Part shown: positions 1-64,000 of the stretch, one piece after another
How the letters are laid out: every line of letters starts with the position of its first letter
How positions within the stretch are numbered: position 1 is the first letter of the stretch
NCBI RefSeq assembly: GCF_014646055.1
Contig: NZ_BMMS01000015.1
Coordinates: forward strand, 62,001 to 126,000
Source: Wenjunlia tyrosinilytica
Lineage (GTDB): Bacteria; Actinomycetota; Actinomycetes; Streptomycetales; Streptomycetaceae
Direction: 5' to 3'
DNA length: 64,000 nt
Position numbers and translations under genes: made by a program
Notes under the pieces: model-generated
What the model was told of the DNA's origin: nothing
What the model saw: only the letters and a program-made list of their open reading frames with translations
Databases searched by the model: none

Positions 1-406
1 CCCGGTCCGCCGTGCTGGTCGCGATCAGCCCCGCCGCCGTGGCCAGCGCGTACACGAAGCCCGTGCAGACGGCGACCACGTCGAAGGCCGAGATCGTGCC
101 CAGTCCCAGCCGGGAGGCGACCAGCGGAGCCGTCGCGGGGCACAACCGGTCCGGAGTGGTGGTGGCCAGGACCAGGGCGTCCACCGACTCGACGCCGGCC
201 GACTTCAGTGCCCGGCCACCCGCCTCGACGGCCAGGTCCGAGGTCGCCATCGAGGCGTCGGCGATGTGCCGCTGCCCGATCCCCGTCCGGCTGCGGATCC
301 ACTCGTCGGTGGTGTCCAGGGTCCTGGACAGGTCCTCGTTGGTCTCCACCCGCGGCGGCAGCCACGTGCCGAGCCCGGACACCACCGCCGCGCGCCCGGT
401 GGTCAT
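1..406 (-). CDS. 3-oxoacyl-ACP synthase III (KAS III) family, partial at left edge
   Basis: Only the first 135 residues are inside the window; the gene continues leftward. It starts at ATG 406-404 and overlaps the stop of the desaturase gene by 4 bases (ATGA), so the two are translationally coupled. The N-terminus has the KAS III pattern: a first strand ending GLGTWLPPR, then DEWIRSRTGIGQR, and the nucleophile region AFDVVAVCTGF with the predicted catalytic Cys at residue 114. KAS III enzymes condense an acyl-CoA or acyl-ACP starter with malonyl-ACP. As the last visible gene of the operon it probably builds, primes or transfers the acyl chain of the product; a stand-alone esterifying KAS III-like enzyme is possible. 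The His and Asn of the triad lie outside the window. Confidence 0.85.
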   Translation of the reverse strand, partial: MTTGRAAVVSGLGTWLPPRVETNEDLSRTLDTTDEWIRSRTGIGQRHIADASMATSDLAVEAGGRALKSAGVESVDALVLATTTPDRLCPATAPLVASRLGLGTISAFDVVAVCTGFVYALATAAGLIATSTADR

Positions 407-1485
407 CGTGTCGCCCCGGTGGGGGCCGCCTCGAGCCGGCGGACCTCTTCGCTGACCTCGCCGAGGTATCCGGAGACCTCGCGGTACGAACCGAGCACCG
501 TGGTCTCGTGGTACGGCAGCCCCTTGCGCAGGCAGTAGTCCTTCACCAGCGGCTGCGCCCGGCGCAGATTGCCGCGCGGCATGGTCGGGAAGAGATGGTG
601 CTCGATCTGGTAGTTGAGCCCGCCGTAGAAGAACTGGGTGACGGGGTTCGGACGCAGGTTGCGCGAGGTGACGACCTGCCGGGTGAGCCAGTCCCACTCC
701 TCGCCGTCGCCGTCGCGAACGGGCAGCCCCTTGTGGTTCGGGGCGAAGAGCATGCCCATGTACAGGCCGAACAGGGCCTGGTGGATCACGATGAACACGA
801 CCGCCTTGAGCGGGGACAGGACATGGAACACGCCCCAGAGGTACGCGGCCAGGTGCAGGGTGAGCGCGGTCAGCTCCATCTTCTTGTAGCGCTTGAGGGC
901 GCCCCTGCGGGCGGCGATGTAGCCCGACAGGTGCAGCCGAAGGCCCTCCATCAGCACCGTGACGTAGAACATCCACGACTGGTGCCGCACGATGAACCGG
1001 GCCACCGCGCCCTGGCGGCGCTCGCTGTGACCGGGGTCGAAGATGACCTGGCGGCGCAGGATGTCGGGGTCCTTGGACAGGTGGTTGGGGAAGTTGTGGT
1101 GCGCGGTGTGGTGGCCCACCCACCAGCCGAAGCTCACCCCGGACAGCAGATTGCCGTGCACATAGCCGACGATCTCGTTGCCGAGCCTTCGGCCGGTGAT
1201 CTGCCGGTGGCCGGCGTCATGGCCGATCAGGTCGGTCTGTGTGCTGGCGAAGGCGATGGCGACCGCGAGAGCCGCCTGCCACCAGGAGTCGCCCAGGAGG
1301 GCGAAGGCGGTCCAGCACACGGCGAGCAGCATCGCGTTCTGGACGATCTTGTAGGTGAAGTAGCCGGGGCGTGAGTCCATCAGCCCGGCTGCCTTGACCA
1401 GGCGGGACACCTCGTCGAAGCTCCCGCTGTGGGCGAGCGCCGACGCCGAGGTGTCCACCCCGTCCGCGTGGCCGAGTTCGGTCAT
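403..1485 (-). CDS. Membrane fatty acid desaturase (FADS family)
   Basis: 360 residues from ATG 1485, preceded by GGAGGAAG. It has the three histidine boxes of integral-membrane di-iron desaturases: HDAGH at about residues 89-93, HHTAHH at 125-130, and QIEHH near the C-terminus, plus hydrophobic segments between boxes 1 and 3. These enzymes insert a cis double bond into an acyl or related chain using O2 and an electron donor. The start overlaps the stop of the upstream diiron gene (ATGA) and its own stop overlaps the KAS III start, so it lies inside one operon. In this setting it may install the alkene of an alkenyl product rather than modify membrane lipid; that role is inferred. Confidence 0.9.
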   Translation of the reverse strand: MTELGHADGVDTSASALAHSGSFDEVSRLVKAAGLMDSRPGYFTYKIVQNAMLLAVCWTAFALLGDSWWQAALAVAIAFASTQTDLIGHDAGHRQITGRRLGNEIVGYVHGNLLSGVSFGWWVGHHTAHHNFPNHLSKDPDILRRQVIFDPGHSERRQGAVARFIVRHQSWMFYVTVLMEGLRLHLSGYIAARRGALKRYKKMELTALTLHLAAYLWGVFHVLSPLKAVVFIVIHQALFGLYMGMLFAPNHKGLPVRDGDGEEWDWLTRQVVTSRNLRPNPVTQFFYGGLNYQIEHHLFPTMPRGNLRRAQPLVKDYCLRKGLPYHETTVLGSYREVSGYLGEVSEEVRRLEAAPTGATR

Positions 1486-2441
1486 ATCGCTTCCTCCAGC
1501 CCCATGTAGGCCAGCCGCTGGCGCTGCATCCGGTCGGCCCACTCGTGCGCGGTGGCCACCCGCTCGTCGACGGTGGTGTCCACCAGCCGGCGGCCGGGCC
1601 AGATCTCGTAGTCGCCCGCGATGTCCGCGTGCTCCTCCAGCCCCTGCTGGAACAGCCCCTCGCGGCGCAGCATCATGTCGGTCGCGGGCAGCTCGCCCCA
1701 CATCTGCTGACCGTCCTTGATCAGCTTCAGGATGCGGTCCTTCTCCTCCGGGTGCTTCAGCAGGTACTCACGGGCGATGGAGCTGCCGACCGTCAGATGC
1801 CGGATCTCGTCGATCGCCGCGCCCCGTTCGATCTCCGAGGCCGCCGGGTCGAAGACCCGCCACTTGCGCTCGCTCAGCTCGGCGGCGGGCGCCAGCACCC
1901 CCTCGACGAGGATGGTCAGCACGACCACGCCGCCGATGAAGTCGCTCTCGTCGCGCAGCACCCTCAGGCCCAGGTTCTCCAGCGGCACCAGCACCCGGTC
2001 CCGGTCGTGCTCGGCCAGCCGCTCGATCGACTCGAACAGCCGCTCCTTCGGGATGCCCAGGTCCAGCAGATGGCTGCGGAAGACCATCGCGTGCCGCGCC
2101 TCGTCCATCAGCTGGGTGGCGTAGAACTCCATCGAGTCGATGTCCGGGGCCAGCGCCACCAGGTAGGAGATCGCCCTCGTCGCCTTCTCCTCGGCCATGG
2201 AGCGGAACGCCAGCTCCTGGGTGAGGGAGTCGTTGAGCGGACCCGGACGGCTGACGATGTCCAGGGTGCCCACGTCGTCGGCGTGGCCGAGGACCTTGCC
2301 GCGCAGGGTGCCCTGGGGGACGGAGCGGAACCAGTACTGCAGATTGCAGGACTGCGCCGTCAGTTCGAGGTTCATCGCCCCGTCTACGAGGGAGGGCGCG
2401 CGCTCCCAGTCGGCCTCTGCGGGGATGGTGGTGTCGGACAT
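1482..2441 (-). CDS. Ferritin-like diiron protein, candidate N-oxygenase (VlmB-like role)
   Basis: 319 residues, starting at ATG 2441. It shows a full carboxylate-bridged diiron signature: Glu84/85, the pair E114-A-R-H117, Glu180, and the pair E212-I-R-H215, on predicted long helices as in ribonucleotide reductase R2 and AurF-type N-oxygenases. It is soluble, with no signal peptide. The start lies 2 bases after the stop of the small membrane protein and the stop overlaps the desaturase start. In valanimycin-type pathways uncharacterised proteins accompany the N-N bond steps, and a diiron oxygenase is a plausible azoxy-forming oxidant. I recognise the metal-site pattern with confidence; assignment to the VlmB group is inferred from fold and context, not from an alignment. 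Confidence 0.75.
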   Translation of the reverse strand: MSDTTIPAEADWERAPSLVDGAMNLELTAQSCNLQYWFRSVPQGTLRGKVLGHADDVGTLDIVSRPGPLNDSLTQELAFRSMAEEKATRAISYLVALAPDIDSMEFYATQLMDEARHAMVFRSHLLDLGIPKERLFESIERLAEHDRDRVLVPLENLGLRVLRDESDFIGGVVVLTILVEGVLAPAAELSERKWRVFDPAASEIERGAAIDEIRHLTVGSSIAREYLLKHPEEKDRILKLIKDGQQMWGELPATDMMLRREGLFQQGLEEHADIAGDYEIWPGRRLVDTTVDERVATAHEWADRMQRQRLAYMGLEEAI

Positions 2442-2443
2442 CG

Positions 2444-2932
2444 TCAACTCCTGGGCTCGAGCTGCTCGACGAGCAGGTCGCGGTCGGCGACGGAGGCGGT
2501 GAACTCGCTGCGGAAGCGCAGGTATGCCGGGTCGGCCACGGGCTCGAAGTGCAGCGCGAAGGGCTTGAGGAAGTTGCCGAACAGCGCACGGTCCCCGAAC
2601 AGGTGGATGGGCAGCACCAGCAGTGCCCATTCCGGCCCGGCCGCCCAGATCCAGATCAGGGCCACCAGGCCCTGCGTGACCAGGCTGTGCATCGTGTTGT
2701 ACAGGACGTAGTAGGCCTTGGAGATCCGCTTGTCCGCGCTGCGGTGGTAGGCGATCGCCCCCGGGATGTACCCGATGAGGTCGATGTAGAGGAACAGCGC
2801 CACCGCAGGAATCCAGCGCACGTCCCCGATGTGGGCGAAGAACAGCACCAGGGAGACGATCAGGCCGAGCCCGTACTCGGCCCGGTGCAGCCCGTAGGTG
2901 GTGGGCGTCTCGAAGAAGTTGCGCTGGTCCAT
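2444..2932 (-). CDS. Small integral membrane protein with conserved His residues (VlmO-like role possible)
   Basis: 162 residues with about four hydrophobic segments (roughly residues 24-34, 40-57, 85-98 and 103-112). Charged/His clusters sit between them: HRAE near 18, YHRSADKR near 62, NTMH near 80, and HLFGDR near 112. This spacing resembles membrane metal-binding enzymes, but no canonical His-box family is recognisable. Its ATG shares one base with the stop of the SRPBCC gene and its stop is 2 bases from the diiron gene, so the membrane protein and diiron protein are made together. Valanimycin clusters contain an integral membrane protein of unknown function, VlmO; homology is suggested by context only. 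A permease or structural anchor for the diiron protein is an alternative. Confidence 0.6.
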   Translation of the reverse strand: MDQRNFFETPTTYGLHRAEYGLGLIVSLVLFFAHIGDVRWIPAVALFLYIDLIGYIPGAIAYHRSADKRISKAYYVLYNTMHSLVTQGLVALIWIWAAGPEWALLVLPIHLFGDRALFGNFLKPFALHFEPVADPAYLRFRSEFTASVADRDLLVEQLEPRS

Positions 2933-3432
2933 CACCGGCCTCCGACCGCGACGGCCTCGGCCTGCTCGACCGCGCGGGCGAGCGCGTCGTCGCCGACCAC
3001 CGAGGCACTGTCGAACAGGCTGATCACGACCCGGGCGATGGTCTCCTTGAGCACCCGCTCGGCGACCGGGTCCAGGATCCCGGCCAGGCTCGGGATGCCG
3101 AAGTCGAACTCGGCGGCGAAGCCGATCAGGCAGCCGGTGCCGTCGGGGGTGACCTTCCAGGTGCCGGAGAAGTCCGCGAAGTCGCCGTCCACCTGGCTGA
3201 ACTCGATCAGCAGGCCCGGCCGGTCGAACCGGTCGGCCTCGGTCCAGGTGAGGATTCCGTTGCGGAAGTACACCTCCCAGTCGCTCTGTTCCTCGTTCTC
3301 GGACACCTCGTGCACGGTCACCGAGCGCACCACGTCGCTGAGTTCGGGATAGCGGGAGAAGTCCTTGATCGTGTCGAAAGCCGCGCCCGGTTCGACATCG
3401 TCGACGCGGACGGTCAGTTCTGCGCTGCGCAT
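2932..3432 (-). CDS. SRPBCC / polyketide cyclase-like protein
   Basis: 166 residues. The START-like helix-grip pattern is visible: an N-terminal strand TVRVDDV, the region FDTIKDFSRYPELSDVV typical of coenzyme Q-binding/cyclase proteins, an antiparallel sheet with WEVYFRNGILTWTEADRF, and a long C-terminal helix. SRPBCC proteins bind hydrophobic ligands and may act as cyclases, aromatases or carriers. ATG 3432 lies 5 bases downstream of the aminotransferase stop. There is no aromatic polyketide synthase in view, so binding of an acyl/amine intermediate is more likely than ring closure. Function unproven. Confidence 0.75.
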   Translation of the reverse strand: MRSAELTVRVDDVEPGAAFDTIKDFSRYPELSDVVRSVTVHEVSENEEQSDWEVYFRNGILTWTEADRFDRPGLLIEFSQVDGDFADFSGTWKVTPDGTGCLIGFAAEFDFGIPSLAGILDPVAERVLKETIARVVISLFDSASVVGDDALARAVEQAEAVAVGGR

Positions 3433-3437
3433 GCGCT

Positions 3438-4793
3438 TCAGCCACCTTCTGATGTCGGTGCGTACCGGGCCGCCTGCAACTGGCAGGCGCGGTCGACTGC
3501 CTCGTAGAGGAACTCCACATCGCCCCTGGTCATGACCGCGGGCGGGGTGAGACGCAGTACGAGGTGGGAGTTGAGGGAGTGATTCGCCACGACGCCCTGC
3601 ATGGCAAGTTCGATGAGCAGGTCGCCCGCCGGGCCCGGTTCGGCGAACTCGATGCCCAGCAGCAGTCCCCGGCCCCGGACTTCGCGCACGGCGCCGCCGA
3701 AGTGGCCGCGGACGATCCCGCCGAGCCGTGGCAGCAGTTCCTCGCCGAGCTCGCGCGCGCGCCCGACCAGGTCCTCCTCCCGCATCGCCGCTATCGCCCC
3801 GCGCGCGGCCGCCATGGACAGCGGCGCCTGGGAGAACGTCGAGGTGTGCAGGTAGGGGTCCTTGTCGAAGACGGAGAACGCCTGGCGGGTGGCGACCGCG
3901 GCCGAGACCGGGACGATGCCGCCGCTGAGGCCCTTGCCGACGAGCATCACATCGGGGGTGACGCCCTCGGCGTCCGCTCCCCACCACGAGCCCAGGCGGC
4001 CCATCCCGGTCTGGATCTCGTCCAGCACGAAGAACGCGCCATGGCGGCGGCACAGGTCCCGCACCGCGGTGAGATAGCCGGGCGGCGGGATGATCACGCC
4101 GGCCTCGCCCTGCACCGGCTCCACGAAGACCGCGCACTCGCCGGGGTGGGCGGCCAGGACCGCCTCCAGCGCGTCCGCGTCGCCGTACGGCACATGCGAG
4201 GTCTGCGGCAGCAGCGGGCGGAAGGGGTCCTGGAAGACCGCCTTGCCGGTCAGGCTCAGCGCACCCATCGTCTTGCCGTGGTAGCCGTTCTCCGTCGCGA
4301 CCAGGTGGCGCTTGCCGTGGGTGCGCGCCATCTTGATCGCGGTCTCCACGACCTCGGCCCCGGACTGCGCGAAGTGCACCCGCTCCAGGCCGGGCGGGGC
4401 GACCGAGACCAGCGCGTCGGCGGCGAGCGCCGCGGACGGCTCGAGGAAGATCCGGGTCGCGACGGGGTGCGAGTGCAGCTGCTCGCAGACATGGCGGACC
4501 ACCGTGGGGTGGCGGGCGCCCATCAGCAGGACGCCGTAGCCGCCGCAGTTGAGGAACCGCTTGCCCTCGCTCGTGGTGACCCAGGCGCCCTGCGAGGCCA
4601 CCTCGATATGGCCGCCGAACATCTCGCCCAGCACCGCCCGGCCCTTGTTCAGGCGCGACCGGTACAGCCGTCCGAGTGCCTCGCGCCCGAGAGCCGCGCC
4701 GCCCCGACCGTCGCTGCCCTGCCCGGCGCCGCCCTGCCGGTCCGGGCCGGCCTGCCCGGACGGGGAGACTTCTGTCGTCGGCGAAATACTCAT
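3438..4793 (-). CDS. Class III PLP-dependent aminotransferase
   Basis: 451 residues, ATG 4793 preceded by GAGGAGAAC. Class III hallmarks: ESGAE-type phosphate-binding segment QSGAEVVE near 144, ENGYHGKT near 168, LDEIQTGMGRLG with the PLP-binding Asp at 258, and Schiff-base Lys287 in VGKGLSGG. The first ~35 residues are a disordered Gly-rich extension. Such enzymes aminate aldehydes or ketones using an amino acid or amine donor. Being between an aldehyde dehydrogenase-type gene and an N-oxygenase-like flavoprotein suggests conversion of a fatty aldehyde to a primary amine. Class III enzymes for ornithine, 4-aminobutyrate or diamines share these motifs, so substrate is inferred from context. 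Confidence 0.88.
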   Translation of the reverse strand: MSISPTTEVSPSGQAGPDRQGGAGQGSDGRGGAALGREALGRLYRSRLNKGRAVLGEMFGGHIEVASQGAWVTTSEGKRFLNCGGYGVLLMGARHPTVVRHVCEQLHSHPVATRIFLEPSAALAADALVSVAPPGLERVHFAQSGAEVVETAIKMARTHGKRHLVATENGYHGKTMGALSLTGKAVFQDPFRPLLPQTSHVPYGDADALEAVLAAHPGECAVFVEPVQGEAGVIIPPPGYLTAVRDLCRRHGAFFVLDEIQTGMGRLGSWWGADAEGVTPDVMLVGKGLSGGIVPVSAAVATRQAFSVFDKDPYLHTSTFSQAPLSMAAARGAIAAMREEDLVGRARELGEELLPRLGGIVRGHFGGAVREVRGRGLLLGIEFAEPGPAGDLLIELAMQGVVANHSLNSHLVLRLTPPAVMTRGDVEFLYEAVDRACQLQAARYAPTSEGG

Positions 4794-4801
4794 CGTTCTC
4801 C

Positions 4802-5938
4802 TCAGGTCAGGCGCAGCGGACGGCCGGCGACGTGGTCCAGGAAGGGACCGGTGAAGCTGTCGCGGGACGGCGGGTGGAAGGACAGGCCGTGGGCGGCCGC
4901 GGTGAGGTAGGCGACGTCGTCGGAGCCGATGAAGGCCATGCCGCCGAGCAGCTCGACGGCCCGGTTCTTGGCGTCGCCCAGCGCGTCCTGGGCGGCGTAG
5001 CGGGCGACCAGGGTCTTGCCGAGCGCCGCGTTGTCGGCCTCGCCGTCCATGAGCATGCGGGCCACGCCCTCGAGCAGGAGGTTGGCCGACTCCAGGCGGG
5101 TGACGAGCTGGGCACGGTCGGAGTCGCTGCCGCGGCCCCGGGCGACGACCTTGTCCACGAGGGTGGAGACCATCCCCAGGTAGCAGGCGGAGATCAGCAG
5201 CTCGAACCAGATGAAGCCCACGGTCTGCAACTGGTCCAGCTCACCGGCGTCGCCGAGCTCGGTGCGCATCAGCAGCTGCTCGTCGACGAAGACGTCGGTC
5301 AGCCTGACCTCGTCGCTCTCGGCGCCGGCCAGCGCCCAGGTGGACCAGAACGGGTGGACGGTGATGCCGTCGGTCTGCCGGGGCACCAGCAGGACGGCCA
5401 TCTCCGAGCCGCCGTCGTCCGTGGGCAGGGCCACGCTCGCGGTGAGCAGGTCCATCGAGTGCGCCAGGCTGCACGGCTTCTTGGAGCCGTTGACGACGAA
5501 GCCGCCCTCGGCCTTCGCGGCGTGCATCGTGGGGGTGAGGATGCCCTGGCCGGGGCTGCCCTCGGCGAAGCCCGAGGCCACCAGCAGCCCCTGCTCGGCT
5601 ATGCCTTCCAGCAGGGCCCACTCCATGCCGCTGCTCTGGATGCTGTCGGCGAGGGTGAACAGGGTGGCGACGGAGAAGTGGTGCATCGTCGTGCCGACCG
5701 CCAGCGAGGGGGCGCGTGAGGCCAGGGCCCGGGTCACGGCCAGGGCCTGGAGCGGATCGGCGCCCGCCCCCTTGTACTCCTTGGGGATCACCAGGCCGGG
5801 ACCGCCGTGGGAGCGGAAGTGCCCGAGGGCCGGGCTGTCCGGTGCTTCGAGCTCCTTGAGCGGGGTCTCGGCGAGGAGGTCCAGCAGTCCGGGCAGAAAC
5901 GCCTCGCAGGTCTGACTCGCGACTTCCAGCGAACGCAT
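4802..5938 (-). CDS. Acyl-CoA dehydrogenase-fold flavoprotein, possible amine N-hydroxylase (VlmH-like role)
   Basis: 378 residues, ATG 5938. The fold is clear: N-terminal helical domain with GPGLVIPKEYKGAGAD, a middle beta domain with GFVVNGSKKPCSL, and a C-terminal four-helix region ending HGLSFHPPSRDSF. It lacks the usual C-terminal YEGT-type catalytic loop of medium-chain acyl-CoA dehydrogenases and has no obvious catalytic Glu in that place. Class D flavin monooxygenases share this fold, including isobutylamine N-hydroxylase VlmH of valanimycin biosynthesis and the sugar nitrososynthases. With the adjacent aminotransferase, hydroxylation of the amine nitrogen is the favoured role. A true acyl-CoA dehydrogenase acting on the chain remains possible. 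No flavin reductase partner is visible in the window. Confidence 0.75.
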   Translation of the reverse strand: MRSLEVASQTCEAFLPGLLDLLAETPLKELEAPDSPALGHFRSHGGPGLVIPKEYKGAGADPLQALAVTRALASRAPSLAVGTTMHHFSVATLFTLADSIQSSGMEWALLEGIAEQGLLVASGFAEGSPGQGILTPTMHAAKAEGGFVVNGSKKPCSLAHSMDLLTASVALPTDDGGSEMAVLLVPRQTDGITVHPFWSTWALAGAESDEVRLTDVFVDEQLLMRTELGDAGELDQLQTVGFIWFELLISACYLGMVSTLVDKVVARGRGSDSDRAQLVTRLESANLLLEGVARMLMDGEADNAALGKTLVARYAAQDALGDAKNRAVELLGGMAFIGSDDVAYLTAAAHGLSFHPPSRDSFTGPFLDHVAGRPLRLT

Positions 5939-6026
5939 GGGGGTCCTCGGTTCTCGTTCCGGCTGGTGGGTGAACGGGTCCGGGCGCTCCTGCCGGGGCG
6001 GGCCCGGGCCCGGAATTGACGAAGGA

Positions 6027-7763
6027 TCAGGAGGCCTCGCGCATGGCCTTCCACGCTCCGAAGACCGATTCCTTGGGGGGAGTGCCGTCGTCGGCGACGG
6101 CGACGCCCTGCACGTGCGAGGTCCGCAGGATCGGGTAGTTCGCCTCGCCGAAGACGCCCCCGGTCAGACCGGTGCCGCCATGGGTGGGCAGATAGGGCAG
6201 GAACCCGATGTGGGAGTCGTTGACCTTCAGCAGGCCCGCCTGGGTGATCCTGGAGACGAACCGGTCCACGACCTCGGGGTCGCGTGCCCACACCGAGTTG
6301 CGCAGCCCGTACTCGTTGCTGTTGACGAAGTCGATGAACCGCTCGAGCAGCACCTCGTCGTCCTCGGCCTCCGCGGCGATCACCGGCAGCAGCGGGAAGA
6401 AGGTCTCGTGGCGGACCGCGTTGACCTCACGGGCGTCCTTCAGTCCGCGCACCAGGACCACCGTGGGCTCGAGGAAGATCCCGGCCGGGTCGCGGGAGCC
6501 GTCGGCGGCCATCGCGTGGCCGCCGCACACCAGCTCCGCGCCCTTGGCCAGCGCGTCCTCCAGGCAGGTGAAGAACTTCTCGTTGCGCAGCACCGGCGTC
6601 AGGAGCACATCCTCCTCGCCCGGGTGCCCGGCGGTGATCAGGGACACCTCCTGGGCCAGCAGGCGCACCAGCTCGTCGGCGATGTCGGGGTGGGCCACGA
6701 CCTGGTTGGGGATCATGCACAGCTGGCCGGAGCCGTAGAAGCTCTCGGTCAGGGCCTGCGCGGCCAGCGGCAGGTCGGCGTCCTTCCAGACCACCACCGC
6801 GTCGTTGCCCGCCAGTTCCAGGATGGGCTTCTTCCCGGCGGCGATGCACTTCTCCTGGAACTTCAGGCCGTTCTCGCTGGTGCCGATGTACATCACGTCG
6901 TCGACATCGGGGCTGTCCAGCCATGCCGAGAGCATCGGGGCGGGGTCGCCGCAGACGACGTTGAGTGTCCCGGGCGGCGCGCCGACCTCCTCCAGCACCG
7001 GGGCGACGACCTCGTGCAGCACGTACATCACGCCGAACGGACCGCTGCGCGGGGCGCGCACCACCAGGGAGTTGCCCGCCATCACCGAGTTGACGCCCAG
7101 CAGGGCGCTCGACAGAGGGGCGTTCTGCGGCGGGTTGAGGCACACCACGCCGTCGGGCTGGCGCCGGACGATGATCCGCCGGGGGCCGTGCCGGAACTCC
7201 TGGAGCATCTGCGAGTGGTAGAAGCCGAGGGACTCGGGCCCGAAGCACTCCAGCATGCCGGAGACCTGCCAGCGGGCGAGCGCCAGCGGGTGGCCCTCCT
7301 GGACCAGGATCTCGGTGATCTCCTCGGCGCGCTCCTTGAGCCGGTCGTGGATGAGCGAGCCCACCTTGGTCAGCCGGGTGTCCAGGGGGAACGCCGCCCA
7401 CTTCGGCGCGGCCCGCCCCGCGGCCTCCAGGGCGAGCTGGACGGTGGGCCGGTCGGCCTTGGCGACACGGCCGATGATGCTCGCGGGAAGGTTCTCGGCC
7501 GGCACCCTGCCCTGCTCCAGCTTGCGCTTGAGCGTCAGGCTGGAGAACGCGTCCTCGAGCAGGGCGCCGGCGTCGACGACGTAGACCCAGTCGTCGGACG
7601 GGACCTGCTTGCCGTCGATGTAGGACAGGTAGGTGCGCACTTGGGAAACGGGTGATTGCTGCGGACCCTGTGCGCCGGTTGCGTCGCCGTCGTGTGCGAC
7701 CGGGTCCTGGGCGACCGAGCCCGGCCGGTGCGACACCCGAGGCGACAACTCGAGGCTGCTCAC
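6027..7763 (-). CDS. Aldehyde dehydrogenase superfamily enzyme (possible acyl reductase)
   Basis: 578 residues from GTG 7763, which has a G-rich stretch just upstream; the open frame extends further but without a good ribosome site. The N-terminal ~45 residues are low-complexity. ALDH landmarks follow: PPQNAPLSS cofactor region near 211, GTSENGL near 294, general base Glu316 in ELAGND, and nucleophile Cys349 in GSGQLC. The family oxidises aldehydes or, in the CoA/ACP-reductase branch, makes aldehydes from acyl thioesters. As first gene of the operon, followed 88 bases later by the flavoprotein gene, it could deliver the fatty aldehyde to the aminotransferase. Direction of catalysis is inferred. 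Confidence 0.85.
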   Translation of the reverse strand: MSSLELSPRVSHRPGSVAQDPVAHDGDATGAQGPQQSPVSQVRTYLSYIDGKQVPSDDWVYVVDAGALLEDAFSSLTLKRKLEQGRVPAENLPASIIGRVAKADRPTVQLALEAAGRAAPKWAAFPLDTRLTKVGSLIHDRLKERAEEITEILVQEGHPLALARWQVSGMLECFGPESLGFYHSQMLQEFRHGPRRIIVRRQPDGVVCLNPPQNAPLSSALLGVNSVMAGNSLVVRAPRSGPFGVMYVLHEVVAPVLEEVGAPPGTLNVVCGDPAPMLSAWLDSPDVDDVMYIGTSENGLKFQEKCIAAGKKPILELAGNDAVVVWKDADLPLAAQALTESFYGSGQLCMIPNQVVAHPDIADELVRLLAQEVSLITAGHPGEEDVLLTPVLRNEKFFTCLEDALAKGAELVCGGHAMAADGSRDPAGIFLEPTVVLVRGLKDAREVNAVRHETFFPLLPVIAAEAEDDEVLLERFIDFVNSNEYGLRNSVWARDPEVVDRFVSRITQAGLLKVNDSHIGFLPYLPTHGGTGLTGGVFGEANYPILRTSHVQGVAVADDGTPPKESVFGAWKAMREAS

Positions 7764-7959
7764 GCGTACCCCCGCTTTCTTCTGCCCCTGCGCCCGTCGC
7801 AGGCATATGCGAACTGCGTTGCGTCGAATGACTGTCCCAGCAGCCTCTGAGAAGGCCCGGAGACCGCGCTGAGACCGCCTCTTCAGTGGCGTCGAAGACC
7901 GATCGGCGACCCTGGCTGCGAACGTGCGGGTCCGGGTGATGGATTGGCAGGGGAGCGGG
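7764..7959. promoter_or_regulatory. Divergent promoter region between ALDH operon and VlmA-like gene
   Basis: This 196-base gap separates the leftward biosynthetic operon from the rightward DUF2156 transferase gene and must hold both promoters. It is slightly less GC-rich than its surroundings around 7795-7850. No clean -10/-35 pair or operator was identified by eye; the pathway SARP would be expected to act here. Confidence 0.5.
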
Positions 7960-8958
7960 ATGACCACAGTTGACGGAGCGACGGGCACCGACTCGGTTCT
8001 TCGCTCGTTGCGGGAGTACGGCGAGAATCCGAGCGCGTTCCTGGCCCTGAACACCGGTAACGAATACTTCACCGACCCTTCCCTGGAAGGGGTCGTCGCC
8101 TACCGCCGGGCGGGACGCCATCTGATCCAGTTCGGCGGGCCCTTCGCGCCCGAGGGCGGGCAGGAGGCCTTGCTGCGGGCCTTCCTGGACTTCGCCAAGG
8201 AGAGCAGGCGGCGGGTGGTCGCCATCCAGCTGCAGCGCTCCGACGCCGAGCTCTACGCCGAGTCGGGCTTCACCGTGAACCAGGTGGGCGCCTCGTACTC
8301 CGTGCACCTGCCCGAGTTCACGCTCAAGGGCTCGAAGTTCATGAAGCTGCGCAACAAGATCTCCCGTGCGAAGCGCAGCGGGCTCGAGGTCGCCGAGGTG
8401 CCGCTGGAGGAGTGCCAGGAGGCGGTCGACTCCATCGACCAGCAGTGGCTGCGGTCCAAGGGACGCCATGTGAAGGAGATCGAGTTCCTGGTCGGGCAGT
8501 GCGGCGGCCCGGTGCAGCGGGAGCGGCGGCTCTTCCTCGGCCGGGTCGCCGGCGAGCCGGTGGCGTACATCTCCTACTCACCGGCCTTCGGCTCGCGCGC
8601 CGGCTGGCTGCACGACCTGAGCCGCCGGACCCCCGGCGTCTCACCGGGGGTCATGGAGGCGATCAACCTCCAGGCCATGGAGGCCTTCCAGCGCGAGGGC
8701 GCGCAGTGGCTGCACTTCGGCTTCACCCCCTTCACCAGCCTGTCGCCCGAGGCCGAGGTGTCCACCTCGAGCGCGGGGACGGCGAAGTTCATGCGCTTCC
8801 TCGCCGACCACGGGGAGAAGGTGTACCCGGCGAGCAGCCAGTTGGCGTACAAGGAGAAGTGGAACCCCCACCTGGTGCTGCCGGAGTACCTGGCCTTCCA
8901 CGGGCGGGCGCGCTTCGGGGCGATCTGGCAGATCCTGCGGGTCACCCGCTCCATCTGA
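7960..8958 (+). CDS. DUF2156 / MprF-type aminoacyl-tRNA-dependent transferase (VlmA-like)
   Basis: 332 residues; ATG 7960 chosen over ATG 7939 because GGGGAG sits at the right distance. The protein resembles the soluble C-terminal domain of lysyl-phosphatidylglycerol synthases (double GNAT fold): QFGGPFAP and FLDFAKE early, KLRNKISRAKRSGLEV mid-protein, FLGRVAGEPVAYISY, GWLHDLSRR, and FGFTPFTSLSPE near 260. There are no membrane segments. Members move an amino acid from charged tRNA to an acceptor; VlmA of valanimycin biosynthesis belongs to this group and moves serine from seryl-tRNA to isobutylhydroxylamine. Divergent placement beside an amine-forming operon supports that role. Alternative: transfer to lipid or cell wall. 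Confidence 0.8.
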   Translation: MTTVDGATGTDSVLRSLREYGENPSAFLALNTGNEYFTDPSLEGVVAYRRAGRHLIQFGGPFAPEGGQEALLRAFLDFAKESRRRVVAIQLQRSDAELYAESGFTVNQVGASYSVHLPEFTLKGSKFMKLRNKISRAKRSGLEVAEVPLEECQEAVDSIDQQWLRSKGRHVKEIEFLVGQCGGPVQRERRLFLGRVAGEPVAYISYSPAFGSRAGWLHDLSRRTPGVSPGVMEAINLQAMEAFQREGAQWLHFGFTPFTSLSPEAEVSTSSAGTAKFMRFLADHGEKVYPASSQLAYKEKWNPHLVLPEYLAFHGRARFGAIWQILRVTRSI

Positions 8959-9017
8959 CGAGCGCGCGACGAGCCGTCGCCCCCGCCCGCGGCGGTCGCG
9001 TATCGCCCGCGGCGGCC

Positions 9018-9779
9018 CTACAGCAGCGCCGGATCCTGCCGGAGGATCTCGTGGAACTTGTCGCGCAGCGCCCGTCCTGGCTCCAGACCCAGATCCTGGG
9101 ACAGGCGCTGCCGCGTCCGGTGGTAGGCGTCCAGCGCGTCCGCCTGGCGCCCCGAGCGGTACAACGCGGTCATCAGCTGCTCGCAGAACCGCTCGCGCAG
9201 GGGGTACTGGGCGTGCAGCTGCTCGAGCTCGGTGATCACGAACCGGTGCATGTCCAGGGCGAGTTTGGCGTCGAAGAGGCGCTCGCGGGCGGTGAGCCGG
9301 ATCTCGGCGAGCCTGGCGTAGGCCATCCGGCAGATCATGCCCTGGCCGGTGTCGAGCAGGGCGGGCCCGCGCCAGTACCCCAGCGCCTCGGTGAGCAGGT
9401 CCACCGCGCGGCGCGGCTGGGCCTCCTGCACGGTCTCGGCCCGCAGCACCAGGTCGTGGAAGCGCAGGGCGTCGACGTCGTTGGGAGGCAGGGCGAGGGT
9501 GTATCCGGTGTAGGAGGTCTGCACGACCGAGCGCAGGCTGTCCCGCCCGGTGCGGTCCGCGAGGATTCTGCGCAGCCTCGCGACGTGTCCCTGGAGGGAG
9601 TTCTCCGCGTTGCGGGGAGGGTCCTCCGCCCACAGTTCGTCGATCAGGTCGTCCCTGGAGACAGGGCTGCCCGGAGTGAGTGCGAGTACCGCCAGGATCG
9701 CCCGCAGCTTCTCGCCCGGGATGCTCAGTGAGATCCCCTCGTCCACCACTTCGAGTGACCCCAGGAGGTTGATCTGCAT
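9018..9779 (-). CDS. SARP-family transcriptional activator
   Basis: 253 residues, ATG 9779 with GAAAGGGG upstream. It has an N-terminal winged-helix OmpR-like DNA-binding domain (MQINLLGSLEVVDEG, then IPGEKLRAILAVLAL and SRDDLIDELW) and a bacterial transcriptional activation domain (LQGHVARLRRIL, LPPNDVDALRFHDLV, RSGRQADALDAYHRTRQRL, DLGLEPG). This is the small ActII-ORF4 type without ATPase domain. SARPs bind heptameric direct repeats and switch on biosynthetic operons; valanimycin also uses one, VlmI. It is the best candidate pathway activator. Its own upstream region contains an unusual array of heptamers. Confidence 0.93.
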   Translation of the reverse strand: MQINLLGSLEVVDEGISLSIPGEKLRAILAVLALTPGSPVSRDDLIDELWAEDPPRNAENSLQGHVARLRRILADRTGRDSLRSVVQTSYTGYTLALPPNDVDALRFHDLVLRAETVQEAQPRRAVDLLTEALGYWRGPALLDTGQGMICRMAYARLAEIRLTARERLFDAKLALDMHRFVITELEQLHAQYPLRERFCEQLMTALYRSGRQADALDAYHRTRQRLSQDLGLEPGRALRDKFHEILRQDPALL

Positions 9780-9857
9780 GTGTGTGTCCGCCCCTTTCGG
9801 CGTGCGGCCGGGACTGGCCGGCCCGGCCCGTTCATCCGTGCGCTGCGGTGCGGTTCT

Positions 9858-9920
9858 GTGCGAAGTGCGTGGTGCGACGTGCGTGGTGCGTGGTGCGACG
9901 TGCGTGGTGCGATGTGCGAA
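9858..9920. repeat. Nine in-phase heptamer direct repeats GTGCGNN
   Basis: Nine consecutive 7-bp units, all starting GTGCG and ending AA, TG, AC or AT, run without interruption from 9858 to 9920. They lie 79-141 bases upstream of the SARP start codon. SARPs recognise heptameric direct repeats, though usually spaced by a helical turn rather than end to end. Replication slippage in a GC-rich tract is the plain alternative. Confidence 0.9.
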
Positions 9921-9950
9921 GAGCGCGCGGTGCGAGACATGCGTTGTGCG

Positions 9951-9982
9951 ACGTGCCGACGTGCCGACGTGCCGACGTGCCA
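9951..9982. repeat. Four 8-bp tandem repeats ACGTGCCG
   Basis: Four consecutive octamers, three exact ACGTGCCG and a fourth ending in A, follow the heptamer array on the SARP-distal side. The half-palindromic ACGT core recurs every 8 bases. Confidence 0.9.
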
Positions 9983-10319
9983 AGTGCGCATGCCTGTGCT
10001 GTGCGCCGTGCGCCGGGTCCCCGGCGGTGCGGCTCGTCGCGGTCCGGCGCCGCACCCGCGACCGGGTCGGCGTCCAGGTGCCGCGGCACCGGCCGAGGTG
10101 AGGACGTGAAGCCGTCGTGGCGTACGCGGCGGTAACCGCGCCGTCACGGTGACAGCCGCACTCACAGCGTCGATCGACGCGGGGTCCGGTCCTGCTGGAC
10201 CGGCAACCGCCTCATCATGCGCAAATTGTCCGCCCCCGGCTCGAGGTCCGGTCGACCTCGCATCGTGCGTGTGTTCGTACGCTGAGCCGTATTACGGGGG
10301 ACATGGCACGGGGGAGCCT
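9983..10319. other. Remaining SARP/SGNH intergenic sequence
   Basis: Together with the two repeat arrays this forms a 540-base divergent gap between the SARP gene and the SGNH-like gene. Open frames crossing it encode only repeat-derived low-complexity peptides with no ribosome site or protein-like composition. Both promoters must be here. No convincing additional gene is seen. Confidence 0.6.
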
Positions 10320-11012
10320 ATGACAACGAAGCAAGGTGCCGCCCCGCGTGAGGCGGGCGATCCGCACTGCCTGCGCGAGGGAGAGGCGGCACGACTGCTG
10401 GAGCGGGCCCCCTGGCGCCGTTTCGTGGTGCTGGGGGACGGAGTGGCCGAGGGCAGGGGTGACCCGGTCGAGGGCTACGGCCAGGGGGGCTGGGCGGGAA
10501 GGGTCGCCGCCGCCCTGCGCGAGGTGCGTCCTGAGCTGGCGTACCTCAATCTCGCCAAGCGCTCGCTGGTCGCCGCCCAGGTGCGGTCCCAGCAGTTGGA
10601 GGCCGCCTTGAACTTCACCTGCGACCTCGCCGCCGTGGTCTGCGGCGCGCAGGACGTGCTGCGCCGCTCCTTCGACCCCGACGCCACCGAGGTGGAGCTG
10701 AGCCGCGTCATCGCGCCCCTGCGCGACGCGGGGTGCGACGTCCTGACGATGAGCCAGTTCGACATCACCCGCTCGGGCCTCGTCCCGGAGGAGGAGTCGC
10801 CCGCCCTGCGCGAGCGCCTGCGGGTACTCGCCGAGCGCACGCAGGCGGTCTCGCTGCGGCACGGCGCGCTGCACGTCGACCTGACCCTCCATCCGGCCGC
10901 GGCGGATCCCGGTGTCCACAGCGCGGACCACCGCCACCCGAGCGCGCGCGGCCACGCCGTCGCGGGCGCCGAGGCGGTCCGCAGGCTGGGCGCCCGGCTC
11001 CTCGAGCGCTAG
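10320..11012 (+). CDS. SGNH/GDSL-hydrolase-like protein with degenerate active site
   Basis: 230 residues, ATG 10320 with GGGGGAG upstream. It is clearly paralogous to the SGNH hydrolase at 13785-14489: shared RLLERAPWRRF/TKFLNGAPWKRY start, GQGGWAGRV, RSQQLEAALNF, EVELSRVIAPLR, RLRVLAERTQAVS and SARGHAV. Block I reads VLGDGVAEG, so the nucleophile Ser is Gly41. Block III reads CGAQD, so the oxyanion Asn is Gln111. The block V Asp203/His206 pair remains. As written it should not work as a Ser hydrolase. It may be a binding or partner protein for the intact paralogue, or a decaying copy; the open frame and codon use remain normal. Confidence 0.8.
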   Translation: MTTKQGAAPREAGDPHCLREGEAARLLERAPWRRFVVLGDGVAEGRGDPVEGYGQGGWAGRVAAALREVRPELAYLNLAKRSLVAAQVRSQQLEAALNFTCDLAAVVCGAQDVLRRSFDPDATEVELSRVIAPLRDAGCDVLTMSQFDITRSGLVPEEESPALRERLRVLAERTQAVSLRHGALHVDLTLHPAAADPGVHSADHRHPSARGHAVAGAEAVRRLGARLLER

Positions 11013-11066
11013 CGCTGTCCACCGATCGGCCGTGGAGCCTCGTTGACGGCTCCGGGGGCCGCTCCT

Positions 11067-11087
11067 AGAATCCGAACGTCGGTATGT
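11067..11087. promoter_or_regulatory. TetR operator-like inverted repeat upstream of tetR
   Basis: Left arm AGAATCCGA and right arm TCGGTATGT are separated by ACG. The right arm is identical to that of the operator-like site before the exporter gene (12232-12254), and the left arm matches the inverse at 6 of 9 positions. It lies 22 bases upstream of the TetR start codon, well placed for autorepression. Confidence 0.7.
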
Positions 11088-11108
11088 TCCTGTGGTGAGG
11101 TGGTGCGC

Positions 11109-11753
11109 ATGGCTGTCCCGTCCCGGACCGTCCCCGCCCGTCCCCGCCGCCGGACCCAGCGCGAGCGCAGCGAGGCGACCTCGGGCGATCTGCTCGACGC
11201 CGCACGGGAGTTGTTCGCCCGGGACGGCTACGCCGCCACCTCGCTCGAGGCCGTCTGCGAACGTGCCGGGGTGAGCAAGGGCGGCCTGTACCACCACTTC
11301 AGGAACAAGGAGGACCTCTTCCGCGTGGTCTGCGCCGCCGAGCAGAAGCGGCTCGCCGCGGCCGTCTCCGCCGCCTACCGCGCCACCCCCGACGACTCCT
11401 GGCTCGCGGTGTACGAGGGCTGCCGCGCCTTCCTCGAGGCCTCCATGGATCCGGCCGTCCAGCGCATCACACTCCTGGACGCGCCCGGCGCCCTCGACGG
11501 GTCGGTGCTGCGGGAGATCCGCTCCGGCTGCCAGGACCTGATGAAGGCCGCCGTGGAGCGGGCCGTGTCCGAGTGCCGGATCGCGCGGCGCCCGGTCGAG
11601 CCGCTGGCCACGCTGCTGTACGGGGGCATATGCGAGGCGGCGATGGCGATCGCCCGATCGCCGCGCCAGGAGGAACTGCGCCGGGAGACCCTCGGTGAAC
11701 TCCGCTCGTTCCTGGCCGCCCTCGCCGTGGAGGCGGCCGCACTCGCCCGCTAG
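11109..11753 (+). CDS. TetR-family transcriptional repressor
   Basis: 214 residues from ATG 11109, chosen because GAGGTG lies just upstream and because the HTH begins at the usual distance. The N-terminal helix-turn-helix is textbook: LLDAARELFARDGYAATSLEAVCERAGVSKGGLYHHFRNKEDLF at about 25-68 (shown here only as its key run). The remaining helices form a ligand-binding domain. Matching inverted repeats in front of this gene and of the DHA2 exporter downstream imply that it represses itself and the exporter and is released by the product or an intermediate. It sits between cluster genes, so it is probably the pathway's export regulator. Confidence 0.93.
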   Translation: MAVPSRTVPARPRRRTQRERSEATSGDLLDAARELFARDGYAATSLEAVCERAGVSKGGLYHHFRNKEDLFRVVCAAEQKRLAAAVSAAYRATPDDSWLAVYEGCRAFLEASMDPAVQRITLLDAPGALDGSVLREIRSGCQDLMKAAVERAVSECRIARRPVEPLATLLYGGICEAAMAIARSPRQEELRRETLGELRSFLAALAVEAAALAR

Positions 11754-12231
11754 TGCCTGCCACGTCTCCCCGTATCCGCGTATCCCCGCATCCCCGCGTC
11801 CCGGCCGCCTGCGGGGTCCCGGTTGGCACGGCACCCTGAATCCCGACTCGAGCGCCTCTGGTTACCGGCCCGTCAGGCCGCGTACGAGCAGGACACGAGG
11901 TCCACTCCCTACCCTCTAGGCGCTGCACGGCAGGCCGCTTGCCCATGACCTGCCGAGCGGGCGGCCGGCGCTGCGCTTCGGCCTCGATGCCCCGCCGGAT
12001 CGGCGCCCCGCGCCCCGCCTCGTCGCCCGCTGCGCCATATGCGCCATGAGGAGGTGAACGCGGACGGGTTCGCTCTCTCGAGGGACGCTCGAGCCGTACC
12101 GGACCGCTCTCCGGAGATGGGGCGCGGACCCTTTCCGATACCGGAAAGCCCCTGATGGGGGGCCATGCACAGGCCTTGGTCGCGGAGCGTGGGGTCCATG
12201 GCTCCGGTTGACGTCCACTCGCCCGGCAGAA
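11754..12231. other. Intergenic stretch between tetR and the exporter gene
   Basis: About 480 bases without a convincing gene. It contains a perfect inverted repeat at 12131-12148 (CTTTCCG, 4-base spacer, CGGAAAG). A GTG-started frame for about 33 residues at 12056 follows an AGGAGG-like motif, but the peptide has no recognisable features. A minus-strand frame here is Arg/Ala-rich noise. Confidence 0.5.
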
Positions 12232-12254
12232 TACATTCCGACCATCGGTATGTA
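12232..12254. promoter_or_regulatory. Near-perfect operator palindrome upstream of DHA2 exporter
   Basis: Arms TACATTCCGA and TCGGTATGTA flank the 3-base spacer CCA, with one mismatch in ten pairs. The site overlaps the start of the AGGAGG ribosome-binding site and ends 15 bases before the chosen start codon, so a bound repressor would block transcription or early elongation. The right arm recurs upstream of the TetR gene. Confidence 0.85.
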
Positions 12255-12269
12255 GGAGGCATGAGAGGC

Positions 12270-13745
12270 ATGATGAGTAATCAGACTCCAGGCGCAGCGG
12301 CCCGACGTGGTTATCTGCCCTTGTTGTTGCTCGCATCCGGTGCGACATTCCTGGCCGTCCTCGACGTGACGATCGTCAACCTGGCCATCCCCGACCTGCA
12401 CAACGACTTCGACAGCGCGGACATCGCGGACCTGTCATGGGTCGTCACGCTCTACGCCACGCTCTTCGCCGCCCTGCTCGCCCCCGCGGGCAGACTCGCC
12501 GACGTCATCGGCAGGCGGTCCCTGTTCATCGCGGGCATGGGCGGCTTCACGCTCATGTCCCTGCTGTGCGCGCTCGCGCCCAACCTCGGCCTGCTGCTCG
12601 GGGCGCGGGCCCTGCAGGGCGCCAGCGCCGCCGCGATGATCCCCGCGTCGCTGGCCATCGTGCTCGCCGACACCCCGCCCGAGCGCCGCAGGGCGGCCAT
12701 CGGCCAGTGGAGCGCCGCCTCCGCCCTCGCCGCGGCGGTCGGACCCTCCGTCGGCGGTGTCCTGGTCGACCAGTTCGGCTGGCGGTCGCTGTTCCTGATC
12801 AATGTGCCCTTCGGCATTATCCTGCTGCTGTTCGCCGGCATCATTCCCCGCACCACCCGCCCCGAGGGCAGCAGGCTCCCCGACCTGCTCGGCACGCTCC
12901 TGCTCGGCACCGGCATCGGCCTGCTGAGCCTGGGCATCTCCAAGGGCAGCGACTGGGGCTGGGGCGCGGCCGCGACCCTCGGCTGCCTGATCGGCGGCGC
13001 GCTCGCCATGGGCCTGACGCTCTGGCGCTCCAACCACCACCCCGTTCCGGCCGTGGAGACCTCGCTGTGGCGCAGCCGCACCTTCGCGCTGGCCAACGCC
13101 TCGTCCTTCTTCTACGGCGCCGCGCTGTTCGCCTGGCTGCTCGTCGGCGTCCTGTACGTCACGACCCTGTGGCACTGGTCGGAGCTGAAGGCGGGCCTGG
13201 CGATGACCCCAGGCGCCTTCGCGGCGACCTTCGTGGCCCTGTACGCGGGCAACCTCCAGGCCAAGTACGGTCCCCGCTTCGTCGTGGTCTCGGGCTCGCT
13301 GATCCTGGCGGCCACCGGGCTGTTCCTCGCCTTCACCCTGCCCGACCACTCGATGTTCTGGGCCTACTGGCTGCCGCTGGGCACCGTTGCCGGTATCGGC
13401 ATGGGCGCCATCACCACCGGCACCTCGACCGCCGCGGCGCTGTCGGTCTCCCCGCTGCGCTTCGCCGGAGCGACCGGCCTGAACCAGACGGCCCGCCAGG
13501 TCGGCGGCGCCCTGGGCATCGCCACCCTGGCCACCATGCTCACCGATGTCCAGCTGACCACGGACGACTTCGGCAAGGTCTACCTCTTCGCCGGGATCTC
13601 CTCGCTCCTGGCGGCCCTGACCGGACTCGGACTCGTCTTCAAGGCGGCGCCCGCCCCGGCGGCCACCACCGACCCGGCCGCCGCCGACGCCGCCGCCTCG
13701 GACAGGCAGGCCTCGGCCGCGTCCCAGGAGAAGGCCGCCAGTTGA
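12270..13745 (+). CDS. DHA2-family MFS drug exporter
   Basis: 491 residues with about 14 hydrophobic segments. DHA2 features: LDVTIVNLAIPDL in helix 1, the loop 2-3 motif GRLADVIGRR, an antiporter motif region ALAAAVGPSVGGVL in helix 5, and an Ala/Asp-rich C-terminal tail. ATG 12270 is chosen because AGGAGG at 12254-12259 lies 10 bases upstream; ATG 12261 would be too close. It is an inner-membrane proton-coupled exporter, most likely for the cluster product or self-protection. Control by the neighbouring TetR is supported by the shared operator. The SGNH hydrolase gene follows after 39 bases. Confidence 0.92.
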   Translation: MMSNQTPGAAARRGYLPLLLLASGATFLAVLDVTIVNLAIPDLHNDFDSADIADLSWVVTLYATLFAALLAPAGRLADVIGRRSLFIAGMGGFTLMSLLCALAPNLGLLLGARALQGASAAAMIPASLAIVLADTPPERRRAAIGQWSAASALAAAVGPSVGGVLVDQFGWRSLFLINVPFGIILLLFAGIIPRTTRPEGSRLPDLLGTLLLGTGIGLLSLGISKGSDWGWGAAATLGCLIGGALAMGLTLWRSNHHPVPAVETSLWRSRTFALANASSFFYGAALFAWLLVGVLYVTTLWHWSELKAGLAMTPGAFAATFVALYAGNLQAKYGPRFVVVSGSLILAATGLFLAFTLPDHSMFWAYWLPLGTVAGIGMGAITTGTSTAAALSVSPLRFAGATGLNQTARQVGGALGIATLATMLTDVQLTTDDFGKVYLFAGISSLLAALTGLGLVFKAAPAPAATTDPAAADAAASDRQASAASQEKAAS

Positions 13746-13784
13746 CGACGGACCGCCGCGACCCCGACAAGGAGACCCACCGAA

Positions 13785-14489
13785 ATGACGAGCACGCAGG
13801 CGCAGCCACCGGACGACACCTCACTCGAGGCGCAGGACCCGTACCTGCTCGACGACGACTCCACCACCAAGTTCCTGAACGGAGCGCCGTGGAAGCGGTA
13901 CGCGGTCCTGGGGGACAGCATCGCCCAGGGTGTCCGCGAGGCGGTGCCGGGTTACGCGGACAGCTCGTGGGCGGAGCGCCTCGCCGGTTCGCTGCGGCGC
14001 GTCCAGCCCGACCTGGAGTACCGCAACTTCGGTGAGCGCGACCTGGTGGCGGCCAAGGTGCGCTCCACCCAGCTGGAGCCCGCGCTGGAGTTCGCCCCGG
14101 ACCTCGCCGCCGTCCTCGCGGGCGGCAACGACATCCTGGGGCGCAGCTTCGACGCCGACGCCGTCGAGGTGGAGCTCGCCCGGATGATCTCCGCGCTGCG
14201 GGCCAGGGGCACCACGGTCGTCACCATGGGGCTGTTCGACATCACACAGTCCCCGTACGTCCCCGAGAAGTACCGCCCGATCATGCAGGAGCGGCTGCGG
14301 GTGCTCGCCGAGCACACCCGCGCCGTCTCCGACCGCATGGGCTGCCTGTACGTCGACCTGCCCGGTCACCCCGCGGGCGGCGAGGAGATCTACTCCCAGG
14401 ACGGCCTGCACCTCAACACCCGCGGCCACGCGGTCGTGGCCACCGAGACGGTGCGAAGGATCGCCGAGCACCTGGGCAACTCCGCCTGA
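13785..14489 (+). CDS. SGNH/GDSL hydrolase, intact active site
   Basis: 234 residues, ATG 13785 with AAGGAG upstream. All SGNH blocks are present: VLGDSIAQG with nucleophile Ser45, a conserved Gly region at GERDL, GGND with Asn115, and D206-x-x-H209 in SQDGLHLNTRGH. There is no signal peptide, so it is cytoplasmic. Family members are esterases, acyltransferases or thioesterases. It is probably co-transcribed with the exporter. Together with the degenerate paralogue at 10320 it may hydrolyse or transfer an acyl group or ester on the pathway intermediate; substrate unknown. Confidence 0.88.
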   Translation: MTSTQAQPPDDTSLEAQDPYLLDDDSTTKFLNGAPWKRYAVLGDSIAQGVREAVPGYADSSWAERLAGSLRRVQPDLEYRNFGERDLVAAKVRSTQLEPALEFAPDLAAVLAGGNDILGRSFDADAVEVELARMISALRARGTTVVTMGLFDITQSPYVPEKYRPIMQERLRVLAEHTRAVSDRMGCLYVDLPGHPAGGEEIYSQDGLHLNTRGHAVVATETVRRIAEHLGNSA

Positions 14490-14817
14490 CGCACACCCGT
14501 TGTCCCCGCCGCCGCTTCCCCGACCCCGAAGCGCCGGACGCGGGCCGGCACCGCCCCGACCGGGCGCCCGCTTCCCAGGGGCGCCCGGCGCGGGCGTTCC
14601 CGGACCCGAAGTCCCCGGCGGGGAACGGAGAGTTCAGAGCCGCCCTCGCGAGTCCCGGGCCGGGACCGGCGCTTCGGCGGTGACACCGGCGGCGCCGAGC
14701 GGAGATCCCGCTGAGACCGGTGTGTCAGAGGGATCTGGCGCATCCTCGCGACACTGGCTGCGCGCCGCGCACCCGGCCCTCGTCCGTCCGTATCCGACCC
14801 GTTGGAAGGCCACCGGC
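14490..14817. other. Intergenic stretch before P450 gene
   Basis: About 330 bases, extremely GC-rich and low-complexity in the first half (short CCCCGxCGCC-like runs). No gene is supported. The P450 promoter presumably lies within 14690-14800; no clear -10/-35 was found. Confidence 0.5.
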
Positions 14818-16026
14818 ATGACAGGCACGAGCTCCGACGCCGCCCCTCAGTTCTCGTACCCCATACCCCGCACCTCGCCCAACGAGCCGCCGTGCGAGTA
14901 CGCGAAGCTGCGCGCCGAGCAGCCCGTCTGCCCCATCTCGCTGCCGACCGGCCACCCGGCGTGGCTCATCACGCGCTACGAGGACGTCAAGACGGTCCTG
15001 TCGGACCACAGGTTCAGCCGGGAGGCGCTCTTCCGCGACGGAGCGCCCAGGGCGCAGCTGATCGAGCCGGACTCCAACAGCGTGATCAGCATGGACCCCC
15101 CGCGCCACACGGTCATCCGCAACCTGGTCAACCGGGAGTTCACCCCCCGGCGGGCCGAGAATCTGCGCCCGAAGATCCAGGAGGTCGTGGACACCCTGCT
15201 GGACGACATGGCCCGCCGGAGCGCGCCGGTGGACCTCAATGCCACGCTGGCCCGCCCGATGGCCCTGCAGATCATCTGCGAACTGCTCGGGATCCCGATC
15301 GAGGACCAGCACAAGTTCGGCAGCTGGTGCGACCACTTCATGTCGCTGACCAAGTACACGGCGCAGGAGATCATCCGCTCCAACACGGAGATGCGGGACT
15401 ACTTCGACCGGCTCATCGTCGCCAAGCGGGCCGAGCCCGGCGAGGACCTGCTCAGCAAGCTCGTCCAGGCCATGGACGAGGAGGAGAAGATCACCAAGGA
15501 GGAGCTGATCAGCACCGGGGTGATGCTCCTGCTCGCCGGCCACGACACCACGGTGACGGTCACCGGCGGCGGCGCGGTCATGCTGATGACCCACCCCGAC
15601 CAGCTGGCGCTGGTGCGTGAGGATCCCGCGCTGCTGAACCCCGCGATCGAGGAGATCATCCGCCTGGTCACCCCCGGCGACGGCACCTTCATCCGGATCA
15701 CCCTGGAGGACGTCGAACTCGGCGGCACCGTCGTGCCGTCGGGCTCCGCCGTCATCGCCCCGATCAGCTCCGCCAACCGCGACGCCTCGGTCTTCCGCGA
15801 CCCCGACACCATGGACATCCTCCGGGACGACAACAAGCACATCGGGTTCGCCTACGGCACCCACTTCTGCGTGGGCTCCGCGCTCGCCCGCGCCGAACTC
15901 CAGATCGGCCTGCGCACCCTTTTCGAGCGCTTCCCCGGTCTCCACCTGACGGTCCCGCCGCAGGAGCTGCGCTGGCGGATGACCGCCGCGCTCGGCGGCT
16001 ACGAGGAGATCCCCGTCGCCTGGTGA
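14818..16026 (+). CDS. Cytochrome P450
   Basis: 402 residues, ATG 14818 with GGAAGG upstream. Bacterial class I P450 motifs are intact: I-helix AGHDTT at 240-245, ExxR at E279-R282, and heme-binding FAYGTHFCVG with Cys351. It needs ferredoxin and reductase encoded elsewhere. It is the last gene that plausibly belongs to the cluster and may hydroxylate or further oxidise the alkyl chain. The next gene, a molybdoenzyme, looks unrelated. Confidence 0.93.
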   Translation: MTGTSSDAAPQFSYPIPRTSPNEPPCEYAKLRAEQPVCPISLPTGHPAWLITRYEDVKTVLSDHRFSREALFRDGAPRAQLIEPDSNSVISMDPPRHTVIRNLVNREFTPRRAENLRPKIQEVVDTLLDDMARRSAPVDLNATLARPMALQIICELLGIPIEDQHKFGSWCDHFMSLTKYTAQEIIRSNTEMRDYFDRLIVAKRAEPGEDLLSKLVQAMDEEEKITKEELISTGVMLLLAGHDTTVTVTGGGAVMLMTHPDQLALVREDPALLNPAIEEIIRLVTPGDGTFIRITLEDVELGGTVVPSGSAVIAPISSANRDASVFRDPDTMDILRDDNKHIGFAYGTHFCVGSALARAELQIGLRTLFERFPGLHLTVPPQELRWRMTAALGGYEEIPVAW

Positions 16027-16083
16027 ACGGCCGCGGCCGGGCAGCACGTGAGGAGCCGGACATCCGAACGGGGGAGTACCCGC

Positions 16084-18324
16084 ATGACCACCAGGACGGC
16101 GTACCGCATCTGCTCGCTGTGCGAGGCCGGATGCGGGCTGGAGATCCAGTTCGACGGCGACCGGGCGACCAAGGTGCGCGGTGACGCCGCCGACCCCTTC
16201 AGCAAGGGATACGCCTGCCCCAAGGGCATCGCCCTCGGCGACTTCGACCAGGACCCCGACCGGCTGACCGCGCCGCTGGTGCGCCAGGCCGACGGGAGCT
16301 TCGCCGAGGTCGGCTGGGACGAGGCGTTCGCCGCCGTCGAGGCGGGGCTGGGGCGCGTGACCGAGGCGCACGGCAAGGACGCCGTCGCGCTCTACTACGG
16401 CAATCCGGTGATCCACACCATCGCCGTGCCCCTGTATCTGCGCCTGCTGCACCAGTTCCTCGGCACCCGCAACCTCTTCGGCTCCAGCACCGTCGACCAG
16501 ATGCCGAAGAATGTCTCCAGCGGTCTGATGTTCGGTGACCCGTGGGCCGTCCCGGTCCCCGACATCGACCGCACCGACCATCTGCTCGTCCTGGGCGCCA
16601 ATCCGGTGGTCAGCAACGGCAGCGTCTGGACCGTCCCGGACCTTCCGGGCCGGATCCGGGCGCTGCGGGCCCGCGGCGGGCGTCTTGTGGTGATCGATCC
16701 ACGCCGCACCAGGACGGCCGAGGTCGCCGACCGGCATGTGGCGGTCCGGCCCGGCACGGACGCCTACCTGCTCTTCGCCATGGTGAACACCCTCCTCCAG
16801 GAGGGCCTGGCGGTCGAGCCCGATCCGGACAGGTTCGCCGGGCACGGCGAACTCACCCGGATCGCCGCCGAGTTCACCCCCGAGTCGGTGGCCGCGGTCT
16901 GCGGGGTGGACGCGCGGACCGTCCGCACCCTGGCCCGTGAGCTCGCCGCCGCCCGCGCCGCCGCCGTGTACGCCCGTATCGGCGCGTGCACGGCGCCGTT
17001 CGCGACCCTGACCAACTGGCTGGTGGACGTGCTCAACACGCTCACCGGAAATCTCGACCGGCCCGGCGGCGCCATGTTCGGTGTGCCGCAGCACAACGCG
17101 GTCACCGTCACCGAGCCCTTCGCCATCGGCCGCTGGCACAGCCGGGTGCGGGCACTGCCCGAGGTGATGGGGGAGTTCCCGACGGCGACGCTCGCCGACG
17201 AGATCGACACCCCGGGCGAGGGGCAGGTGCGGGCGCTGATCGCGCTCGCGGCGAACCCGGTCCTGGCCGTGCCCAACGGCGAGCGCCTGGACCGCGCACT
17301 GGCCGGGCTGGACTTCATGGTCGCCGTCGACCCCTACCTCAACGAGACCACCCGGCACGCCCATGTCGTCCTCCCGCCGCCGCGCCTGATGCAGTCCGGG
17401 CACTTCGACATCGTGCTCTCCCGGCTCGCGGTGCGCCGGGTGGCCCGGTACTCACCGCCCTCGCTGCCGCTGGAGCCCGGACGCCCGAGCGAGTCGGCCA
17501 TCCTCGCCAAACTGACGCTGATCGCCGCCGGGTACGGCGCCGGGGCGGACCCGGCGGCCCTGGACGCGATGGTCGTCGACAAGACCCTCGAGGCGGTCCT
17601 CGCGGCCCCCGGCTCCCCGCTGGCGGGGCGGGACCCGGCCGAGCTCAAGGCGATGCTGACCGGAGCGGACAGCGTCGAGCGGCGCCTGGACCTGATGGTC
17701 CGGCTCAGCCCCATGGGAGATGTGTTCGGGCTGCGCCCGGACGGGCTCAACCTCGCTGCCCTGCTGGCGAACCCGCACGGCATCGACCTCGGGGAGCTGC
17801 TGCCCCGGCTGAACGAGGTGGTCAGGACCGCCTCCGGCCGGGTCGAGCTGTACCCGGAGCCGATCGCGGCCGAGGCGAAGCGGCTGGCCGCGCAGTTGCG
17901 CGACACCCAGCCGGGCACCCATGGGCCCAGCGGCTTTCTGCTGGTCGGCCGCCGCCATCTGCGATCGGCCAACGGCTGGACCCACAACATCCCGGCGCTG
18001 TCCGGCGGTTCGAACCGCTGCACCCTGGAGATCAACCCCGCCGACGCCGAGCGCCTCGGCATCGAGGCGGGGCAGAAGGTGGAGGTGCGCGGCCGCGCGG
18101 GCGAGGTGGTGGTCGAGGCCGAGCCGACGGACCGTGTGGGCCCCGGAGTGGTGAGCCTTCCGCACGGCTGGGGGCACGGCCGCCCCGGCTCGCGGCAGAA
18201 CCAGGCGGCGCTGCGACCGGGGGTCAACGTCAACGCCCTGACGGACGAGTTCGTGATCGACCCGCTCTCGGGCAACGCGGTGTTCAACGCGGTGCCGGTC
18301 GAGGTCGCCCCCGCACGGGGCTGA
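16084..18324 (+). CDS. Molybdopterin-dependent oxidoreductase (formate dehydrogenase/nitrate reductase-like)
   Basis: 746 residues, ATG 16084 with GGGGAG upstream. The N-terminus carries a [4Fe-4S] motif C10-x2-C13-x3-C17-x27-C45, followed by the molybdopterin domains (LGANPVVSNGS; DPRRTRTAEVADRH; LTGNLDRPGG) and a C-terminal dinucleotide-binding beta-barrel (NPADAERLGIEAGQKVEV; SLPHGWGHGRPGS). No Tat signal is present, so it is cytoplasmic. The usual DMSO-reductase-family reaction is two-electron redox of a small substrate; no partner subunit is adjacent, so the substrate is unknown. Probably monocistronic. Confidence 0.88.
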   Translation: MTTRTAYRICSLCEAGCGLEIQFDGDRATKVRGDAADPFSKGYACPKGIALGDFDQDPDRLTAPLVRQADGSFAEVGWDEAFAAVEAGLGRVTEAHGKDAVALYYGNPVIHTIAVPLYLRLLHQFLGTRNLFGSSTVDQMPKNVSSGLMFGDPWAVPVPDIDRTDHLLVLGANPVVSNGSVWTVPDLPGRIRALRARGGRLVVIDPRRTRTAEVADRHVAVRPGTDAYLLFAMVNTLLQEGLAVEPDPDRFAGHGELTRIAAEFTPESVAAVCGVDARTVRTLARELAAARAAAVYARIGACTAPFATLTNWLVDVLNTLTGNLDRPGGAMFGVPQHNAVTVTEPFAIGRWHSRVRALPEVMGEFPTATLADEIDTPGEGQVRALIALAANPVLAVPNGERLDRALAGLDFMVAVDPYLNETTRHAHVVLPPPRLMQSGHFDIVLSRLAVRRVARYSPPSLPLEPGRPSESAILAKLTLIAAGYGAGADPAALDAMVVDKTLEAVLAAPGSPLAGRDPAELKAMLTGADSVERRLDLMVRLSPMGDVFGLRPDGLNLAALLANPHGIDLGELLPRLNEVVRTASGRVELYPEPIAAEAKRLAAQLRDTQPGTHGPSGFLLVGRRHLRSANGWTHNIPALSGGSNRCTLEINPADAERLGIEAGQKVEVRGRAGEVVVEAEPTDRVGPGVVSLPHGWGHGRPGSRQNQAALRPGVNVNALTDEFVIDPLSGNAVFNAVPVEVAPARG

Positions 18325-18366
18325 TCAGTCCTCGATCCGGCATCCGTGGAAGCCGGTCGACGGTTC

Positions 18367-18951
18367 TCAGGCGGCGGCGTCGGGGCCGGCCGGCTTCAGA
18401 CCGGCGCGACGGCGGGCGATCTCGGGGTAGCGGGCGGTGAACGCCGCCGGGACGGCGAAGCCGCAGACCTTCACGGCGATGATGGCGGCCGTGGCGTGCG
18501 GGGCGACGGCGAGCAGGAGCGCCAGGGCGACGGCGTTGACGGTGAAGGCGGCCGCCCACACGGCGGTGATGACGGCGTTGACGCGGTGGAACAGCGCGCT
18601 GCCGTGCACCTCGGCGGGGGCCATCGTGCGGGCGATGCCCAGGGTGAACGGGCGGCGCACGGCCAGCGAACCCCACGCGGTCAGCGCGAGCCAGCCCACC
18701 GACGCCGCGGTGCCGTAGTCGCCGAAGGGCGAGGGGTCGAAGGCGTAGGCGGCGAACGCGAGTCCGCCGAAGAACAGCGCCGAGCTCGCCTCGATGACCA
18801 GCCCGTCCCAGGCGCGGCCCCGGTGGCGGTCGGACCTCAGGAGCCACAGGGCGAGGACGAATCCGGCGAGCGCTCCGTGCCGCGAGTCGCCGTCGGTGCT
18901 GATGGCGGCGAAGGCGATCCAGGGCAGGAAGCTGCGGATGTAGCGGCTCAT
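18367..18951 (-). CDS. Small multi-pass membrane protein, PadR-divergent
   Basis: 194 residues with about five hydrophobic segments (near 24-37, 54-69, 80-95, 125-150 and 155-172). GGAG precedes ATG 18951. I do not recognise a family. It is divergent from a PadR regulator, and the palindrome between them overlaps a TTGACA-18-TAACTT promoter for this gene, so PadR probably represses it. PadR-controlled membrane proteins often act in export or stress tolerance; no function is claimed. Confidence 0.75.
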   Translation of the reverse strand: MSRYIRSFLPWIAFAAISTDGDSRHGALAGFVLALWLLRSDRHRGRAWDGLVIEASSALFFGGLAFAAYAFDPSPFGDYGTAASVGWLALTAWGSLAVRRPFTLGIARTMAPAEVHGSALFHRVNAVITAVWAAAFTVNAVALALLLAVAPHATAAIIAVKVCGFAVPAAFTARYPEIARRRAGLKPAGPDAAA

Positions 18952-18979
18952 GAGAGGCTCCGTCGATGACGTTCCAATA

Positions 18980-19020
18980 TTGACAGGTCGAAGTTAGAAC
19001 CTCCCCTTGTGACCTGTCAA
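18980..19020. promoter_or_regulatory. Perfect 10-bp inverted repeat, PadR operator and promoter
   Basis: TTGACAGGTC at 18980-18989 and its exact reverse complement GACCTGTCAA at 19011-19020 are separated by 21 bases. On the minus strand the right arm supplies a TTGACA -35 with TAACTT 18 bases downstream as the -10 for the membrane-protein gene. The PadR gene starts 23 bases to the right. The spacing suits a PadR dimer contacting two half-sites. Confidence 0.85.
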
Positions 19021-19043
19021 CAGTGGAATGTAGTCTTGCCGGT

Positions 19044-19580
19044 ATGAGCCTTCGCCACGCCGTCCTCGGCCTCCTCGCCCAGGGACCCGCCAGCGGCTAC
19101 GACCTGCGCAAGACCTTCGACGCGTCGCTGTCCAATGTCTGGCCCGCCACCCAGAGCCAGCTCTACGGCGAGCTGGGCAAGCTCGCCGACGCCGGGCAGG
19201 TGACGGTCGCGGCCGAGGGGCCGCGCGGCCGCAAGGAGTACGCCATCACCGACGCGGGGATGGCGGAGCTGCGGCACTGGCTGACCGAGGTCGAGCCGGA
19301 GCGGGTGCGCCGCAGCGACATGCTGCTGAGGGTCTTCTTCCTCGGTGTCCTCGACCCGGAGGACGCCCAGGGCTATCTGCGCCGCCAGGTGCAGGCCGTC
19401 ACCGCGCAGCACGAGCGTTTCCGGGCGCTCGCCGATGTCGTCGACGAGGGCGACGACTCCCTGTCGGTCTACGGCCGGATCGCCCTCGAATGGGGTCTGC
19501 GGTTCACCGAGACGCAGCGCGAGTGGGCGCGGTGGGCCCAGGAGCGCATCGCGCGGGAGGCCACCGCGGCGAAGGGCTGA
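19044..19580 (+). CDS. PadR-family transcriptional regulator
   Basis: 178 residues. ATG 19044 gives the standard PadR start MSLRHAVLGLLAQGPASGYDL; a GTG at 19023 would add seven residues that do not fit the family. The winged helix includes VWPATQSQLYGELGKL and the wing GRKEYAITDAG, followed by a C-terminal dimerisation helix ending WARWAQERI. This is PadR subfamily 1 size. It likely binds the 10-bp palindrome directly upstream and represses itself and the divergent membrane-protein gene. Confidence 0.93.
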   Translation: MSLRHAVLGLLAQGPASGYDLRKTFDASLSNVWPATQSQLYGELGKLADAGQVTVAAEGPRGRKEYAITDAGMAELRHWLTEVEPERVRRSDMLLRVFFLGVLDPEDAQGYLRRQVQAVTAQHERFRALADVVDEGDDSLSVYGRIALEWGLRFTETQREWARWAQERIAREATAAKG

Positions 19581-19614
19581 CACCGGCGGCGAACGGCTGG
19601 CACCGTCCGGCTAC

Positions 19615-19655
19615 CGCCGGGTCCGCCGAGCCCGCCGGGTCCGCCGAGCCCGCCG
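19615..19655. repeat. Two-copy 18-bp tandem repeat
   Basis: The unit CCGGGTCCGCCGAGCCCG occurs twice in tandem with a partial third copy just after the PadR gene. It lies between PadR and the kinase relic and may mark a rearrangement joint. Confidence 0.7.
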
Positions 19656-19663
19656 TGGCCGAC

Positions 19664-19855
19664 ACCACCCTGGAGCCGGACCGACGGCGGTCCCGCGCCA
19701 CCACCGCCCGCGGCCTGCCGGGCCCGGGACTGGGCCTGGCCGTCGTCCGCGAGGTGGCCGACACCCACGGTGGCAGTGTGTCCGGCGCCGACCGCCCCGG
19801 CGCAGGGGCCGTCATCGGCTTCACCCCCGGTCCCGGGCCCGCGGGCCCTTCCGCC
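19664..19855 (+). pseudogene. Relic of a sensor histidine kinase ATPase domain C-terminus
   Basis: In one forward frame the stretch around 19680-19830 encodes LPGPGLGLAVVREVADTHGG followed by a Gly-rich strand and IGFTPG. That is the G2 box and end of a histidine-kinase HATPase domain. No start codon, dimerisation domain, N box or response regulator accompanies it, and the frame upstream is unrelated shadow of PadR. It is the broken 3-prime end of a kinase gene, with the GPG in place of the usual GSG/GTG showing drift. It lies in the 375-base gap before the lipase-maturation-like gene. Confidence 0.75.
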
Positions 19856-19955
19856 CGACCGGGTGAACCGAGCTCGTCCCCGTGCCCGGCGGGGCGGCCG
19901 CCCACGGCGGGGGTGGTACAGATAGCGCACGCCCGAGGTCCGAGGAGAGGCCGCC

Positions 19956-21389
19956 ATGGACTGGTTCACGGCGTCCGGCTACTGGCTGAGCCGGCTCGTC
20001 CTCCAGCGGGCGCTGGCCGCTCTCTACCTGGTGGCCTTCCTCGTCGCGGCCAACCAGTTCCGTGCCCTGCTCGGCGAGCGGGGGATCCTTCCCATTCCCC
20101 GGTTCCTCGAGCGCACCCCCTTCCGCCGCTCGCCCAGCGTCTTCCACCTCCACTACAGCGACCGGTTCTTCGCAGCCGTCGCGTGGACCGGGGCGCTGCT
20201 GTCCGCCGCCGTCGTGGCGGGAGCGGCGGACGCCGTGCCCCTGTGGGCCTCGATGCTGATGTGGGCGGCGCTGTGGGCGCTGTACCTGTCGATCGTCAAC
20301 GTCGGCCAGGTCTGGTACGGCTTCGGCTGGGAGTCCCTGCTGCTCGAGGCCGGATTCCTCGCCGTCTTCCTCGGCAATGAGCGCGCCGCGCCTCCCGTCC
20401 TGGTGCTGTGGCTGATGCGCTGGCTGCTCTTCCGCGTGGAGTTCGGCGCCGGGCTGATCAAACTGCGCGGAGACCGGTGCTGGCGCGACCTGACCTGCCT
20501 GTACTACCACCACGAGACCCAGCCGATGCCGGGCCCGCTGAGCTGGTTCTTCCACCATCTGCCCAAGTCCCTGCACCGCGTGGAGGTGGCCGCCAACCAC
20601 GGCGCCCAGCTCGTCGTGCCGGTCCTGCTGTTCACCCCTCAGCCGATCGCGACCGCGGCCGGGTGCGCCGTCGTCCTCACCCAGCTGTGGCTGGTGCTGT
20701 CCGGCAACTTCTCCTGGCTGAACTGGCTGGCCATCGTGCTGGCGTTCTCCGCGATCGACGGGGACCTCGCCGCCGGTCTCCTCCCGCTGCCCGAACCCCC
20801 GGCCCTGCCGTCGGCCCCCGGCTGGTACGAAGGGGTGGTGCTCGCGGCGACGGCGCTCGTGCTCGCGCTCAGCCACCGCCCGGCCCGCAATCTGCTCTCC
20901 CGCCGCCAGCTGATGAACTACTCCTTCGACTCCCTGCACCTGGTGAACACCTACGGGGCCTTCGGCAGCGTCAACCGGGTCCGCCACGAGGTGGTCGTCG
21001 AGGGCACGGACGAGCCGCACCTCACCCCGGCCACGGTGTGGAAGGAGTACGCGTTCAAGGGCAAGCCCGGCGACCCGCGGCGGCTGCCGCCCCAGGTGGC
21101 CCCGTACCATCTGAGGCTCGACTGGATGATGTGGTTCGCCGGGATCTCGGCCTCCTACGCCTTCCCCTGGTTCGAGCCGTTCGTCGCCCGGCTGCTGGAC
21201 AACGACCCGGCGACGCTGAAGCTCCTGCGGACCAATCCCTTCCCCGACGCGCCGCCCACCCATGTGCGCGCCCTGCTCTACCGCTACCGCTTCACCGACT
21301 GGAGCGAGCTGCGCCGCACCGGCGCCTGGTGGGAGCGCACCCTGGTGCGCGAGTACCTGCCGCCCGTCATCCGGGCGAAGCCGCGCTAG
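19956..21389 (+). CDS. Lipase maturation factor family membrane protein
   Basis: 477 residues with 8-10 hydrophobic segments. Family hallmarks are FGWESLLLEAGFLAVFLG, LIKLRGDRCWRDLTCLYYHHETQPMP (key run WRDLTCLYYHHETQ), LPKSLHRVEVAANH, a C-terminal cytosolic-like region with FGSVNRVRHEVVVEG and WKEYAFKGKPGDPRR, and YRYRFTD near the end. In animals LMF1 helps lipases fold in the ER; the role of bacterial members is unknown. AGGAG-like sequence precedes ATG 19956. Its 3-prime end overlaps the convergent DUF72 gene by 23 bases. Confidence 0.85.
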   Translation: MDWFTASGYWLSRLVLQRALAALYLVAFLVAANQFRALLGERGILPIPRFLERTPFRRSPSVFHLHYSDRFFAAVAWTGALLSAAVVAGAADAVPLWASMLMWAALWALYLSIVNVGQVWYGFGWESLLLEAGFLAVFLGNERAAPPVLVLWLMRWLLFRVEFGAGLIKLRGDRCWRDLTCLYYHHETQPMPGPLSWFFHHLPKSLHRVEVAANHGAQLVVPVLLFTPQPIATAAGCAVVLTQLWLVLSGNFSWLNWLAIVLAFSAIDGDLAAGLLPLPEPPALPSAPGWYEGVVLAATALVLALSHRPARNLLSRRQLMNYSFDSLHLVNTYGAFGSVNRVRHEVVVEGTDEPHLTPATVWKEYAFKGKPGDPRRLPPQVAPYHLRLDWMMWFAGISASYAFPWFEPFVARLLDNDPATLKLLRTNPFPDAPPTHVRALLYRYRFTDWSELRRTGAWWERTLVREYLPPVIRAKPR

Positions 21390-22164
21390 AGCGCCCGTCG
21401 GGGCGCACCCAGGAGGGGGTACGGCTCACCGTCCGGCCCAGTGCCGCCACATGGCGGGCGAAGGCCACCGCGTCGTGCACGGCCGCCCCGCCCGGATCGT
21501 TGTTGAAGTACACATAGGTCCGGGCCTCCTCCGGCCAGGTCCGCGTCACCCGCTTGGCCCAGGTCATGAGCGACTGGCGGCCGTAGCGGGGCCAGGGGCG
21601 GGCGATCCCCGCGTGGAAGCGCAGATACCCCCAGTCCGCCGTGCGCCACAGCGGTGTGGCCGGACGCGCCCGAAGATCGGCCCAGCACAGGGCCGCGCCG
21701 CGCCGCTCGAGGACATCGCGCACCTGCGGGGTCCACCACGAGGGGTGCCGGGGCTCGACGGCCACCCTGGTCCCGGGGGGAAAGCAGCGCAGGCACGCGT
21801 CGAGGGCCCTGATGTCCGCTCTCAGGGTCGGCGGCAGCTGGAGCAGGACCGGGCCCAGCCGGGGGCCGAGCGCGGACGCGTGGTCCATCATCCGCCGCAC
21901 CGGCTCCTCGGGATCGCGCAGCCGCTTGACGTGCGTGAGGTACCGGCTTGCCTTGACGGCCATGACAAAACCCTCGGGGGTGCGGTCGCGCCACTCGGCG
22001 AAGGTGTCGGGGGAGGGCAGCCGGTAGAAGGCGCTGTTGTTCTCCACGGTGTCGAAGCCGCGCGCGTACTCCTCCAGCCAGAGGCGCTGCGGCACCTCTG
22101 GCGGATACAGGCCCCCTCGCCAGTCCTTGTACTGCCAGCCGGAGCATCCCACGAACACGGGCAT
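21367..22164 (-). CDS. DUF72 domain protein (YecE-like)
   Basis: 265 residues from ATG 22164. TIM-barrel DUF72 motifs: FVGCSGWQYKDWRGGLYP at the start, ENNSAFYRLP, PEGFVMAVKASRYLTH, LGPVLLQLPPTL, VAVEPRHPSWW, GYLRFHG-type YLRFHAGI, and YVYFNNDPGGAAV. The biochemical role of this family is not established. It is convergent with, and overlaps by 23 bases, the end of the lipase-maturation-like gene. An in-frame start at 22200 is possible but has no better ribosome site. Confidence 0.9.
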   Translation of the reverse strand: MPVFVGCSGWQYKDWRGGLYPPEVPQRLWLEEYARGFDTVENNSAFYRLPSPDTFAEWRDRTPEGFVMAVKASRYLTHVKRLRDPEEPVRRMMDHASALGPRLGPVLLQLPPTLRADIRALDACLRCFPPGTRVAVEPRHPSWWTPQVRDVLERRGAALCWADLRARPATPLWRTADWGYLRFHAGIARPWPRYGRQSLMTWAKRVTRTWPEEARTYVYFNNDPGGAAVHDAVAFARHVAALGRTVSRTPSWVRPDGRSSAASPG

Positions 22165-22231
22165 GCTCCGATCCAAAGCCCGGACGGGCCGCCGCGCCAA
22201 TCGGGGGCCGCCCGGAGCACCCGTGCAGGTG

Positions 22232-22462
22232 TCATGTCCCCCGGGGCAGCACGACCGAGGGGGTCCACGGGCCGCAGCCTGCCGGGTCCTGCTCCCGCGG
22301 CACGGGGTGGGCCTGGGCCTGGCCGACGAGGCCGAACGCCGCCCGCATCAGCTCCCCGGCGGTCAGCGCCAGGGCGTCGACATCGCCGTCCCCCACGGCC
22401 GCGGCCGATCCCGCCCGCACCGCCGGGAGGGGGACGCTCTCTTCCTTGATCGCGGTCAGCAT
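22232..22462 (-). CDS. Small hypothetical protein
   Basis: 76 residues, not recognised. ATG 22462 is preceded by GGAGAG at 9 bases. The composition is protein-like: an N-terminal charged start MLTAIKEE, an acidic middle, a helix with ALALTAGELMRAAFGLVGQA, and a Pro-rich end. Downstream of it transcription runs toward the DUF72 gene. Frame and ribosome site make it credible; no domain can be named. Confidence 0.5.
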   Translation of the reverse strand: MLTAIKEESVPLPAVRAGSAAAVGDGDVDALALTAGELMRAAFGLVGQAQAHPVPREQDPAGCGPWTPSVVLPRGT

Positions 22463-22642
22463 CGACACGAGCTCTCCGTTTCGCTGGTCGCTGCCATCAG
22501 GACCCATCAGGACCTCAGAGAGGCAACGATCGGCGGGTGCGGAGGTCACCGGCGGACGCCCCGGGGGCAGGCGGGTCCCCGCCCGCGCGGCCGGGATATC
22601 GTGAGCCCTCTCAAAGCACAGCACATGGAAGGGGCGGACCAC

Positions 22643-22861
22643 GTGGCAGACATCGAGGCGGCCAGGCGGGCGTTCGACCGGTACGACCTGAACAAGGACG
22701 GACTGATCTCCGCGACCGAGTACAAGAGCGTGATGGCGGAACTGGGGGACTTCCACGTCACCGAGCTCGTCGCCCAGGCCGTGATCAACTCTGCCGACAC
22801 CGACGGCGACGGCCTCATGTCGTTCGACGAGTTCTGGGCCGCCCAGAACCGGAACCGCTGA
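22643..22861 (+). CDS. Two-EF-hand calcium-binding protein (calerythrin-like)
   Basis: 72 residues from GTG 22643, with GGAAGGGG 8 bases upstream; ATG 22625 would add six residues but lacks a ribosome site. Two canonical EF loops are seen: DLNKDGLISATE near 17-28 and DTDGDGLMSFDE near 53-64, each with acidic residues at positions 1, 3, 5 and 12 as required. It is a soluble cytoplasmic calcium buffer or sensor of the type common in Streptomyces. Confidence 0.9.
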   Translation: MADIEAARRAFDRYDLNKDGLISATEYKSVMAELGDFHVTELVAQAVINSADTDGDGLMSFDEFWAAQNRNR

Positions 22862-23332
22862 CGGATCGGACCCACCGACGCCCGTCCCGCCGGGCAGACC
22901 CGGCGGGGCGGGCGTTCGGCATGCTCGGGGGCCGTGGCGCACATCACAGGCCCGCCCCTTCGGATCGAGACATTCTCCGGTGCCGCTCACGTCGGCCTCC
23001 ACCCCGCCGACCCGGCCCGTGCCCGGGACGGGACGCAAACCGGATTCAAGCCCTACGGCGGGATCTCTGCCCCCGGTCACGGCGGGGACCTCGGGCGCTC
23101 CCCTCCCACCGGGGGCCGGCTCGGACGGGGCGTCAGGGAGTCCCGGGGGTGGACGCGGGGGGCGCGCGGACCGGAAACGAAAGCTTCCCCGTGTCGGAAA
23201 GTGAGGTTTCGGATCAAAACTGATGCTTCATCAAATCACAAATGGTCAGTACCAATTGAAGATGAGACAGGGAAACCTGACTAGGATGATCGGCGTTTTG
23301 TTGTTCCTGTCCTCCCGCCCCCCGAGGAACCG
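22862..23332. promoter_or_regulatory. Intergenic region with AT-rich promoter segment for the conservon operon
   Basis: The first 300 bases are GC-rich with no credible gene. From about 23180 to 23300 the sequence becomes markedly AT-rich (for example ATCAAAACTGATGCTTCATC), unlike anything nearby. This is the expected site of the cvn promoter and leader. No -10/-35 pair can be fixed by eye. Confidence 0.6.
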
Positions 23333-24817
23333 ATGACACAGCAGATACCGGAGGTCCTGTTCTGGTGTGTGGTGGCCGCTTTGCTCACGACCGCCGTATT
23401 GCTTCTCCGGCAGCGCGGTCTGACCGCGAATGCCGTCAAGCGGAACGCGCTGCTCGAAGGCAGCCTGCGCGCGCGTGACGAGGAGGCCAGGCACCTGGTG
23501 GAGGTGCGCCTGCCCGCGCTGGCGAACTCGATGCACCAGCCCGTCCCCGTCCCCGGCCTGCTCGACGAGCGGCTGACCGGAACGGCGTACGCGCAGAACC
23601 TTCACCGGGTGATGGAGCAGTTCGCCGGAGCGGCCGAGAAGGCCCAGGCCAGGGCGGACCAGTCGGCCAAGTCCGCGCTGAAGGCCGCCATGCGCACCCT
23701 GCAGGGCCTCGCGAACGAACAGCAGCTGTCCATCTCCGACATGCAGGACCGGCACGACCACCCGGACGTGCTCAGAGACCTGCTGGAGATCGACCACGCC
23801 AACTCCCAGTTCGGCAGGCGCGCCCAGGCCATCGCGGTCCTGTGCGGGTCCTGGCCGGGACGCCAGCGCGCCGCCTCCCCGCTGACCGACGTGGTCCGTG
23901 GCGCCAAGTCGCGCATCCGCGACTACCGAAGGGTCCAGGTCCGCACGCAGATCGACGTCGCTGTCGTCAGCCGGGCCGTGGAGCCGGTGGTCCTCGCGGT
24001 GGCGGAGCTCCTCGACAACGCCGCCCGCCACTCCCAGCCCAACACCACCGTCGAGGTCAACCTCCAGCCCGCGCACAACGGCGCCTGCGTCGTCATCGAC
24101 GACGCCGGTGTGGGCATGGACGGCCAGGAGGCGCAGCAGGCCGGAACGCTGCTGTCGGGCCGCCGCCGTGTGGACATCAACCGGCTCGGTGACCCGCCCA
24201 GGTTCGGCTTCGCCGTCATCGGCGTGCTCGCCCAGCGCTACGGGTTCAAGGTCTCGGTGGACACCCGGTCCCCCTACGGCGGTGTGCGCGCCGTCCTCTT
24301 CCTGCCCAGCGCCCTCCTCACCCATGTCGACTTGGACGAACCGGCGCTGCCCGCCGGGTCCGTGCCCTCCGTGCCGTCCGTGGCACCCGCGCGTTCCGTT
24401 CCCGTCGCCCAGCCGGAGGCGAGGCCCGTTCCCATCGCCGAGCCCCTTCCCGACCATGCCCCGGCCGGCGGCCGGGCCCGGGCCGCCCAGCCCTCCGCCC
24501 CGGACCGCCCGGCCACCGAGCCCGACTCCTTCGCCGATCCGGACCGCTTCACCGATCCGGACCGCTTCGCCGAGCCGCCGACGCGCGCGCACGCGCACCC
24601 GCAATCGGAGTCGGAGACGGCCGGCGGGCTGCCCAAGCGGCGCCGGCGTCGGCCCGTCGCGGACCCGCAGGCATCCCCGGCGGCCGGCGACCGGCCCGCG
24701 GACCCTCCCGCGGAGCGCTCGGTGCACGAAACCGCCCAGCGTATGGGGGCGTTCGCGCGCGGCACCCGCTCCGGACGCGCCGCCGCCCACGACGACGAAG
24801 GGAATCCCCTGTCGTGA
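23333..24817 (+). CDS. cvnA: Conservon sensor-kinase-like protein CvnA
   Basis: 494 residues, ATG 23333 downstream of GAGGAACCG. A single N-terminal membrane helix (about 8-24) precedes a cytoplasmic helical region with HDHPDVLRDLLEIDHANSQFGRR-type phosphoacceptor-like segment, then an HATPase domain with N box ELLDNAARHSQP, DDAGVGM and FGFAVIG. The C-terminal third is a Pro/Arg/Asp-rich disordered tail with a repeated DPDRF motif. CvnA proteins recruit CvnB, CvnC and CvnD into a membrane signalling complex. First gene of the five-to-six gene operon. Confidence 0.92.
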   Translation: MTQQIPEVLFWCVVAALLTTAVLLLRQRGLTANAVKRNALLEGSLRARDEEARHLVEVRLPALANSMHQPVPVPGLLDERLTGTAYAQNLHRVMEQFAGAAEKAQARADQSAKSALKAAMRTLQGLANEQQLSISDMQDRHDHPDVLRDLLEIDHANSQFGRRAQAIAVLCGSWPGRQRAASPLTDVVRGAKSRIRDYRRVQVRTQIDVAVVSRAVEPVVLAVAELLDNAARHSQPNTTVEVNLQPAHNGACVVIDDAGVGMDGQEAQQAGTLLSGRRRVDINRLGDPPRFGFAVIGVLAQRYGFKVSVDTRSPYGGVRAVLFLPSALLTHVDLDEPALPAGSVPSVPSVAPARSVPVAQPEARPVPIAEPLPDHAPAGGRARAAQPSAPDRPATEPDSFADPDRFTDPDRFAEPPTRAHAHPQSESETAGGLPKRRRRRPVADPQASPAAGDRPADPPAERSVHETAQRMGAFARGTRSGRAAAHDDEGNPLS

Positions 24818-25227
24818 TCGACCACATGAACAACGACCTCGGCTGGATGCTGGACGAGGTCCTGAAGATGCCGGACGCCCGCCACGCGATCCTGCTGTCC
24901 GCGGACGGGATGCTGCGCGCGCACTCCGCGGGCATCAGCCGTGACGAGGCCGAGCGCCAGGCCGCCGCCCTGTCGGGTCTCCAGTCCATCAGCCGCAGCA
25001 CCGCCGAGTTCTGCTCGGGGGAGGACAGCCCCTGGCGGCAGACGCTGATCGAGTTCGCCCACGGCTACGTCTTCCTGGTGGCCGCGGGACCCGGCGCCTA
25101 CCTGGCCGTCTCCGCCACCGAGGAGGTGGACATGGAGGCGGTCACCTACCGGATGCAGAAACTGGTCGACCGGCTCGGCAGAGAGCTGACCAGCCCGCCG
25201 CGACTGGGCACCGGCAGCCGGGTATGA
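24814..25227 (+). CDS. cvnB: Conservon roadblock/LC7 protein CvnB
   Basis: 137 residues. The GTG/ATG region overlaps the cvnA stop by 4 bases, so translation is coupled. A start at ATG 24829 (MNNDLGWML) is also possible. The roadblock/LC7 fold is evident: LGWMLDEVLKMPDARHAILLSADGML, a central helix EAERQAAALSGLQSI, and LFLVAAGPGAYLAV-type strand. In Cvn systems this protein contacts the CvnD GTPase, like MglB with MglA. Confidence 0.92.
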   Translation: MIDHMNNDLGWMLDEVLKMPDARHAILLSADGMLRAHSAGISRDEAERQAAALSGLQSISRSTAEFCSGEDSPWRQTLIEFAHGYVFLVAAGPGAYLAVSATEEVDMEAVTYRMQKLVDRLGRELTSPPRLGTGSRV

Positions 25228-25583
25228 CGCCGTCGCGCAAGCGAGAGAAGGGACTGGTGCGGCCGTATGTCGTCACCGACGGCCGCGCCCACCCGACGCG
25301 CAACACCTTCGACCTGGTCACCCTGGTCATCGCCGCGACCGACCGCCCGCTGTCGGGGCTGAGCCCGGAAGAGCTCCGGATGATGCGGCTGTGCCGGCCG
25401 GGAGCGCTGTCGGTCGCCGAGGTGGCCGGACACCTCGCGCTTCCCGTCAGCGTCACCAAAGTCCTGCTCGGCGACCTCGTGGACAGCGGCCACATCATCA
25501 CCCGGGCCCCGGTCCCGGCCGCCCAACTGCCCGACGCCCAGCTCCTCCAGGAGGTGCTCGATGGACTCCGCGCCCGCCTCTGA
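25224..25583 (+). CDS. cvnC: Conservon DUF742 protein CvnC
   Basis: 119 residues, starting at ATG 25224 with a 4-base overlap of the cvnB stop. DUF742 pattern: RPYVVTDGRAHPTRNTFDLVTLV, LSPEELRMMRLC, SVAEVAGHLALPVSVTKVLLGDLVDSG, and a Pro-rich end. It has a winged-helix-like core but acts in the Cvn protein complex. It overlaps cvnD by 23 bases. Confidence 0.93.
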   Translation: MTPSRKREKGLVRPYVVTDGRAHPTRNTFDLVTLVIAATDRPLSGLSPEELRMMRLCRPGALSVAEVAGHLALPVSVTKVLLGDLVDSGHIITRAPVPAAQLPDAQLLQEVLDGLRARL

Positions 25584-26178
25584 CGGGCAGGTGTACCTGC
25601 GCACCACGGTCAGGACCGCCGCCAAACTCCTGGTCGTGGGCCACTTCGCCGTCGGCAAGACGACCTTCGTCGGCACCCTCTCCGAGATCCGCCCGCTGCG
25701 GACGGAGGAGACCATGACGCAGGCCGGGGCCGTCGTCGACGACCTGGCCGGGGTCAACGGCAAGACCACCACCACCGTCGCGATGGACTTCGGCCGTCTG
25801 ACCCTGTCCGACCAACTGGTGCTCTACCTGTTCGGCACCCCCGGACAGCAGCGCTTCACCCGGCTGTGGCAGGACATGACACGCGGCGCGCTCGGCGCCC
25901 TCGTGCTCGCGGACACCCGCCGCCTCCAGGAGTCCTTCGACGTGATGGGACGGCTCGAGGAGCACGGCGTGCCCTACGCCGTCGCCGTCAACCACTTCGA
26001 CGGCGCCCCCTCCTTCCCCCAGGAGGAGATCCGCGAGGCCCTCGACCTGCTGCCCGAGACCCCGCTGGTCGTCTGCGACGCACGCGACCGGATCTCCGCC
26101 ACGCGGGCCCTGATCCGCCTCGTCCAGTACCTCCAGACCCGTACCGCCACCACTTCCATCGCTCAGGAGCGTGTGTGA
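25561..26178 (+). CDS. cvnD: Conservon small GTPase CvnD
   Basis: 205 residues, ATG 25561 inside the end of cvnC. Walker A is GHFAVGKTT near 31-39, the switch II region is FGTPGQQRF near 97, and the base-specificity motif appears as NHFD near 146. This is the MglA/Ras-like ATP/GTP-binding branch found in conservons. The GTG of the following P450 overlaps its stop (GTGA). Confidence 0.93.
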
Positions 26179-27608
26179 CCTCCCACCCCGACGCGGGCAC
26201 GGTGCCACCACCGGGCTGTCCCGCACACACCGGCCACTCGGCCGGTGTGCCGCTGTACGGCCCCGATTTCGCCGCCGACCCGGCCTCCGTCTACCAGCGC
26301 CTGCGCCACTCGGGGCCGATGGCGCCGATCCAGCTGGCACCCGGCGTCGACGCCACCCTCGTCACCGGCTACACCACCGCCCTGGACGTCCTGCGCAGTC
26401 CGGAGACCTTCTCCAAGGACCCCCGCCGCTGGCACGCCCTCGCCGACGGCCGGGTCGCCCCCGACAACCCCGTCGTGCCGATGATGGCCTACCGGCCGAA
26501 CGCGCTGTTCAGCGACGGCGAGGCCCACCGCAGGCTGCGCCTGGCGATCACCGACAGCCTCGAGCGCGTCGACCCCAACGCCCTGCGCGGCTACGTCGAG
26601 CACAGCGCGGACACGCTGATCGACCGCTTCGGTCCCGAAGGACGGGCGAACCTGCTCGGCGACTACGCGAGCGTGCTCCCGCTGCTCCTGTTCACCCGCC
26701 TGTTCGGCTGCCCGCCCGCCTACGGGGACCGCCTCGTGGCGGGCATGGCCGCCATCTTCGACGGCATCGACGCCGAGAAGGCCAACGCCGACCTCACGCA
26801 GTGCCTGATGGACCTCGTCGCCCTCAAGCGGGCGCAGCCGGGCCCGGACGTCACCTCCTGGCTGATGGCCCACCCGGCGCGGCTCAACGACGAGGAGATG
26901 ATCCACACCCTCGTCCTCCTGATGGGCGCGGGCACCGAGCCCGAGCAGAACCTCATCGCCAACGGACTGCGGCTGCTGCTGTCCGACGACCGTTTCGCCG
27001 GAAGCCTGTCCGGCGGCAGCATGCCCATCGAGGACGCCCTCGACGAGGTGCTGTGGACCGACCCGCCCATGGCCAACTACGGCGTGCACTTCCCGATCCG
27101 GGACGTGGAGCTCGCCGGGGTCCGGCTGCGCGAGGGCGAGCCCGTGGTCATCAGCTTCGCCGCGGCGAACACCGACCCCGCCCTGGCGACGGACAACCGG
27201 ATGGGCAACCGGGCCCATCTGGCCTGGAGCGCGGGGCCGCACGCCTGCCCCGCGCAGAGCCAGGCCCGGCTCATCGCCGCGGTCGCCATCGAAAAGCTCC
27301 TCGACCGCATCCCGGACGTCGAGCTCGCCGTCCCCGTGGACCGGCTGGTGTGGCGGCCGGGCCCCTTCCACCGCGCTCTCACCGAACTGCCCGTGCGCTT
27401 CCCGCCCCTTGCCGCGCAGGCGGCCCCGACGGTGCCCGTGCCGGACCACCTCGACGAGACCTCTGGAGACAACCGATGGAATCCCAGTCCCGCCCCGTCG
27501 TCATCGACCCTTCCGGCAGCGACATCCACGCCGAGGCAGACCGTATCCGCGCCCTCGGGCCGGCGGCACTGGTGGAGCTCCCTGGTGGGGTGGTTGCGTG
27601 GTCGGTGA
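26175..27608 (+). CDS. cvnE: Conservon P450 CvnE, CYP157-like with atypical ExxR motif
   Basis: 477 residues from GTG 26175. The heme loop [11 protein letters not shown] has Cys358 and the I-helix reads GAGTEPEQ at 251-258 with no acid-Thr pair of the usual type. The K-helix ExxR is replaced by E291-V-L-W294. Loss of the ExxR Arg is a known property of the CYP157 family, which is found next to conservons paired with CYP154. The C-terminal ~45 residues run 133 bases into the next gene and have a Ser/Pro/Arg-rich composition unlike a P450 terminus. The function may be structural or regulatory within the Cvn complex. Confidence 0.9.
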
Positions 27609-28714
27609 CCGACATCGAGCTGCTGAAGCAGCTGCTGACCGACCCCCGGGTGTCCAAGGACCCGCGCCGGCACTGGCCCGCCTTCGTCAACGGTGAGATC
27701 ACCCCGGAGTGGCCGCTGTTCATCTGGGTCGCCGTGGAGAACATGTTCACCGCGTACGGCAAGGACCACAAGCGGCTGCGGAAGCTGGTCTCCACGGCGT
27801 TCACCAACCGCCGCACCGCCGCCCTCCAGCCGCGCATCGAGAAGATCACCGCCGACCTCCTCGACGACCTCGCGACCACCGCGCCCGGCGAGGCGGTCGA
27901 CATCCGCGAGCGGTACGCCTACGCCATCCCGATCCAGGTGATCAGCGAGCTGTTCGGCGTCCCCGCCGACGCGGGCGCGGACCTGCGCCGGGTGGTCGAC
28001 GGACTCTTCCACACCTCGGCCACCGCCGAGGAGATGCAGGCCAACCAGCTCGACCTGTACGCGATCCTGACCGCCCTGGTGGCCGCCAAGCGCGAGGAAC
28101 CCGGCGACGACATGACCAGCGTGCTGATCGCCGCCCGCGAGGAGGACGGCGAACGGCTCAGCGAGAGCGAGCTCGTGGACACCCTCGTGCTCATGCTGGG
28201 AGCCGGGCACGAGACCACGGTCAACCTCATCGACAACGCCATCCACGCCCTGCTGACCCACCCCGACCAGCTCCACCTGGTCCGCACGGGCGGTGCCACG
28301 TGGAACGACGTGATCGAGGAGACGCTGCGCGCCCAGGCCCCCGTGGCGCATCTGCCGCTGCGCTACGCCGTGGAGGACATCGAGATCGACGGTGTCTCCA
28401 TCCGCAAGGGCGACACGATCCTCGCCTCCTACGCGGCGGCGGGGCGCGACCCGCGGCTCCACGGCGACGACGCGCACCGCTTCGACATCACCCGGGTCGA
28501 CAAGGACCACCTGGCGTTCGGGCACGGAGCGCACTTCTGCCTCGGCGCACCCCTGGCCCGCCTCGAAGCCGCCACCGCCCTCCCGGCGCTCTTCGAGCGG
28601 TTCCCGGACCTCGCGCTCGCCGTCGCGGCCGAGGACCTGGTGCCCGTGGACTCGTTCATCTCCAACGGCCACCGCAGCCTGCCGGTGCTCCTGGACGGCA
28701 AGTCCTCGGGCTGA
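27476..28714 (+). CDS. Conservon-linked P450, CYP154-like
   Basis: 412 residues from ATG 27476, preceded by GGAG. Motifs are canonical: I-helix AGHETT 243-248, ExxR E282-R285, and heme loop [10 protein letters not shown] with Cys355. It pairs with the CYP157-like gene as in other Streptomyces conservons. CYP154 enzymes hydroxylate steroid-like or macrolide-like substrates in vitro; the native substrate is unknown. Its start lies well inside the end of the preceding P450. Confidence 0.92.
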
Positions 28715-28801
28715 CCGCGCCCCGGCCGCGAGGCACCGCGTCCCCACCGGCACTACGGTGGGGGCGCGGCGCGTGTTGGGACGTCTTGATCCCGGCGACG
28801 G

Positions 28802-29371
28802 TCAGACGAGGCCGCGGCGGTGGGTCCACGTGACGATGAGCGCGCGGCCGGCCCCGTGCTCCTCGACCTCCGGCTCCTCACCGCTGGGCTCGAAGCCGGT
28901 GGCACGGGCCACGGCGTTGCTGGCCTCGTTGTCCTCGTCTATCCGCAGGTACAACTCCTCCATGGCCAGCTCGCCGTACGCGTAGGCGGTCAGCAGCCGC
29001 ACCGAGCGGGTGGCCAGGCCCCGGCCCCGGTGGCGGGCGGTGATCGCGTAGCCGATCTCCGCCCTGCGGTCGTCCCTGGTCTCGCGGCGCAGCAGGATGT
29101 CACCGAGCGGGGTCCCGCCGTCGGTGGTGACGGCCAGGTGGATCCGCAGGTCGGCGGCACGTGCCTCCTGGACGTTGCCCAGCCGTGTCCTGGCGGTCTC
29201 GAGGTCGAACGGCGAACGGATCGGCGTCCAGCGGTCGATCTGCGGGTCGTTGTAGATCCCGACCATCGCCTCCAAGTCGCCCTCGGTCCACTCCCGCAGC
29301 AGCAGGCCCTCGCCGGACAGCCGTACCAGGGAGGGGAAGCGGCTGTCGGGGCCGCGGTCCAGGGTCGTCAT
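28802..29371 (-). CDS. GNAT-family N-acetyltransferase (RimJ/RimL type)
   Basis: 189 residues, ATG 29371. GNAT landmarks: LLLREWTEGDLEAMVGIYNDP near 22, RIHLAVTTDGGTPLGDILL, EIGYAITARHRGRGLATRSV with the acetyl-CoA loop R-x-x-G-R-G-L-A near 118, and a C-terminal NEASNAVARATGF. The order fits the RimJ/RimL ribosomal-protein acetyltransferase-like branch. Probable single-gene unit, convergent with the second P450. Confidence 0.9.
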   Translation of the reverse strand: MTTLDRGPDSRFPSLVRLSGEGLLLREWTEGDLEAMVGIYNDPQIDRWTPIRSPFDLETARTRLGNVQEARAADLRIHLAVTTDGGTPLGDILLRRETRDDRRAEIGYAITARHRGRGLATRSVRLLTAYAYGELAMEELYLRIDEDNEASNAVARATGFEPSGEEPEVEEHGAGRALIVTWTHRRGLV

Positions 29372-29405
29372 GGAAACGATCCTGGCACACCGCGGCCCCG
29401 GACCG

Positions 29406-30485
29406 TCAGCCCAGCCCGGCGGGCCTGGAGGTCCTGTGCTCGTTGTCGCAGAAGTGGATGCCGGTCCCCGTCCCGTCCCAGAACAGGTCGGGGCGGTTGT
29501 GCAGTGCCACGTTGCGGACCACCTTGACATCGCTGGGGTCGGCGCCGCCGAACGCCCTGGTGGAGAAGACCGCGATGCCGCCCGAGGCGATGCTCCGTAC
29601 CGTCGTCTCGTTGCCGAGCGCGATGTTCTCCTTGACCAGGACGCTGCGGGCTCCGGCGACACCGATGCCGAGACCGGACAGCGTCGGCCTCCCGTCGTTC
29701 GCGGGGCAGACCTCGTTGTTCTTCTCAGCGGTGTTGCGCACCAGCTTGTAGAAGCCGCCGGGTGTGGCGCCGTGCCCGGTGTTGAGGGCCTCGATCCCCA
29801 CGCAGTTCGCGGTGGCGGTGTTGTGGACGGCCTCGACGCCGGTCGAGTCGCGCAGCAGGATGCCGACGGCGTTCTCGCCGGCGTTGTTGTCGCCGATCCA
29901 GCCTTCCGCGTCGGGAGAGTCGCCGATGTAGAGCCCCGCCCCCTCCGAACCGCTGACCTTGTTGCTGCCGAACGAGGTCAGCCTTCCATGGAGCGAGGCC
30001 AGGCCGTACTCGTCGTTGTCCCAGGCCCGCACATGGTCGACCTGGAGACGCTCGGTGCCGTCGCCGAGCACTGCGCTGCCCTCGAAGCCGCGGATCAGGA
30101 AGCCGGAGATCCTGACCGGGCCGACCCGCTCGACCACGTGGTGGGCGCCGTCGGTGGTGCCCAGGACGCAGAAGCCGGAGGTGCCCTCGCAGGACTTCGT
30201 GGTGGGCTCCTTCGGCGGGGTCAGCGCGGTGCCCCTCTTCTGTGCTCCGGCGCCGAGGATCGTCAGGGCCTTGGTGACGACGACGTTCTCGCGGTAGTGC
30301 CCGGCACGGACAACGACGGTGTCACCGGGCCTGGCGCGGTCCACAGCCTTCTGGATGGGGGTGCCGGGGCCCGGCTCGACGACCCATGTCCTGTGGTTCT
30401 CGGCGGCGGCCAGGCCCGCGCCGCCGAGCAGCGGCGCCGCCGCGAGAGCGCAGGCCAGGGTGAAACGGGTGGGTCTGCCCAGCAT
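29406..30485 (-). CDS. Secreted right-handed parallel beta-helix protein
   Basis: 359 residues, ATG 30485 with GGAGG upstream. Signal peptide of about 27 residues (LACALAAAPLLGGAGLAAA). The body begins PGTPIQKAVDRARPGDTVVVRAGHYRENVVV, the usual opening of pectate-lyase-like or NosD-like helices, followed by repeated short strands with Asn ladders. Cys pairs occur near 100, 223 and 262. Catalytic residues of a polysaccharide lyase are not apparent. Exported cell-surface or extracellular protein, possibly glycan-binding. Confidence 0.85.
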   Translation of the reverse strand: MLGRPTRFTLACALAAAPLLGGAGLAAAENHRTWVVEPGPGTPIQKAVDRARPGDTVVVRAGHYRENVVVTKALTILGAGAQKRGTALTPPKEPTTKSCEGTSGFCVLGTTDGAHHVVERVGPVRISGFLIRGFEGSAVLGDGTERLQVDHVRAWDNDEYGLASLHGRLTSFGSNKVSGSEGAGLYIGDSPDAEGWIGDNNAGENAVGILLRDSTGVEAVHNTATANCVGIEALNTGHGATPGGFYKLVRNTAEKNNEVCPANDGRPTLSGLGIGVAGARSVLVKENIALGNETTVRSIASGGIAVFSTRAFGGADPSDVKVVRNVALHNRPDLFWDGTGTGIHFCDNEHRTSRPAGLG

Positions 30486-30674
30486 GTAAGCCTCCAGGGG
30501 GATCGACCTTTCGGTCCTCTCCGACATATCTCCTGGAGGGAGCGGCTAACTGCGGACTATTGTCATTTCATCCGCTTGAACGACTAATGGCGGGCTGATC
30601 GGAGGACAGCGCCATGGACGGGGGCCGCGCGCAAGGATCGATCCACCGCTGACCTGCCGTCGGCGCACGAAGTG

Positions 30675-33173
30675 TCAGGCCACCTGACCCAGCGACGGCT
30701 CCTCCGGCTCGGGCCGCGCCTGCTCGGTCCAGATGGTCTTGCCCTCGGAGGTGTAGCGCGTGCCCCAGCGCTGGACGAGCTGCGTCACGATGAACAGCCC
30801 CCGGCCGCCCTCGTCGTCGCTCGCCGCGTACCGCAGATGCGGGGAGGTGTGCCCGGTGTCCGACACCTCGATCAGGAAGGCGCGGTCGCGGATCAGCCGG
30901 AGCCTGATCGGCCCGGAGGCATAGCGGATGGCATTGGTGACCAGCTCGCTCACCACCAGCTCCGTGGTGAAGTCCAGTGCCGCCAGCCCCCACTCGCCCA
31001 GCTGCCGGGTCACGACGGAGCGGGCCTTGCCGACCGCGGCCGGATCCGCGGGCAGCGTCCATTCGGCCACCTGCCCCTCGCCCAGCTTCCTCGTCCGTAC
31101 GAGCAGGAGGGCCGCGTCGTCGGCGGGGGAGCCGTCGGGCACGAGTGTCGCCAGCGCCCGGTCGCACAGCAGCTCGAGCGAGTCGCCCCGCTCGCTCAGG
31201 GTCTCCCGTATCCGTTCCAGGCCCGCCGCCATGTCGCGGTCCGGCGACTGCACGAGGCCGTCGGTGAACAGGGCGAGCAGGGTGCCCTCGGGCAGCTCCA
31301 CCTCGGTGGTCTCGAAGGGCAGACCGCCCAGCCCCAGGGGAGGCCCGGCCGGAAGGTCGGGGAAGTCGACCGGGGCGTCGGGACGGGCGACCGCCGGGGG
31401 CAGATGGCCGGCGCGCGCCACCGTGCACCGCCCCGACACGGGGTCGTACACGGCGTACAGGCAGGTGACACCCACCGCCTCGTCCGCGTCGATCCCCCCG
31501 CTGGTGGGAGTGCCCGGCGGGGCCGAGCCATGCACGGCGGCCCAGTCCTTGGCCGCCTGGCCCACCAGGTCGTCGAGGCGGGCCAGCAACTCGTCCGGGG
31601 GCAGGTCCAGTAGGGCCAGGGCGCGCACGGTCGTGCGAAGGCGCCCCATGGTGGCGGCCGCGCTCAGGCCCCGGCCTACGACGTCGCCGACCACGAGGCC
31701 GATCCGGCACCCCGAAAGGGGGATCACATCGAACCAGTCGCCGCCGACCCCGGAGAGGTTGTCCGCGGGCAGATAGCGGAAGGCCGCCTCGACGCCGGTC
31801 TGCTCGGGCACGGTCCGGGGCAGGAGGCTGCGCTGGAGGGTGATGGCGGCGACCCGCTCACGGGTGTAGCGGCGGGAGTTGTCGAGGCAGACGGCCGTGC
31901 GGGCCGCCAGCTCCTCGGCGAGCCCGATCTCGTCCCGGTCGAAGTCGGCGGGGGTGCGGCTGCGCAGGAACGTCACCACCCCCAGCGTGGCGCCGCCGGC
32001 CCGCAGCCGCACGACCAGGCGGCAGTGCGCGTCCGGCACCTCCGGCACATCGGCCGCGCCCGGGGCGTCGTCGACGAGGGACCGGCCGTAGGCGAGGCTG
32101 CGGGCCTGCGGCGAGCTCGGGTGGTACTCGACCCGCTCCCTTGCGGAGGGCCCCCGGTGGAGCACCTCGTGCGCCCCCTCCCGGTCCACCCGCACCCGGT
32201 GGGCCACCCGGACGAGCGGCTGCCCCGCCGCGGTCTCGGCCGTGAGCTCCTCGCCGTCGAGGACCTCCTCGACCAGGTCCACGGCCACCGCGTCGGCGAA
32301 CTCCGGCACCGTCACCTCGGCCACCTCACGTGCGGTGGCCCACACGTCCAGGGTGGTTCCGATGGCGCCGCCGGCCCGCACGAGCAGCGCGAGCCTCTGC
32401 TGCGCACGGTAGCGGTCGGTGATGTCGAAGGCGTCCTCGCACACGCCCAGCGGCTGGCCGCGCGCGTCCAGCAGCCGGTAGTACGAGCAGGACCAGATGT
32501 GGTCGCGGTCGGGGTCGGAGGGCGGGCGGCCGCGGAAGTGCAGATCGATCACCGGCTCGCCGGTCTCCAGCACCTGGCGCATCACCGCCTCCAGGGAGGA
32601 CGGGTGCCCCTCGGAGACGACCTTGCCGTCCGGGTACAGCTCGTCCGGGCTGCTGCCGACGGAATTCGCCAGCGGCCCCTCGAGCGCCTCGCTGCAAGCC
32701 GCGTTCGCCCAGGCCAGCCGCAACGAGGCGTCGTAGATGGCCAGACCGATCGGGGACTGCGTGGCGAGCCCGCGCAGGAGGGACTGGGCCGTCTCCCATT
32801 TGCGCTCGGCCTCCAGCTCGGCCGCCACCAGGACCCAGGCGGGTCCCTCGGCGCCGTCACCGAGCGAGCACGTGGTCGCCGCCAGCGGCATGGTGCCGCC
32901 GTCGCCGCGGCGGACCTCGATCACCTCGCTGCGCACGGTCGCGGGGGTGGGCCGGTCACCCGACCACAGACCGCCTCCCCCGCCCAGGGGCTTCGCGAGC
33001 AGGGCCTCGACCGGCCGCCCCATCACCTCGTCGGCGCGGTATCCCAGCAGGGCCTCGGCCGCGGGGCTCCAGCCGATGACCCGGCCATGGGCGTCCAGCA
33101 CCACCGTGGCCGCTTTCGTCACCGCGAGCGGGCCACGGAAGTCCAGACTTTCGACGGTGTTCCACGGACTCAT
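30675..33173 (-). CDS. PAS-PAS-GAF-PP2C phosphatase with HATPase anti-sigma-like domain
   Basis: 832 residues, ATG 33173. Two PAS domains (about 15-120 and 130-255, with the second ending GVCEDAFDITDRYRAQQ), a GAF domain (about 265-430), a SpoIIE-type PP2C domain (about 445-660; GGDWFDVIPL and GDVVGRGLSAAA, FTDGLVQSPD, DDAALLLVR) and a C-terminal RsbW-like HATPase (about 690-800; VSELVTNAIRYA, DEGGRGLFIV). This is the common Streptomyces architecture that controls anti-anti-sigma phosphorylation in response to a ligand or light/redox cue. No sigma factor gene is adjacent. Confidence 0.92.
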   Translation of the reverse strand: MSPWNTVESLDFRGPLAVTKAATVVLDAHGRVIGWSPAAEALLGYRADEVMGRPVEALLAKPLGGGGGLWSGDRPTPATVRSEVIEVRRGDGGTMPLAATTCSLGDGAEGPAWVLVAAELEAERKWETAQSLLRGLATQSPIGLAIYDASLRLAWANAACSEALEGPLANSVGSSPDELYPDGKVVSEGHPSSLEAVMRQVLETGEPVIDLHFRGRPPSDPDRDHIWSCSYYRLLDARGQPLGVCEDAFDITDRYRAQQRLALLVRAGGAIGTTLDVWATAREVAEVTVPEFADAVAVDLVEEVLDGEELTAETAAGQPLVRVAHRVRVDREGAHEVLHRGPSARERVEYHPSSPQARSLAYGRSLVDDAPGAADVPEVPDAHCRLVVRLRAGGATLGVVTFLRSRTPADFDRDEIGLAEELAARTAVCLDNSRRYTRERVAAITLQRSLLPRTVPEQTGVEAAFRYLPADNLSGVGGDWFDVIPLSGCRIGLVVGDVVGRGLSAAATMGRLRTTVRALALLDLPPDELLARLDDLVGQAAKDWAAVHGSAPPGTPTSGGIDADEAVGVTCLYAVYDPVSGRCTVARAGHLPPAVARPDAPVDFPDLPAGPPLGLGGLPFETTEVELPEGTLLALFTDGLVQSPDRDMAAGLERIRETLSERGDSLELLCDRALATLVPDGSPADDAALLLVRTRKLGEGQVAEWTLPADPAAVGKARSVVTRQLGEWGLAALDFTTELVVSELVTNAIRYASGPIRLRLIRDRAFLIEVSDTGHTSPHLRYAASDDEGGRGLFIVTQLVQRWGTRYTSEGKTIWTEQARPEPEEPSLGQVA

Positions 33174-33340
33174 CGCACCAACCCAACCGGGACCTCACCT
33201 TTCAGCATCGGCCCATAGGCGTGGCGGCACAACCGCGAGGCCGTCCGGCTCGGCACCGGAGAGTGAACGGTGGTCGCCGTGGGTCACCGCCGTGGGTCAC
33301 CGGGGTGCCCGCCGGGGGCCGCGGTAGTTCACTGGGGCCC

Positions 33341-33763
33341 GTGAACTGCCTCTTCTGCGAGATCGCCGCCGGTGACGTCTCCAGCCACCGCGTGTTCGAG
33401 GACGACACGGCCGTGGCGTTCCTCGACCACCGGCCGCTCTTTCCGGGCCATGTGCTCGTCGTGCCCCGGCGCCATGCCGAGACGCTGACCGATCTTCCGC
33501 CGGACGAGCTCGGGCCGTTCTTCGCCCGGGTGAGGGATGTCACCGGGGCCGTGGAGCGCGGCATGGGGGCCGCGGGATCGTTCGTGGCGGCCAACAACCG
33601 GATCAGCCAGTCCGTGCCGCACTTCCATGTCCATGTGGTGCCGCGCAACCCCAAGGACGGGCTGCGGGGGTTCTTCTGGCCGCGCGGGCGCTACGACGAC
33701 GAGGCGCAGGCGGCGGACGTCGCGGCCCGGCTGCGTGCCGCCCTGGCGGGGGCCGGGGACTGA
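33341..33763 (+). CDS. HIT-family hydrolase
   Basis: 140 residues from GTG 33341, GGGG upstream. The HIT motif HFHVHVVPR places His94, His96 and His98; earlier CLFCEIAAGD has a zinc-type C-x2-C and PLFPGHVLVVPRRH is typical. It hydrolyses or transfers nucleotidyl groups (AMP-lysine, ApnA or similar). Short, intact and apparently monocistronic. Confidence 0.93.
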   Translation: MNCLFCEIAAGDVSSHRVFEDDTAVAFLDHRPLFPGHVLVVPRRHAETLTDLPPDELGPFFARVRDVTGAVERGMGAAGSFVAANNRISQSVPHFHVHVVPRNPKDGLRGFFWPRGRYDDEAQAADVAARLRAALAGAGD

Positions 33764-33807
33764 AGGCGCGGCACCGGGGCGGTCCCGGGCCTTGGTACGC
33801 CCACCGG

Positions 33808-33878
33808 CCTGCCACGCGGGCCTGCCACGCGGGCCTGACGCACGCGGGCCTGACGTACGCGCCCCTGACGCACGTGGG
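33808..33878. repeat. Imperfect 13-15 bp tandem repeats
   Basis: Five units beginning CCTG: two of CCTGCCACGCGGG and three 15-bp variants of CCTGACGCACGCGGG. They lie between the HIT gene and the chaplin gene, with no coding content seen. Confidence 0.75.
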
Positions 33879-33941
33879 CCGCGCCGGCTTGCGGGGCGCG
33901 ATGCCCCGCGGTCCGGTGCGGCCCGCGGCGTCCGTTACGAA

Positions 33942-34205
33942 TCAGTCGACGTCGACGATGGAGGTGGAGCTGTTCACGCACCTGTTGCCGAAGGTGGGGT
34001 TCAGCGCGCCGAGGGCGTTGACCGTGTTGCCGCAGATGTTGATCGGGATACTGATCGGGACCTGCACGTTGTTGCCGGAGATGACGCCGGGGGAGCCGAC
34101 GGCCGCACCGTCGGCGTCGGCGTCGGCGGCTGCGACACCGGCCGCGCCGGCGAGGGCCATGCCGGTGGCGGCGGTCAGCACGGCGGCCTTGGCGATACGG
34201 GACAT
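33942..34205 (-). CDS. Short chaplin
   Basis: 87 residues. Signal peptide of about 28 residues (MSRIAKAAVLTAATGMALAG and AAGVAAADA), then one chaplin domain GSPGVISGNNVQVPISIP to NPTFGNRCVN with the two disulfide Cys at 58 and 76. It lacks an LPxTG sorting signal, so it is a secreted short chaplin that assembles into the hydrophobic amyloid coat of aerial hyphae. It lies just downstream of glxA on the same strand. No charged tail, unlike the other two chaplins here. Confidence 0.95.
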   Translation of the reverse strand: MSRIAKAAVLTAATGMALAGAAGVAAADADADGAAVGSPGVISGNNVQVPISIPINICGNTVNALGALNPTFGNRCVNSSTSIVDVD

Positions 34206-34343
34206 CTGATCATTCCTTTTCGAGTGGGGCTGGTCGACATTCCCCGGCGGTCAAGGCCCGGAGGAACTGAAGAACGCGTCGGGAGTCCCGAGGTTGCGGG
34301 ACCGCCCCCGAAGGAGTGATCAATTCCGCCCGGCGGCCGGTCC

Positions 34344-36278
34344 TCATGTCACATGAACCCACTTGGCCTGCGAAGGTGTGCCGTCCTTGTCCACCGCGAA
34401 GAGCATGTACCAGCCCCGCGGCACCAGCGCCGGATTCTCGGGGATGGTGACCCGTACGGAGCCCGCGTCCCGGGTGAACGGAAGCTCGATGGAGCGCTGT
34501 TCCACATCGGTGCTGTGGGTCACCGCCGAGGGCCGCATCAGCCGCATCGCGGCGATACCGGCCGTGTTGCCGGTGCGGAAGGTCCCGGCGCCGCCGCGGT
34601 CGAGTTTTTGCGGGCCGCTCTCCAGCGCCGGCCGCCCGTCGCGGTAGAGGTACGGGGGAGTGAACACCTCGATCCGCTGCTCGAACCTGCCCGTCTCGGT
34701 GTTCTTCTTGTCGGCGAACAGCGGGTCGGATCCGAAGGTCGCCACCCGCCCGTCCGACAGCAGCAGGGCGGAGGAGTGGTAGTTGCGCCCGACCGTGGGG
34801 TCCGCCGCGCGGATGAACTTCCCGGCCTTGGGGTCGTAGAACTGTGCCCGGTGGATGTCGCTGGCGCCGCGCCCGCGGTAGTCGGAGGAGCCCCCGCTGG
34901 TGAGCACCTGGTCGTTCGGCATGAGCACGGTGGCGAGGTAGCGTGCCCCGACGGGCAGATCCGGCCCGCCGGTGTACCGCGGGTCCTTGGCGTTGAGGTC
35001 CACGATCCCGGTGCGGGCGGTGGTCAGCTTCGACTCGCCCACCCCCCCGCCGCCGAAGACCATCACCTGCTGCCGCTGCGCGGGTGGCAGGAGAACGGAG
35101 GCCGAGGTCTCCGTCAGCGTCGCGTCGCGCAGGCCCCGTACCGGTTGGAAGGTGTCCGTCGCGGGGTTCCACAGGCCCGGCACCCTGCCCTTGGTGGCGG
35201 GGCCGTAGCCGGAGTTGGAGCCGGAGTAGAACAGCTTCCCGCTCTTGGTGAGGAAGAGCGCGGGATACGTGGGGAAGTAGTGGGCGGGCCCGTTCGACCA
35301 CTTGCGGGTGGCCGGGTCGTAGATCTCGTTCTTGCCGTTGATGATCTGCCCGATGTCGTTGAGGCCGGAGACGGCGAGCACTCGGCCGTCCTTGAGGGTG
35401 ACCAGCGTCGGGTACCAGCGCGCCTCGGACATCGAGCTCACGGGCACGTAGCGCTCGGCGACGGGGTCGAACTCGTAGGCCGCCCTGATGCCCTGGTAGT
35501 CCTGCGTGGCCATGGTGAGCTTCTGCGCGAGGCCGTAGAGATTGCGCGCACGCTTGCCCTTGAGCCCCTCGATGCCGAACTGGGCGGGCCCGTCGAGCAC
35601 CTGGGAGGGGCCCTTGCGGACCGCCTCCACGAAGGCGCGCGTCTGGGAGGCGACGACCTTCACCTTCCCCTTGTCCCGGCCCTTGCGGATCGTCCGCTTC
35701 GCCGCGGGCGGCAGGCGGAAGCCTCGCACCGCCCGGTACTCGCGGCCGTCCGGCGCCCGGAAGACGGTTCCCTTGGGGAAGGCACGGCCTTCGTCGGGAC
35801 TCTCGTTCTTGATCAGCATCAGCCCGGCCGCCCGCTCGACCTTTCCGGCCAGCACCTCGTACCGGGCGGTGCCGCCCGCCACGAGCAGGTTGCCGCCCGG
35901 CAGTTGGGCGTGCCCCGAGCAGAACAGGTCGTCCGGGGTGTGGATCAGGCGGAACGAGTTGTCCCGCGGGTTCCACAGCAGGGTCTTGAACGTGCCCGCG
36001 CTGAAGGACTCCTGCTTGTTGCCGGAGCCGGCGATGAGCAGGACCTTGCCGGTGTGCAGCAGCGCCGCGTGGATGGCGTTGACCCGGAAGGGCTCGGGGA
36101 CGTGGACCACGTCCCAGTGCCCGTACCTGGCCATGTAGCCCGGCTGGTTGATCTTGTGGTGGTGGTACTTCTCCGCGACGTAGCCCGAGGCGGCGGGGGC
36201 GTTCATGGCCGCGATGGCTACGAACGCCGTGGCGCCGAAGGCGGTCTTACGGAACTGTGGGCTGGTTCGGTACCTCAA
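34344..36278 (-). CDS. glxA: Radical copper oxidase GlxA (galactose-oxidase-like)
   Basis: 644 residues, overlapping the end of cslA by 32 bases. An N-terminal hydrophobic segment (about 12-31) anchors or exports it. By comparison with galactose oxidase, Cys120 (DLFCSGH) and Tyr289 (ARWYPT) would form the Cys-Tyr cofactor, with Trp288 next to it, and Tyr500-His501 (GRNYHS) and His588 (VTHSTD) complete the copper site. Kelch-type propeller repeats fill the middle. In Streptomyces GlxA works with CslA to make and deposit a glycan at hyphal tips. All key residues are present. Confidence 0.95.
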   Translation of the reverse strand: MRYRTSPQFRKTAFGATAFVAIAAMNAPAASGYVAEKYHHHKINQPGYMARYGHWDVVHVPEPFRVNAIHAALLHTGKVLLIAGSGNKQESFSAGTFKTLLWNPRDNSFRLIHTPDDLFCSGHAQLPGGNLLVAGGTARYEVLAGKVERAAGLMLIKNESPDEGRAFPKGTVFRAPDGREYRAVRGFRLPPAAKRTIRKGRDKGKVKVVASQTRAFVEAVRKGPSQVLDGPAQFGIEGLKGKRARNLYGLAQKLTMATQDYQGIRAAYEFDPVAERYVPVSSMSEARWYPTLVTLKDGRVLAVSGLNDIGQIINGKNEIYDPATRKWSNGPAHYFPTYPALFLTKSGKLFYSGSNSGYGPATKGRVPGLWNPATDTFQPVRGLRDATLTETSASVLLPPAQRQQVMVFGGGGVGESKLTTARTGIVDLNAKDPRYTGGPDLPVGARYLATVLMPNDQVLTSGGSSDYRGRGASDIHRAQFYDPKAGKFIRAADPTVGRNYHSSALLLSDGRVATFGSDPLFADKKNTETGRFEQRIEVFTPPYLYRDGRPALESGPQKLDRGGAGTFRTGNTAGIAAMRLMRPSAVTHSTDVEQRSIELPFTRDAGSVRVTIPENPALVPRGWYMLFAVDKDGTPSQAKWVHVT

Positions 36279-38127
36279 GGCTTCGTTCTCCCTGGTGAAT
36301 CAGCGTGGGCACGGCGGGGGAGGGATCGGAGGCGGCGGCCCGCTTGAGGTTCAGCAGGGAGCCCCACCACATGAACAGGGGAATGACGGTCATCAGCAGC
36401 GCCAGGCCGGCCCAGGTGAGCATCGCGGCATGGGTGTGGCCGAAGACGAACGAGGCCGCGATCGACCCGCCGAACACGACGGTCCAGAACAGGTGGATGC
36501 GGAAGGTCGACAGGCGGTCGGGACTCGCCGAGTCGCCCTTGGGTGTCACGACGAAGCGGCACTTCAGACGCAGGACGGCGCAGACCAGGGACATGGCGTA
36601 GATGGGGGCGGACAGCGCCGACATCACCATGCCCGCGGCGCCCGAGGAGCCCTTGGGCTCATGGGGGCTGACGTTGTGCCGCCGGTTCCAGATGTAGAGG
36701 CCGATCTGGAGCGCCGCGGCGTCGCTGTAGAGCATCATCCACACCTGCGAGGGGATGTGGACCCCCGAGGCGCCCAGGCCCAGGAAGAGGACGCAGGACA
36801 GCCCGCCCAGCAGCCAGTTGAGGGCCGACATGGGGTAGTAGACCACCATGAGCGTGTAGTTGAGCAGCTTGCGCGGCGGCAGGGTGAACGCCGCCCGCCA
36901 GTACTGCTTGATCAGCGTCTCGTAGGTGCCCCTGCTCCACCGCAGCTGCTGGGTGAAGAAGTCCGTCCACGCCGAGGGGCCCTCGCCCACGGCGAGCACG
37001 TCCGGGGTGTACACCGAGCGCCACTTGCGGCCGGTGGCCGGGTTGCGGTGCCGATGGATCTCGATCCCGGTGGCCATGTCCTCGGTGATGGAGTCGTACA
37101 GCCCGCCCACGCCCTTGAGGGCGCTGATGCGCACCGCGTTGTTGGTGCCGACGAACATCGGCCCGCCGTAGGCGTTGCCCGCGCGCTGGATCAGGGCGTG
37201 GAAGAGGAACTGCTGGCTCTCCGCCGCCTTGGTGATCGCGCTGTCGTAGTTGCCGTACACCTGCGGGCCGACGACGAAGGCGACGTCGGGGTCGCGGAAG
37301 TAGCCGAGCATCCGCTCGAGGAAGTCCGGCATCGGCACATGGTCGGTGTCGACCGAGGCGAAGAACTCGTAGGAGTGGCCGTGCGCGTCAAGCCAGGAGT
37401 TGTAGTTGCCGTGCTTGGTCCTGGCCCGGAAGCTCCCCTTGGGCCGGTTCCACTTGTCGATGCCCTTGCGGGAGAAGTGGTGGACGCCGAGTTCGGTGCA
37501 CAGCGCCCTGGCCTCGGGGTCGTTGCCCTCGTCGAGCAGCCAGACGTGCATGACGCCGTCGTGGCGGATGCGTACCGCTCCCTCGAGGGTGGCGCGCAGC
37601 ATCTCGATCGGCTCCTTGCCGGGCACGAACGAGGTCAGGAACGCGACCCTCGTGCCGGTCGGCGGCACGACGGGGACGGGGTCCCGGGCCACCAGGGTGG
37701 CATGCGCGTTGGAGAGCACATTGATCAGGCGAAACGTTTCGATAAGACCGATCGACACGAGCATCACGTAGTCGCAGACGACTGCCCAGCCGGGCACGTT
37801 CTGGCGGTGCACCCAGTGGCTGGGCTGCATCAGCCAGATCAGCAGGAGCGCGGAGAAGACGGGGGCGCCCGCGAGCAGGAGGCCGGCCCGCAGTCCGTGC
37901 CGCGTCTGCGTCAGCAGCCGCCGGTACTGGACGCGGTAGGGGAGGTCCGGATCCGGTTCCGTGAGGGGGCCCGCAAGCTTGCAGTAGCGCTCGTAGTCGT
38001 AGGCGGGCTTCGCGGCGGTGGCCGGGGGCTGCCCGGGATCGCCGTCGTGCGCATGGGCCGGGGCCAGGTCCCGTGCCCCCCGGTCCGTACGGGTCTTCTG
38101 GCTGACACTGCTCGGAAAAATCGACAC
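36247..38127 (-). CDS. cslA: Cellulose synthase-like glycosyltransferase CslA
   Basis: 626 residues, ATG 38127. GT2 processive motifs are intact: LLDEGND and SVDTDHVP Asp residues, TEDMATG, and QQLRWSRG (QxxRW). Two hydrophobic segments precede the catalytic domain and about five follow, forming the translocation channel. It polymerises a beta-glycan at the hyphal tip, required for aerial growth and chaplin anchoring in Streptomyces. The gene overlaps glxA and is preceded by a strong terminator, so it starts its own transcription unit. A cslZ endoglucanase gene, often third in this locus, is not next to it here. Confidence 0.95.
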   Translation of the reverse strand: MSIFPSSVSQKTRTDRGARDLAPAHAHDGDPGQPPATAAKPAYDYERYCKLAGPLTEPDPDLPYRVQYRRLLTQTRHGLRAGLLLAGAPVFSALLLIWLMQPSHWVHRQNVPGWAVVCDYVMLVSIGLIETFRLINVLSNAHATLVARDPVPVVPPTGTRVAFLTSFVPGKEPIEMLRATLEGAVRIRHDGVMHVWLLDEGNDPEARALCTELGVHHFSRKGIDKWNRPKGSFRARTKHGNYNSWLDAHGHSYEFFASVDTDHVPMPDFLERMLGYFRDPDVAFVVGPQVYGNYDSAITKAAESQQFLFHALIQRAGNAYGGPMFVGTNNAVRISALKGVGGLYDSITEDMATGIEIHRHRNPATGRKWRSVYTPDVLAVGEGPSAWTDFFTQQLRWSRGTYETLIKQYWRAAFTLPPRKLLNYTLMVVYYPMSALNWLLGGLSCVLFLGLGASGVHIPSQVWMMLYSDAAALQIGLYIWNRRHNVSPHEPKGSSGAAGMVMSALSAPIYAMSLVCAVLRLKCRFVVTPKGDSASPDRLSTFRIHLFWTVVFGGSIAASFVFGHTHAAMLTWAGLALLMTVIPLFMWWGSLLNLKRAAASDPSPAVPTLIHQGERSLEVPNQPTVP

Positions 38128-38311
38128 AGAGCCCCCGCAGGGTTCGTTTACGGATAGTCACTCATGCGCCGACAGCACGAACACAGTTCATGCGATGAGC
38201 TGTTTGTGACTTATGTCGGATTTGCATGATTCCGGGTCAGAAGGTAGCAGATATTCCAATTGATCCCACGATCCAACTATCGGCGTGGCGCATGGCGTGC
38301 CGCGAGGAACG
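38128..38311. promoter_or_regulatory. cslA upstream region
   Basis: AT-richer than its surroundings (38195-38285 notably so). It should contain the cslA promoter and leader on the minus strand. No exact -10/-35 is claimed. No gene is seen. Confidence 0.5.
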
Positions 38312-38338
38312 CAAAAGCCCCCAGAGAGGGGGCTTTTG
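38312..38338. terminator. Strong bidirectional terminator hairpin
   Basis: CAAAAGCCCCC at 38312-38322 pairs perfectly with GGGGGCTTTTG at 38328-38338 around a 5-base AGAGA loop. With A-rich and T-rich edges it can act as an intrinsic terminator on either strand. On the minus strand it ends chaplin transcription before cslA. Confidence 0.92.
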
Positions 38339-38373
38339 TCAGTAAGTAAGATTGTCTTTAGAGGCATAAATAT

Positions 38374-38410
38374 GGCCTGCGGCTCGCACTCGGGGAGTGA
38401 GCCGCAGGCC
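38374..38410. terminator. Large stem-loop downstream of chaplin gene
   Basis: An 11-bp outer stem (GGCCTGCGGCT with AGCCGCAGGCC) encloses a 2-base bulge, a 5-bp inner stem (CACTC with GAGTG) and a GGG loop. On the minus strand it is followed by an AT-rich ATATTTATG stretch. It is 66 bases past the chaplin stop and is probably a terminator or 3-prime stabiliser, in tandem with the hairpin at 38312-38338. Confidence 0.8.
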
Positions 38411-38475
38411 GATGTCGCGCCACCCCTCATCGAGGGGCCAAGGCGCTGTCCTCGGCGGCGAAGCCGCCGGATGGA

Positions 38476-38820
38476 CTAGTGCTTGTCGCTCTTGTGCTCG
38501 CTCTTGTGCTCGTCCTTCTTGTGGTCGTCCTTCTTGCGCTCTTCCTTGTGCTCGCGCTTGGCGGCCTCCTCGACCTCCGTGGACGCGTTCACGCAGGTGT
38601 TGCCGAAGGTGGGGTTCAAAGCGCCGGTCGCGGTGACCGAGTTGCCGCAGACGTTGATCGGGATGTCGACCGGGAGCTGGATGTTGTTGCCGGAGATGAC
38701 GCCGGGGGAGCCGAAGGCGCCGCCCTCGGCCTCGGCGTCGGCGTTGGCGACTCCCGCGGCGCCACCGAGGGCTGCGCCCGCGGCGAGGGTGATGACGGCG
38801 GCCTTTGCGATACGCGACAT
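38476..38820 (-). CDS. Short chaplin with long charged His/Lys/Glu C-terminal tail
   Basis: 114 residues. Signal peptide of about 28 residues, then a single chaplin domain with GSPGVISGNNIQLPVDIP, Cys58 and Cys76, ending at about residue 82. A tail from 88 to 114 is 25 of 27 residues Lys, Arg, Glu, Asp or His, with His at 91, 100, 105, 109 and 114. Ordinary short chaplins end soon after the second Cys, so this tail is unusual. No sorting signal. GAGAGGAC precedes the ATG. The tail could bind metal, wall polymers or the CslA glycan; that is inference. Confidence 0.93.
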   Translation of the reverse strand: MSRIAKAAVITLAAGAALGGAAGVANADAEAEGGAFGSPGVISGNNIQLPVDIPINVCGNSVTATGALNPTFGNTCVNASTEVEEAAKREHKEERKKDDHKKDEHKSEHKSDKH

Positions 38821-38967
38821 GAAAGTCGGGTCCTCTCTACTGCAGATGGGTTGTAACGGTGGTGCCGCTCCGGACTGCGGCCCTCGTGCGGGGGGAACCG
38901 CGAGCAGGGGCCGCAGCGCGGGCCGGGACGTGCTGCCGGAGGAATGGAGCGCAGTCCCGGGTCCTGA

Positions 38968-39264
38968 CTACTTGTGGTGCTCGCTCTTGTGCTCGTGCTT
39001 CTTGACGTCGTCCTCGACCTCGGTGGACGCGTTGACGCAGGTGTTGCCGAGCGTCGGGTTCAGCACGCCCGCGGTGCTGACGGTGTTGCCGCACAGGTTC
39101 ACCGGGATGTGGATCGGCACCTGGATGTTGTTGCCCGAGACGACACCGGGGGAGCCGACGGCCGCGCCCTCGGCGTCGGCGTCGGCGTTGGCGATACCTG
39201 CGGAGCCGATGATGGCGGCGCCCGCGGCCGCGGTCAGGACGGCGGCCTTGGCAATGCGCGACAT
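38968..39264 (-). CDS. Short chaplin with His-rich C-terminal tail
   Basis: 98 residues. Signal peptide plus one chaplin domain (GSPGVVSGNNIQVPIHIP, Cys58, Cys76, NPTLGNTCVN), then an acidic-to-basic tail from about 83 with VKKHEHKSEHHK at the end. It is close to the chaplin at 38476 in the core but with a shorter tail, consistent with tandem duplication. AGAGGAAA precedes ATG 39264. Confidence 0.93.
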   Translation of the reverse strand: MSRIAKAAVLTAAAGAAIIGSAGIANADADAEGAAVGSPGVVSGNNIQVPIHIPVNLCGNTVSTAGVLNPTLGNTCVNASTEVEDDVKKHEHKSEHHK

Positions 39265-39427
39265 GGAAGTCGTTTCCTCTCAAAGCGGATTGGGTCCACT
39301 CCGGCGCGAAGGGCGGAGCATCACCCTCAACGGCCGGCCACGGCGGTGGTTACGCCCCATCGGCCATACGGGTGACGGGCATTCGGGGGGCGGCGCGATG
39401 GCCCCCGACCTGCTGAAACGCGGTCGG

Positions 39428-39487
39428 GGGCCGGATGGGTGCGTGTTGGGCCGGATGGGCGCGTCGTGGGCCACCTGGGTGCGCCCC
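39428..39487. repeat. Three-copy 20-bp imperfect tandem repeat
   Basis: Units begin GGGCCGGATGGGTGCGTGTT, GGGCCGGATGGGCGCGTCGT and a diverged third copy with GGGCCACCTGGG. They lie between the chaplin and DUF1059 genes; no gene seen in this 280-base gap. Confidence 0.75.
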
Positions 39488-39546
39488 GTCGGAGCCGCGG
39501 TCGCGCTCGCGGCTCTCGCGCCCGTCGGAACGGGATCGGGTGGGGC

Positions 39547-39738
39547 TCAGGTGGCGACCTTCTCCTCCTCGAGGGTGGAGCGGATCTCGTCGCGCAGCTC
39601 CGGGGTGTCCTGGTGCTGGTGCACCGACACGGCGTGCTCGGCGGCGGCCCGGACGACCTCGTCCTCCTCGCCGATGATGGTGAGCGTGCAGTTGGACTCG
39701 CTGGGGAACTTGCGGCAGTCGGCTACTTTCCTGGTCAT
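39547..39738 (-). CDS. DUF1059 small protein
   Basis: 63 residues, ATG 39738 preceded by CAGGAGGTCACG. DUF1059 pattern is complete: DCRKFPSESNCTLTIIGEED, then AAAEHAVSVHQHQDTPELRDEIRSTLEEE. The HAVSVHQHQD cluster and two Cys residues could bind a metal. Function of the family is unknown. Confidence 0.9.
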   Translation of the reverse strand: MTRKVADCRKFPSESNCTLTIIGEEDEVVRAAAEHAVSVHQHQDTPELRDEIRSTLEEEKVAT

Positions 39739-39837
39739 CGTGACCTCCTGAGGGCGACTCCTCTCTTCAGGCTAAACCTGAAGGAAAGCCCCCATAAGGG
39801 TGAAATCGCGGTGTGTATCCGGGTGATCACCGAAGGC

Positions 39838-39900
39838 GATGCCGGTCCGGTCGCAGGTGACGCCGGTCCGGTCGCGGGGGATGCCGGTCCGGTCGCGGGG
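39838..39900. repeat. Three-copy 21-bp tandem repeat
   Basis: Three consecutive 21-bp units built on GAYGCCGGTCCGGTCGCRGGK lie 94 bases upstream of the streptophobe gene. The open frame through them encodes GDAGPVA repeats with no supported start. Their position suggests a leader or promoter-proximal minisatellite. Confidence 0.85.
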
Positions 39901-39993
39901 CAGGGCCCGGCGGGGCCGGTGCGCCCGGCGGCGCGTAGCGGGTGGCGGTGTCCCGGCGGGCGCGCACCGCGGGCCCTGCGTACCCTATCCGAA

Positions 39994-41346
39994 ATGACGC
40001 ATCTCGCCATAGAGCACCGCGAAAACGATAAAATAGGTGCCCTGTACGACTGGTTGCACGCCCTCGCGGTGGTGGTCGCGGGGCTGATCGCCATGGCCGT
40101 CGTCGCCGCCCTCGGGATGTGGCTGGCGGGTGCCTCGAACTTTTCGGAGGGGGCATTCCTCCACGTTCTCGCCGCCGCCGTCGTCATGGCGGTCGGCGGC
40201 TCCATGCGCCTGCAGGGCAACGCCGGGTTCATCGCCCGCACGGACGCGGGGATCGCCGTCGTCCCGCTCTCGGTGAGCCTGGCCGGAGCCCTGGTGATCG
40301 CCGTGGCCTTCCTGCTGCCGCTGCGCCACCGGGCGGTCGCCGGCACCGGGGAACTGCTGGGCCGGGTCGCCAGGACCGTGATCCTCTGGCTGGGAGCGCT
40401 CGCCCTGCTGGCCATGGCCGCCCGCCACACCTTCACCGTCTCGCTGGAGGACTCCACCGTCTCCGACATCGGCGAGGCCTTCGGCGCCACACCGACCGTG
40501 GGTTTCCACGCCGACTACGGGCCGACGCTCGGCTTCGGCCTGCTGTGGCTGCTCGTCGTGCTCACCGTGGCGCTCGCAGCCTCCCGCAGGGCGCCCCTGC
40601 CCTCCCGGCTGCTGTCCTACCAGGAGTCGGTCCGCCCCGTCGCCTTCGCGACCGTCATGGTCCTGCTGGCCTACGTGGCCGTCGGAGCGGTCGTGGGGGT
40701 GGTCGTCGCCCTGACGCAGGGACACACCCGCGACACCTTCGCGGTGATCTTCCTCGGGCTGCCGAACCTGGTCTGGCTGGCCTTCGGCCTCGGCCTCGAT
40801 GCCACCTGGGACGGCCACGTCAACGGGGGGATCGGCCTGCCCATGCCCGAGGTGCTCGCCGCGGTGCTGCGCACGCCGGCGCGGGAGAACGTGACACTCG
40901 GCCTGAGCTCCCTGTCCCACTACGACGGGCGGGTGTGGCTGCTGCCCGTGGCCTCCGCGGTGATGCTCCTGCTCGCCGGATTCGTGGCGGCCGTCCGCTC
41001 GCCCGTCACGATGCCGCCCTGGCGGCACGCCGTCCATCTGGGGTTGGGAGTCGCCGCCGCCGTCCTGGTCATCGGGCTGGTCACCCGGATCTCCGCCCAC
41101 TACGGCCTGTCCCTGCTCGGTGTGGACAGCGGTCGGCTGAGTGACATCGCCGATCTGCTGGGTGCCGGCGGCGGAGGGGGCGGAGCCGCCGAGGGCGCGG
41201 TGGTGCTGCGGCCGAATCTGGCGGTCGGGGTGCCGCTCGGGGCCCTGTGGGGCCTGATCGCGGGCTTCCTCGGGAGCCTGCTGGCCACGCCGGTGCGCCG
41301 CCGCGGCGAGGTCGTGGACGCCGAGCCGCCACGGGCGACGGTGTGA
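39994..41346 (+). CDS. Streptophobe family membrane protein
   Basis: 450 residues with about 10 hydrophobic segments; a Gly-rich loop (about 389-397) and a final helix. ATG 39994 follows CCTATCCGAA with a weak ribosome site. I recognise it as the actinobacterial streptophobe group from its early IGALYDWLHALAVVVAGLIAM, the sequence RLQGNAGFIARTDAGIAVVPLSVSLAG and overall length. Function unknown. It converges on the FHA-ABC gene with 8 bases between stops. Confidence 0.75.
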   Translation: MTHLAIEHRENDKIGALYDWLHALAVVVAGLIAMAVVAALGMWLAGASNFSEGAFLHVLAAAVVMAVGGSMRLQGNAGFIARTDAGIAVVPLSVSLAGALVIAVAFLLPLRHRAVAGTGELLGRVARTVILWLGALALLAMAARHTFTVSLEDSTVSDIGEAFGATPTVGFHADYGPTLGFGLLWLLVVLTVALAASRRAPLPSRLLSYQESVRPVAFATVMVLLAYVAVGAVVGVVVALTQGHTRDTFAVIFLGLPNLVWLAFGLGLDATWDGHVNGGIGLPMPEVLAAVLRTPARENVTLGLSSLSHYDGRVWLLPVASAVMLLLAGFVAAVRSPVTMPPWRHAVHLGLGVAAAVLVIGLVTRISAHYGLSLLGVDSGRLSDIADLLGAGGGGGGAAEGAVVLRPNLAVGVPLGALWGLIAGFLGSLLATPVRRRGEVVDAEPPRATV

Positions 41347-41354
41347 CGCGGTTC

Positions 41355-43697
41355 CTACTTCCGCATGATGGCGGGCTCATGCCTGCGCAGGAGCTTGGAG
41401 ACGATGAACCCCAGCACGACCGACAGCACCACCAGCATGCCGACATTGACCAGCCAGGTGGACGCAGAGTGCTCGAACAACGGGTCCGCCGTGATCTTCT
41501 GCGGCACGATGCCGTGCAGGTCGATCGTCCCCGCCATGGCACCCAGCGCCCATCGGGACGGGACCAGCCAGGCGAGCTGTTCGAGGCCGGGTACGCCGTC
41601 GAGCTGGAGGAGGGCGCCGCAGAAGACCACCTGGATGATGGCGAGCAGCACCAGCAGCGGCATCGTCACCTCCTCCTTGCGCACCAGGGCGGAGACGAAC
41701 AGGCCCAGCATCATGGCGGTGAACGACAGCAGGGCTACGGCCACGGCTGTCTCGACCAGTGGAGGCAGGAAGATCCCCTTGCCGTCGGGCGCGTTGAGCT
41801 TCACGCCGAACAGGCCCACGAGGGTGAGGACGAACGCCTGGACCACGGTGACGATGCCGAGCACCACCACCTTGGACGCCAGGTAGGCGGAACGGGAGAG
41901 CCCGACCGCACGCTCCCGTTGATAGATCACCCTCTCCTTGACCAGCTCGCGCACCGCGTTCGCCGCGCCGGTCAGCACACCGCCGACGCAGAGGATGAGC
42001 AGGGCGTTGAGCGCGGTGTCCGTGGTGAGTTCGCTGCCCGCCAGAGCGTGTGCCATCGCGCCCATGACGAACGGAAGCGCGATCATGATGGCCAGGAAGG
42101 TGCGGTCCGCGGTGAGTGCCGCGGTGTAACGGCGAATCAGGGTGCGCAGCTGGCCGCCCCAGCTCTGGGCCTTGGGCCGCTTGACGACCCCCTGCGCGGA
42201 GGAGACCGGCAGCCTGGGCTGGTCCATGGCCGCGGCTATGTACTGGTAGTACTGCGGTGACGCGCGGAACTGGCCGCTCCAGTCGCGCTCCCTGTCGTTC
42301 TCGAAAGCCTCGAACGCCTCGGGCCACTGGCTGAAGCCGAAGAACGGCAGCGCCTCCTCCGGCGGCCCGTAGTAGGCGATGCGCCCTCCGGGGGCCAGCA
42401 CGAGGAGCCGGTCGCACACGTCGAGGCTGAGCACGCTGTGCGTGACCACGATGACCGTGCGGCCGTCGTCCGCGAGCCCGCGCAGCATGTGCATCACCGA
42501 GCGGTCCATGCCGGGGTCGAGCCCCGAGGTCGGCTCGTCGAGGAAGAGCAGGGACGGCTTGGTGAGCAGCTCCAGGGCGACGCTGACGCGCTTGCGCTGG
42601 CCGCCCGAGAGGCTGTGGATGGGCTGGTCGACCCGCGCGTCCAGGCCGAGTTCGTGGATGACCTCGTCGACCCGCGCCTGCCGCTCGGCCTTCGCGGTGT
42701 CGCCGGGGAAGCGCAGTTCGGCGGCGTAGCCGAGGGCCCGGCGCACGGTCAGCTGGGAGTGCAGGATGTCGTCCTGCGGTACCAGCCCGATGCGCTGGCG
42801 CAGCTCGGCGTAGTCCCGGTAGAGGTCGCGGCCGTCGTACAGGACGGTGCCCTGTTCGGCGGGGCGCAGTCCGGTCAGGGCGTTGAGCAGGGTCGACTTG
42901 CCCGCGCCCGAGGGGCCGACGACGGCGAGCAGGCACTTCTCGCCGACCGGGAAGGAGACATGGTCCAGCAGGGTCCGGCGCCCCCGGTCCACCGTGACCG
43001 CGAGGCCCTGGACGCCGAGGGAGACCTCGCCGGTGTCCACGAACTCCTGGAGCTCGTCGCCGACGAGGACGAAGGCGGAGTGGCCTATGCCGACGATGTC
43101 ACCGGCGTCGACCGGGGCGTGGTGCACCGGCTGGCCGTTGAGGTATGTGCCGTTGTGGCTGCCGAGGTCGACGATGTCGTAGCCGCCGTCGGGACGGGCC
43201 CGCAGCTCGGCGTGGTTGCGGGAGACCACGAGGTCGTCGACGACGAGGTCGTTGTCGAGGGCGCGGCCGATGCGGATCGTGCGGGTGACCAGCTGGCGGA
43301 CCATCGTGGGCTGCCGGAACGTGCCCGTGGCGTGCGTGACCGGCGTGGGGACGACGGGCTCCGGCGTCGGCGGGGGCACCGCGCGCAGTACCGCGCAGGG
43401 GCCGGTGGAAGGGTTGCCGAAGCGGATCACGGTGCCCGGACCGACGCCGGACCGCCGCTGCACGGGTCGGCCGTCGGCGAAGGTGCCATTGGTGCTGCCC
43501 AGGTCCTCCAGCGTCCACCAGCCCTCGCCCGGCCGCAGGACGGCATGGTGCCAGGAGACGCGGGGATCGGTGAGGACGATGTCGCTCAGCGGGTCGCGCC
43601 CGACATGGTAGGACCGGCTCGTGCTCAGCACTTTCGAGTCGGTGTCGGTCTCGAGGATGAGTTGCCGTTCAGAGGGTGCGACTTGCCGCTCGCCCAT
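41355..43697 (-). CDS. FHA-domain ABC transporter, ABCG-like half transporter
   Basis: 780 residues from ATG 43697 (43706 also possible). Two FHA domains lie at about 20-105 (GRDPLSDIVL, SWHHAVL, GSTNGT) and 130-215 (GRALDNDLVV, SRNHAEL, GSHNGT). An ABC ATPase follows with Walker A GPSGAGKST, signature SLSGGQRKR and Walker B LLFLDEPTSGLD. The C-terminal half has six membrane segments. FHA domains bind phosphothreonine, so transport is likely gated by Ser/Thr kinases. Homologous proteins in mycobacteria (Rv1747) are phospho-regulated. Confidence 0.93.
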   Translation of the reverse strand: MGERQVAPSERQLILETDTDSKVLSTSRSYHVGRDPLSDIVLTDPRVSWHHAVLRPGEGWWTLEDLGSTNGTFADGRPVQRRSGVGPGTVIRFGNPSTGPCAVLRAVPPPTPEPVVPTPVTHATGTFRQPTMVRQLVTRTIRIGRALDNDLVVDDLVVSRNHAELRARPDGGYDIVDLGSHNGTYLNGQPVHHAPVDAGDIVGIGHSAFVLVGDELQEFVDTGEVSLGVQGLAVTVDRGRRTLLDHVSFPVGEKCLLAVVGPSGAGKSTLLNALTGLRPAEQGTVLYDGRDLYRDYAELRQRIGLVPQDDILHSQLTVRRALGYAAELRFPGDTAKAERQARVDEVIHELGLDARVDQPIHSLSGGQRKRVSVALELLTKPSLLFLDEPTSGLDPGMDRSVMHMLRGLADDGRTVIVVTHSVLSLDVCDRLLVLAPGGRIAYYGPPEEALPFFGFSQWPEAFEAFENDRERDWSGQFRASPQYYQYIAAAMDQPRLPVSSAQGVVKRPKAQSWGGQLRTLIRRYTAALTADRTFLAIMIALPFVMGAMAHALAGSELTTDTALNALLILCVGGVLTGAANAVRELVKERVIYQRERAVGLSRSAYLASKVVVLGIVTVVQAFVLTLVGLFGVKLNAPDGKGIFLPPLVETAVAVALLSFTAMMLGLFVSALVRKEEVTMPLLVLLAIIQVVFCGALLQLDGVPGLEQLAWLVPSRWALGAMAGTIDLHGIVPQKITADPLFEHSASTWLVNVGMLVVLSVVLGFIVSKLLRRHEPAIMRK

Positions 43698-43800
43698 ACG
43701 CCACAATCTACCGGCGACGTTCGAACATCACGTGGCAAATCGCGTAATACGCCGAATCAGGCGCGCTGCGTGAGCGGCCGCGCTGTCGCACACTGGACCC

Positions 43801-44670
43801 ATGCCGGAACTGCCGGAAGTCGAAGCCCTTGCCGCGTTCCTCACCGAGCGCCTCGTCGGCAGGCAGGTGGAACGTGTCATGCCGGCCGCGATCAGCGTCC
43901 TCAAGACCTACGACCCGCCGCTGACCGAGCTCGAAGGGCGCACCGTCTCCGGGGTGCGCAGGCACGGCAAGTTCCTCGACATCGCCACCGAAGGCGGGCC
44001 CCACCTGGTCGTCCACCTGGCGCGGGCCGGCTGGCTGCGCTGGAAGGAGGACCTGCCGCAGACCCCGCCGAGGCCCGGCAAGGGTCCGCTGGCGCTGCGG
44101 CTGCGGCTGGCCGAGCCGCAGGGCTGGGGCTTCGACCTCACCGAAGCCGGGACGCAGAAGCGCCTGGCCGTCCACGTGGTGCGGGACCCTTCGCGGGTGC
44201 CCGGAATCGAACGGCTGGGCCCCGACCCGCTCGGCGAGGAGTTCACCCAGGAGGTCTTCACGGAGCTGCTGGGCCGTGAGAACCGCAGGATCAAGGGAGT
44301 GTTGCGCGACCAGAGCCTGATCGCGGGCATCGGCAACGCCTACTCGGACGAGATCCTGCACGTGGCGAAGATGTCGCCGTTCCAGCTGACCACCCATCTC
44401 AGCGACTACGACGTGGAACGGCTGTACAGGGCGATCGGCACCACGCTGCGCGAGGCGGTGGAGCGCTCGCGCGGGCTCGCGGTGGGGGAGCTGAAGGCGG
44501 AGAAGAAGAGCGGACTGCGCGTCCACGGGCGGGCGGGGCAGCCCTGCCCGGTGTGCGGCGACACGATCCGCGAGGTGTCGTACCGGGACTCGGCGACGCA
44601 GTACTGCCCGACGTGCCAGACGGGCGGCAAGCCGCTGGCGGACCGGCGGATGTCGAGGCTGCTGAAGTAG
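43801..44670 (+). CDS. Fpg/Nei-family DNA glycosylase
   Basis: 289 residues, ATG 43801. After Met, Pro2 and Glu3 are the catalytic nucleophile and acid (PELPEVEALA). Helix-two-turn-helix with DQSLIAGIGNAYSDEILH and a C-terminal zinc finger of C-x2-C...C-x2-C type (QPCPVCGD and QYCPTCQT) are present. It excises oxidised bases and cleaves abasic sites. Whether it is Fpg or Nei/Nth-like cannot be settled by eye. Confidence 0.9.
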   Translation: MPELPEVEALAAFLTERLVGRQVERVMPAAISVLKTYDPPLTELEGRTVSGVRRHGKFLDIATEGGPHLVVHLARAGWLRWKEDLPQTPPRPGKGPLALRLRLAEPQGWGFDLTEAGTQKRLAVHVVRDPSRVPGIERLGPDPLGEEFTQEVFTELLGRENRRIKGVLRDQSLIAGIGNAYSDEILHVAKMSPFQLTTHLSDYDVERLYRAIGTTLREAVERSRGLAVGELKAEKKSGLRVHGRAGQPCPVCGDTIREVSYRDSATQYCPTCQTGGKPLADRRMSRLLK

Positions 44671-44786
44671 CGCCGACGCCGGCTGACCCGCGGGTCCGGG
44701 CGTGAGCGTCCGGCGGGCGCCCCGCGGTCGTCCCGGCCGTGCGCCTACCGCCCTGCCGCCGTGCGCCTCCCGCCGTGCCCTGCGCC

Positions 44787-45077
44787 TCAGTGCACGAAGT
44801 GGAAGATGGTCTCACCCTCGACGACATCCGGCTCCACGGCGACGGACGCCAGGTTCTCCTTGACCCACTGCGTCGCCCTCCGGGTGGACTCCAGCGTCCC
44901 CTCGCGGTCCTGGCACACCGTGACGCTGAAGCCGCCCTCGGCGTCCTTGACCATGTAGTAGGCGAGGAAGCCCGGGACCGTCGTCATCAGCTCCCGCACC
45001 TCGGCATCGCGTACTTCGAGCTCGGAGACGAACTTGGGAGCGCTGCCTCCCGAGTAGCGGCGAACGACTGCGTACAT
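44787..45077 (-). CDS. Small dimeric alpha-beta-barrel-like protein
   Basis: 96 residues, ATG 45077 with GGGAGG upstream. Starts MYAVVRRYSGGSAPKFVSEL and contains PGFLAYYMVKDAEGGFSVTV, a pattern like antibiotic-biosynthesis-monooxygenase or EthD-type barrels. The acidic C-terminal strand is VVEGETIFHFVH. No catalytic role can be assigned. Confidence 0.75.
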   Translation of the reverse strand: MYAVVRRYSGGSAPKFVSELEVRDAEVRELMTTVPGFLAYYMVKDAEGGFSVTVCQDREGTLESTRRATQWVKENLASVAVEPDVVEGETIFHFVH

Positions 45078-45296
45078 GGTGACCTCCCAGGGGCGGGGCT
45101 GCCGGGCGTCCTCGGAACGGCACCCGTACTCCCATCGAAACCACGCCTGCCCGGTCCTGCCACTCGGCCGGAACCGGGGCGTCGCGGCGCCCCGGCCGTG
45201 CCCGGCCGGTCAGCGAGAAGAACGGCCCGGCCGCTGAGCTGCGTGAACGCTTCAGTAGAGTGCGGCTGCCGTCCCCGCGCCGACCGAGGTGTCCCT

Positions 45297-46562
45297 GTGA
45301 GCTCCGACCGACCAGTGCCGTCCGCCGACGGCGGGCCCGTGGCGGTCGTCGGCATCGGGGCCGACGGCTGGGCGGGACTCAACGCCCGTGCCCGCGACGA
45401 ACTGCGCGGCGCGCGGGCCCTCATCGGGGCGCCGCGCCAACTCGGCATGCTGCCGCCCGAGTGCGCGGGGGAGCGGATCGCCTGGCCCTCACCCCTGCGT
45501 CCGGCCGTACGCGCCCTTCTCGCCGCCCACTCGGGGCGGCGGCTGGCCGTCCTGGCCAGCGGCGATCCGATGTTCTTCGGGATCGGCCGGGCACTGGCCG
45601 ACGAGGTGGGCGCCGACCGGCTCGTCGTCCTGCCGCACCCGTCCTCGGTGTCCTACGCGTGCGCCCGCCTCGGCTGGCCGGTGGAGGAGACCGAGGTGGT
45701 CAGCCTCGTCGGGCGCCCCACCGACTCACTGGCCCTCTCCCTCCACGCCGGGCGCAGGCTCCTGGTGCTCAGCGCCGGTGCGGCGACCCCGTGGGAGGTC
45801 GCCGACCTGCTGACCGCGCGGGGATTCGGGCCCAGCCTCCTGACCGTGCTGGAACAGCTCGGCGGGGACCGCGAGCGGTCCGTCCACGGCACCGCCGGCT
45901 CCTGGAGGCATCCGCAGGGCGACCCCCTCAACGTCGTGGCCGTCGAGTGCCGCCCCGCCCCGGACGCGCTGCGCCTGTCCACCGTCCCCGGCCTGCCCGA
46001 CCAGGCGTACGAGAGCGACGGCCAGCTGACGAAGCGCCATGTGCGGGCCGCCACGCTCGCCGCACTGGCCCCCGCGCCGGGCGAGCTCCTGTGGGACGTC
46101 GGCGGCGGCTCGGGCAGCGTCGCCGTGGAGTGGATGCGCGCCCACCGCACCTGCCGGGCGGTCTGCGTCGAGCAGGACCCGGTCCGCGCCTCCCGTATCG
46201 AGCGCAACGCCGCCGCCCTCGGCGTGCCCGGACTGCGGATCTTGACCGGCCGGGCACCCGAGGCGCTGGCCGGGCTCCCGGCGCGGGACGCCGCACCGGA
46301 CGCGGTGTTCGTCGGCGGCGGGCTCACCACCCCTGGACTGCTGAGCACCTGCTGGGACGCGCTCGCGGAGGGAGGCAGGCTCGTGGCCAACGCGGTCACG
46401 CTGGAGTCCGAGGCCGTGCTGGCAGACTGGTACGGGCGCCACGGCGGCGAACTCGTGCGGCTGGCGGTCGCCCACGCCGTGCCCGTGGGCGGCTTCACCG
46501 GATGGCGCCAGGCCATGCCGGTCACTCAGTGGAGCGCCGTCAAACGAGGAGACGAGCGATGA
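45297..46562 (+). CDS. cobL: Precorrin-6Y C5,15-methyltransferase CobL (CbiE-CbiT fusion)
   Basis: 421 residues from GTG 45297, GAGGTG upstream. The N-terminal half is a tetrapyrrole methylase (VAVVGIGADGW, ASGDPMFFGIG); the C-terminal half is a class I SAM methyltransferase-decarboxylase (KRHVRAATLAALAP, LWDVGGGSGSVAVEW). Together they methylate C5 and C15 and decarboxylate the acetate at C12. cobM follows with a 4-base overlap (ATGA). Confidence 0.95.
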   Translation: MSSDRPVPSADGGPVAVVGIGADGWAGLNARARDELRGARALIGAPRQLGMLPPECAGERIAWPSPLRPAVRALLAAHSGRRLAVLASGDPMFFGIGRALADEVGADRLVVLPHPSSVSYACARLGWPVEETEVVSLVGRPTDSLALSLHAGRRLLVLSAGAATPWEVADLLTARGFGPSLLTVLEQLGGDRERSVHGTAGSWRHPQGDPLNVVAVECRPAPDALRLSTVPGLPDQAYESDGQLTKRHVRAATLAALAPAPGELLWDVGGGSGSVAVEWMRAHRTCRAVCVEQDPVRASRIERNAAALGVPGLRILTGRAPEALAGLPARDAAPDAVFVGGGLTTPGLLSTCWDALAEGGRLVANAVTLESEAVLADWYGRHGGELVRLAVAHAVPVGGFTGWRQAMPVTQWSAVKRGDER

Positions 46563-47323
46563 CGGTGTACTTCATCGGTGCGGGTCCCGGTGCCGCGGAC
46601 CTGATCACCCTGCGCGGACAGCGCACCCTGGCCCGCTGCGGGGTCTGCCTGTACGCGGGCAGCCTGGTACCGCGCGAACTGCTGGCCGAGTGCCCGCCGG
46701 GCGCCCGCCTGGTCGACACCGCGCGGCTCGACCTCGACCGGATCACCGAGGAGTTCGTGCGCGCGCACCGCGAGGGGCAGGACGTGGCCCGGCTGCACTC
46801 CGGCGACCCGTCGGTGTTCAGCGCGGTGGCCGAGCAGATGCGCCGCCTCGACGCGGAGGGCATCGCGTACGAGGTGGTGCCCGGAGTCCCCGCGTTCGCG
46901 GCGGCGGCGGCCGCGCTCAAGCGTGAGCTGACCGTGCCGACCGTGGGCCAGACGGTGATCCTCACCCGGATCGCCCAGCAGGCCACCCCGATGCCCGGGG
47001 GTGAGGACCTGGCCACCCTCGGCCGCAGCCGCGCCCTGATCGTGCTGCACCTGGCCGCGCGCCACGTGGACCGGGTGGTCGCCGAACTGGTGCCGCACTA
47101 CGGCGAGGACTGCCCGGCGGCCGTGGTGGCGATGGCCAGCCGCCCCGACGAACTGGTGCTGCGGGGCACCCTCGGCGACATCGCCGGGCAGGTGAAGGCC
47201 GCCGGGGTGGTACGCACGGCGGTGATCATGGCGGGTGCCACGCTGGGCGCGCGGGAGTTCCGCGACAGCCATCTGTACTCGTCGGCACGCGAGCGCCCGC
47301 ACACCCCGTGCGACACGCCCTAG
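46559..47323 (+). CDS. cobM: Precorrin-4 C11-methyltransferase CobM
   Basis: 254 residues, ATG 46559. Tetrapyrrole methylase fold: VYFIGAGPGAADLITLRG, YAGSLVP, RLHSGDPSVF, YEVVPGVPAF, LTVP, and MAGATLG near the end. It adds the methyl group at C11. Its stop overlaps the convergent cbiD stop (CTAG), so the two transcripts meet. Confidence 0.95.
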   Translation: MTVYFIGAGPGAADLITLRGQRTLARCGVCLYAGSLVPRELLAECPPGARLVDTARLDLDRITEEFVRAHREGQDVARLHSGDPSVFSAVAEQMRRLDAEGIAYEVVPGVPAFAAAAAALKRELTVPTVGQTVILTRIAQQATPMPGGEDLATLGRSRALIVLHLAARHVDRVVAELVPHYGEDCPAAVVAMASRPDELVLRGTLGDIAGQVKAAGVVRTAVIMAGATLGAREFRDSHLYSSARERPHTPCDTP

Positions 47324-48459
47324 CCGCCCCGAGGGCCCTTGGCCGGCGCCTGGCCCACCACGCCGCCCGCGCGGTCGACGCAGATCACGTCCACGGCCAC
47401 CGGCGCTCCCCGCAGCACCCCGAGCGCTGTCTCCCGGGCGGCGGCGGCCACCAGGTCCCCCAGCGGCACCCCTCGCGCCGCGCACAGCTGGACGGTCTCC
47501 AGGCCGGTGTTGGCCGAGGCCACTGCCGCGGCCAGGGCCTCGTCGGCGCCGCCCGCGCGGGCGAGGCCGGCCAGGAAGCCCTTGTCCACCTGCGACCGGG
47601 AGGAGTGGAGGTCGAGATGGCCCGCCGCGAGCTTGGAGAGCTTGGCGAAGCCCCCGGCGACGGTCAGCCGGGGCACGGGGTGGCGCCGCAGGTACTTCAG
47701 CACGGCGCCGGCGAAGTCGCCCATGTCCAGCAGGGCGTCCTGCGGCAGCCCGTGCACCGCCGCGGCGACCTTCTCCGAGGTCGAGCCCGTGCAGCCGGCG
47801 ACATGGGTGCGTCCGGCGGCGCGTGCGACGTCCACACCGCGCCGGATGCTGTCGATCCACGCCGAGCACGAGTAGGGCACCACGATGCCGGTGGTGCCCA
47901 GGATGGACAGACCGCCGAGGATGCCCAGGCGGGGGTTCCAGGTGCCGCGGGCGATCTCCTCGCCGTTGTCCACCGAGATCTCGATCTCGACGTCCCCGCT
48001 CCCGCCGTGCTCCGCCGCGACCGCGGCGACCGCCTCGCGCATCATCCGCCGGGGCACGGGGTTGACGGCGGGCTCGCCGACCTCGAGCGGGAGCCCGGGG
48101 CGGGTGACGGTGCCCACGCCGGGACCCGCCCTGAAGACCACCCCGGCACCGGGGGGAGCGTGCCGCACGGTCGCGCGCACCATCGCGCCATGGGTGACGT
48201 CGGGGTCGTCCCCGGCGTCCTTGACGATCCCGGCCATCGCCCGGCCGGGGCCGAGCTCCTCGGCGGCGAGCACGAACGCGGGACGCTGCCCCTTCGGCAG
48301 GGTGATGCCCACCGGATCGGGGAAGTCGCCGGTCAGCAACGCGGTGTACGCGGCCGTCGTGGCCGCCGTCGCGCACGCGCCCGTCGTCCAGCCGTGCCGC
48401 AGTCCGGTGCGTTCCAGCTGCGCCGCGCGGCCGCCCTCGGCCCGAGGCCGCTCAGTCAC
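47320..48459 (-). CDS. cbiD: Cobalt-precorrin-5B C1-methyltransferase CbiD
   Basis: 379 residues from GTG 48459, GTGGAAG upstream; the open frame extends through the 18-bp minisatellite but those codons would be a Gly/Ser/Thr/Ala repeat and are unlikely to be translated. CbiD features: LRHGWTTGACATAATTAAY, VSVDNGEEIARGTWNPRLGILGG-type core, LGTTGIVVPYSCSAW, and AGCTGSTSEK. It methylates C1 in the cobalt-early pathway and stands in for the missing CobF. It is alone on its strand between cobM and the repeat. Confidence 0.95.
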   Translation of the reverse strand: MTERPRAEGGRAAQLERTGLRHGWTTGACATAATTAAYTALLTGDFPDPVGITLPKGQRPAFVLAAEELGPGRAMAGIVKDAGDDPDVTHGAMVRATVRHAPPGAGVVFRAGPGVGTVTRPGLPLEVGEPAVNPVPRRMMREAVAAVAAEHGGSGDVEIEISVDNGEEIARGTWNPRLGILGGLSILGTTGIVVPYSCSAWIDSIRRGVDVARAAGRTHVAGCTGSTSEKVAAAVHGLPQDALLDMGDFAGAVLKYLRRHPVPRLTVAGGFAKLSKLAAGHLDLHSSRSQVDKGFLAGLARAGGADEALAAAVASANTGLETVQLCAARGVPLGDLVAAAARETALGVLRGAPVAVDVICVDRAGGVVGQAPAKGPRGG

Positions 48460-48481
48460 CTTCCACCCCACAGGAACTGCC

Positions 48482-48607
48482 GACCCGGCCCCGGTACCCG
48501 ACCCGGCCCCGGTACCCGACCCGGCCCCGGTACCCGACCCGGCCCCGGTACCCGACCCGGCCCCGGTACCCGACCCGGCCCCGGTACCCGACCCGGCCCC
48601 GGTACCC
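48482..48607. repeat. Seven perfect tandem copies of an 18-bp repeat
   Basis: Seven exact copies of GACCCGGCCCCGGTACCC run from 48482 to 48607; a degenerate eighth follows to 48622. The array fills the gap between the cbiD start and the cobK start. There are no unique spacers, so it is a minisatellite and not a CRISPR array. Each unit contains GGTACC and a GGCCCC half-dyad. Confidence 0.95.
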
Positions 48608-48662
48608 GACCCGGCCCGTACCGTCGCCGGGAACCCCGTCCCCACCGGAACGGAGCGCCGCG

Positions 48663-49409
48663 GTGACCCGCCACGTCCTCGTCCTCGGCGGCACCACCGA
48701 GGCCCGCCGCCTCGCCGCCGAACTCACCGGCGATCCCACGCTGCTCGTCACCAGCTCCCTCGCCGGACGGGTCGCCGAGCCCCGCCTGCCCGCCGGGCAG
48801 GTGCGTGTCGGGGGGTTCGGCGGCCCGCAGGGCCTGGCCCGCTGGCTGCGCGAGCACCGGGTGGACGCACTCATCGACGCGACCCATCCCTTCGCCGACA
48901 CCATCAGCTTCAACGCGGCCGAGGCGGCCGCCGCCGTCCATGTTCCCCTGCTCGCCCTGCGCCGCCCCGGGTGGGTGCCGGGCGAGGGAGACCGGTGGCA
49001 CCGCACGGGTTCGCTGGAGGGCGCCGCCGAGCTGCTGCCCTCCCTGGGGGAACGGGTCTTCCTCACCACCGGCCGGATGGGGCTCGCCGCCTTCGCCTCC
49101 CTGGACGGGCTGTGGTTCCTGGTCCGCTCGGTCGACCCGCCCGAGCCGCCGGTACCCGCGCGGATGGAGGTCCTGCTCGACCGGGGCCCGTTCACCGTCG
49201 AGGGGGAGGCGGAGCTGCTGCGCCGCCACCGCGTCGATGTGCTCGTGACCAAGGACAGCGGCGCCGCGGCCACCGCCGCCAAGCTGACCGCCGCCCGTGA
49301 GGCCGGGCTGGCGGTCGTGGTGGTGCGGCGGCCGCCCGCCCCCGAGGGCGTCATGGAGGTCCGGGACACGGCCGGCGCCGTGGCCTGGCTGCGGGAGACC
49401 CTCGGCTGA
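48663..49409 (+). CDS. cobK: Precorrin-6A reductase CobK
   Basis: 248 residues from GTG 48663. Rossmann-like start HVLVLGGTTEARRLAAEL, ATHPFADTISFNA, LALRRPGW, TTGRMGL and VLVTKDSG are characteristic. It reduces precorrin-6A with NADPH. It lies downstream of the minisatellite; no overlapping partner follows on this strand. Confidence 0.93.
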   Translation: MTRHVLVLGGTTEARRLAAELTGDPTLLVTSSLAGRVAEPRLPAGQVRVGGFGGPQGLARWLREHRVDALIDATHPFADTISFNAAEAAAAVHVPLLALRRPGWVPGEGDRWHRTGSLEGAAELLPSLGERVFLTTGRMGLAAFASLDGLWFLVRSVDPPEPPVPARMEVLLDRGPFTVEGEAELLRRHRVDVLVTKDSGAAATAAKLTAAREAGLAVVVVRRPPAPEGVMEVRDTAGAVAWLRETLG

Positions 49410-49416
49410 CGGGCCC

Positions 49417-51081
49417 TCAGCCGCCCGGGTGGCGGCGCGGCGTCCAGACCGCCTCGGTCCCGTCGCCGCGCTCCACCACCCGCGTCTGCGAGGAGCCGAC
49501 CAGAAGGATCGTGCGCATGTCCACCTGCTCGGGGTCGAGATCGGCCAGCCGGACGATCCGCACCCGCTCCGTCGGCCCTCCCACGTCCCGTGCCAGCACC
49601 ACCGGGGTGTCGGGTGCCCGGTGCTCGAGCAGCAACTCCCGGGCCTTGCCGACCTGCCACACGCGGCTGCGCGAGCCCGGGTTGTACAGCGCCAGCACCA
49701 GGTCCGCGGCGGCCGCGGCCCTCAGCCGTTCGGCGATGACCTCCCAGGGCTTGAGCCGGTCGGACAACGAGACCACCGCGTAGTCGTGCCCGAGCGGGGC
49801 GCCCACCCGGGAGGCAGCGGCATTGGCGGCCGTGACCCCCGGGAGAACCTCGACCGGGACATCCCGGTAGGGGTCGCTGCTCGCCACCTCCAGCACGGCC
49901 GTCGCCATGGCGAACACACCCGGATCGCCGGAGGAGACCACGGCCACCCTGCGGCCCGCTCGGGCCAGGTCCAGGGCGAACTCGGCGCGTTCGGACTCCA
50001 CCTTGTTGTCCGAGGCATGGCGGCGCTGGCCGGGACGGACCGGGACCCGGTCCAGGTAGGTCGTGTAGCCCACCAGGTCCTCGGCGTCGGCGAGCGCCCC
50101 ACGGGCCTCGGGCGTCAGCCACATCGGCCCGGCGGGTCCGAGGCCGACGACCACGACCCGCCCCTGCCGCCCGCGGTCGGGCCGGCCGTCGCAGACCGTG
50201 GTGGCGACCGTGCGGACGGATGCGCCGGCGGCCGCGGCGGCGGCCGTGTCGACCCTCGCCGCGCCGGCTTCGGCGGCCCGCGGCCCCTGCTCGGGCGCGC
50301 CGATCCTGCTGGGCAGAACCGCCACGGAGAAGTAGGGAACGGACTCGGGGTCCACCTCCGCCAGCGGCGCGGTGCGCTCCCCGGCCATCGTCGCCCGCTC
50401 CACGTAGTGCGCCTGCGACAGCCGGCCCGAACGCTCCAGGGCACGGCGGACCGCGGGGAAGGTGCGGCCGAGCTTCAGCACCGCGGCCGCGTCCGACGAG
50501 GCCAGCCGCGCCGCCAACTCCTCCTCGGGAAGGGTGCCCGGGAGCACGGTCAGCACCTCCTCGCCCTCCACCAGGGGCCGCCCGATCCTGGCCGCGGCGG
50601 CGCTCACCGAGGTGACCCCCGGCACCACCTCGGTGGGGTAGCGGTGCGCCAGGCGCTTGTGCATGTGCATGTAGGAGCCGTAGAAGAACGGATCGCCCTC
50701 GGCGAGCACGGCGACATCGCGCCCGGCGTCGAGATGGGCCGCCAGCCGCGCCGCGGCCTCCTCGTAGAACTCGTCCATCGCGCCCCGGTAGCCGCCCGGG
50801 TGGTCGGTGGTCTCCGTGGTCACCGGGTAGACCAGCTTCTCCTCCACCTGGTCCGGGCGCAGATACCGCTCGGCGATGGAACGGGCGATACTGCGGCCGT
50901 GCCGGGCGCTGTGGTACGCCACGACGTCCGCCGAGCCGATCAGCTCCACGGCCCGCACGGTCATCAGCGAGGGATCGCCGGGGCCGAGTCCGACGCCGTA
51001 GAGGCGGCCCTTGGCCGGGCGGCCCGTCGCCCCGGGGCGCTCCGCCGTGCCCCGAGAGGCCCGCTCCGTCTGCTCGTTCAC
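49417..51081 (-). CDS. cobIJ: Fused precorrin-2 C20-methyltransferase / precorrin-3B C17-methyltransferase (CobI-CobJ)
   Basis: 554 residues from GTG 51081, GAGGAAGA upstream. N-terminal CobI unit (about 25-270): [45 protein letters not shown]-terminal CobJ unit (about 310-550): [44 protein letters not shown]. An Ala-rich linker joins them. The GTGA overlap with cobH and the downstream position place it third in the cobG-cobH-cobIJ operon. Such fusions are usual in actinobacteria. Confidence 0.95.
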
Positions 51082-51704
51082 TCTTCCTCGCTCGCTATCG
51101 CGTTGATCGCGGCGGCGGCCATGGCGCTGCCGCCGCGCCGGCCGCGCACCACCAGGTGCTCCAGTCCCGACGGGTGCTCCGCCAGAGCCTCCTTGGACTC
51201 GGCCGCGCCTATGAACCCGACCGGGACGCCGATGACGGCGGCGGGCCGCGGTGCCCCCTCCTCGACCATCTCCAGCAGGCGGAACAGGGCCGTCGGCGCG
51301 TTGCCGACAGCGACGACGGCGCCCTCCATCCGGTCGCGCCACAGCTCCAGCGCGGCGGCGGTGCGGGTCGTGCCCAGCTCTCGGGCGAGTCCGGGCACCG
51401 AGGGGTCGGTGAGAGTGCACACGACCTCGTTGTCCGCCGGGAGGCGCTTGCGGGTGACCCCGCCGGCCACCATGTTGGCGTCGCACAGGATCGGCGCCCC
51501 GGCCAGCAGCGCGGCACGGGCACGGGCCACGACACCGGAGGTGAAGGCGAGGTCGCGGACGAGGTCGACCATGCCGCAGGCGTGGATCATCCGCACCGCG
51601 ACCCGGCAGACGTCGGGCGGCAGCCCGTCCAGGTCCGCCTCGGCCCGGATGGTGGCAAAGGACCGGCGGTAGATCGCCGCCCCGTCCTTCTCGTACTCGA
51701 ACAC
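51078..51704 (-). CDS. cobH: Precorrin-8X methylmutase CobH
   Basis: 208 residues from GTG 51704, GAGGG upstream. Motifs: [33 protein letters not shown] with the catalytic His, [25 protein letters not shown], and [13 protein letters not shown]. It moves the methyl from C11 to C12 to give hydrogenobyrinate. It begins 1 base after the cobG stop and overlaps cobIJ (GTGA). Confidence 0.95.
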
Positions 51705-51705
51705 G

Positions 51706-53133
51706 TCACCCTCGATCGTTTGTCCTACGGGCCGACGCGACCGCGTCGGCCACCGCCTGCCCCGTACGGCTCGTCCCGCTCGTCCCGTCCGTCCGCTCGC
51801 CCGCGCTCCCGGGCCCGACCCCGCGCACGGCCGTGCGGTATCCGTCGCCGGTGGCCACGACGTCGACCCAGCGGCCCGCCGGATGCCCGCACCGGCGCTC
51901 GCACCCGGACCAGTGCACCGGCAGCGGAAGGGCGCCGGCCCCCGCTTCCGGTTCCACCCGCCCGCCCCTGTCCTCTCGCGCCCGCCCGCCCCGCCCGGTG
52001 AGCGCGGCACAGGCGTCCGCCCGTACGTCCGCCAGCGACTTGGCGCAGCCGGGGCGGCCGGCGCAGGCGCCCACACCCAGCCAGGGGGAAGCGGCATCGG
52101 TGATGAATCCCGCGTCCTCGAGGGCGTCCAGCGCGCCCGCCGCGTGCTCGCCCGGGAAACCCGGCAGGACCGCACCCCGCCAGGGGGTGACCCGCAGTTC
52201 GCCCGTTCCGCGCTCGGCGGTCGCGGCCAGCAGCCGCCACTGACGGACGTCGGCACGGCCCAGCCGGACGGCCACGCTCAGCGCGCGCCTGCCGTCGGGA
52301 CCGCTCAGGACGCCGGGCGGGGGAGGGGACGGCTCGGTGAGCGGGCGGGGGGATTCGACGGGCTCGGCGCCGATGCCCTCGCGTTCCAGCCGCCCGCGCA
52401 GCCGGGAGTTGAGGGCGTCGGCGTCCTCGGGGGAGAGTTCACGCACCCGCCACACCCGTGCCCCGCCGCGGTCGGTGAGGCCGAGGAACTCCAGCGCGGC
52501 CAGTACCGCGGCCCTCGGGGCATCACCGGCGGCGATCCGCCAGGCGCCGCTCGACGGACCGCCGGGCAGGGCGCCCGCCAGGCGCAGCTGCGCCGCCCGT
52601 CCGGAAAGCGCGATCAATGTCACATCCGCGGCCAGCGCCGCCACATCGCCGCGGCCGTCGTCCAGGGCGAACAGGAATCGCCCGGAAAGGCGCGCTGTGT
52701 CCGGATCGGCGCACAGCAGCGCGTCGAGCTCGCGCACCCAGCCGTCGACCGGGGCGAATCCCCTCCCGTCGAGGCCGGCCGGCGCGGTGGCGACCACATT
52801 GCGCATACGTTCGTGCAGGTCGGAGGGGAACAGGCCCGCCTCACGCAGCCGTCGCGCCAACTCCGGTCCGTCCGTGGCGTCCAGGCCGCGCAGCTGGACA
52901 TTGCCGCGCGAGGTGAGGTCCAGCCGCCCATCGCCCAGCTCCTCGGCCGCGGCCGCCAGCGCCAGCGCCTGGGGCGCCGTCAACAGCCCTCCGGGGACGC
53001 GTACACGGGCCAGGGCGCCGTCGTCCGCCTCGTGCAGCCGCAGGCTACCGGGGCAGGCGTCACCGCGGGCCCGGCCGGGCACGGCGGGGCGCGTCGGAGC
53101 GTCGGGAGGGGGCGGCGGCATGGCGGCGAGCAT
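51706..53133 (-). CDS. cobG: Precorrin-3B synthase CobG
   Basis: 475 residues from ATG 53133 (53121 possible). Nitrite/sulfite reductase-like duplicate folds: [14 protein letters not shown], then the second half with [13 protein letters not shown] [4Fe-4S]/siroheme-type Cys set is GACAGRPGC and SGCERRC. The enzyme uses O2 to make precorrin-3B, the aerobic route. It has a short Pro-rich N-terminus and a Gly/Arg-rich insert near 395. First gene of the cobG-cobH-cobIJ operon; no riboswitch was seen on this strand. Confidence 0.92.
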
Positions 53134-53191
53134 ACCGACGAGGACATGGGCGGCTGGTCAGCCCCATGACGGGGGACTTGCGCCCAGGACC

Positions 53192-53197
53192 TAATAT
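53192..53197 (+). promoter_or_regulatory. -10 element TAATAT of the cobN promoter
   Basis: TAATAT at 53192-53197 is the best sigma-A-like -10 in the cobG-cobN gap and stands out in GC-rich DNA. A matching -35 is weak. Transcription would start near 53204, just before the riboswitch. Confidence 0.6.
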
Positions 53198-53202
53198 GCT
53201 CA

Positions 53203-53352
53203 CGGCGAGCCGCGACGATCCCGGGGAGGGACCGCCGCGCCGCCGACGCCGACGACGGCGCCAGGGGAGGAAGCCCGGTGAGAATCCGGCGCGGTCCCGC
53301 CACTGTTACCGCGGCCATGAGGCCGCGGGAGCCAGGAACTCCCGCCGTCCTC
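53203..53352 (+). ncRNA. Cobalamin (B12) riboswitch upstream of cobN
   Basis: The conserved core is evident: GGAAGCCCGGTGAGAATCC near 53269-53287, then GGTCCCGCCACTGT near 53293-53306 and the B12 box GAGCCAGGAACTCCCGCC variant near 53329-53346. A G/C-rich stem-loop (53310-53330, CCGCGGCCATGAGGCCGCGG) sits between. It lies 210 bases upstream of cobN on the same strand and should lower its expression when adenosylcobalamin is plentiful. Confidence 0.92.
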
Positions 53353-53564
53353 CACCGCCCGGGGCGCGGACCCCGAGGAAGGCACCGCCGCATGCGCATG
53401 TCCCCGCACCTGCCCCCTGTCGCCTCCGGCGACCGCTCCGGGGACCGCCCCGGCTCCTCCTTCCGTGACCGCCGACCCCGCCGAGTGCGCGGGGCCCGCC
53501 ACCGCGTCCTCGGCGCACCGGGCACGTCGGCCGTCCGGCCCGCAACGACCTCGCGAGGCGACCT
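53353..53564. promoter_or_regulatory. cobN leader after the riboswitch
   Basis: About 210 bases between the B12 box and the cobN start, presumably the expression platform. An open frame from inside the riboswitch region ends at 53568, overlapping the cobN GTG as GTGA. The encoded peptide is Arg/Pro-rich with no recognisable feature, so a translated leader is possible but unproven. Confidence 0.5.
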
Positions 53565-57191
<3,627 letters not shown>

Positions 57192-57420
57192 CGTTCTCCT
57201 CGGGACCGAGGACCGTCTCGAGGGCCGGGGAGGGCTGACGTTCTGCCGGACAGGTAACAGGCCCAGGCGCTGCCGGTCGGCCCGGTGGCGCCCGGCCCTG
57301 CCCGGCCGTGCCCAAGGAACGTGTTCACGAAACCTTCCGCGCCCGTTGCGCGGAAGTGCGCTCTGCGCTGTGCCGGGTGGCTCCTACTTGACCTACCTCA
57401 CAGAACGAGCGGAGACGCAC

Positions 57421-59310
57421 ATGTGCAGCCCCGACCACCGGCCGGACACCCCCCGAGCGGGTGCCGACCGCCGTCTGTTCCTACGCGCCACAGCGATCGC
57501 CGGAGCCGGCAGCGCCCTGGCCGCCGCCGCGGGTGCGGCCCCCGCCGCCGCCGCACCGGCCACGCCGGAGCGCCACGATTGGCGCCCCGACCGGAACAGC
57601 CCCCGGTTCACCCTCGCCGTGATGCCGGACACCCAGTACCTCTTCGACAGCGCAACCATCAACCCCGAGCCCCTCGAGGCGTCCCTGCGGTATCTGCTGC
57701 ACAGGGGCCGCGACGAGAACATCGTCTTCATGTCCCACCTGGGCGACCTCACCGAGAACGGCCGGCCGAACGAGTTCGCCGCGATCGGCGAGGCGTTCCG
57801 GCTGCTCGACACGAACCGCGTCGGGTACAGCGTGCTCGCCGGCAACCACGACATCAAGTCGTCCACCGACGACCAGCGTGGCCGCACCCCCTACCTGGAC
57901 ACCTTCGGCCCGAAACGTTTCCGCGGATCGCCCACCTACCGCGGGGCCACCCCGGACGGTTACAACAGCTACCACGTCTTCCACGCCGCGGGCCGCGACT
58001 GGCTGGTACTCGCCCTGGACTGGCGGCCCTCCGCGAAGGGTGTCGAGTGGGCGCGCGAGGTGATCCGCCGGCACCCGAAGGCACCCGTGATCGTGACCAC
58101 CCACGAGCTCGTGTACGCCGACCGCGAGGGCGACGAGGCCCAGTTCTCCGAGTTCGGGCAACGGCTGTGGGACGAGCTGATCCGCGGCAACGACCAGATC
58201 TTCCTCACCCTCAACGGCCACTACTGGCCGGCGGCCCGTACCGTTCGCAAGAACGACGATGGCAACGATGTCCATCTGCACATCACCAACTACCAGAACC
58301 GCTACTACGGCGGCGCCGCGATGATCCGCCTCTACCGGTTCGACCTGGCCAGGAACACCATCGACGTCGAGACCATCTCCCCGTGGATCCTGGGTCGGGC
58401 CGAGAAACAGGAGCTCAACGAGCTGGAGGCCCAGGAGATCGAACTGACCGGTCCGCAGGAGCGGTTCAACGTGTCCATCGACTTCCGGCGGCGGTTCGCG
58501 GGATTCGCCCCGGTCACCCCGCGGCAGCCGCGCCCGGCGAGCCGGATGCTTCTTCCAGGGACGCTCGCCTACTGGCGGTTCGACAGCGGGCACGAAAACG
58601 GCTCACCCCTGACCGGCTCCGACCGCATCCGCGACCTGTCCGGCCACGGCAACCACCTCGTCACGGCGACCGCCCCGGGAAGCCCGGCCGGCATGCTCAC
58701 CTGGTCCGACGACCACCACCCCGACCAGCCCGGGCACGGCAGCGTCCGTATGCTCGGCGGCAAGGCCCCGCTGCGCGGAACCTATTTCCGCACGGTGGCC
58801 GACGCTCCGATGAACACGGCCACCTTCCGCTCGGGCTACACCCTCGAGGTGTTCTTCAAGCTTCCGGCGTACTGGGAATCGGGCCGCAACGCCTGGTCGG
58901 GTCTGATCGGCCGGCGTGGCAGGAACGGCGACGCGGGCAGCACCATCGGAGACCCGGAAGAGCCGGTCGCCGCGCTCAATGTCTCCGACGCCCCCGCCCC
59001 CCAGTGGGCGGTCCTTCCGCTCAACCGCGAGGGAATCGCCACCAACTGGGGCGATGAGCTGCGCCTCGACACATGGTGGCACCTCGCCGTCGTCAACGAC
59101 GGCTCCCACACGACGATGTACGTCCAGGGCTGCCCTGTCGCCCGGAACCCCAACGCCAAGGTGACGGGCATAGGCACCCTCGGTCTGGAGTGGCTCGTCG
59201 GCGGCTTCGAGTACGGCGGGCAGCTCGACCAGGTGCTCGACGGCTGGTTGGGCGACATTCGGATCGTCGCCAAGGCGCTGCCGGTGAGCAAGTTCATGAT
59301 GGCCGACTGA
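57421..59310 (+). CDS. Tat-exported metallophosphoesterase with C-terminal LamG-like domain
   Basis: 629 residues, ATG 57421. Twin-arginine signal with DRRLFLRATAIAGAGSALAA at about 20-40. The calcineurin-like domain (about 60-330) has VMPDTQY, SHLGDLTENG, AGNHD, TTHE and LNGHYW, the order of metal-binding motifs expected. A concanavalin/LamG-type domain occupies about 395-620 with TLAYWRFDSG, RDLSGHGNH, TLEVFFKLP and WWHLAVVNDG. It is likely secreted and may use the LamG part to bind glycan or another substrate. It converges with the PHP gene on a shared terminator. Confidence 0.9.
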   Translation: MCSPDHRPDTPRAGADRRLFLRATAIAGAGSALAAAAGAAPAAAAPATPERHDWRPDRNSPRFTLAVMPDTQYLFDSATINPEPLEASLRYLLHRGRDENIVFMSHLGDLTENGRPNEFAAIGEAFRLLDTNRVGYSVLAGNHDIKSSTDDQRGRTPYLDTFGPKRFRGSPTYRGATPDGYNSYHVFHAAGRDWLVLALDWRPSAKGVEWAREVIRRHPKAPVIVTTHELVYADREGDEAQFSEFGQRLWDELIRGNDQIFLTLNGHYWPAARTVRKNDDGNDVHLHITNYQNRYYGGAAMIRLYRFDLARNTIDVETISPWILGRAEKQELNELEAQEIELTGPQERFNVSIDFRRRFAGFAPVTPRQPRPASRMLLPGTLAYWRFDSGHENGSPLTGSDRIRDLSGHGNHLVTATAPGSPAGMLTWSDDHHPDQPGHGSVRMLGGKAPLRGTYFRTVADAPMNTATFRSGYTLEVFFKLPAYWESGRNAWSGLIGRRGRNGDAGSTIGDPEEPVAALNVSDAPAPQWAVLPLNREGIATNWGDELRLDTWWHLAVVNDGSHTTMYVQGCPVARNPNAKVTGIGTLGLEWLVGGFEYGGQLDQVLDGWLGDIRIVAKALPVSKFMMAD

Positions 59311-59335
59311 GACGCGGGGGACGAGCGGGGGAAGA

Positions 59336-59358
59336 GCCCCGGTGCCGAGCACCGGGGC
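59336..59358. terminator. Bidirectional terminator between convergent phosphoesterase genes
   Basis: GCCCCGGTGC at 59336-59345 and GCACCGGGGC at 59349-59358 form a perfect 10-bp stem with a CGA loop, bordered by AAGA and CCTT. It lies between the ends of the metallophosphoesterase and PHP genes and can serve both. Confidence 0.9.
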
Positions 59359-59389
59359 CCTTCCCTTACTGCCGTGCCATCGGCCGGGC

Positions 59390-61096
59390 TCAGTGCCGGA
59401 CGTCCACGAAGATCGGGTTCGTGTACAGCCAGGTGTCGAGCCACGGGTCGCCGTCGCCCGGCTTGTGCGGGACCGGGCCGTGCGGGTCGACGGAGGCACC
59501 GAGCGGACCGGGGCCGTTGCGCCGCCCGTCGCTGCCGCGCAGCCGCAGGTAGAACGACTCCTCGGCCCGGCCCACCGGAATGCGCAGGGTGTAGGTGCCG
59601 GTGCGGTCGGAGACGTCCGAGGTGTGCACCACCTTGGTGCCGGGCGCGCGCCAGGAGTCGCGGTCCTTCGCCGGCCCGCGCACGGCTCCGCGGATGACGT
59701 CCACGTGCGCCAACCGCGGCAGCACCCCGTGGAAGTTGGGGCGCGAGGCGGTGGTGACCGTGACGGTCAGGGTGAGCCGCTCGCCCCGTCGCACCTGGAG
59801 CCGTCCGCCCAGGGTGGCGCCGCGGCGGTCGCCGTAGCCGGAGCTCAGCCGGACGTCGATGCCGTCGACGAGCTGCCCGTGGTCGACCCAGACCCGGCCC
59901 GCGCGCAGGCCCGCCATGACCTCGCGGTAGCCGTAGCGGGTCACACCCACGTGCGTCCGGCTGAACTGCCCCGGCCAGAAGTCGCTGCCCGGCTGCGGCT
60001 GCGAGGTGTTGACCGGGTCGGGCAGCTTGCCGGTGTTGTCGAAGTTCTCGCCCGGTCCCCAGTCGCCGTTGCGCCAGGTGTCCAGGACGGTGCGGTGGTT
60101 GTCGGAGTTGGAGGTGACCGAGAACAGCCTGCCCTCGCAGAGCAGCGCGTCCCACATCCCGCCGACGGTCGCCGTCATCCAGTCGAACCCGCCGTACGTC
60201 ACATACGCCTGGTCGGGGTAGCCGGGCCAGGACTGGGCCGACGGCTTGTTCTCGTACTCGCCGCGAATGCTGGTGGCGCCGCGCAGGCCGGGCAGGGCCG
60301 CTCCCTGGGAACCGGGCGCGCCCTCCATGCCGATCACGATCTCCGGGGCGGCGTCTCGCCAGGCGCGTATCTCGTGCGGGGAGTTGATGCCGAGCCGGGA
60401 GGGGTGGTTGGCGAGGACGAGGACGTCGTCCACGTAGCCCTCGCTGCGCCGGTCCGCGAGCCACTTGATGCCGTCCACGGCGAGCTGCTCGTTGCCGGGG
60501 GTGTCCGCGTGGTCGGGCGCGCCCTGGGTGCGGCCGAGCAGCTTGCCGTCGTAGGACAGCTCGAAGCTGCGCAGCAGGTCGGCCTCGTGCGGGCCGGGGG
60601 GCGAGAAGACGGTGGCGTGCTCGGCGGCCGGGATGTACCACTCCAGGCCCTGGAAGACGAGCATGCGCGGGTTCTCGGCGCGGGCCTTGAGGACCTCGTC
60701 GTGTTCCTTGAGCGCCCCCCCGGCGTTGGCGTGGCCGAAGTTGCTGTGTTCGGTGAAGACCATCCAGTCCAGGCCGAACTGCGCGGCGCGCATGGCGAGC
60801 TGGGAGAAGGTGTACTTCGCGTCGTGGCTGTAGACGGAGTGCACATGGTGGTCGCCGACGAGGTAGACGAGGTCGGGGTCGTCGCCGTGGCCCCCGGCCG
60901 CGGCGGGTGCGGCCGCGGGTGCCGCGGGCCCGGCCGCGGCGGGGCTCGCGGAGAGCAGTGAGGCTCCGGCGAATCCCGCGCCGAACAGCCCCGCCCTGCG
61001 CAGCATCCCCCTCCGGGACACCCCTTGGCGGTCGAGATCCTCCTCCGGCACCCGCGGGTCGGCCCACTCGGGTACTGGACGCCTGTCGTTCGGCAT
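59390..61096 (-). CDS. Tat-exported PHP-domain phosphoesterase
   Basis: 568 residues, ATG 61096 with GGGAG upstream. Tat signal with SRRGMLRRAG at about 27-36. PHP motifs: GDHHVHSVYSHDAKYT, WMVFTEHSNFGHANAG, LEWYIPAAEHATVF, LANHPSRLG and TSNSDNHRTVLDTW, which supply the usual metal-binding His/Asp residues. A C-terminal Ig-like region completes it. PHP proteins are metal-dependent phosphoesterases; substrate unknown. Convergent with the LamG metallophosphoesterase. Confidence 0.92.
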   Translation of the reverse strand: MPNDRRPVPEWADPRVPEEDLDRQGVSRRGMLRRAGLFGAGFAGASLLSASPAAAGPAAPAAAPAAAGGHGDDPDLVYLVGDHHVHSVYSHDAKYTFSQLAMRAAQFGLDWMVFTEHSNFGHANAGGALKEHDEVLKARAENPRMLVFQGLEWYIPAAEHATVFSPPGPHEADLLRSFELSYDGKLLGRTQGAPDHADTPGNEQLAVDGIKWLADRRSEGYVDDVLVLANHPSRLGINSPHEIRAWRDAAPEIVIGMEGAPGSQGAALPGLRGATSIRGEYENKPSAQSWPGYPDQAYVTYGGFDWMTATVGGMWDALLCEGRLFSVTSNSDNHRTVLDTWRNGDWGPGENFDNTGKLPDPVNTSQPQPGSDFWPGQFSRTHVGVTRYGYREVMAGLRAGRVWVDHGQLVDGIDVRLSSGYGDRRGATLGGRLQVRRGERLTLTVTVTTASRPNFHGVLPRLAHVDVIRGAVRGPAKDRDSWRAPGTKVVHTSDVSDRTGTYTLRIPVGRAEESFYLRLRGSDGRRNGPGPLGASVDPHGPVPHKPGDGDPWLDTWLYTNPIFVDVRH

Positions 61097-61192
61097 GGGC
61101 CTGCTCCCTTGTCGTGCTCTGCCGTGCTGTGGTGACGGCCGAACGCTAGGCGGCGCGGGTGACGCGCGGATGAGCTCCGCGGGGCCGGGAGT

Positions 61193-61918
61193 TTACGGGG
61201 GCCGGTTCTGATCGGCGAAGCGTGCGTGGGCCCGTTCCGCCTTCCGCGGATTGTCCCGGTAGAGGCGCTTGGCCCACCAGGAATCGGGGCGGGCCAGCCG
61301 CAGCGCGGCGATCAGGGAGACGGCCGGGACGAGCACGCCGACCAGCCCGAGCCTCAGTCTGCCCTTGGAGACGGCGACGACCGTGCACATGAGGTTCCAC
61401 ACCACGGTCGCGGCCGCGGCGGCGCGGCTGACCCGGCTGACGTCCCCGGCGACGTCCTGGGCCGGGGCGACCCCGATCACGAACATGGCGACCAGCGCGG
61501 TGGTGAGCACGACGACCTCGACGGACAGCCGGCCCTGCGGGGTCCAGTAGACGTCGTGCAGATGCAGGATCAGGGCGAACTCGTCGAGGACGAGTCCGAT
61601 GCCGATGCCGAACACGGCGGCGCCGAGGATCGCCAGGGCTCCGGTGCCGCGCGCTCCGATGGCGAGGAAGCCGCCGAGCGCGGTGATGATGACGCCCGGG
61701 ACCACATGGTGGATGTGCGTCCCCTCGACGCTGAGGTTCTTGAACGGGCCGCGCCCGGCGCGGATGAGGGTGGTGATGCCGCGGGTGATCGCGAAGGTCA
61801 GTACGAAGGAAGCCAGCGCGACCAGCAGGGGCAGCCTCTCGTGCCCGATGATGGTGTTGTGCCACCACTGGTCGAGGCTCGACCCCCGCGCTGCCGCCGG
61901 GTGGAGGCCTGCTCCCAT
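61193..61918 (-). CDS. Multi-pass membrane protein with internal HIHH motif
   Basis: 241 residues, ATG 61918. About six hydrophobic segments. Polar features: GPFKNLSVEGTHIHHVVPGV near 58-77, and ILHLHDVYWTPQGRLSVEV near 116-134. The paired His clusters at membrane edges look metal-binding, but I do not recognise the family. The gene lies 96 bases upstream of the PHP gene and could be co-transcribed with it. Confidence 0.8.
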   Translation of the reverse strand: MGAGLHPAAARGSSLDQWWHNTIIGHERLPLLVALASFVLTFAITRGITTLIRAGRGPFKNLSVEGTHIHHVVPGVIITALGGFLAIGARGTGALAILGAAVFGIGIGLVLDEFALILHLHDVYWTPQGRLSVEVVVLTTALVAMFVIGVAPAQDVAGDVSRVSRAAAAATVVWNLMCTVVAVSKGRLRLGLVGVLVPAVSLIAALRLARPDSWWAKRLYRDNPRKAERAHARFADQNRPP

Positions 61919-62009
61919 GTCACCACCGTGCCCCGCGGCGGCGGGTGGCGCCCGCCCGCCGAGGCCAAGGGGGTGACCGCCCCGGGGTGCGCTCTGCCCT
62001 CGGCCCGGG

Positions 62010-62894
62010 CTACTTGGCCAGGGAGTCGTGGTCGCCCATCACGATCACCGGATGGTCGTGGGGGGAGAGGGTGCGCAGCAGTTCGGCCATCTGGCGCTCC
62101 GGCAGGGTGACGCAGCCGTGCGTGGGGCCGCCGTGGTCGACGTGGAGCCAGATGCCGCCGCCGCGCCAAGGGCCCATGGGCTGCCGGGGATCCAGGGGCG
62201 AGGAGCCGGGAACGCGGTTGTAGTCGATCGCCACGACGTAGTCGAAGGAACCGCGCAGCGCCTCGCCGCGGAAGCCGGTGCCCCCGATGGTGAATCCGGT
62301 CGAACGGTGGTACGGCAGTGCGCTGCCCGGGTCGGCCCTGTAGCCTCCGGCGTCACTGAGGGTGAATACCCCGATCGGGCTGCGCAGATCGTTGACGTGG
62401 TGGTGCCTGGTCCAGCCCCGAAGGGCGTTGTGCGCCGACCAGACCTCGCCGGGCCTCCAGCGGCCGTCGTCCGTGCGGGTCCATAACGCCGCGGTTGTCT
62501 GCGAGGAGTCCTTGCTCCTGCCCCGGGCCACCAGCACCTGGCGGGAGGATGCGGGGACGGCTGCCCGAGTGGCCGGGCCCAACCCGGGGATCTCGGTGAA
62601 GGTCCTGGTGAGGGCGTGGGACCTGGAGCGCGCGGCGGTGTCGGGGCCCGCCGGGGCACCGGCGGCGTCCGGGGTGGAGGAGCTGTGCGGCGAGCTCCGG
62701 CTGTCGGCCGAGGCCGGGCCGCCCGGCGAGGCCAGGGTGAGGTATCCGGCGGCGGAGGCGACGATCAGCGCGGCCGTCCCTCCGGCGAGCGCGGCCGGTC
62801 TGCGGCGGCGTGGGCGGCGGCGGCCGCGGTGGCGGCCCTGGCCGGGCTCGGATGCGGGTCCTGGGGTGGAACCTGACGCGGCGGCAGCGGTCAT
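62010..62894 (-). CDS. L,D-transpeptidase (YkuD-fold) membrane-anchored protein
   Basis: 294 residues, ATG 62894. Arg-rich N-terminus then one membrane helix (about 35-56), a disordered Ser/Pro stretch and the catalytic domain (about 105-294). The core is VNDLRSPIGVFTLSD, GGTGFRGEALRGSFDYVVAIDYN, and the active site GGIWLHVDHGGPTHGCVTLP with His259 and Cys261. It forms 3-3 crosslinks in peptidoglycan or related attachments in the periplasm-equivalent space. Confidence 0.9.
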   Translation of the reverse strand: MTAAAASGSTPGPASEPGQGRHRGRRRPRRRRPAALAGGTAALIVASAAGYLTLASPGGPASADSRSSPHSSSTPDAAGAPAGPDTAARSRSHALTRTFTEIPGLGPATRAAVPASSRQVLVARGRSKDSSQTTAALWTRTDDGRWRPGEVWSAHNALRGWTRHHHVNDLRSPIGVFTLSDAGGYRADPGSALPYHRSTGFTIGGTGFRGEALRGSFDYVVAIDYNRVPGSSPLDPRQPMGPWRGGGIWLHVDHGGPTHGCVTLPERQMAELLRTLSPHDHPVIVMGDHDSLAK

Positions 62895-63106
62895 GCGGTC
62901 GATACTGGCAAAGGGCCGATCGCCGAAGGAACGCGGGGTGGGCGCACATGTGTCTTGTTGACGCCAGGAGTTGACATCGGAGGCCGCTCGGTCCGGGCCA
63001 GCCAGGGATCATCGGACAGGACGACGTGTCGGACAGGACGATGTACGGCATGCCCCGTATTGCCGGGTGTACGGGGCCAGGTGCGCGGGGCGGGAGGCGG
63101 GGCCGC

Positions 63107-63360
63107 CTCCGGGGCGGTGGCGGCCCCGGCGCGATTCGAGGCCGTCGTCCGGCCGGTGGAGTGCGCCCAGTCGTGGCCGCGCCGCTCCTCGATGTGGTCG
63201 GGGCCCGGGCCGGGGCCGAGATGCCCGTAGGTCCGCGCCCGGCCGGGACGGTGCGGCCGATGTCGCCGAGGGCCCCGAGATCTCGCTGATGGCGTGGTGC
63301 GCGCCGTCCTCGTTCCCGGTGACGACCACACCGGCCACCGCTTGTGCTCGAGCGCCCGGC
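63107..63360 (-). pseudogene. Frameshifted C-terminal relic of a flavodoxin-family NAD(P)H:FMN oxidoreductase
   Basis: Two reading frames each carry part of one protein. From 63338 one frame reads AGVVVTGNEDGAHHAISEIS, a typical flavodoxin-family segment. A second frame at about 63226-63107 reads GPGPGPDHIEERRGHDWAHS then TGRTTASNRAGA, which matches the usual next part of such proteins. At least one base change breaks the frame between them and another precedes the first part (LEHKR). No N-terminal flavin-binding part remains. The 62895-63401 gap otherwise holds no gene. Confidence 0.7.
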
Positions 63361-63401
63361 CCGCTCAGGCGCCCGGCGGGGGCGCCCGTCCCGCCGCGGC
63401 G

Positions 63402-64000
63402 TCAGGCGAGGGTGCGGGCGACCGCCTCGGCCACGACATCGCGCAGAGATCCGCCGCGGCGGATCGCCTCACGCTGCGCATGAGCCCCGTTGCCGCGTTC
63501 CAGCACCCGCTGCAACTGATGCTCGACCAGATCGAGGTCGCCCGACTCCTTCAGGGCGGGGCCCACATGGTCGGCGAGAGCCCGCAGCACGACGGCGGCC
63601 GGGGCCGGGCGCCGGCTGAGCGGATGCACCAGCTCGCCCGCGAGACCGGACCGGGCGGCGCGCCAGGAGGCCAGGCGCAGCAGATGCGTGGGCACCTGGT
63701 CCGGGGCCTCGCCCGCCCGCCAGGCCCGGGCGGAGGTCTCGACCAAGCCCCTGACCAGCGCGGCCACCAGGACGGTGTCGTCCGCGTCCAGGCAGACATC
63801 CGCGATCCGGATCTCCACGGTCGGATACTTGCGGGACATCCGGGCGTCGAAGTAGACCATGCCCTCGTCCAGCAGTGTGGCCGAGTCGAGCATGGTGCGG
63901 ATCATGGACCGGTACCCCTCCGGCGAGCCGAACAGCTCGGTGGGACCCGCCGACGGCCAGCGGCTCCACACCAGGCTCCGGTAGCTGGCGTAGCAGGTGT
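63402..64000 (-). CDS. Carboxylate-amine ligase, YbdK/glutamate-cysteine ligase 2 family, partial at right edge
   Basis: C-terminal part only; the frame runs off the right edge (YASYRSLVWSRWPSAGPTELFG). Family marks: GYRSMIRTMLDSATLLDEGMVYFDARMSRKYPTVEIRIADVCLDADDTVLVAALVRGLVETSARAW and a C-terminal helical end with HQLQRVLERGNGAHAQREA (quoted in part). Members condense glutamate-like acids with amines in ATP-dependent fashion. The ATP-site N-terminus is outside the window. Confidence 0.9.
   Translation of the reverse strand, partial: TCYASYRSLVWSRWPSAGPTELFGSPEGYRSMIRTMLDSATLLDEGMVYFDARMSRKYPTVEIRIADVCLDADDTVLVAALVRGLVETSARAWRAGEAPDQVPTHLLRLASWRAARSGLAGELVHPLSRRPAPAAVVLRALADHVGPALKESGDLDLVEHQLQRVLERGNGAHAQREAIRRGGSLRDVVAEAVARTLA

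Follow-up and report, generated by a model that had tools for sequence, protein, structure and literature searches.

A candidate aliphatic azoxy biosynthetic gene cluster in Wenjunlia tyrosinilytica

A gene cluster of Wenjunlia tyrosinilytica very probably directs the biosynthesis of an aliphatic azoxy compound by the VlmH-VlmA-VlmO-VlmB route, as suggested by relatives of all four core enzymes, which are encoded together within 7.5 kb and were recognised by profiles, a tree, conserved residues and a named structure. This supports the VlmH/VlmA-type azoxy logic proposed in the initial annotation, and the product would best be read as an alkenyl azoxy compound derived from serine, which probably carries an exo-olefin of the valanimycin type. 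The window analysed here is a stretch of 64,000 nt (assembly GCF_014646055.1, contig NZ_BMMS01000015.1, further called C15, positions 62,001-126,000 of the forward strand), and the cluster continues for ~10 kb to the left of its base 1. Among natural products, azoxy compounds are rare and bioactive; judged from its sequence, the cluster is a new representative of the published azoxy class.

The minus strand of the window carries the 5' part of a KAS III gene (1-406; whole gene L005:1372-2406, with the ACP and KAS II genes next to the left), a membrane fatty-acid desaturase (403-1485; PF00487, with His-box motifs), the VlmB homologue (1482-2441), the VlmO homologue (2444-2932), an SRPBCC (polyketide-cyclase-fold) protein (2932-3432), a class III aminotransferase (3438-4793; PF00202), the VlmH homologue (4802-5938), an aldehyde dehydrogenase (ALDH; 6027-7763, start codon uncertain; PF00171, with the Cys (GQLC) and Glu (LELAG) motifs) and a SARP regulator (9018-9779; BTAD/Trans_reg_C). 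On the plus strand follow the VlmA homologue (7960-8958), GDSL hydrolase 1 (10320-11012), a TetR regulator (11109-11753), an MFS exporter (12261-13745), GDSL hydrolase 2 (13785-14489), a cytochrome P450 (14818-16026) and a molybdopterin oxidoreductase (16084-18324; PF00384/PF01568/PF04879), which is a possible right-edge tailoring gene. KAS III, ACP and KAS II were assigned by PF08541/PF08545, PF00550 and PF00109, and their Cys/His/Asn and Ser motifs are present. All 23 genes measured are open at their coordinates, with a third-position G+C content of 0.92-0.98. The arrangement is not due to chance, as adjacent genes from ALDH through KAS II are spaced by only -4 to +88 bases and the same gene set recurs across other genomes. 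Every gene named in the initial annotation was found, KAS III continuing beyond the left edge; the SRPBCC protein, the two GDSL hydrolases, the P450 and the molybdopterin oxidoreductase are additional to that list. Scores above the Pfam cut-offs were obtained for ALDH, the acyl-CoA-dehydrogenase-fold protein, the aminotransferase, the DUF2156/LPG_synthase_C protein, the desaturase, KAS III, SARP, TetR and MFS. The SRPBCC protein, the GDSL hydrolases and the P450 were likewise named by Pfam. No Pfam family exceeded its cut-off for the ferritin-like protein 1482-2441 or the small membrane protein 2444-2932, which were named via a solved structure and via conserved residues, respectively, and at the NCBIfam cut-offs no name was obtained for any of the four core enzymes.

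The "small His-rich membrane protein" and the "ferritin-like diiron protein" of the initial annotation turned out to be relatives of VlmO and VlmB; neither had been named as such, and they provide the strongest added support for the azoxy reading. Residues D51, H82, H110 and D114, reported to be essential in VlmO (PMC11705231), are retained at these positions in the window protein and identical in all 81 rows of our alignment, with the same numbering in both copies of Kitasatospora setae (K. setae). The VlmO homologue, a putative membrane N-N bond-forming enzyme found in a single copy in the genome, exhibits 63% identity to the copy in the valanimycin-type cluster of K. setae (L203/L204, assigned by content). 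Its predicted model is all-helical (mean pLDDT 85), and a Foldseek comparison with the PDB gave no match with E < 0.001. The VlmB homologue, a predicted diiron oxidase acting on the hydrazine to give the azoxy group, matches the solved "Putative VlmB homolog" (PDB 6d9f/8wvr, E 1.2e-107), retains two ExxH motifs and is 53% identical to the K. setae copy.

The predicted flavin amine N-hydroxylase scored 629 bits on the VlmH profile; among the 31 further acyl-CoA-dehydrogenase-fold matches from the same genome, the 28 compared reached no more than 59 bits. It comprises 378 aa, the length given for VlmH in PMC7347517, and aligns over 378 positions with 49% identity to a K. setae copy of equal length. 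The profile search that had been proposed thus groups it with its counterparts from VlmO loci and K. setae, and its identification as a true acyl-CoA dehydrogenase was rejected on the same scores against those 28 proteins. The YEGT loop is indeed missing, the pattern occurring in 0/77 cluster flavoproteins (the one from the window included); this is a weak sign, and we dropped the motif as a class test, since it is present in only 8 of 28 further members of the family from this genome.

The DUF2156/GNAT-fold protein (PF09924), a predicted aminoacyl-tRNA:hydroxylamine transferase, obtained 556 bits on a VlmA profile built without it, while 29 LPG synthases scored no more than 69. In a VlmA tree of 98 rows, a branch with support 100/100 separates these 29 sequences from the window protein and 68 cluster VlmAs. 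The proposed check therefore sets the protein, which is 52% identical to the valanimycin-type K. setae copy, apart from the lipid aminoacyl transferases, and a function in lipid aminoacylation was rejected on these grounds. Among the 12 listed of 48 plasmid records with a VlmA relative, 11 had it named "DUF2156" and one carried no annotation.

Recurrence of the genes was assessed in the best 80 of 116 VlmO loci, with flanks of up to 10 kb per side (shorter at contig ends), so that the absence of a gene refers to those flanks; only VlmB was sought in 30 whole genomes (L043 left out). Wider flanks were used for 11 clade loci (20 stretches; right side of L082 omitted, L017 on one side only) and for Wenjunlia vitaminophila, and the original width was kept for L043 and the ten clade loci without VlmB. 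Within this set of the best 80, 62 loci possess VlmB and 18 lack it; in the whole-genome search, 16 genomes carry VlmO with no VlmB found. A VlmH relative is present in 78/80 loci, an ALDH relative in 52/80 and a class III aminotransferase relative in 61/80, and the SRPBCC gene accompanies the aminotransferase in 60 of these 61 but occurs in none of the 19 others. The desaturase is found in 23/80 loci, all of them with VlmB. Aminotransferase, ALDH, desaturase, KAS III, ACP and KAS II recur with the core elsewhere, e.g. in Streptomyces atratus. The ALDH is taken to make the fatty aldehyde, the aminotransferase the fatty amine and the desaturase the alkenyl group. In L085, L092 and L094, which we take by content to be azodyrecin-like, no ALDH relative was found within the compared flanks, hence the aldehyde step may use another enzyme there.

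The initial annotation expected a seryl-tRNA synthetase and a flavin reductase to the left of position 1, and neither lies there: the genome-wide search found a single seryl-tRNA synthetase, away from the cluster on contig C8, and seven flavin reductases, none of them on contig C15. A location just outside the window was thereby ruled out for both, and no dedicated VlmL-like synthetase was found in the genome. Published azodyrecin clusters likewise have no seryl-tRNA synthetase (PMC9379638). Among the best 80 of 116 loci, 65 hold a flavin reductase; of the 62 with VlmB, 50 have it between VlmO and VlmB and 9 have no clustered one (VlmR). Clustered flavin reductase is therefore a usual and not a defining feature of the VlmO/VlmB-type pathway, although its absence from contig C15 counts against the azoxy reading.

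The left flank encodes a VlmJ/VlmK-like pair (PF00781+PF19279 and PF03972+PF19305; PMC9379638 gives PF19279 and PF03972 for VlmJ/K), an Ady1-like LCM methyltransferase (PF04072, L004:12077-12967, E 2.5e-42; 29-35% identity to counterparts in L085, L092 and L094) and an AurF-like diiron protein. The predicted model of the latter (mean pLDDT 71) weakly matches several ferritin-like diiron folds (aldehyde-deformylating oxygenase, CmlI, AurF). Of 297 Streptomycetaceae genomes sampled, 182 contain a relative at E ≤ 1e-30, and among the matches listed, including a second copy in the same genome (65%), most are 64-68% identical. VlmJ-like and PrpD genes occur in 11/13 clade loci compared, and W. vitaminophila, together with six other loci of the clade, retains AurF-like, VlmJ-like and PrpD2 genes.

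The orthologous cluster of W. vitaminophila (L015, L130, L131) shares a run of 20 genes that starts with the VlmJ-like gene and ends with the P450, in the same order and at 65-90% identity (SARP 88%, GDSL hydrolases 65% and 74%, TetR 72%), and here too no flavin reductase was found in the VlmO-VlmB interval. Some 10 kb of different DNA lie between its PrpD2 and KAS II, and PrpD1 of W. tyrosinilytica matches only at the place of PrpD2. In 40 kb of the syntenic region, no separate counterpart was found for the methyltransferase, PrpD1 or the left SRPBCC gene, which may therefore be optional. Among the 13 clade relatives compared, identity of the MFS exporter is 52-79% in 7 and 32-37% in 4, that of the P450 57-84% in 6 and 32-38% in 3, and that of the molybdopterin oxidoreductase 72-75% in 3 (L015, L044, L082).

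K. setae contains, in addition to the valanimycin-type cluster with the four core genes, a second cluster with KAS III, ACP, KAS II, desaturase, aminotransferase, ALDH, VlmJ/K-like and seryl-tRNA synthetase genes. The cluster studied here shares with the valanimycin reference the core enzymes, the VlmJ/VlmK-like proteins (44%/48% identical) and a SARP, but differs in that neither a seryl-tRNA synthetase nor a flavin reductase was found clustered with it, that its amine is taken to arise via an aldehyde and an aminotransferase, and that KAS, ACP and desaturase genes are added. With azodyrecin (ady/azd) it has in common the aminotransferase, the VlmH/A/O/B relatives, the desaturase, the LCM methyltransferase and the lack of an aminoacyl-tRNA synthetase (PMC9379638), whereas the KAS III/ACP/KAS II, VlmJ/K-like, AurF-like and molybdopterin genes set it apart. 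The S. atratus JCM 3386 locus (L076), which we take to be elaiomycin-type by species, has ALDH, VlmH, aminotransferase, SRPBCC, VlmO, VlmB, KAS III, ACP, KAS II and desaturase in a similar order. It differs, however, in a flavin reductase gene that separates VlmO from VlmB, in the absence of VlmJ/K-like genes from the 20 kb compared and in its VlmA, which falls into another clade (33 rows, support 99/99).

From the observed genes, family memberships, key residues and recurrence we infer the chemical steps, along with the amino acid, chain length and final structure, as follows. A fatty acyl group built with KAS II and ACP would be converted to an aldehyde by ALDH and to an amine by the aminotransferase; the same aldehyde, amine and desaturase logic is proposed for azodyrecin (PMC9379638). 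VlmH would N-hydroxylate the amine with reduced flavin from elsewhere in the cell, and VlmA would transfer an amino acid from its tRNA to the hydroxylamine oxygen, serine being the likeliest. VlmO would rearrange the ester to an N-N bonded hydrazine, to be oxidised by VlmB to the azoxy group, and the desaturase would form an alkene in the alkyl chain adjacent to that group. The VlmJ/VlmK-like enzymes would phosphorylate the serine hydroxyl and then eliminate it to yield the exo-olefin, and the carboxylate may be methylated by the Ady1-like enzyme. Tentatively, and at distinctly less than an even chance, we propose a new head group: an alkenyl azoxy compound with its serine part dehydrated (VlmJ/K-like), methylated (Ady1-like) and further oxidised (AurF-like/P450/molybdopterin).

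A serious alternative, which we place only slightly below even, keeps the N-N chemistry but lets KAS III act after azoxy formation, extending the carboxyl of the amino acid by C2 instead of building the alkyl chain, as presumed for elaiomycin-like four-carbon heads. All 34 KAS III loci among the best 80 of 116 have both VlmB and the aminotransferase and KAS III is found in 0/18 loci without VlmB, while ACP and KAS II occur with and without it (in 12/18 and 10/18 of the VlmB-less loci), and the locus of the elaiomycin species S. atratus carries KAS III. Yet no carboxyl-activating acyl-CoA/acyl-ACP ligase was recognised among the genes scanned, and the loci are mutually related, so the correlation is not independent. 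As no dedicated seryl-tRNA synthetase was found, the choice of serine over alanine rests on the VlmJ/K-like genes, and serine is supported by their pairing with a seryl-tRNA synthetase gene in the second K. setae cluster. Use of alanine, leading to an azodyrecin-like methyl ester with the VlmJ/VlmK-like genes otherwise employed, is rather improbable: the Ady1-like methyltransferase and the resemblance to ady clusters in lacking the synthetase would fit it, but the recurrence of VlmJ-like and PrpD genes in the clade and in K. setae argues against it, as do L085, L092 and L094, taken as azodyrecin-like by content, which show neither VlmJ/K-like nor KAS genes within the compared flanks.

Termination at a hydrazine or hydrazide stage is very improbable, since the operon itself includes a VlmB homologue in which both ExxH motifs are present, even though VlmO loci without VlmB exist and alkylhydrazides are known Streptomyces products (PMC6344404). 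Hardly credible is membrane-lipid aminoacylation combined with ordinary fatty-acid metabolism and no N-N chemistry: MprF/LPG synthases are the closest solved structures for the DUF2156 protein, which also bears the Pfam name LPG_synthase_C, but the tree and profile results and the VlmO and VlmB genes of the neighbouring operon speak against it.

A literature search on Wenjunlia and azoxy compounds gave nothing on point by title or abstract among the matches listed, and we know of no product for the clade to which this cluster and its kin, that of W. vitaminophila included, belong. The clade exhibits a pattern of tailoring genes gained and lost around a fixed N-N core, whose VlmO step is carried by a membrane enzyme with no solved relative found. 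Genomes with VlmO and no VlmB found, such as that of Streptomyces scopuliridis RB72, offer a natural test of the fate of the hydrazine when the azoxy oxidase is missing. The class of bioactive compounds to which the cluster probably adds is small and already known, and the new head group, if true, would join valanimycin and azodyrecin chemistries, with an N or C oxidation unseen in the class.

The 64 kb window, which spans bases 62001-126000 of contig C15 in a draft genome of 8.49 Mb, was read together with 20 kb to its left, and genes were called by third-position G+C; all 23 genes measured are open in their final coordinates, with values of 0.92-0.98. All genes named in the initial annotation are present in the window and left flank. 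Its interpretation of the locus as an azoxy-type cluster is supported at the gene-family level by profiles, a tree, conserved residues and a PDB match to the core families. Against it stand the missing reductase and synthetase (see below) and the lack of a known product; among the best-ranked papers of the open literature, none gave a product for clusters of this clade or genus.

The VlmO homologue (2444-2932, minus strand) is a small membrane protein carrying D51, H82, H110 and D114. PMC11705231 describes VlmO as a membrane enzyme responsible for N-N bond formation in valanimycin, with these four residues essential. They are identical in 81/81 VlmO sequences (the window and 80 loci, the best 80 of 116) and are also kept in both copies from Kitasatospora setae. 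The protein matches DUF4260 weakly, as does Ady6 of azodyrecin (PMC9379638). The ferritin-like protein (1482-2441, minus strand) matches the "Putative VlmB homolog" structures 6d9f/8wvr with an E-value of 1.2e-107. The flavoprotein (4802-5938, minus strand) has 378 aa, the length given for VlmH in PMC7347517. The comparisons with VlmH and VlmA proposed in the initial annotation both came out in favor of its assignments. A VlmH profile of 75 cluster relatives, excluding the window and Wenjunlia vitaminophila, scored the flavoprotein at 629 bits and the K. setae copies at 566 and 578, versus 59 bits for the best of the 28 other family members scored from the window's genome (31 found). A profile of 67 VlmA relatives gave the DUF2156 protein (7960-8958, plus strand) 556 bits versus at most 69 for 29 LPG synthases, and a tree of 98 sequences agrees, placing it among the cluster VlmAs. 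To the right of the window, C15:189759-190004 matches LPG_synthase_C in part and is interrupted by a single in-frame stop; it is probably a relic or a frame that arose by chance.

Searching genome contigs for relatives of the VlmO protein gave 116, and the surroundings of the best 80 were scored up to 10 kb on each side (less at contig ends). These 80 loci contain relatives of VlmH (78), VlmA (68) and VlmB (62), of the aminotransferase (61), SRPBCC protein (60) and aldehyde dehydrogenase (ALDH; 52), and of KAS II (49), ACP (41), KAS III (34) and the desaturase (23); being mutually related, the loci do not provide independent co-occurrence counts. The SRPBCC gene (2932-3432, minus strand in the window) accompanies the aminotransferase in 60/61 loci and occurs in 0/19 loci devoid of it, so its product may belong to the amine-making section. 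KAS III is found only alongside VlmB (34/34 loci; 0/18 loci without VlmB), while KAS II and ACP occur in VlmB-less loci too. The azoxy cluster class as such is already known, since a survey of 3,146 actinobacterial genomes reported 179 VlmA/VlmH pairs and noted that certain VlmA groups have KAS III, VlmJ/K-like and Ady1-like families nearby (PMC9379638).

The initial annotation placed the cluster at 1-16026; this block is real, but recurrence of genes across related loci suggests that the cluster is wider. Its left end is probably PrpD1 (L004:10391, in the left flank), or perhaps the ECF sigma gene further left (L004:9618-10289), and its right end 16026, or perhaps 18324. From left to right, the flank encodes the MmgE/PrpD protein PrpD1 (L004:10391-11872, minus), an LCM methyltransferase (L004:12077-12967, plus), a VlmJ-like DAGK/YegS protein (L004:13462-14409, plus), an AurF-like protein (L004:14453-15577, plus), a second MmgE/PrpD protein, PrpD2 (L004:15574-17097, plus), another SRPBCC protein (L004:17202-17678, minus), KAS II (L004:17799-19037, minus) and ACP (L004:19037-19291, minus). 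The window's VlmA falls in a clade of 24 sequences (support 99/92), the other 23 coming from the VlmO loci; wider flanks were taken for 12/23 loci (11 and W. vitaminophila), and 13/23 were compared in full. The VlmJ-like gene was found in 11/13, the ECF sigma and molybdopterin genes in 3/13 each and the methyltransferase in 2/13; the AurF-like, VlmJ-like and PrpD2 genes vary among these loci in both order and direction. In the 40 kb of the syntenic region compared in W. vitaminophila, the closest relative, the methyltransferase, PrpD1 and left SRPBCC genes have no separate counterparts, which counts against the azoxy interpretation. In the orthologous cluster of that species, about 10 kb of other DNA separates PrpD2 from KAS II (L130, about 9050-19414).

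The AurF-like family is widespread (182/297 Streptomycetaceae genomes sampled), and therefore its role in the pathway rests on retention near the cluster in 7/13 clade loci. A second copy in the window's genome (C7:43479-44537) is 65% identical to that of the left flank, and the copies near VlmO clusters show 73-90%; the latter look like a recruited duplicate.

Seryl-tRNA synthetase and flavin reductase genes had been expected left of base 1, but neither is there: the genome search gave a single synthetase match, on contig C8, and the seven flavin reductases that it found all lie on contigs other than C15. Among the VlmB-bearing loci of the best 80, 53/62 have a flavin reductase, in 50/62 between VlmO and VlmB; none was found in up to 10 kb on each side in 9/62, including W. 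vitaminophila (L015). In the window VlmO and VlmB are separated by two bases (2441-2444), with no intervening reductase. We infer that the reductase was lost in this lineage and that reduced flavin is supplied from elsewhere.

Eighteen of the best 80 loci show no VlmB, KAS III or desaturase relatives (L018, L020-L023, L025, L026, L031, L035, L045, L046, L050, L065, L083, L088, L089, L090 and L093). Whole-genome searches (E 1e-5) found no VlmB match in 16/18 of these genomes and one match in each of those of L031 and L035. VlmB-less loci may make hydrazines or hydrazides, or use another oxidase. Their neighbors include a P450 at L023, and a methyltransferase and an MMPL transporter at L018. L089, from Paraburkholderia saeva, whose genome likewise gave no VlmB match at this threshold, has a VlmO relative (55%) outside Actinomycetota, accompanied by VlmA-like, flavoprotein and aminotransferase relatives.

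K. setae KM-6054 (ATCC 33774), for which the review PMC11705231 gives a VlmO accession, has two VlmO clusters. Cluster 1, taken as the valanimycin type by matching its content to published genes, encodes VlmA, VlmH, VlmO, flavin reductase, VlmB, seryl-tRNA synthetase, SARP and VlmK/VlmJ-like proteins; no aminotransferase relative was found in it. Cluster 2 carries aminotransferase, ALDH, SRPBCC, KAS III, ACP, KAS II and desaturase genes together with VlmJ/K-like and seryl-tRNA synthetase genes (assigned by content). Active-site motifs are present in the ALDH (6027-7763, minus strand), aminotransferase (3438-4793, minus), desaturase (403-1485, minus), KAS III (its 5' part at 1-406, minus), KAS II, ACP and VlmB of the cluster that includes the window's genes. 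In a pathway modeled on PMC9379638 and PMC11705231, an acyl group would be converted to an aldehyde, an amine and a hydroxylamine, the latter esterified with an amino acid and rearranged to a hydrazine, which would be oxidized to the azoxy compound and finally desaturated. The serine part of valanimycin is the target of VlmJ and VlmK (PMC9379638), and VlmJ/K-like genes co-occur with seryl-tRNA synthetase in K. setae; by this analogy, serine would be the more likely amino acid.
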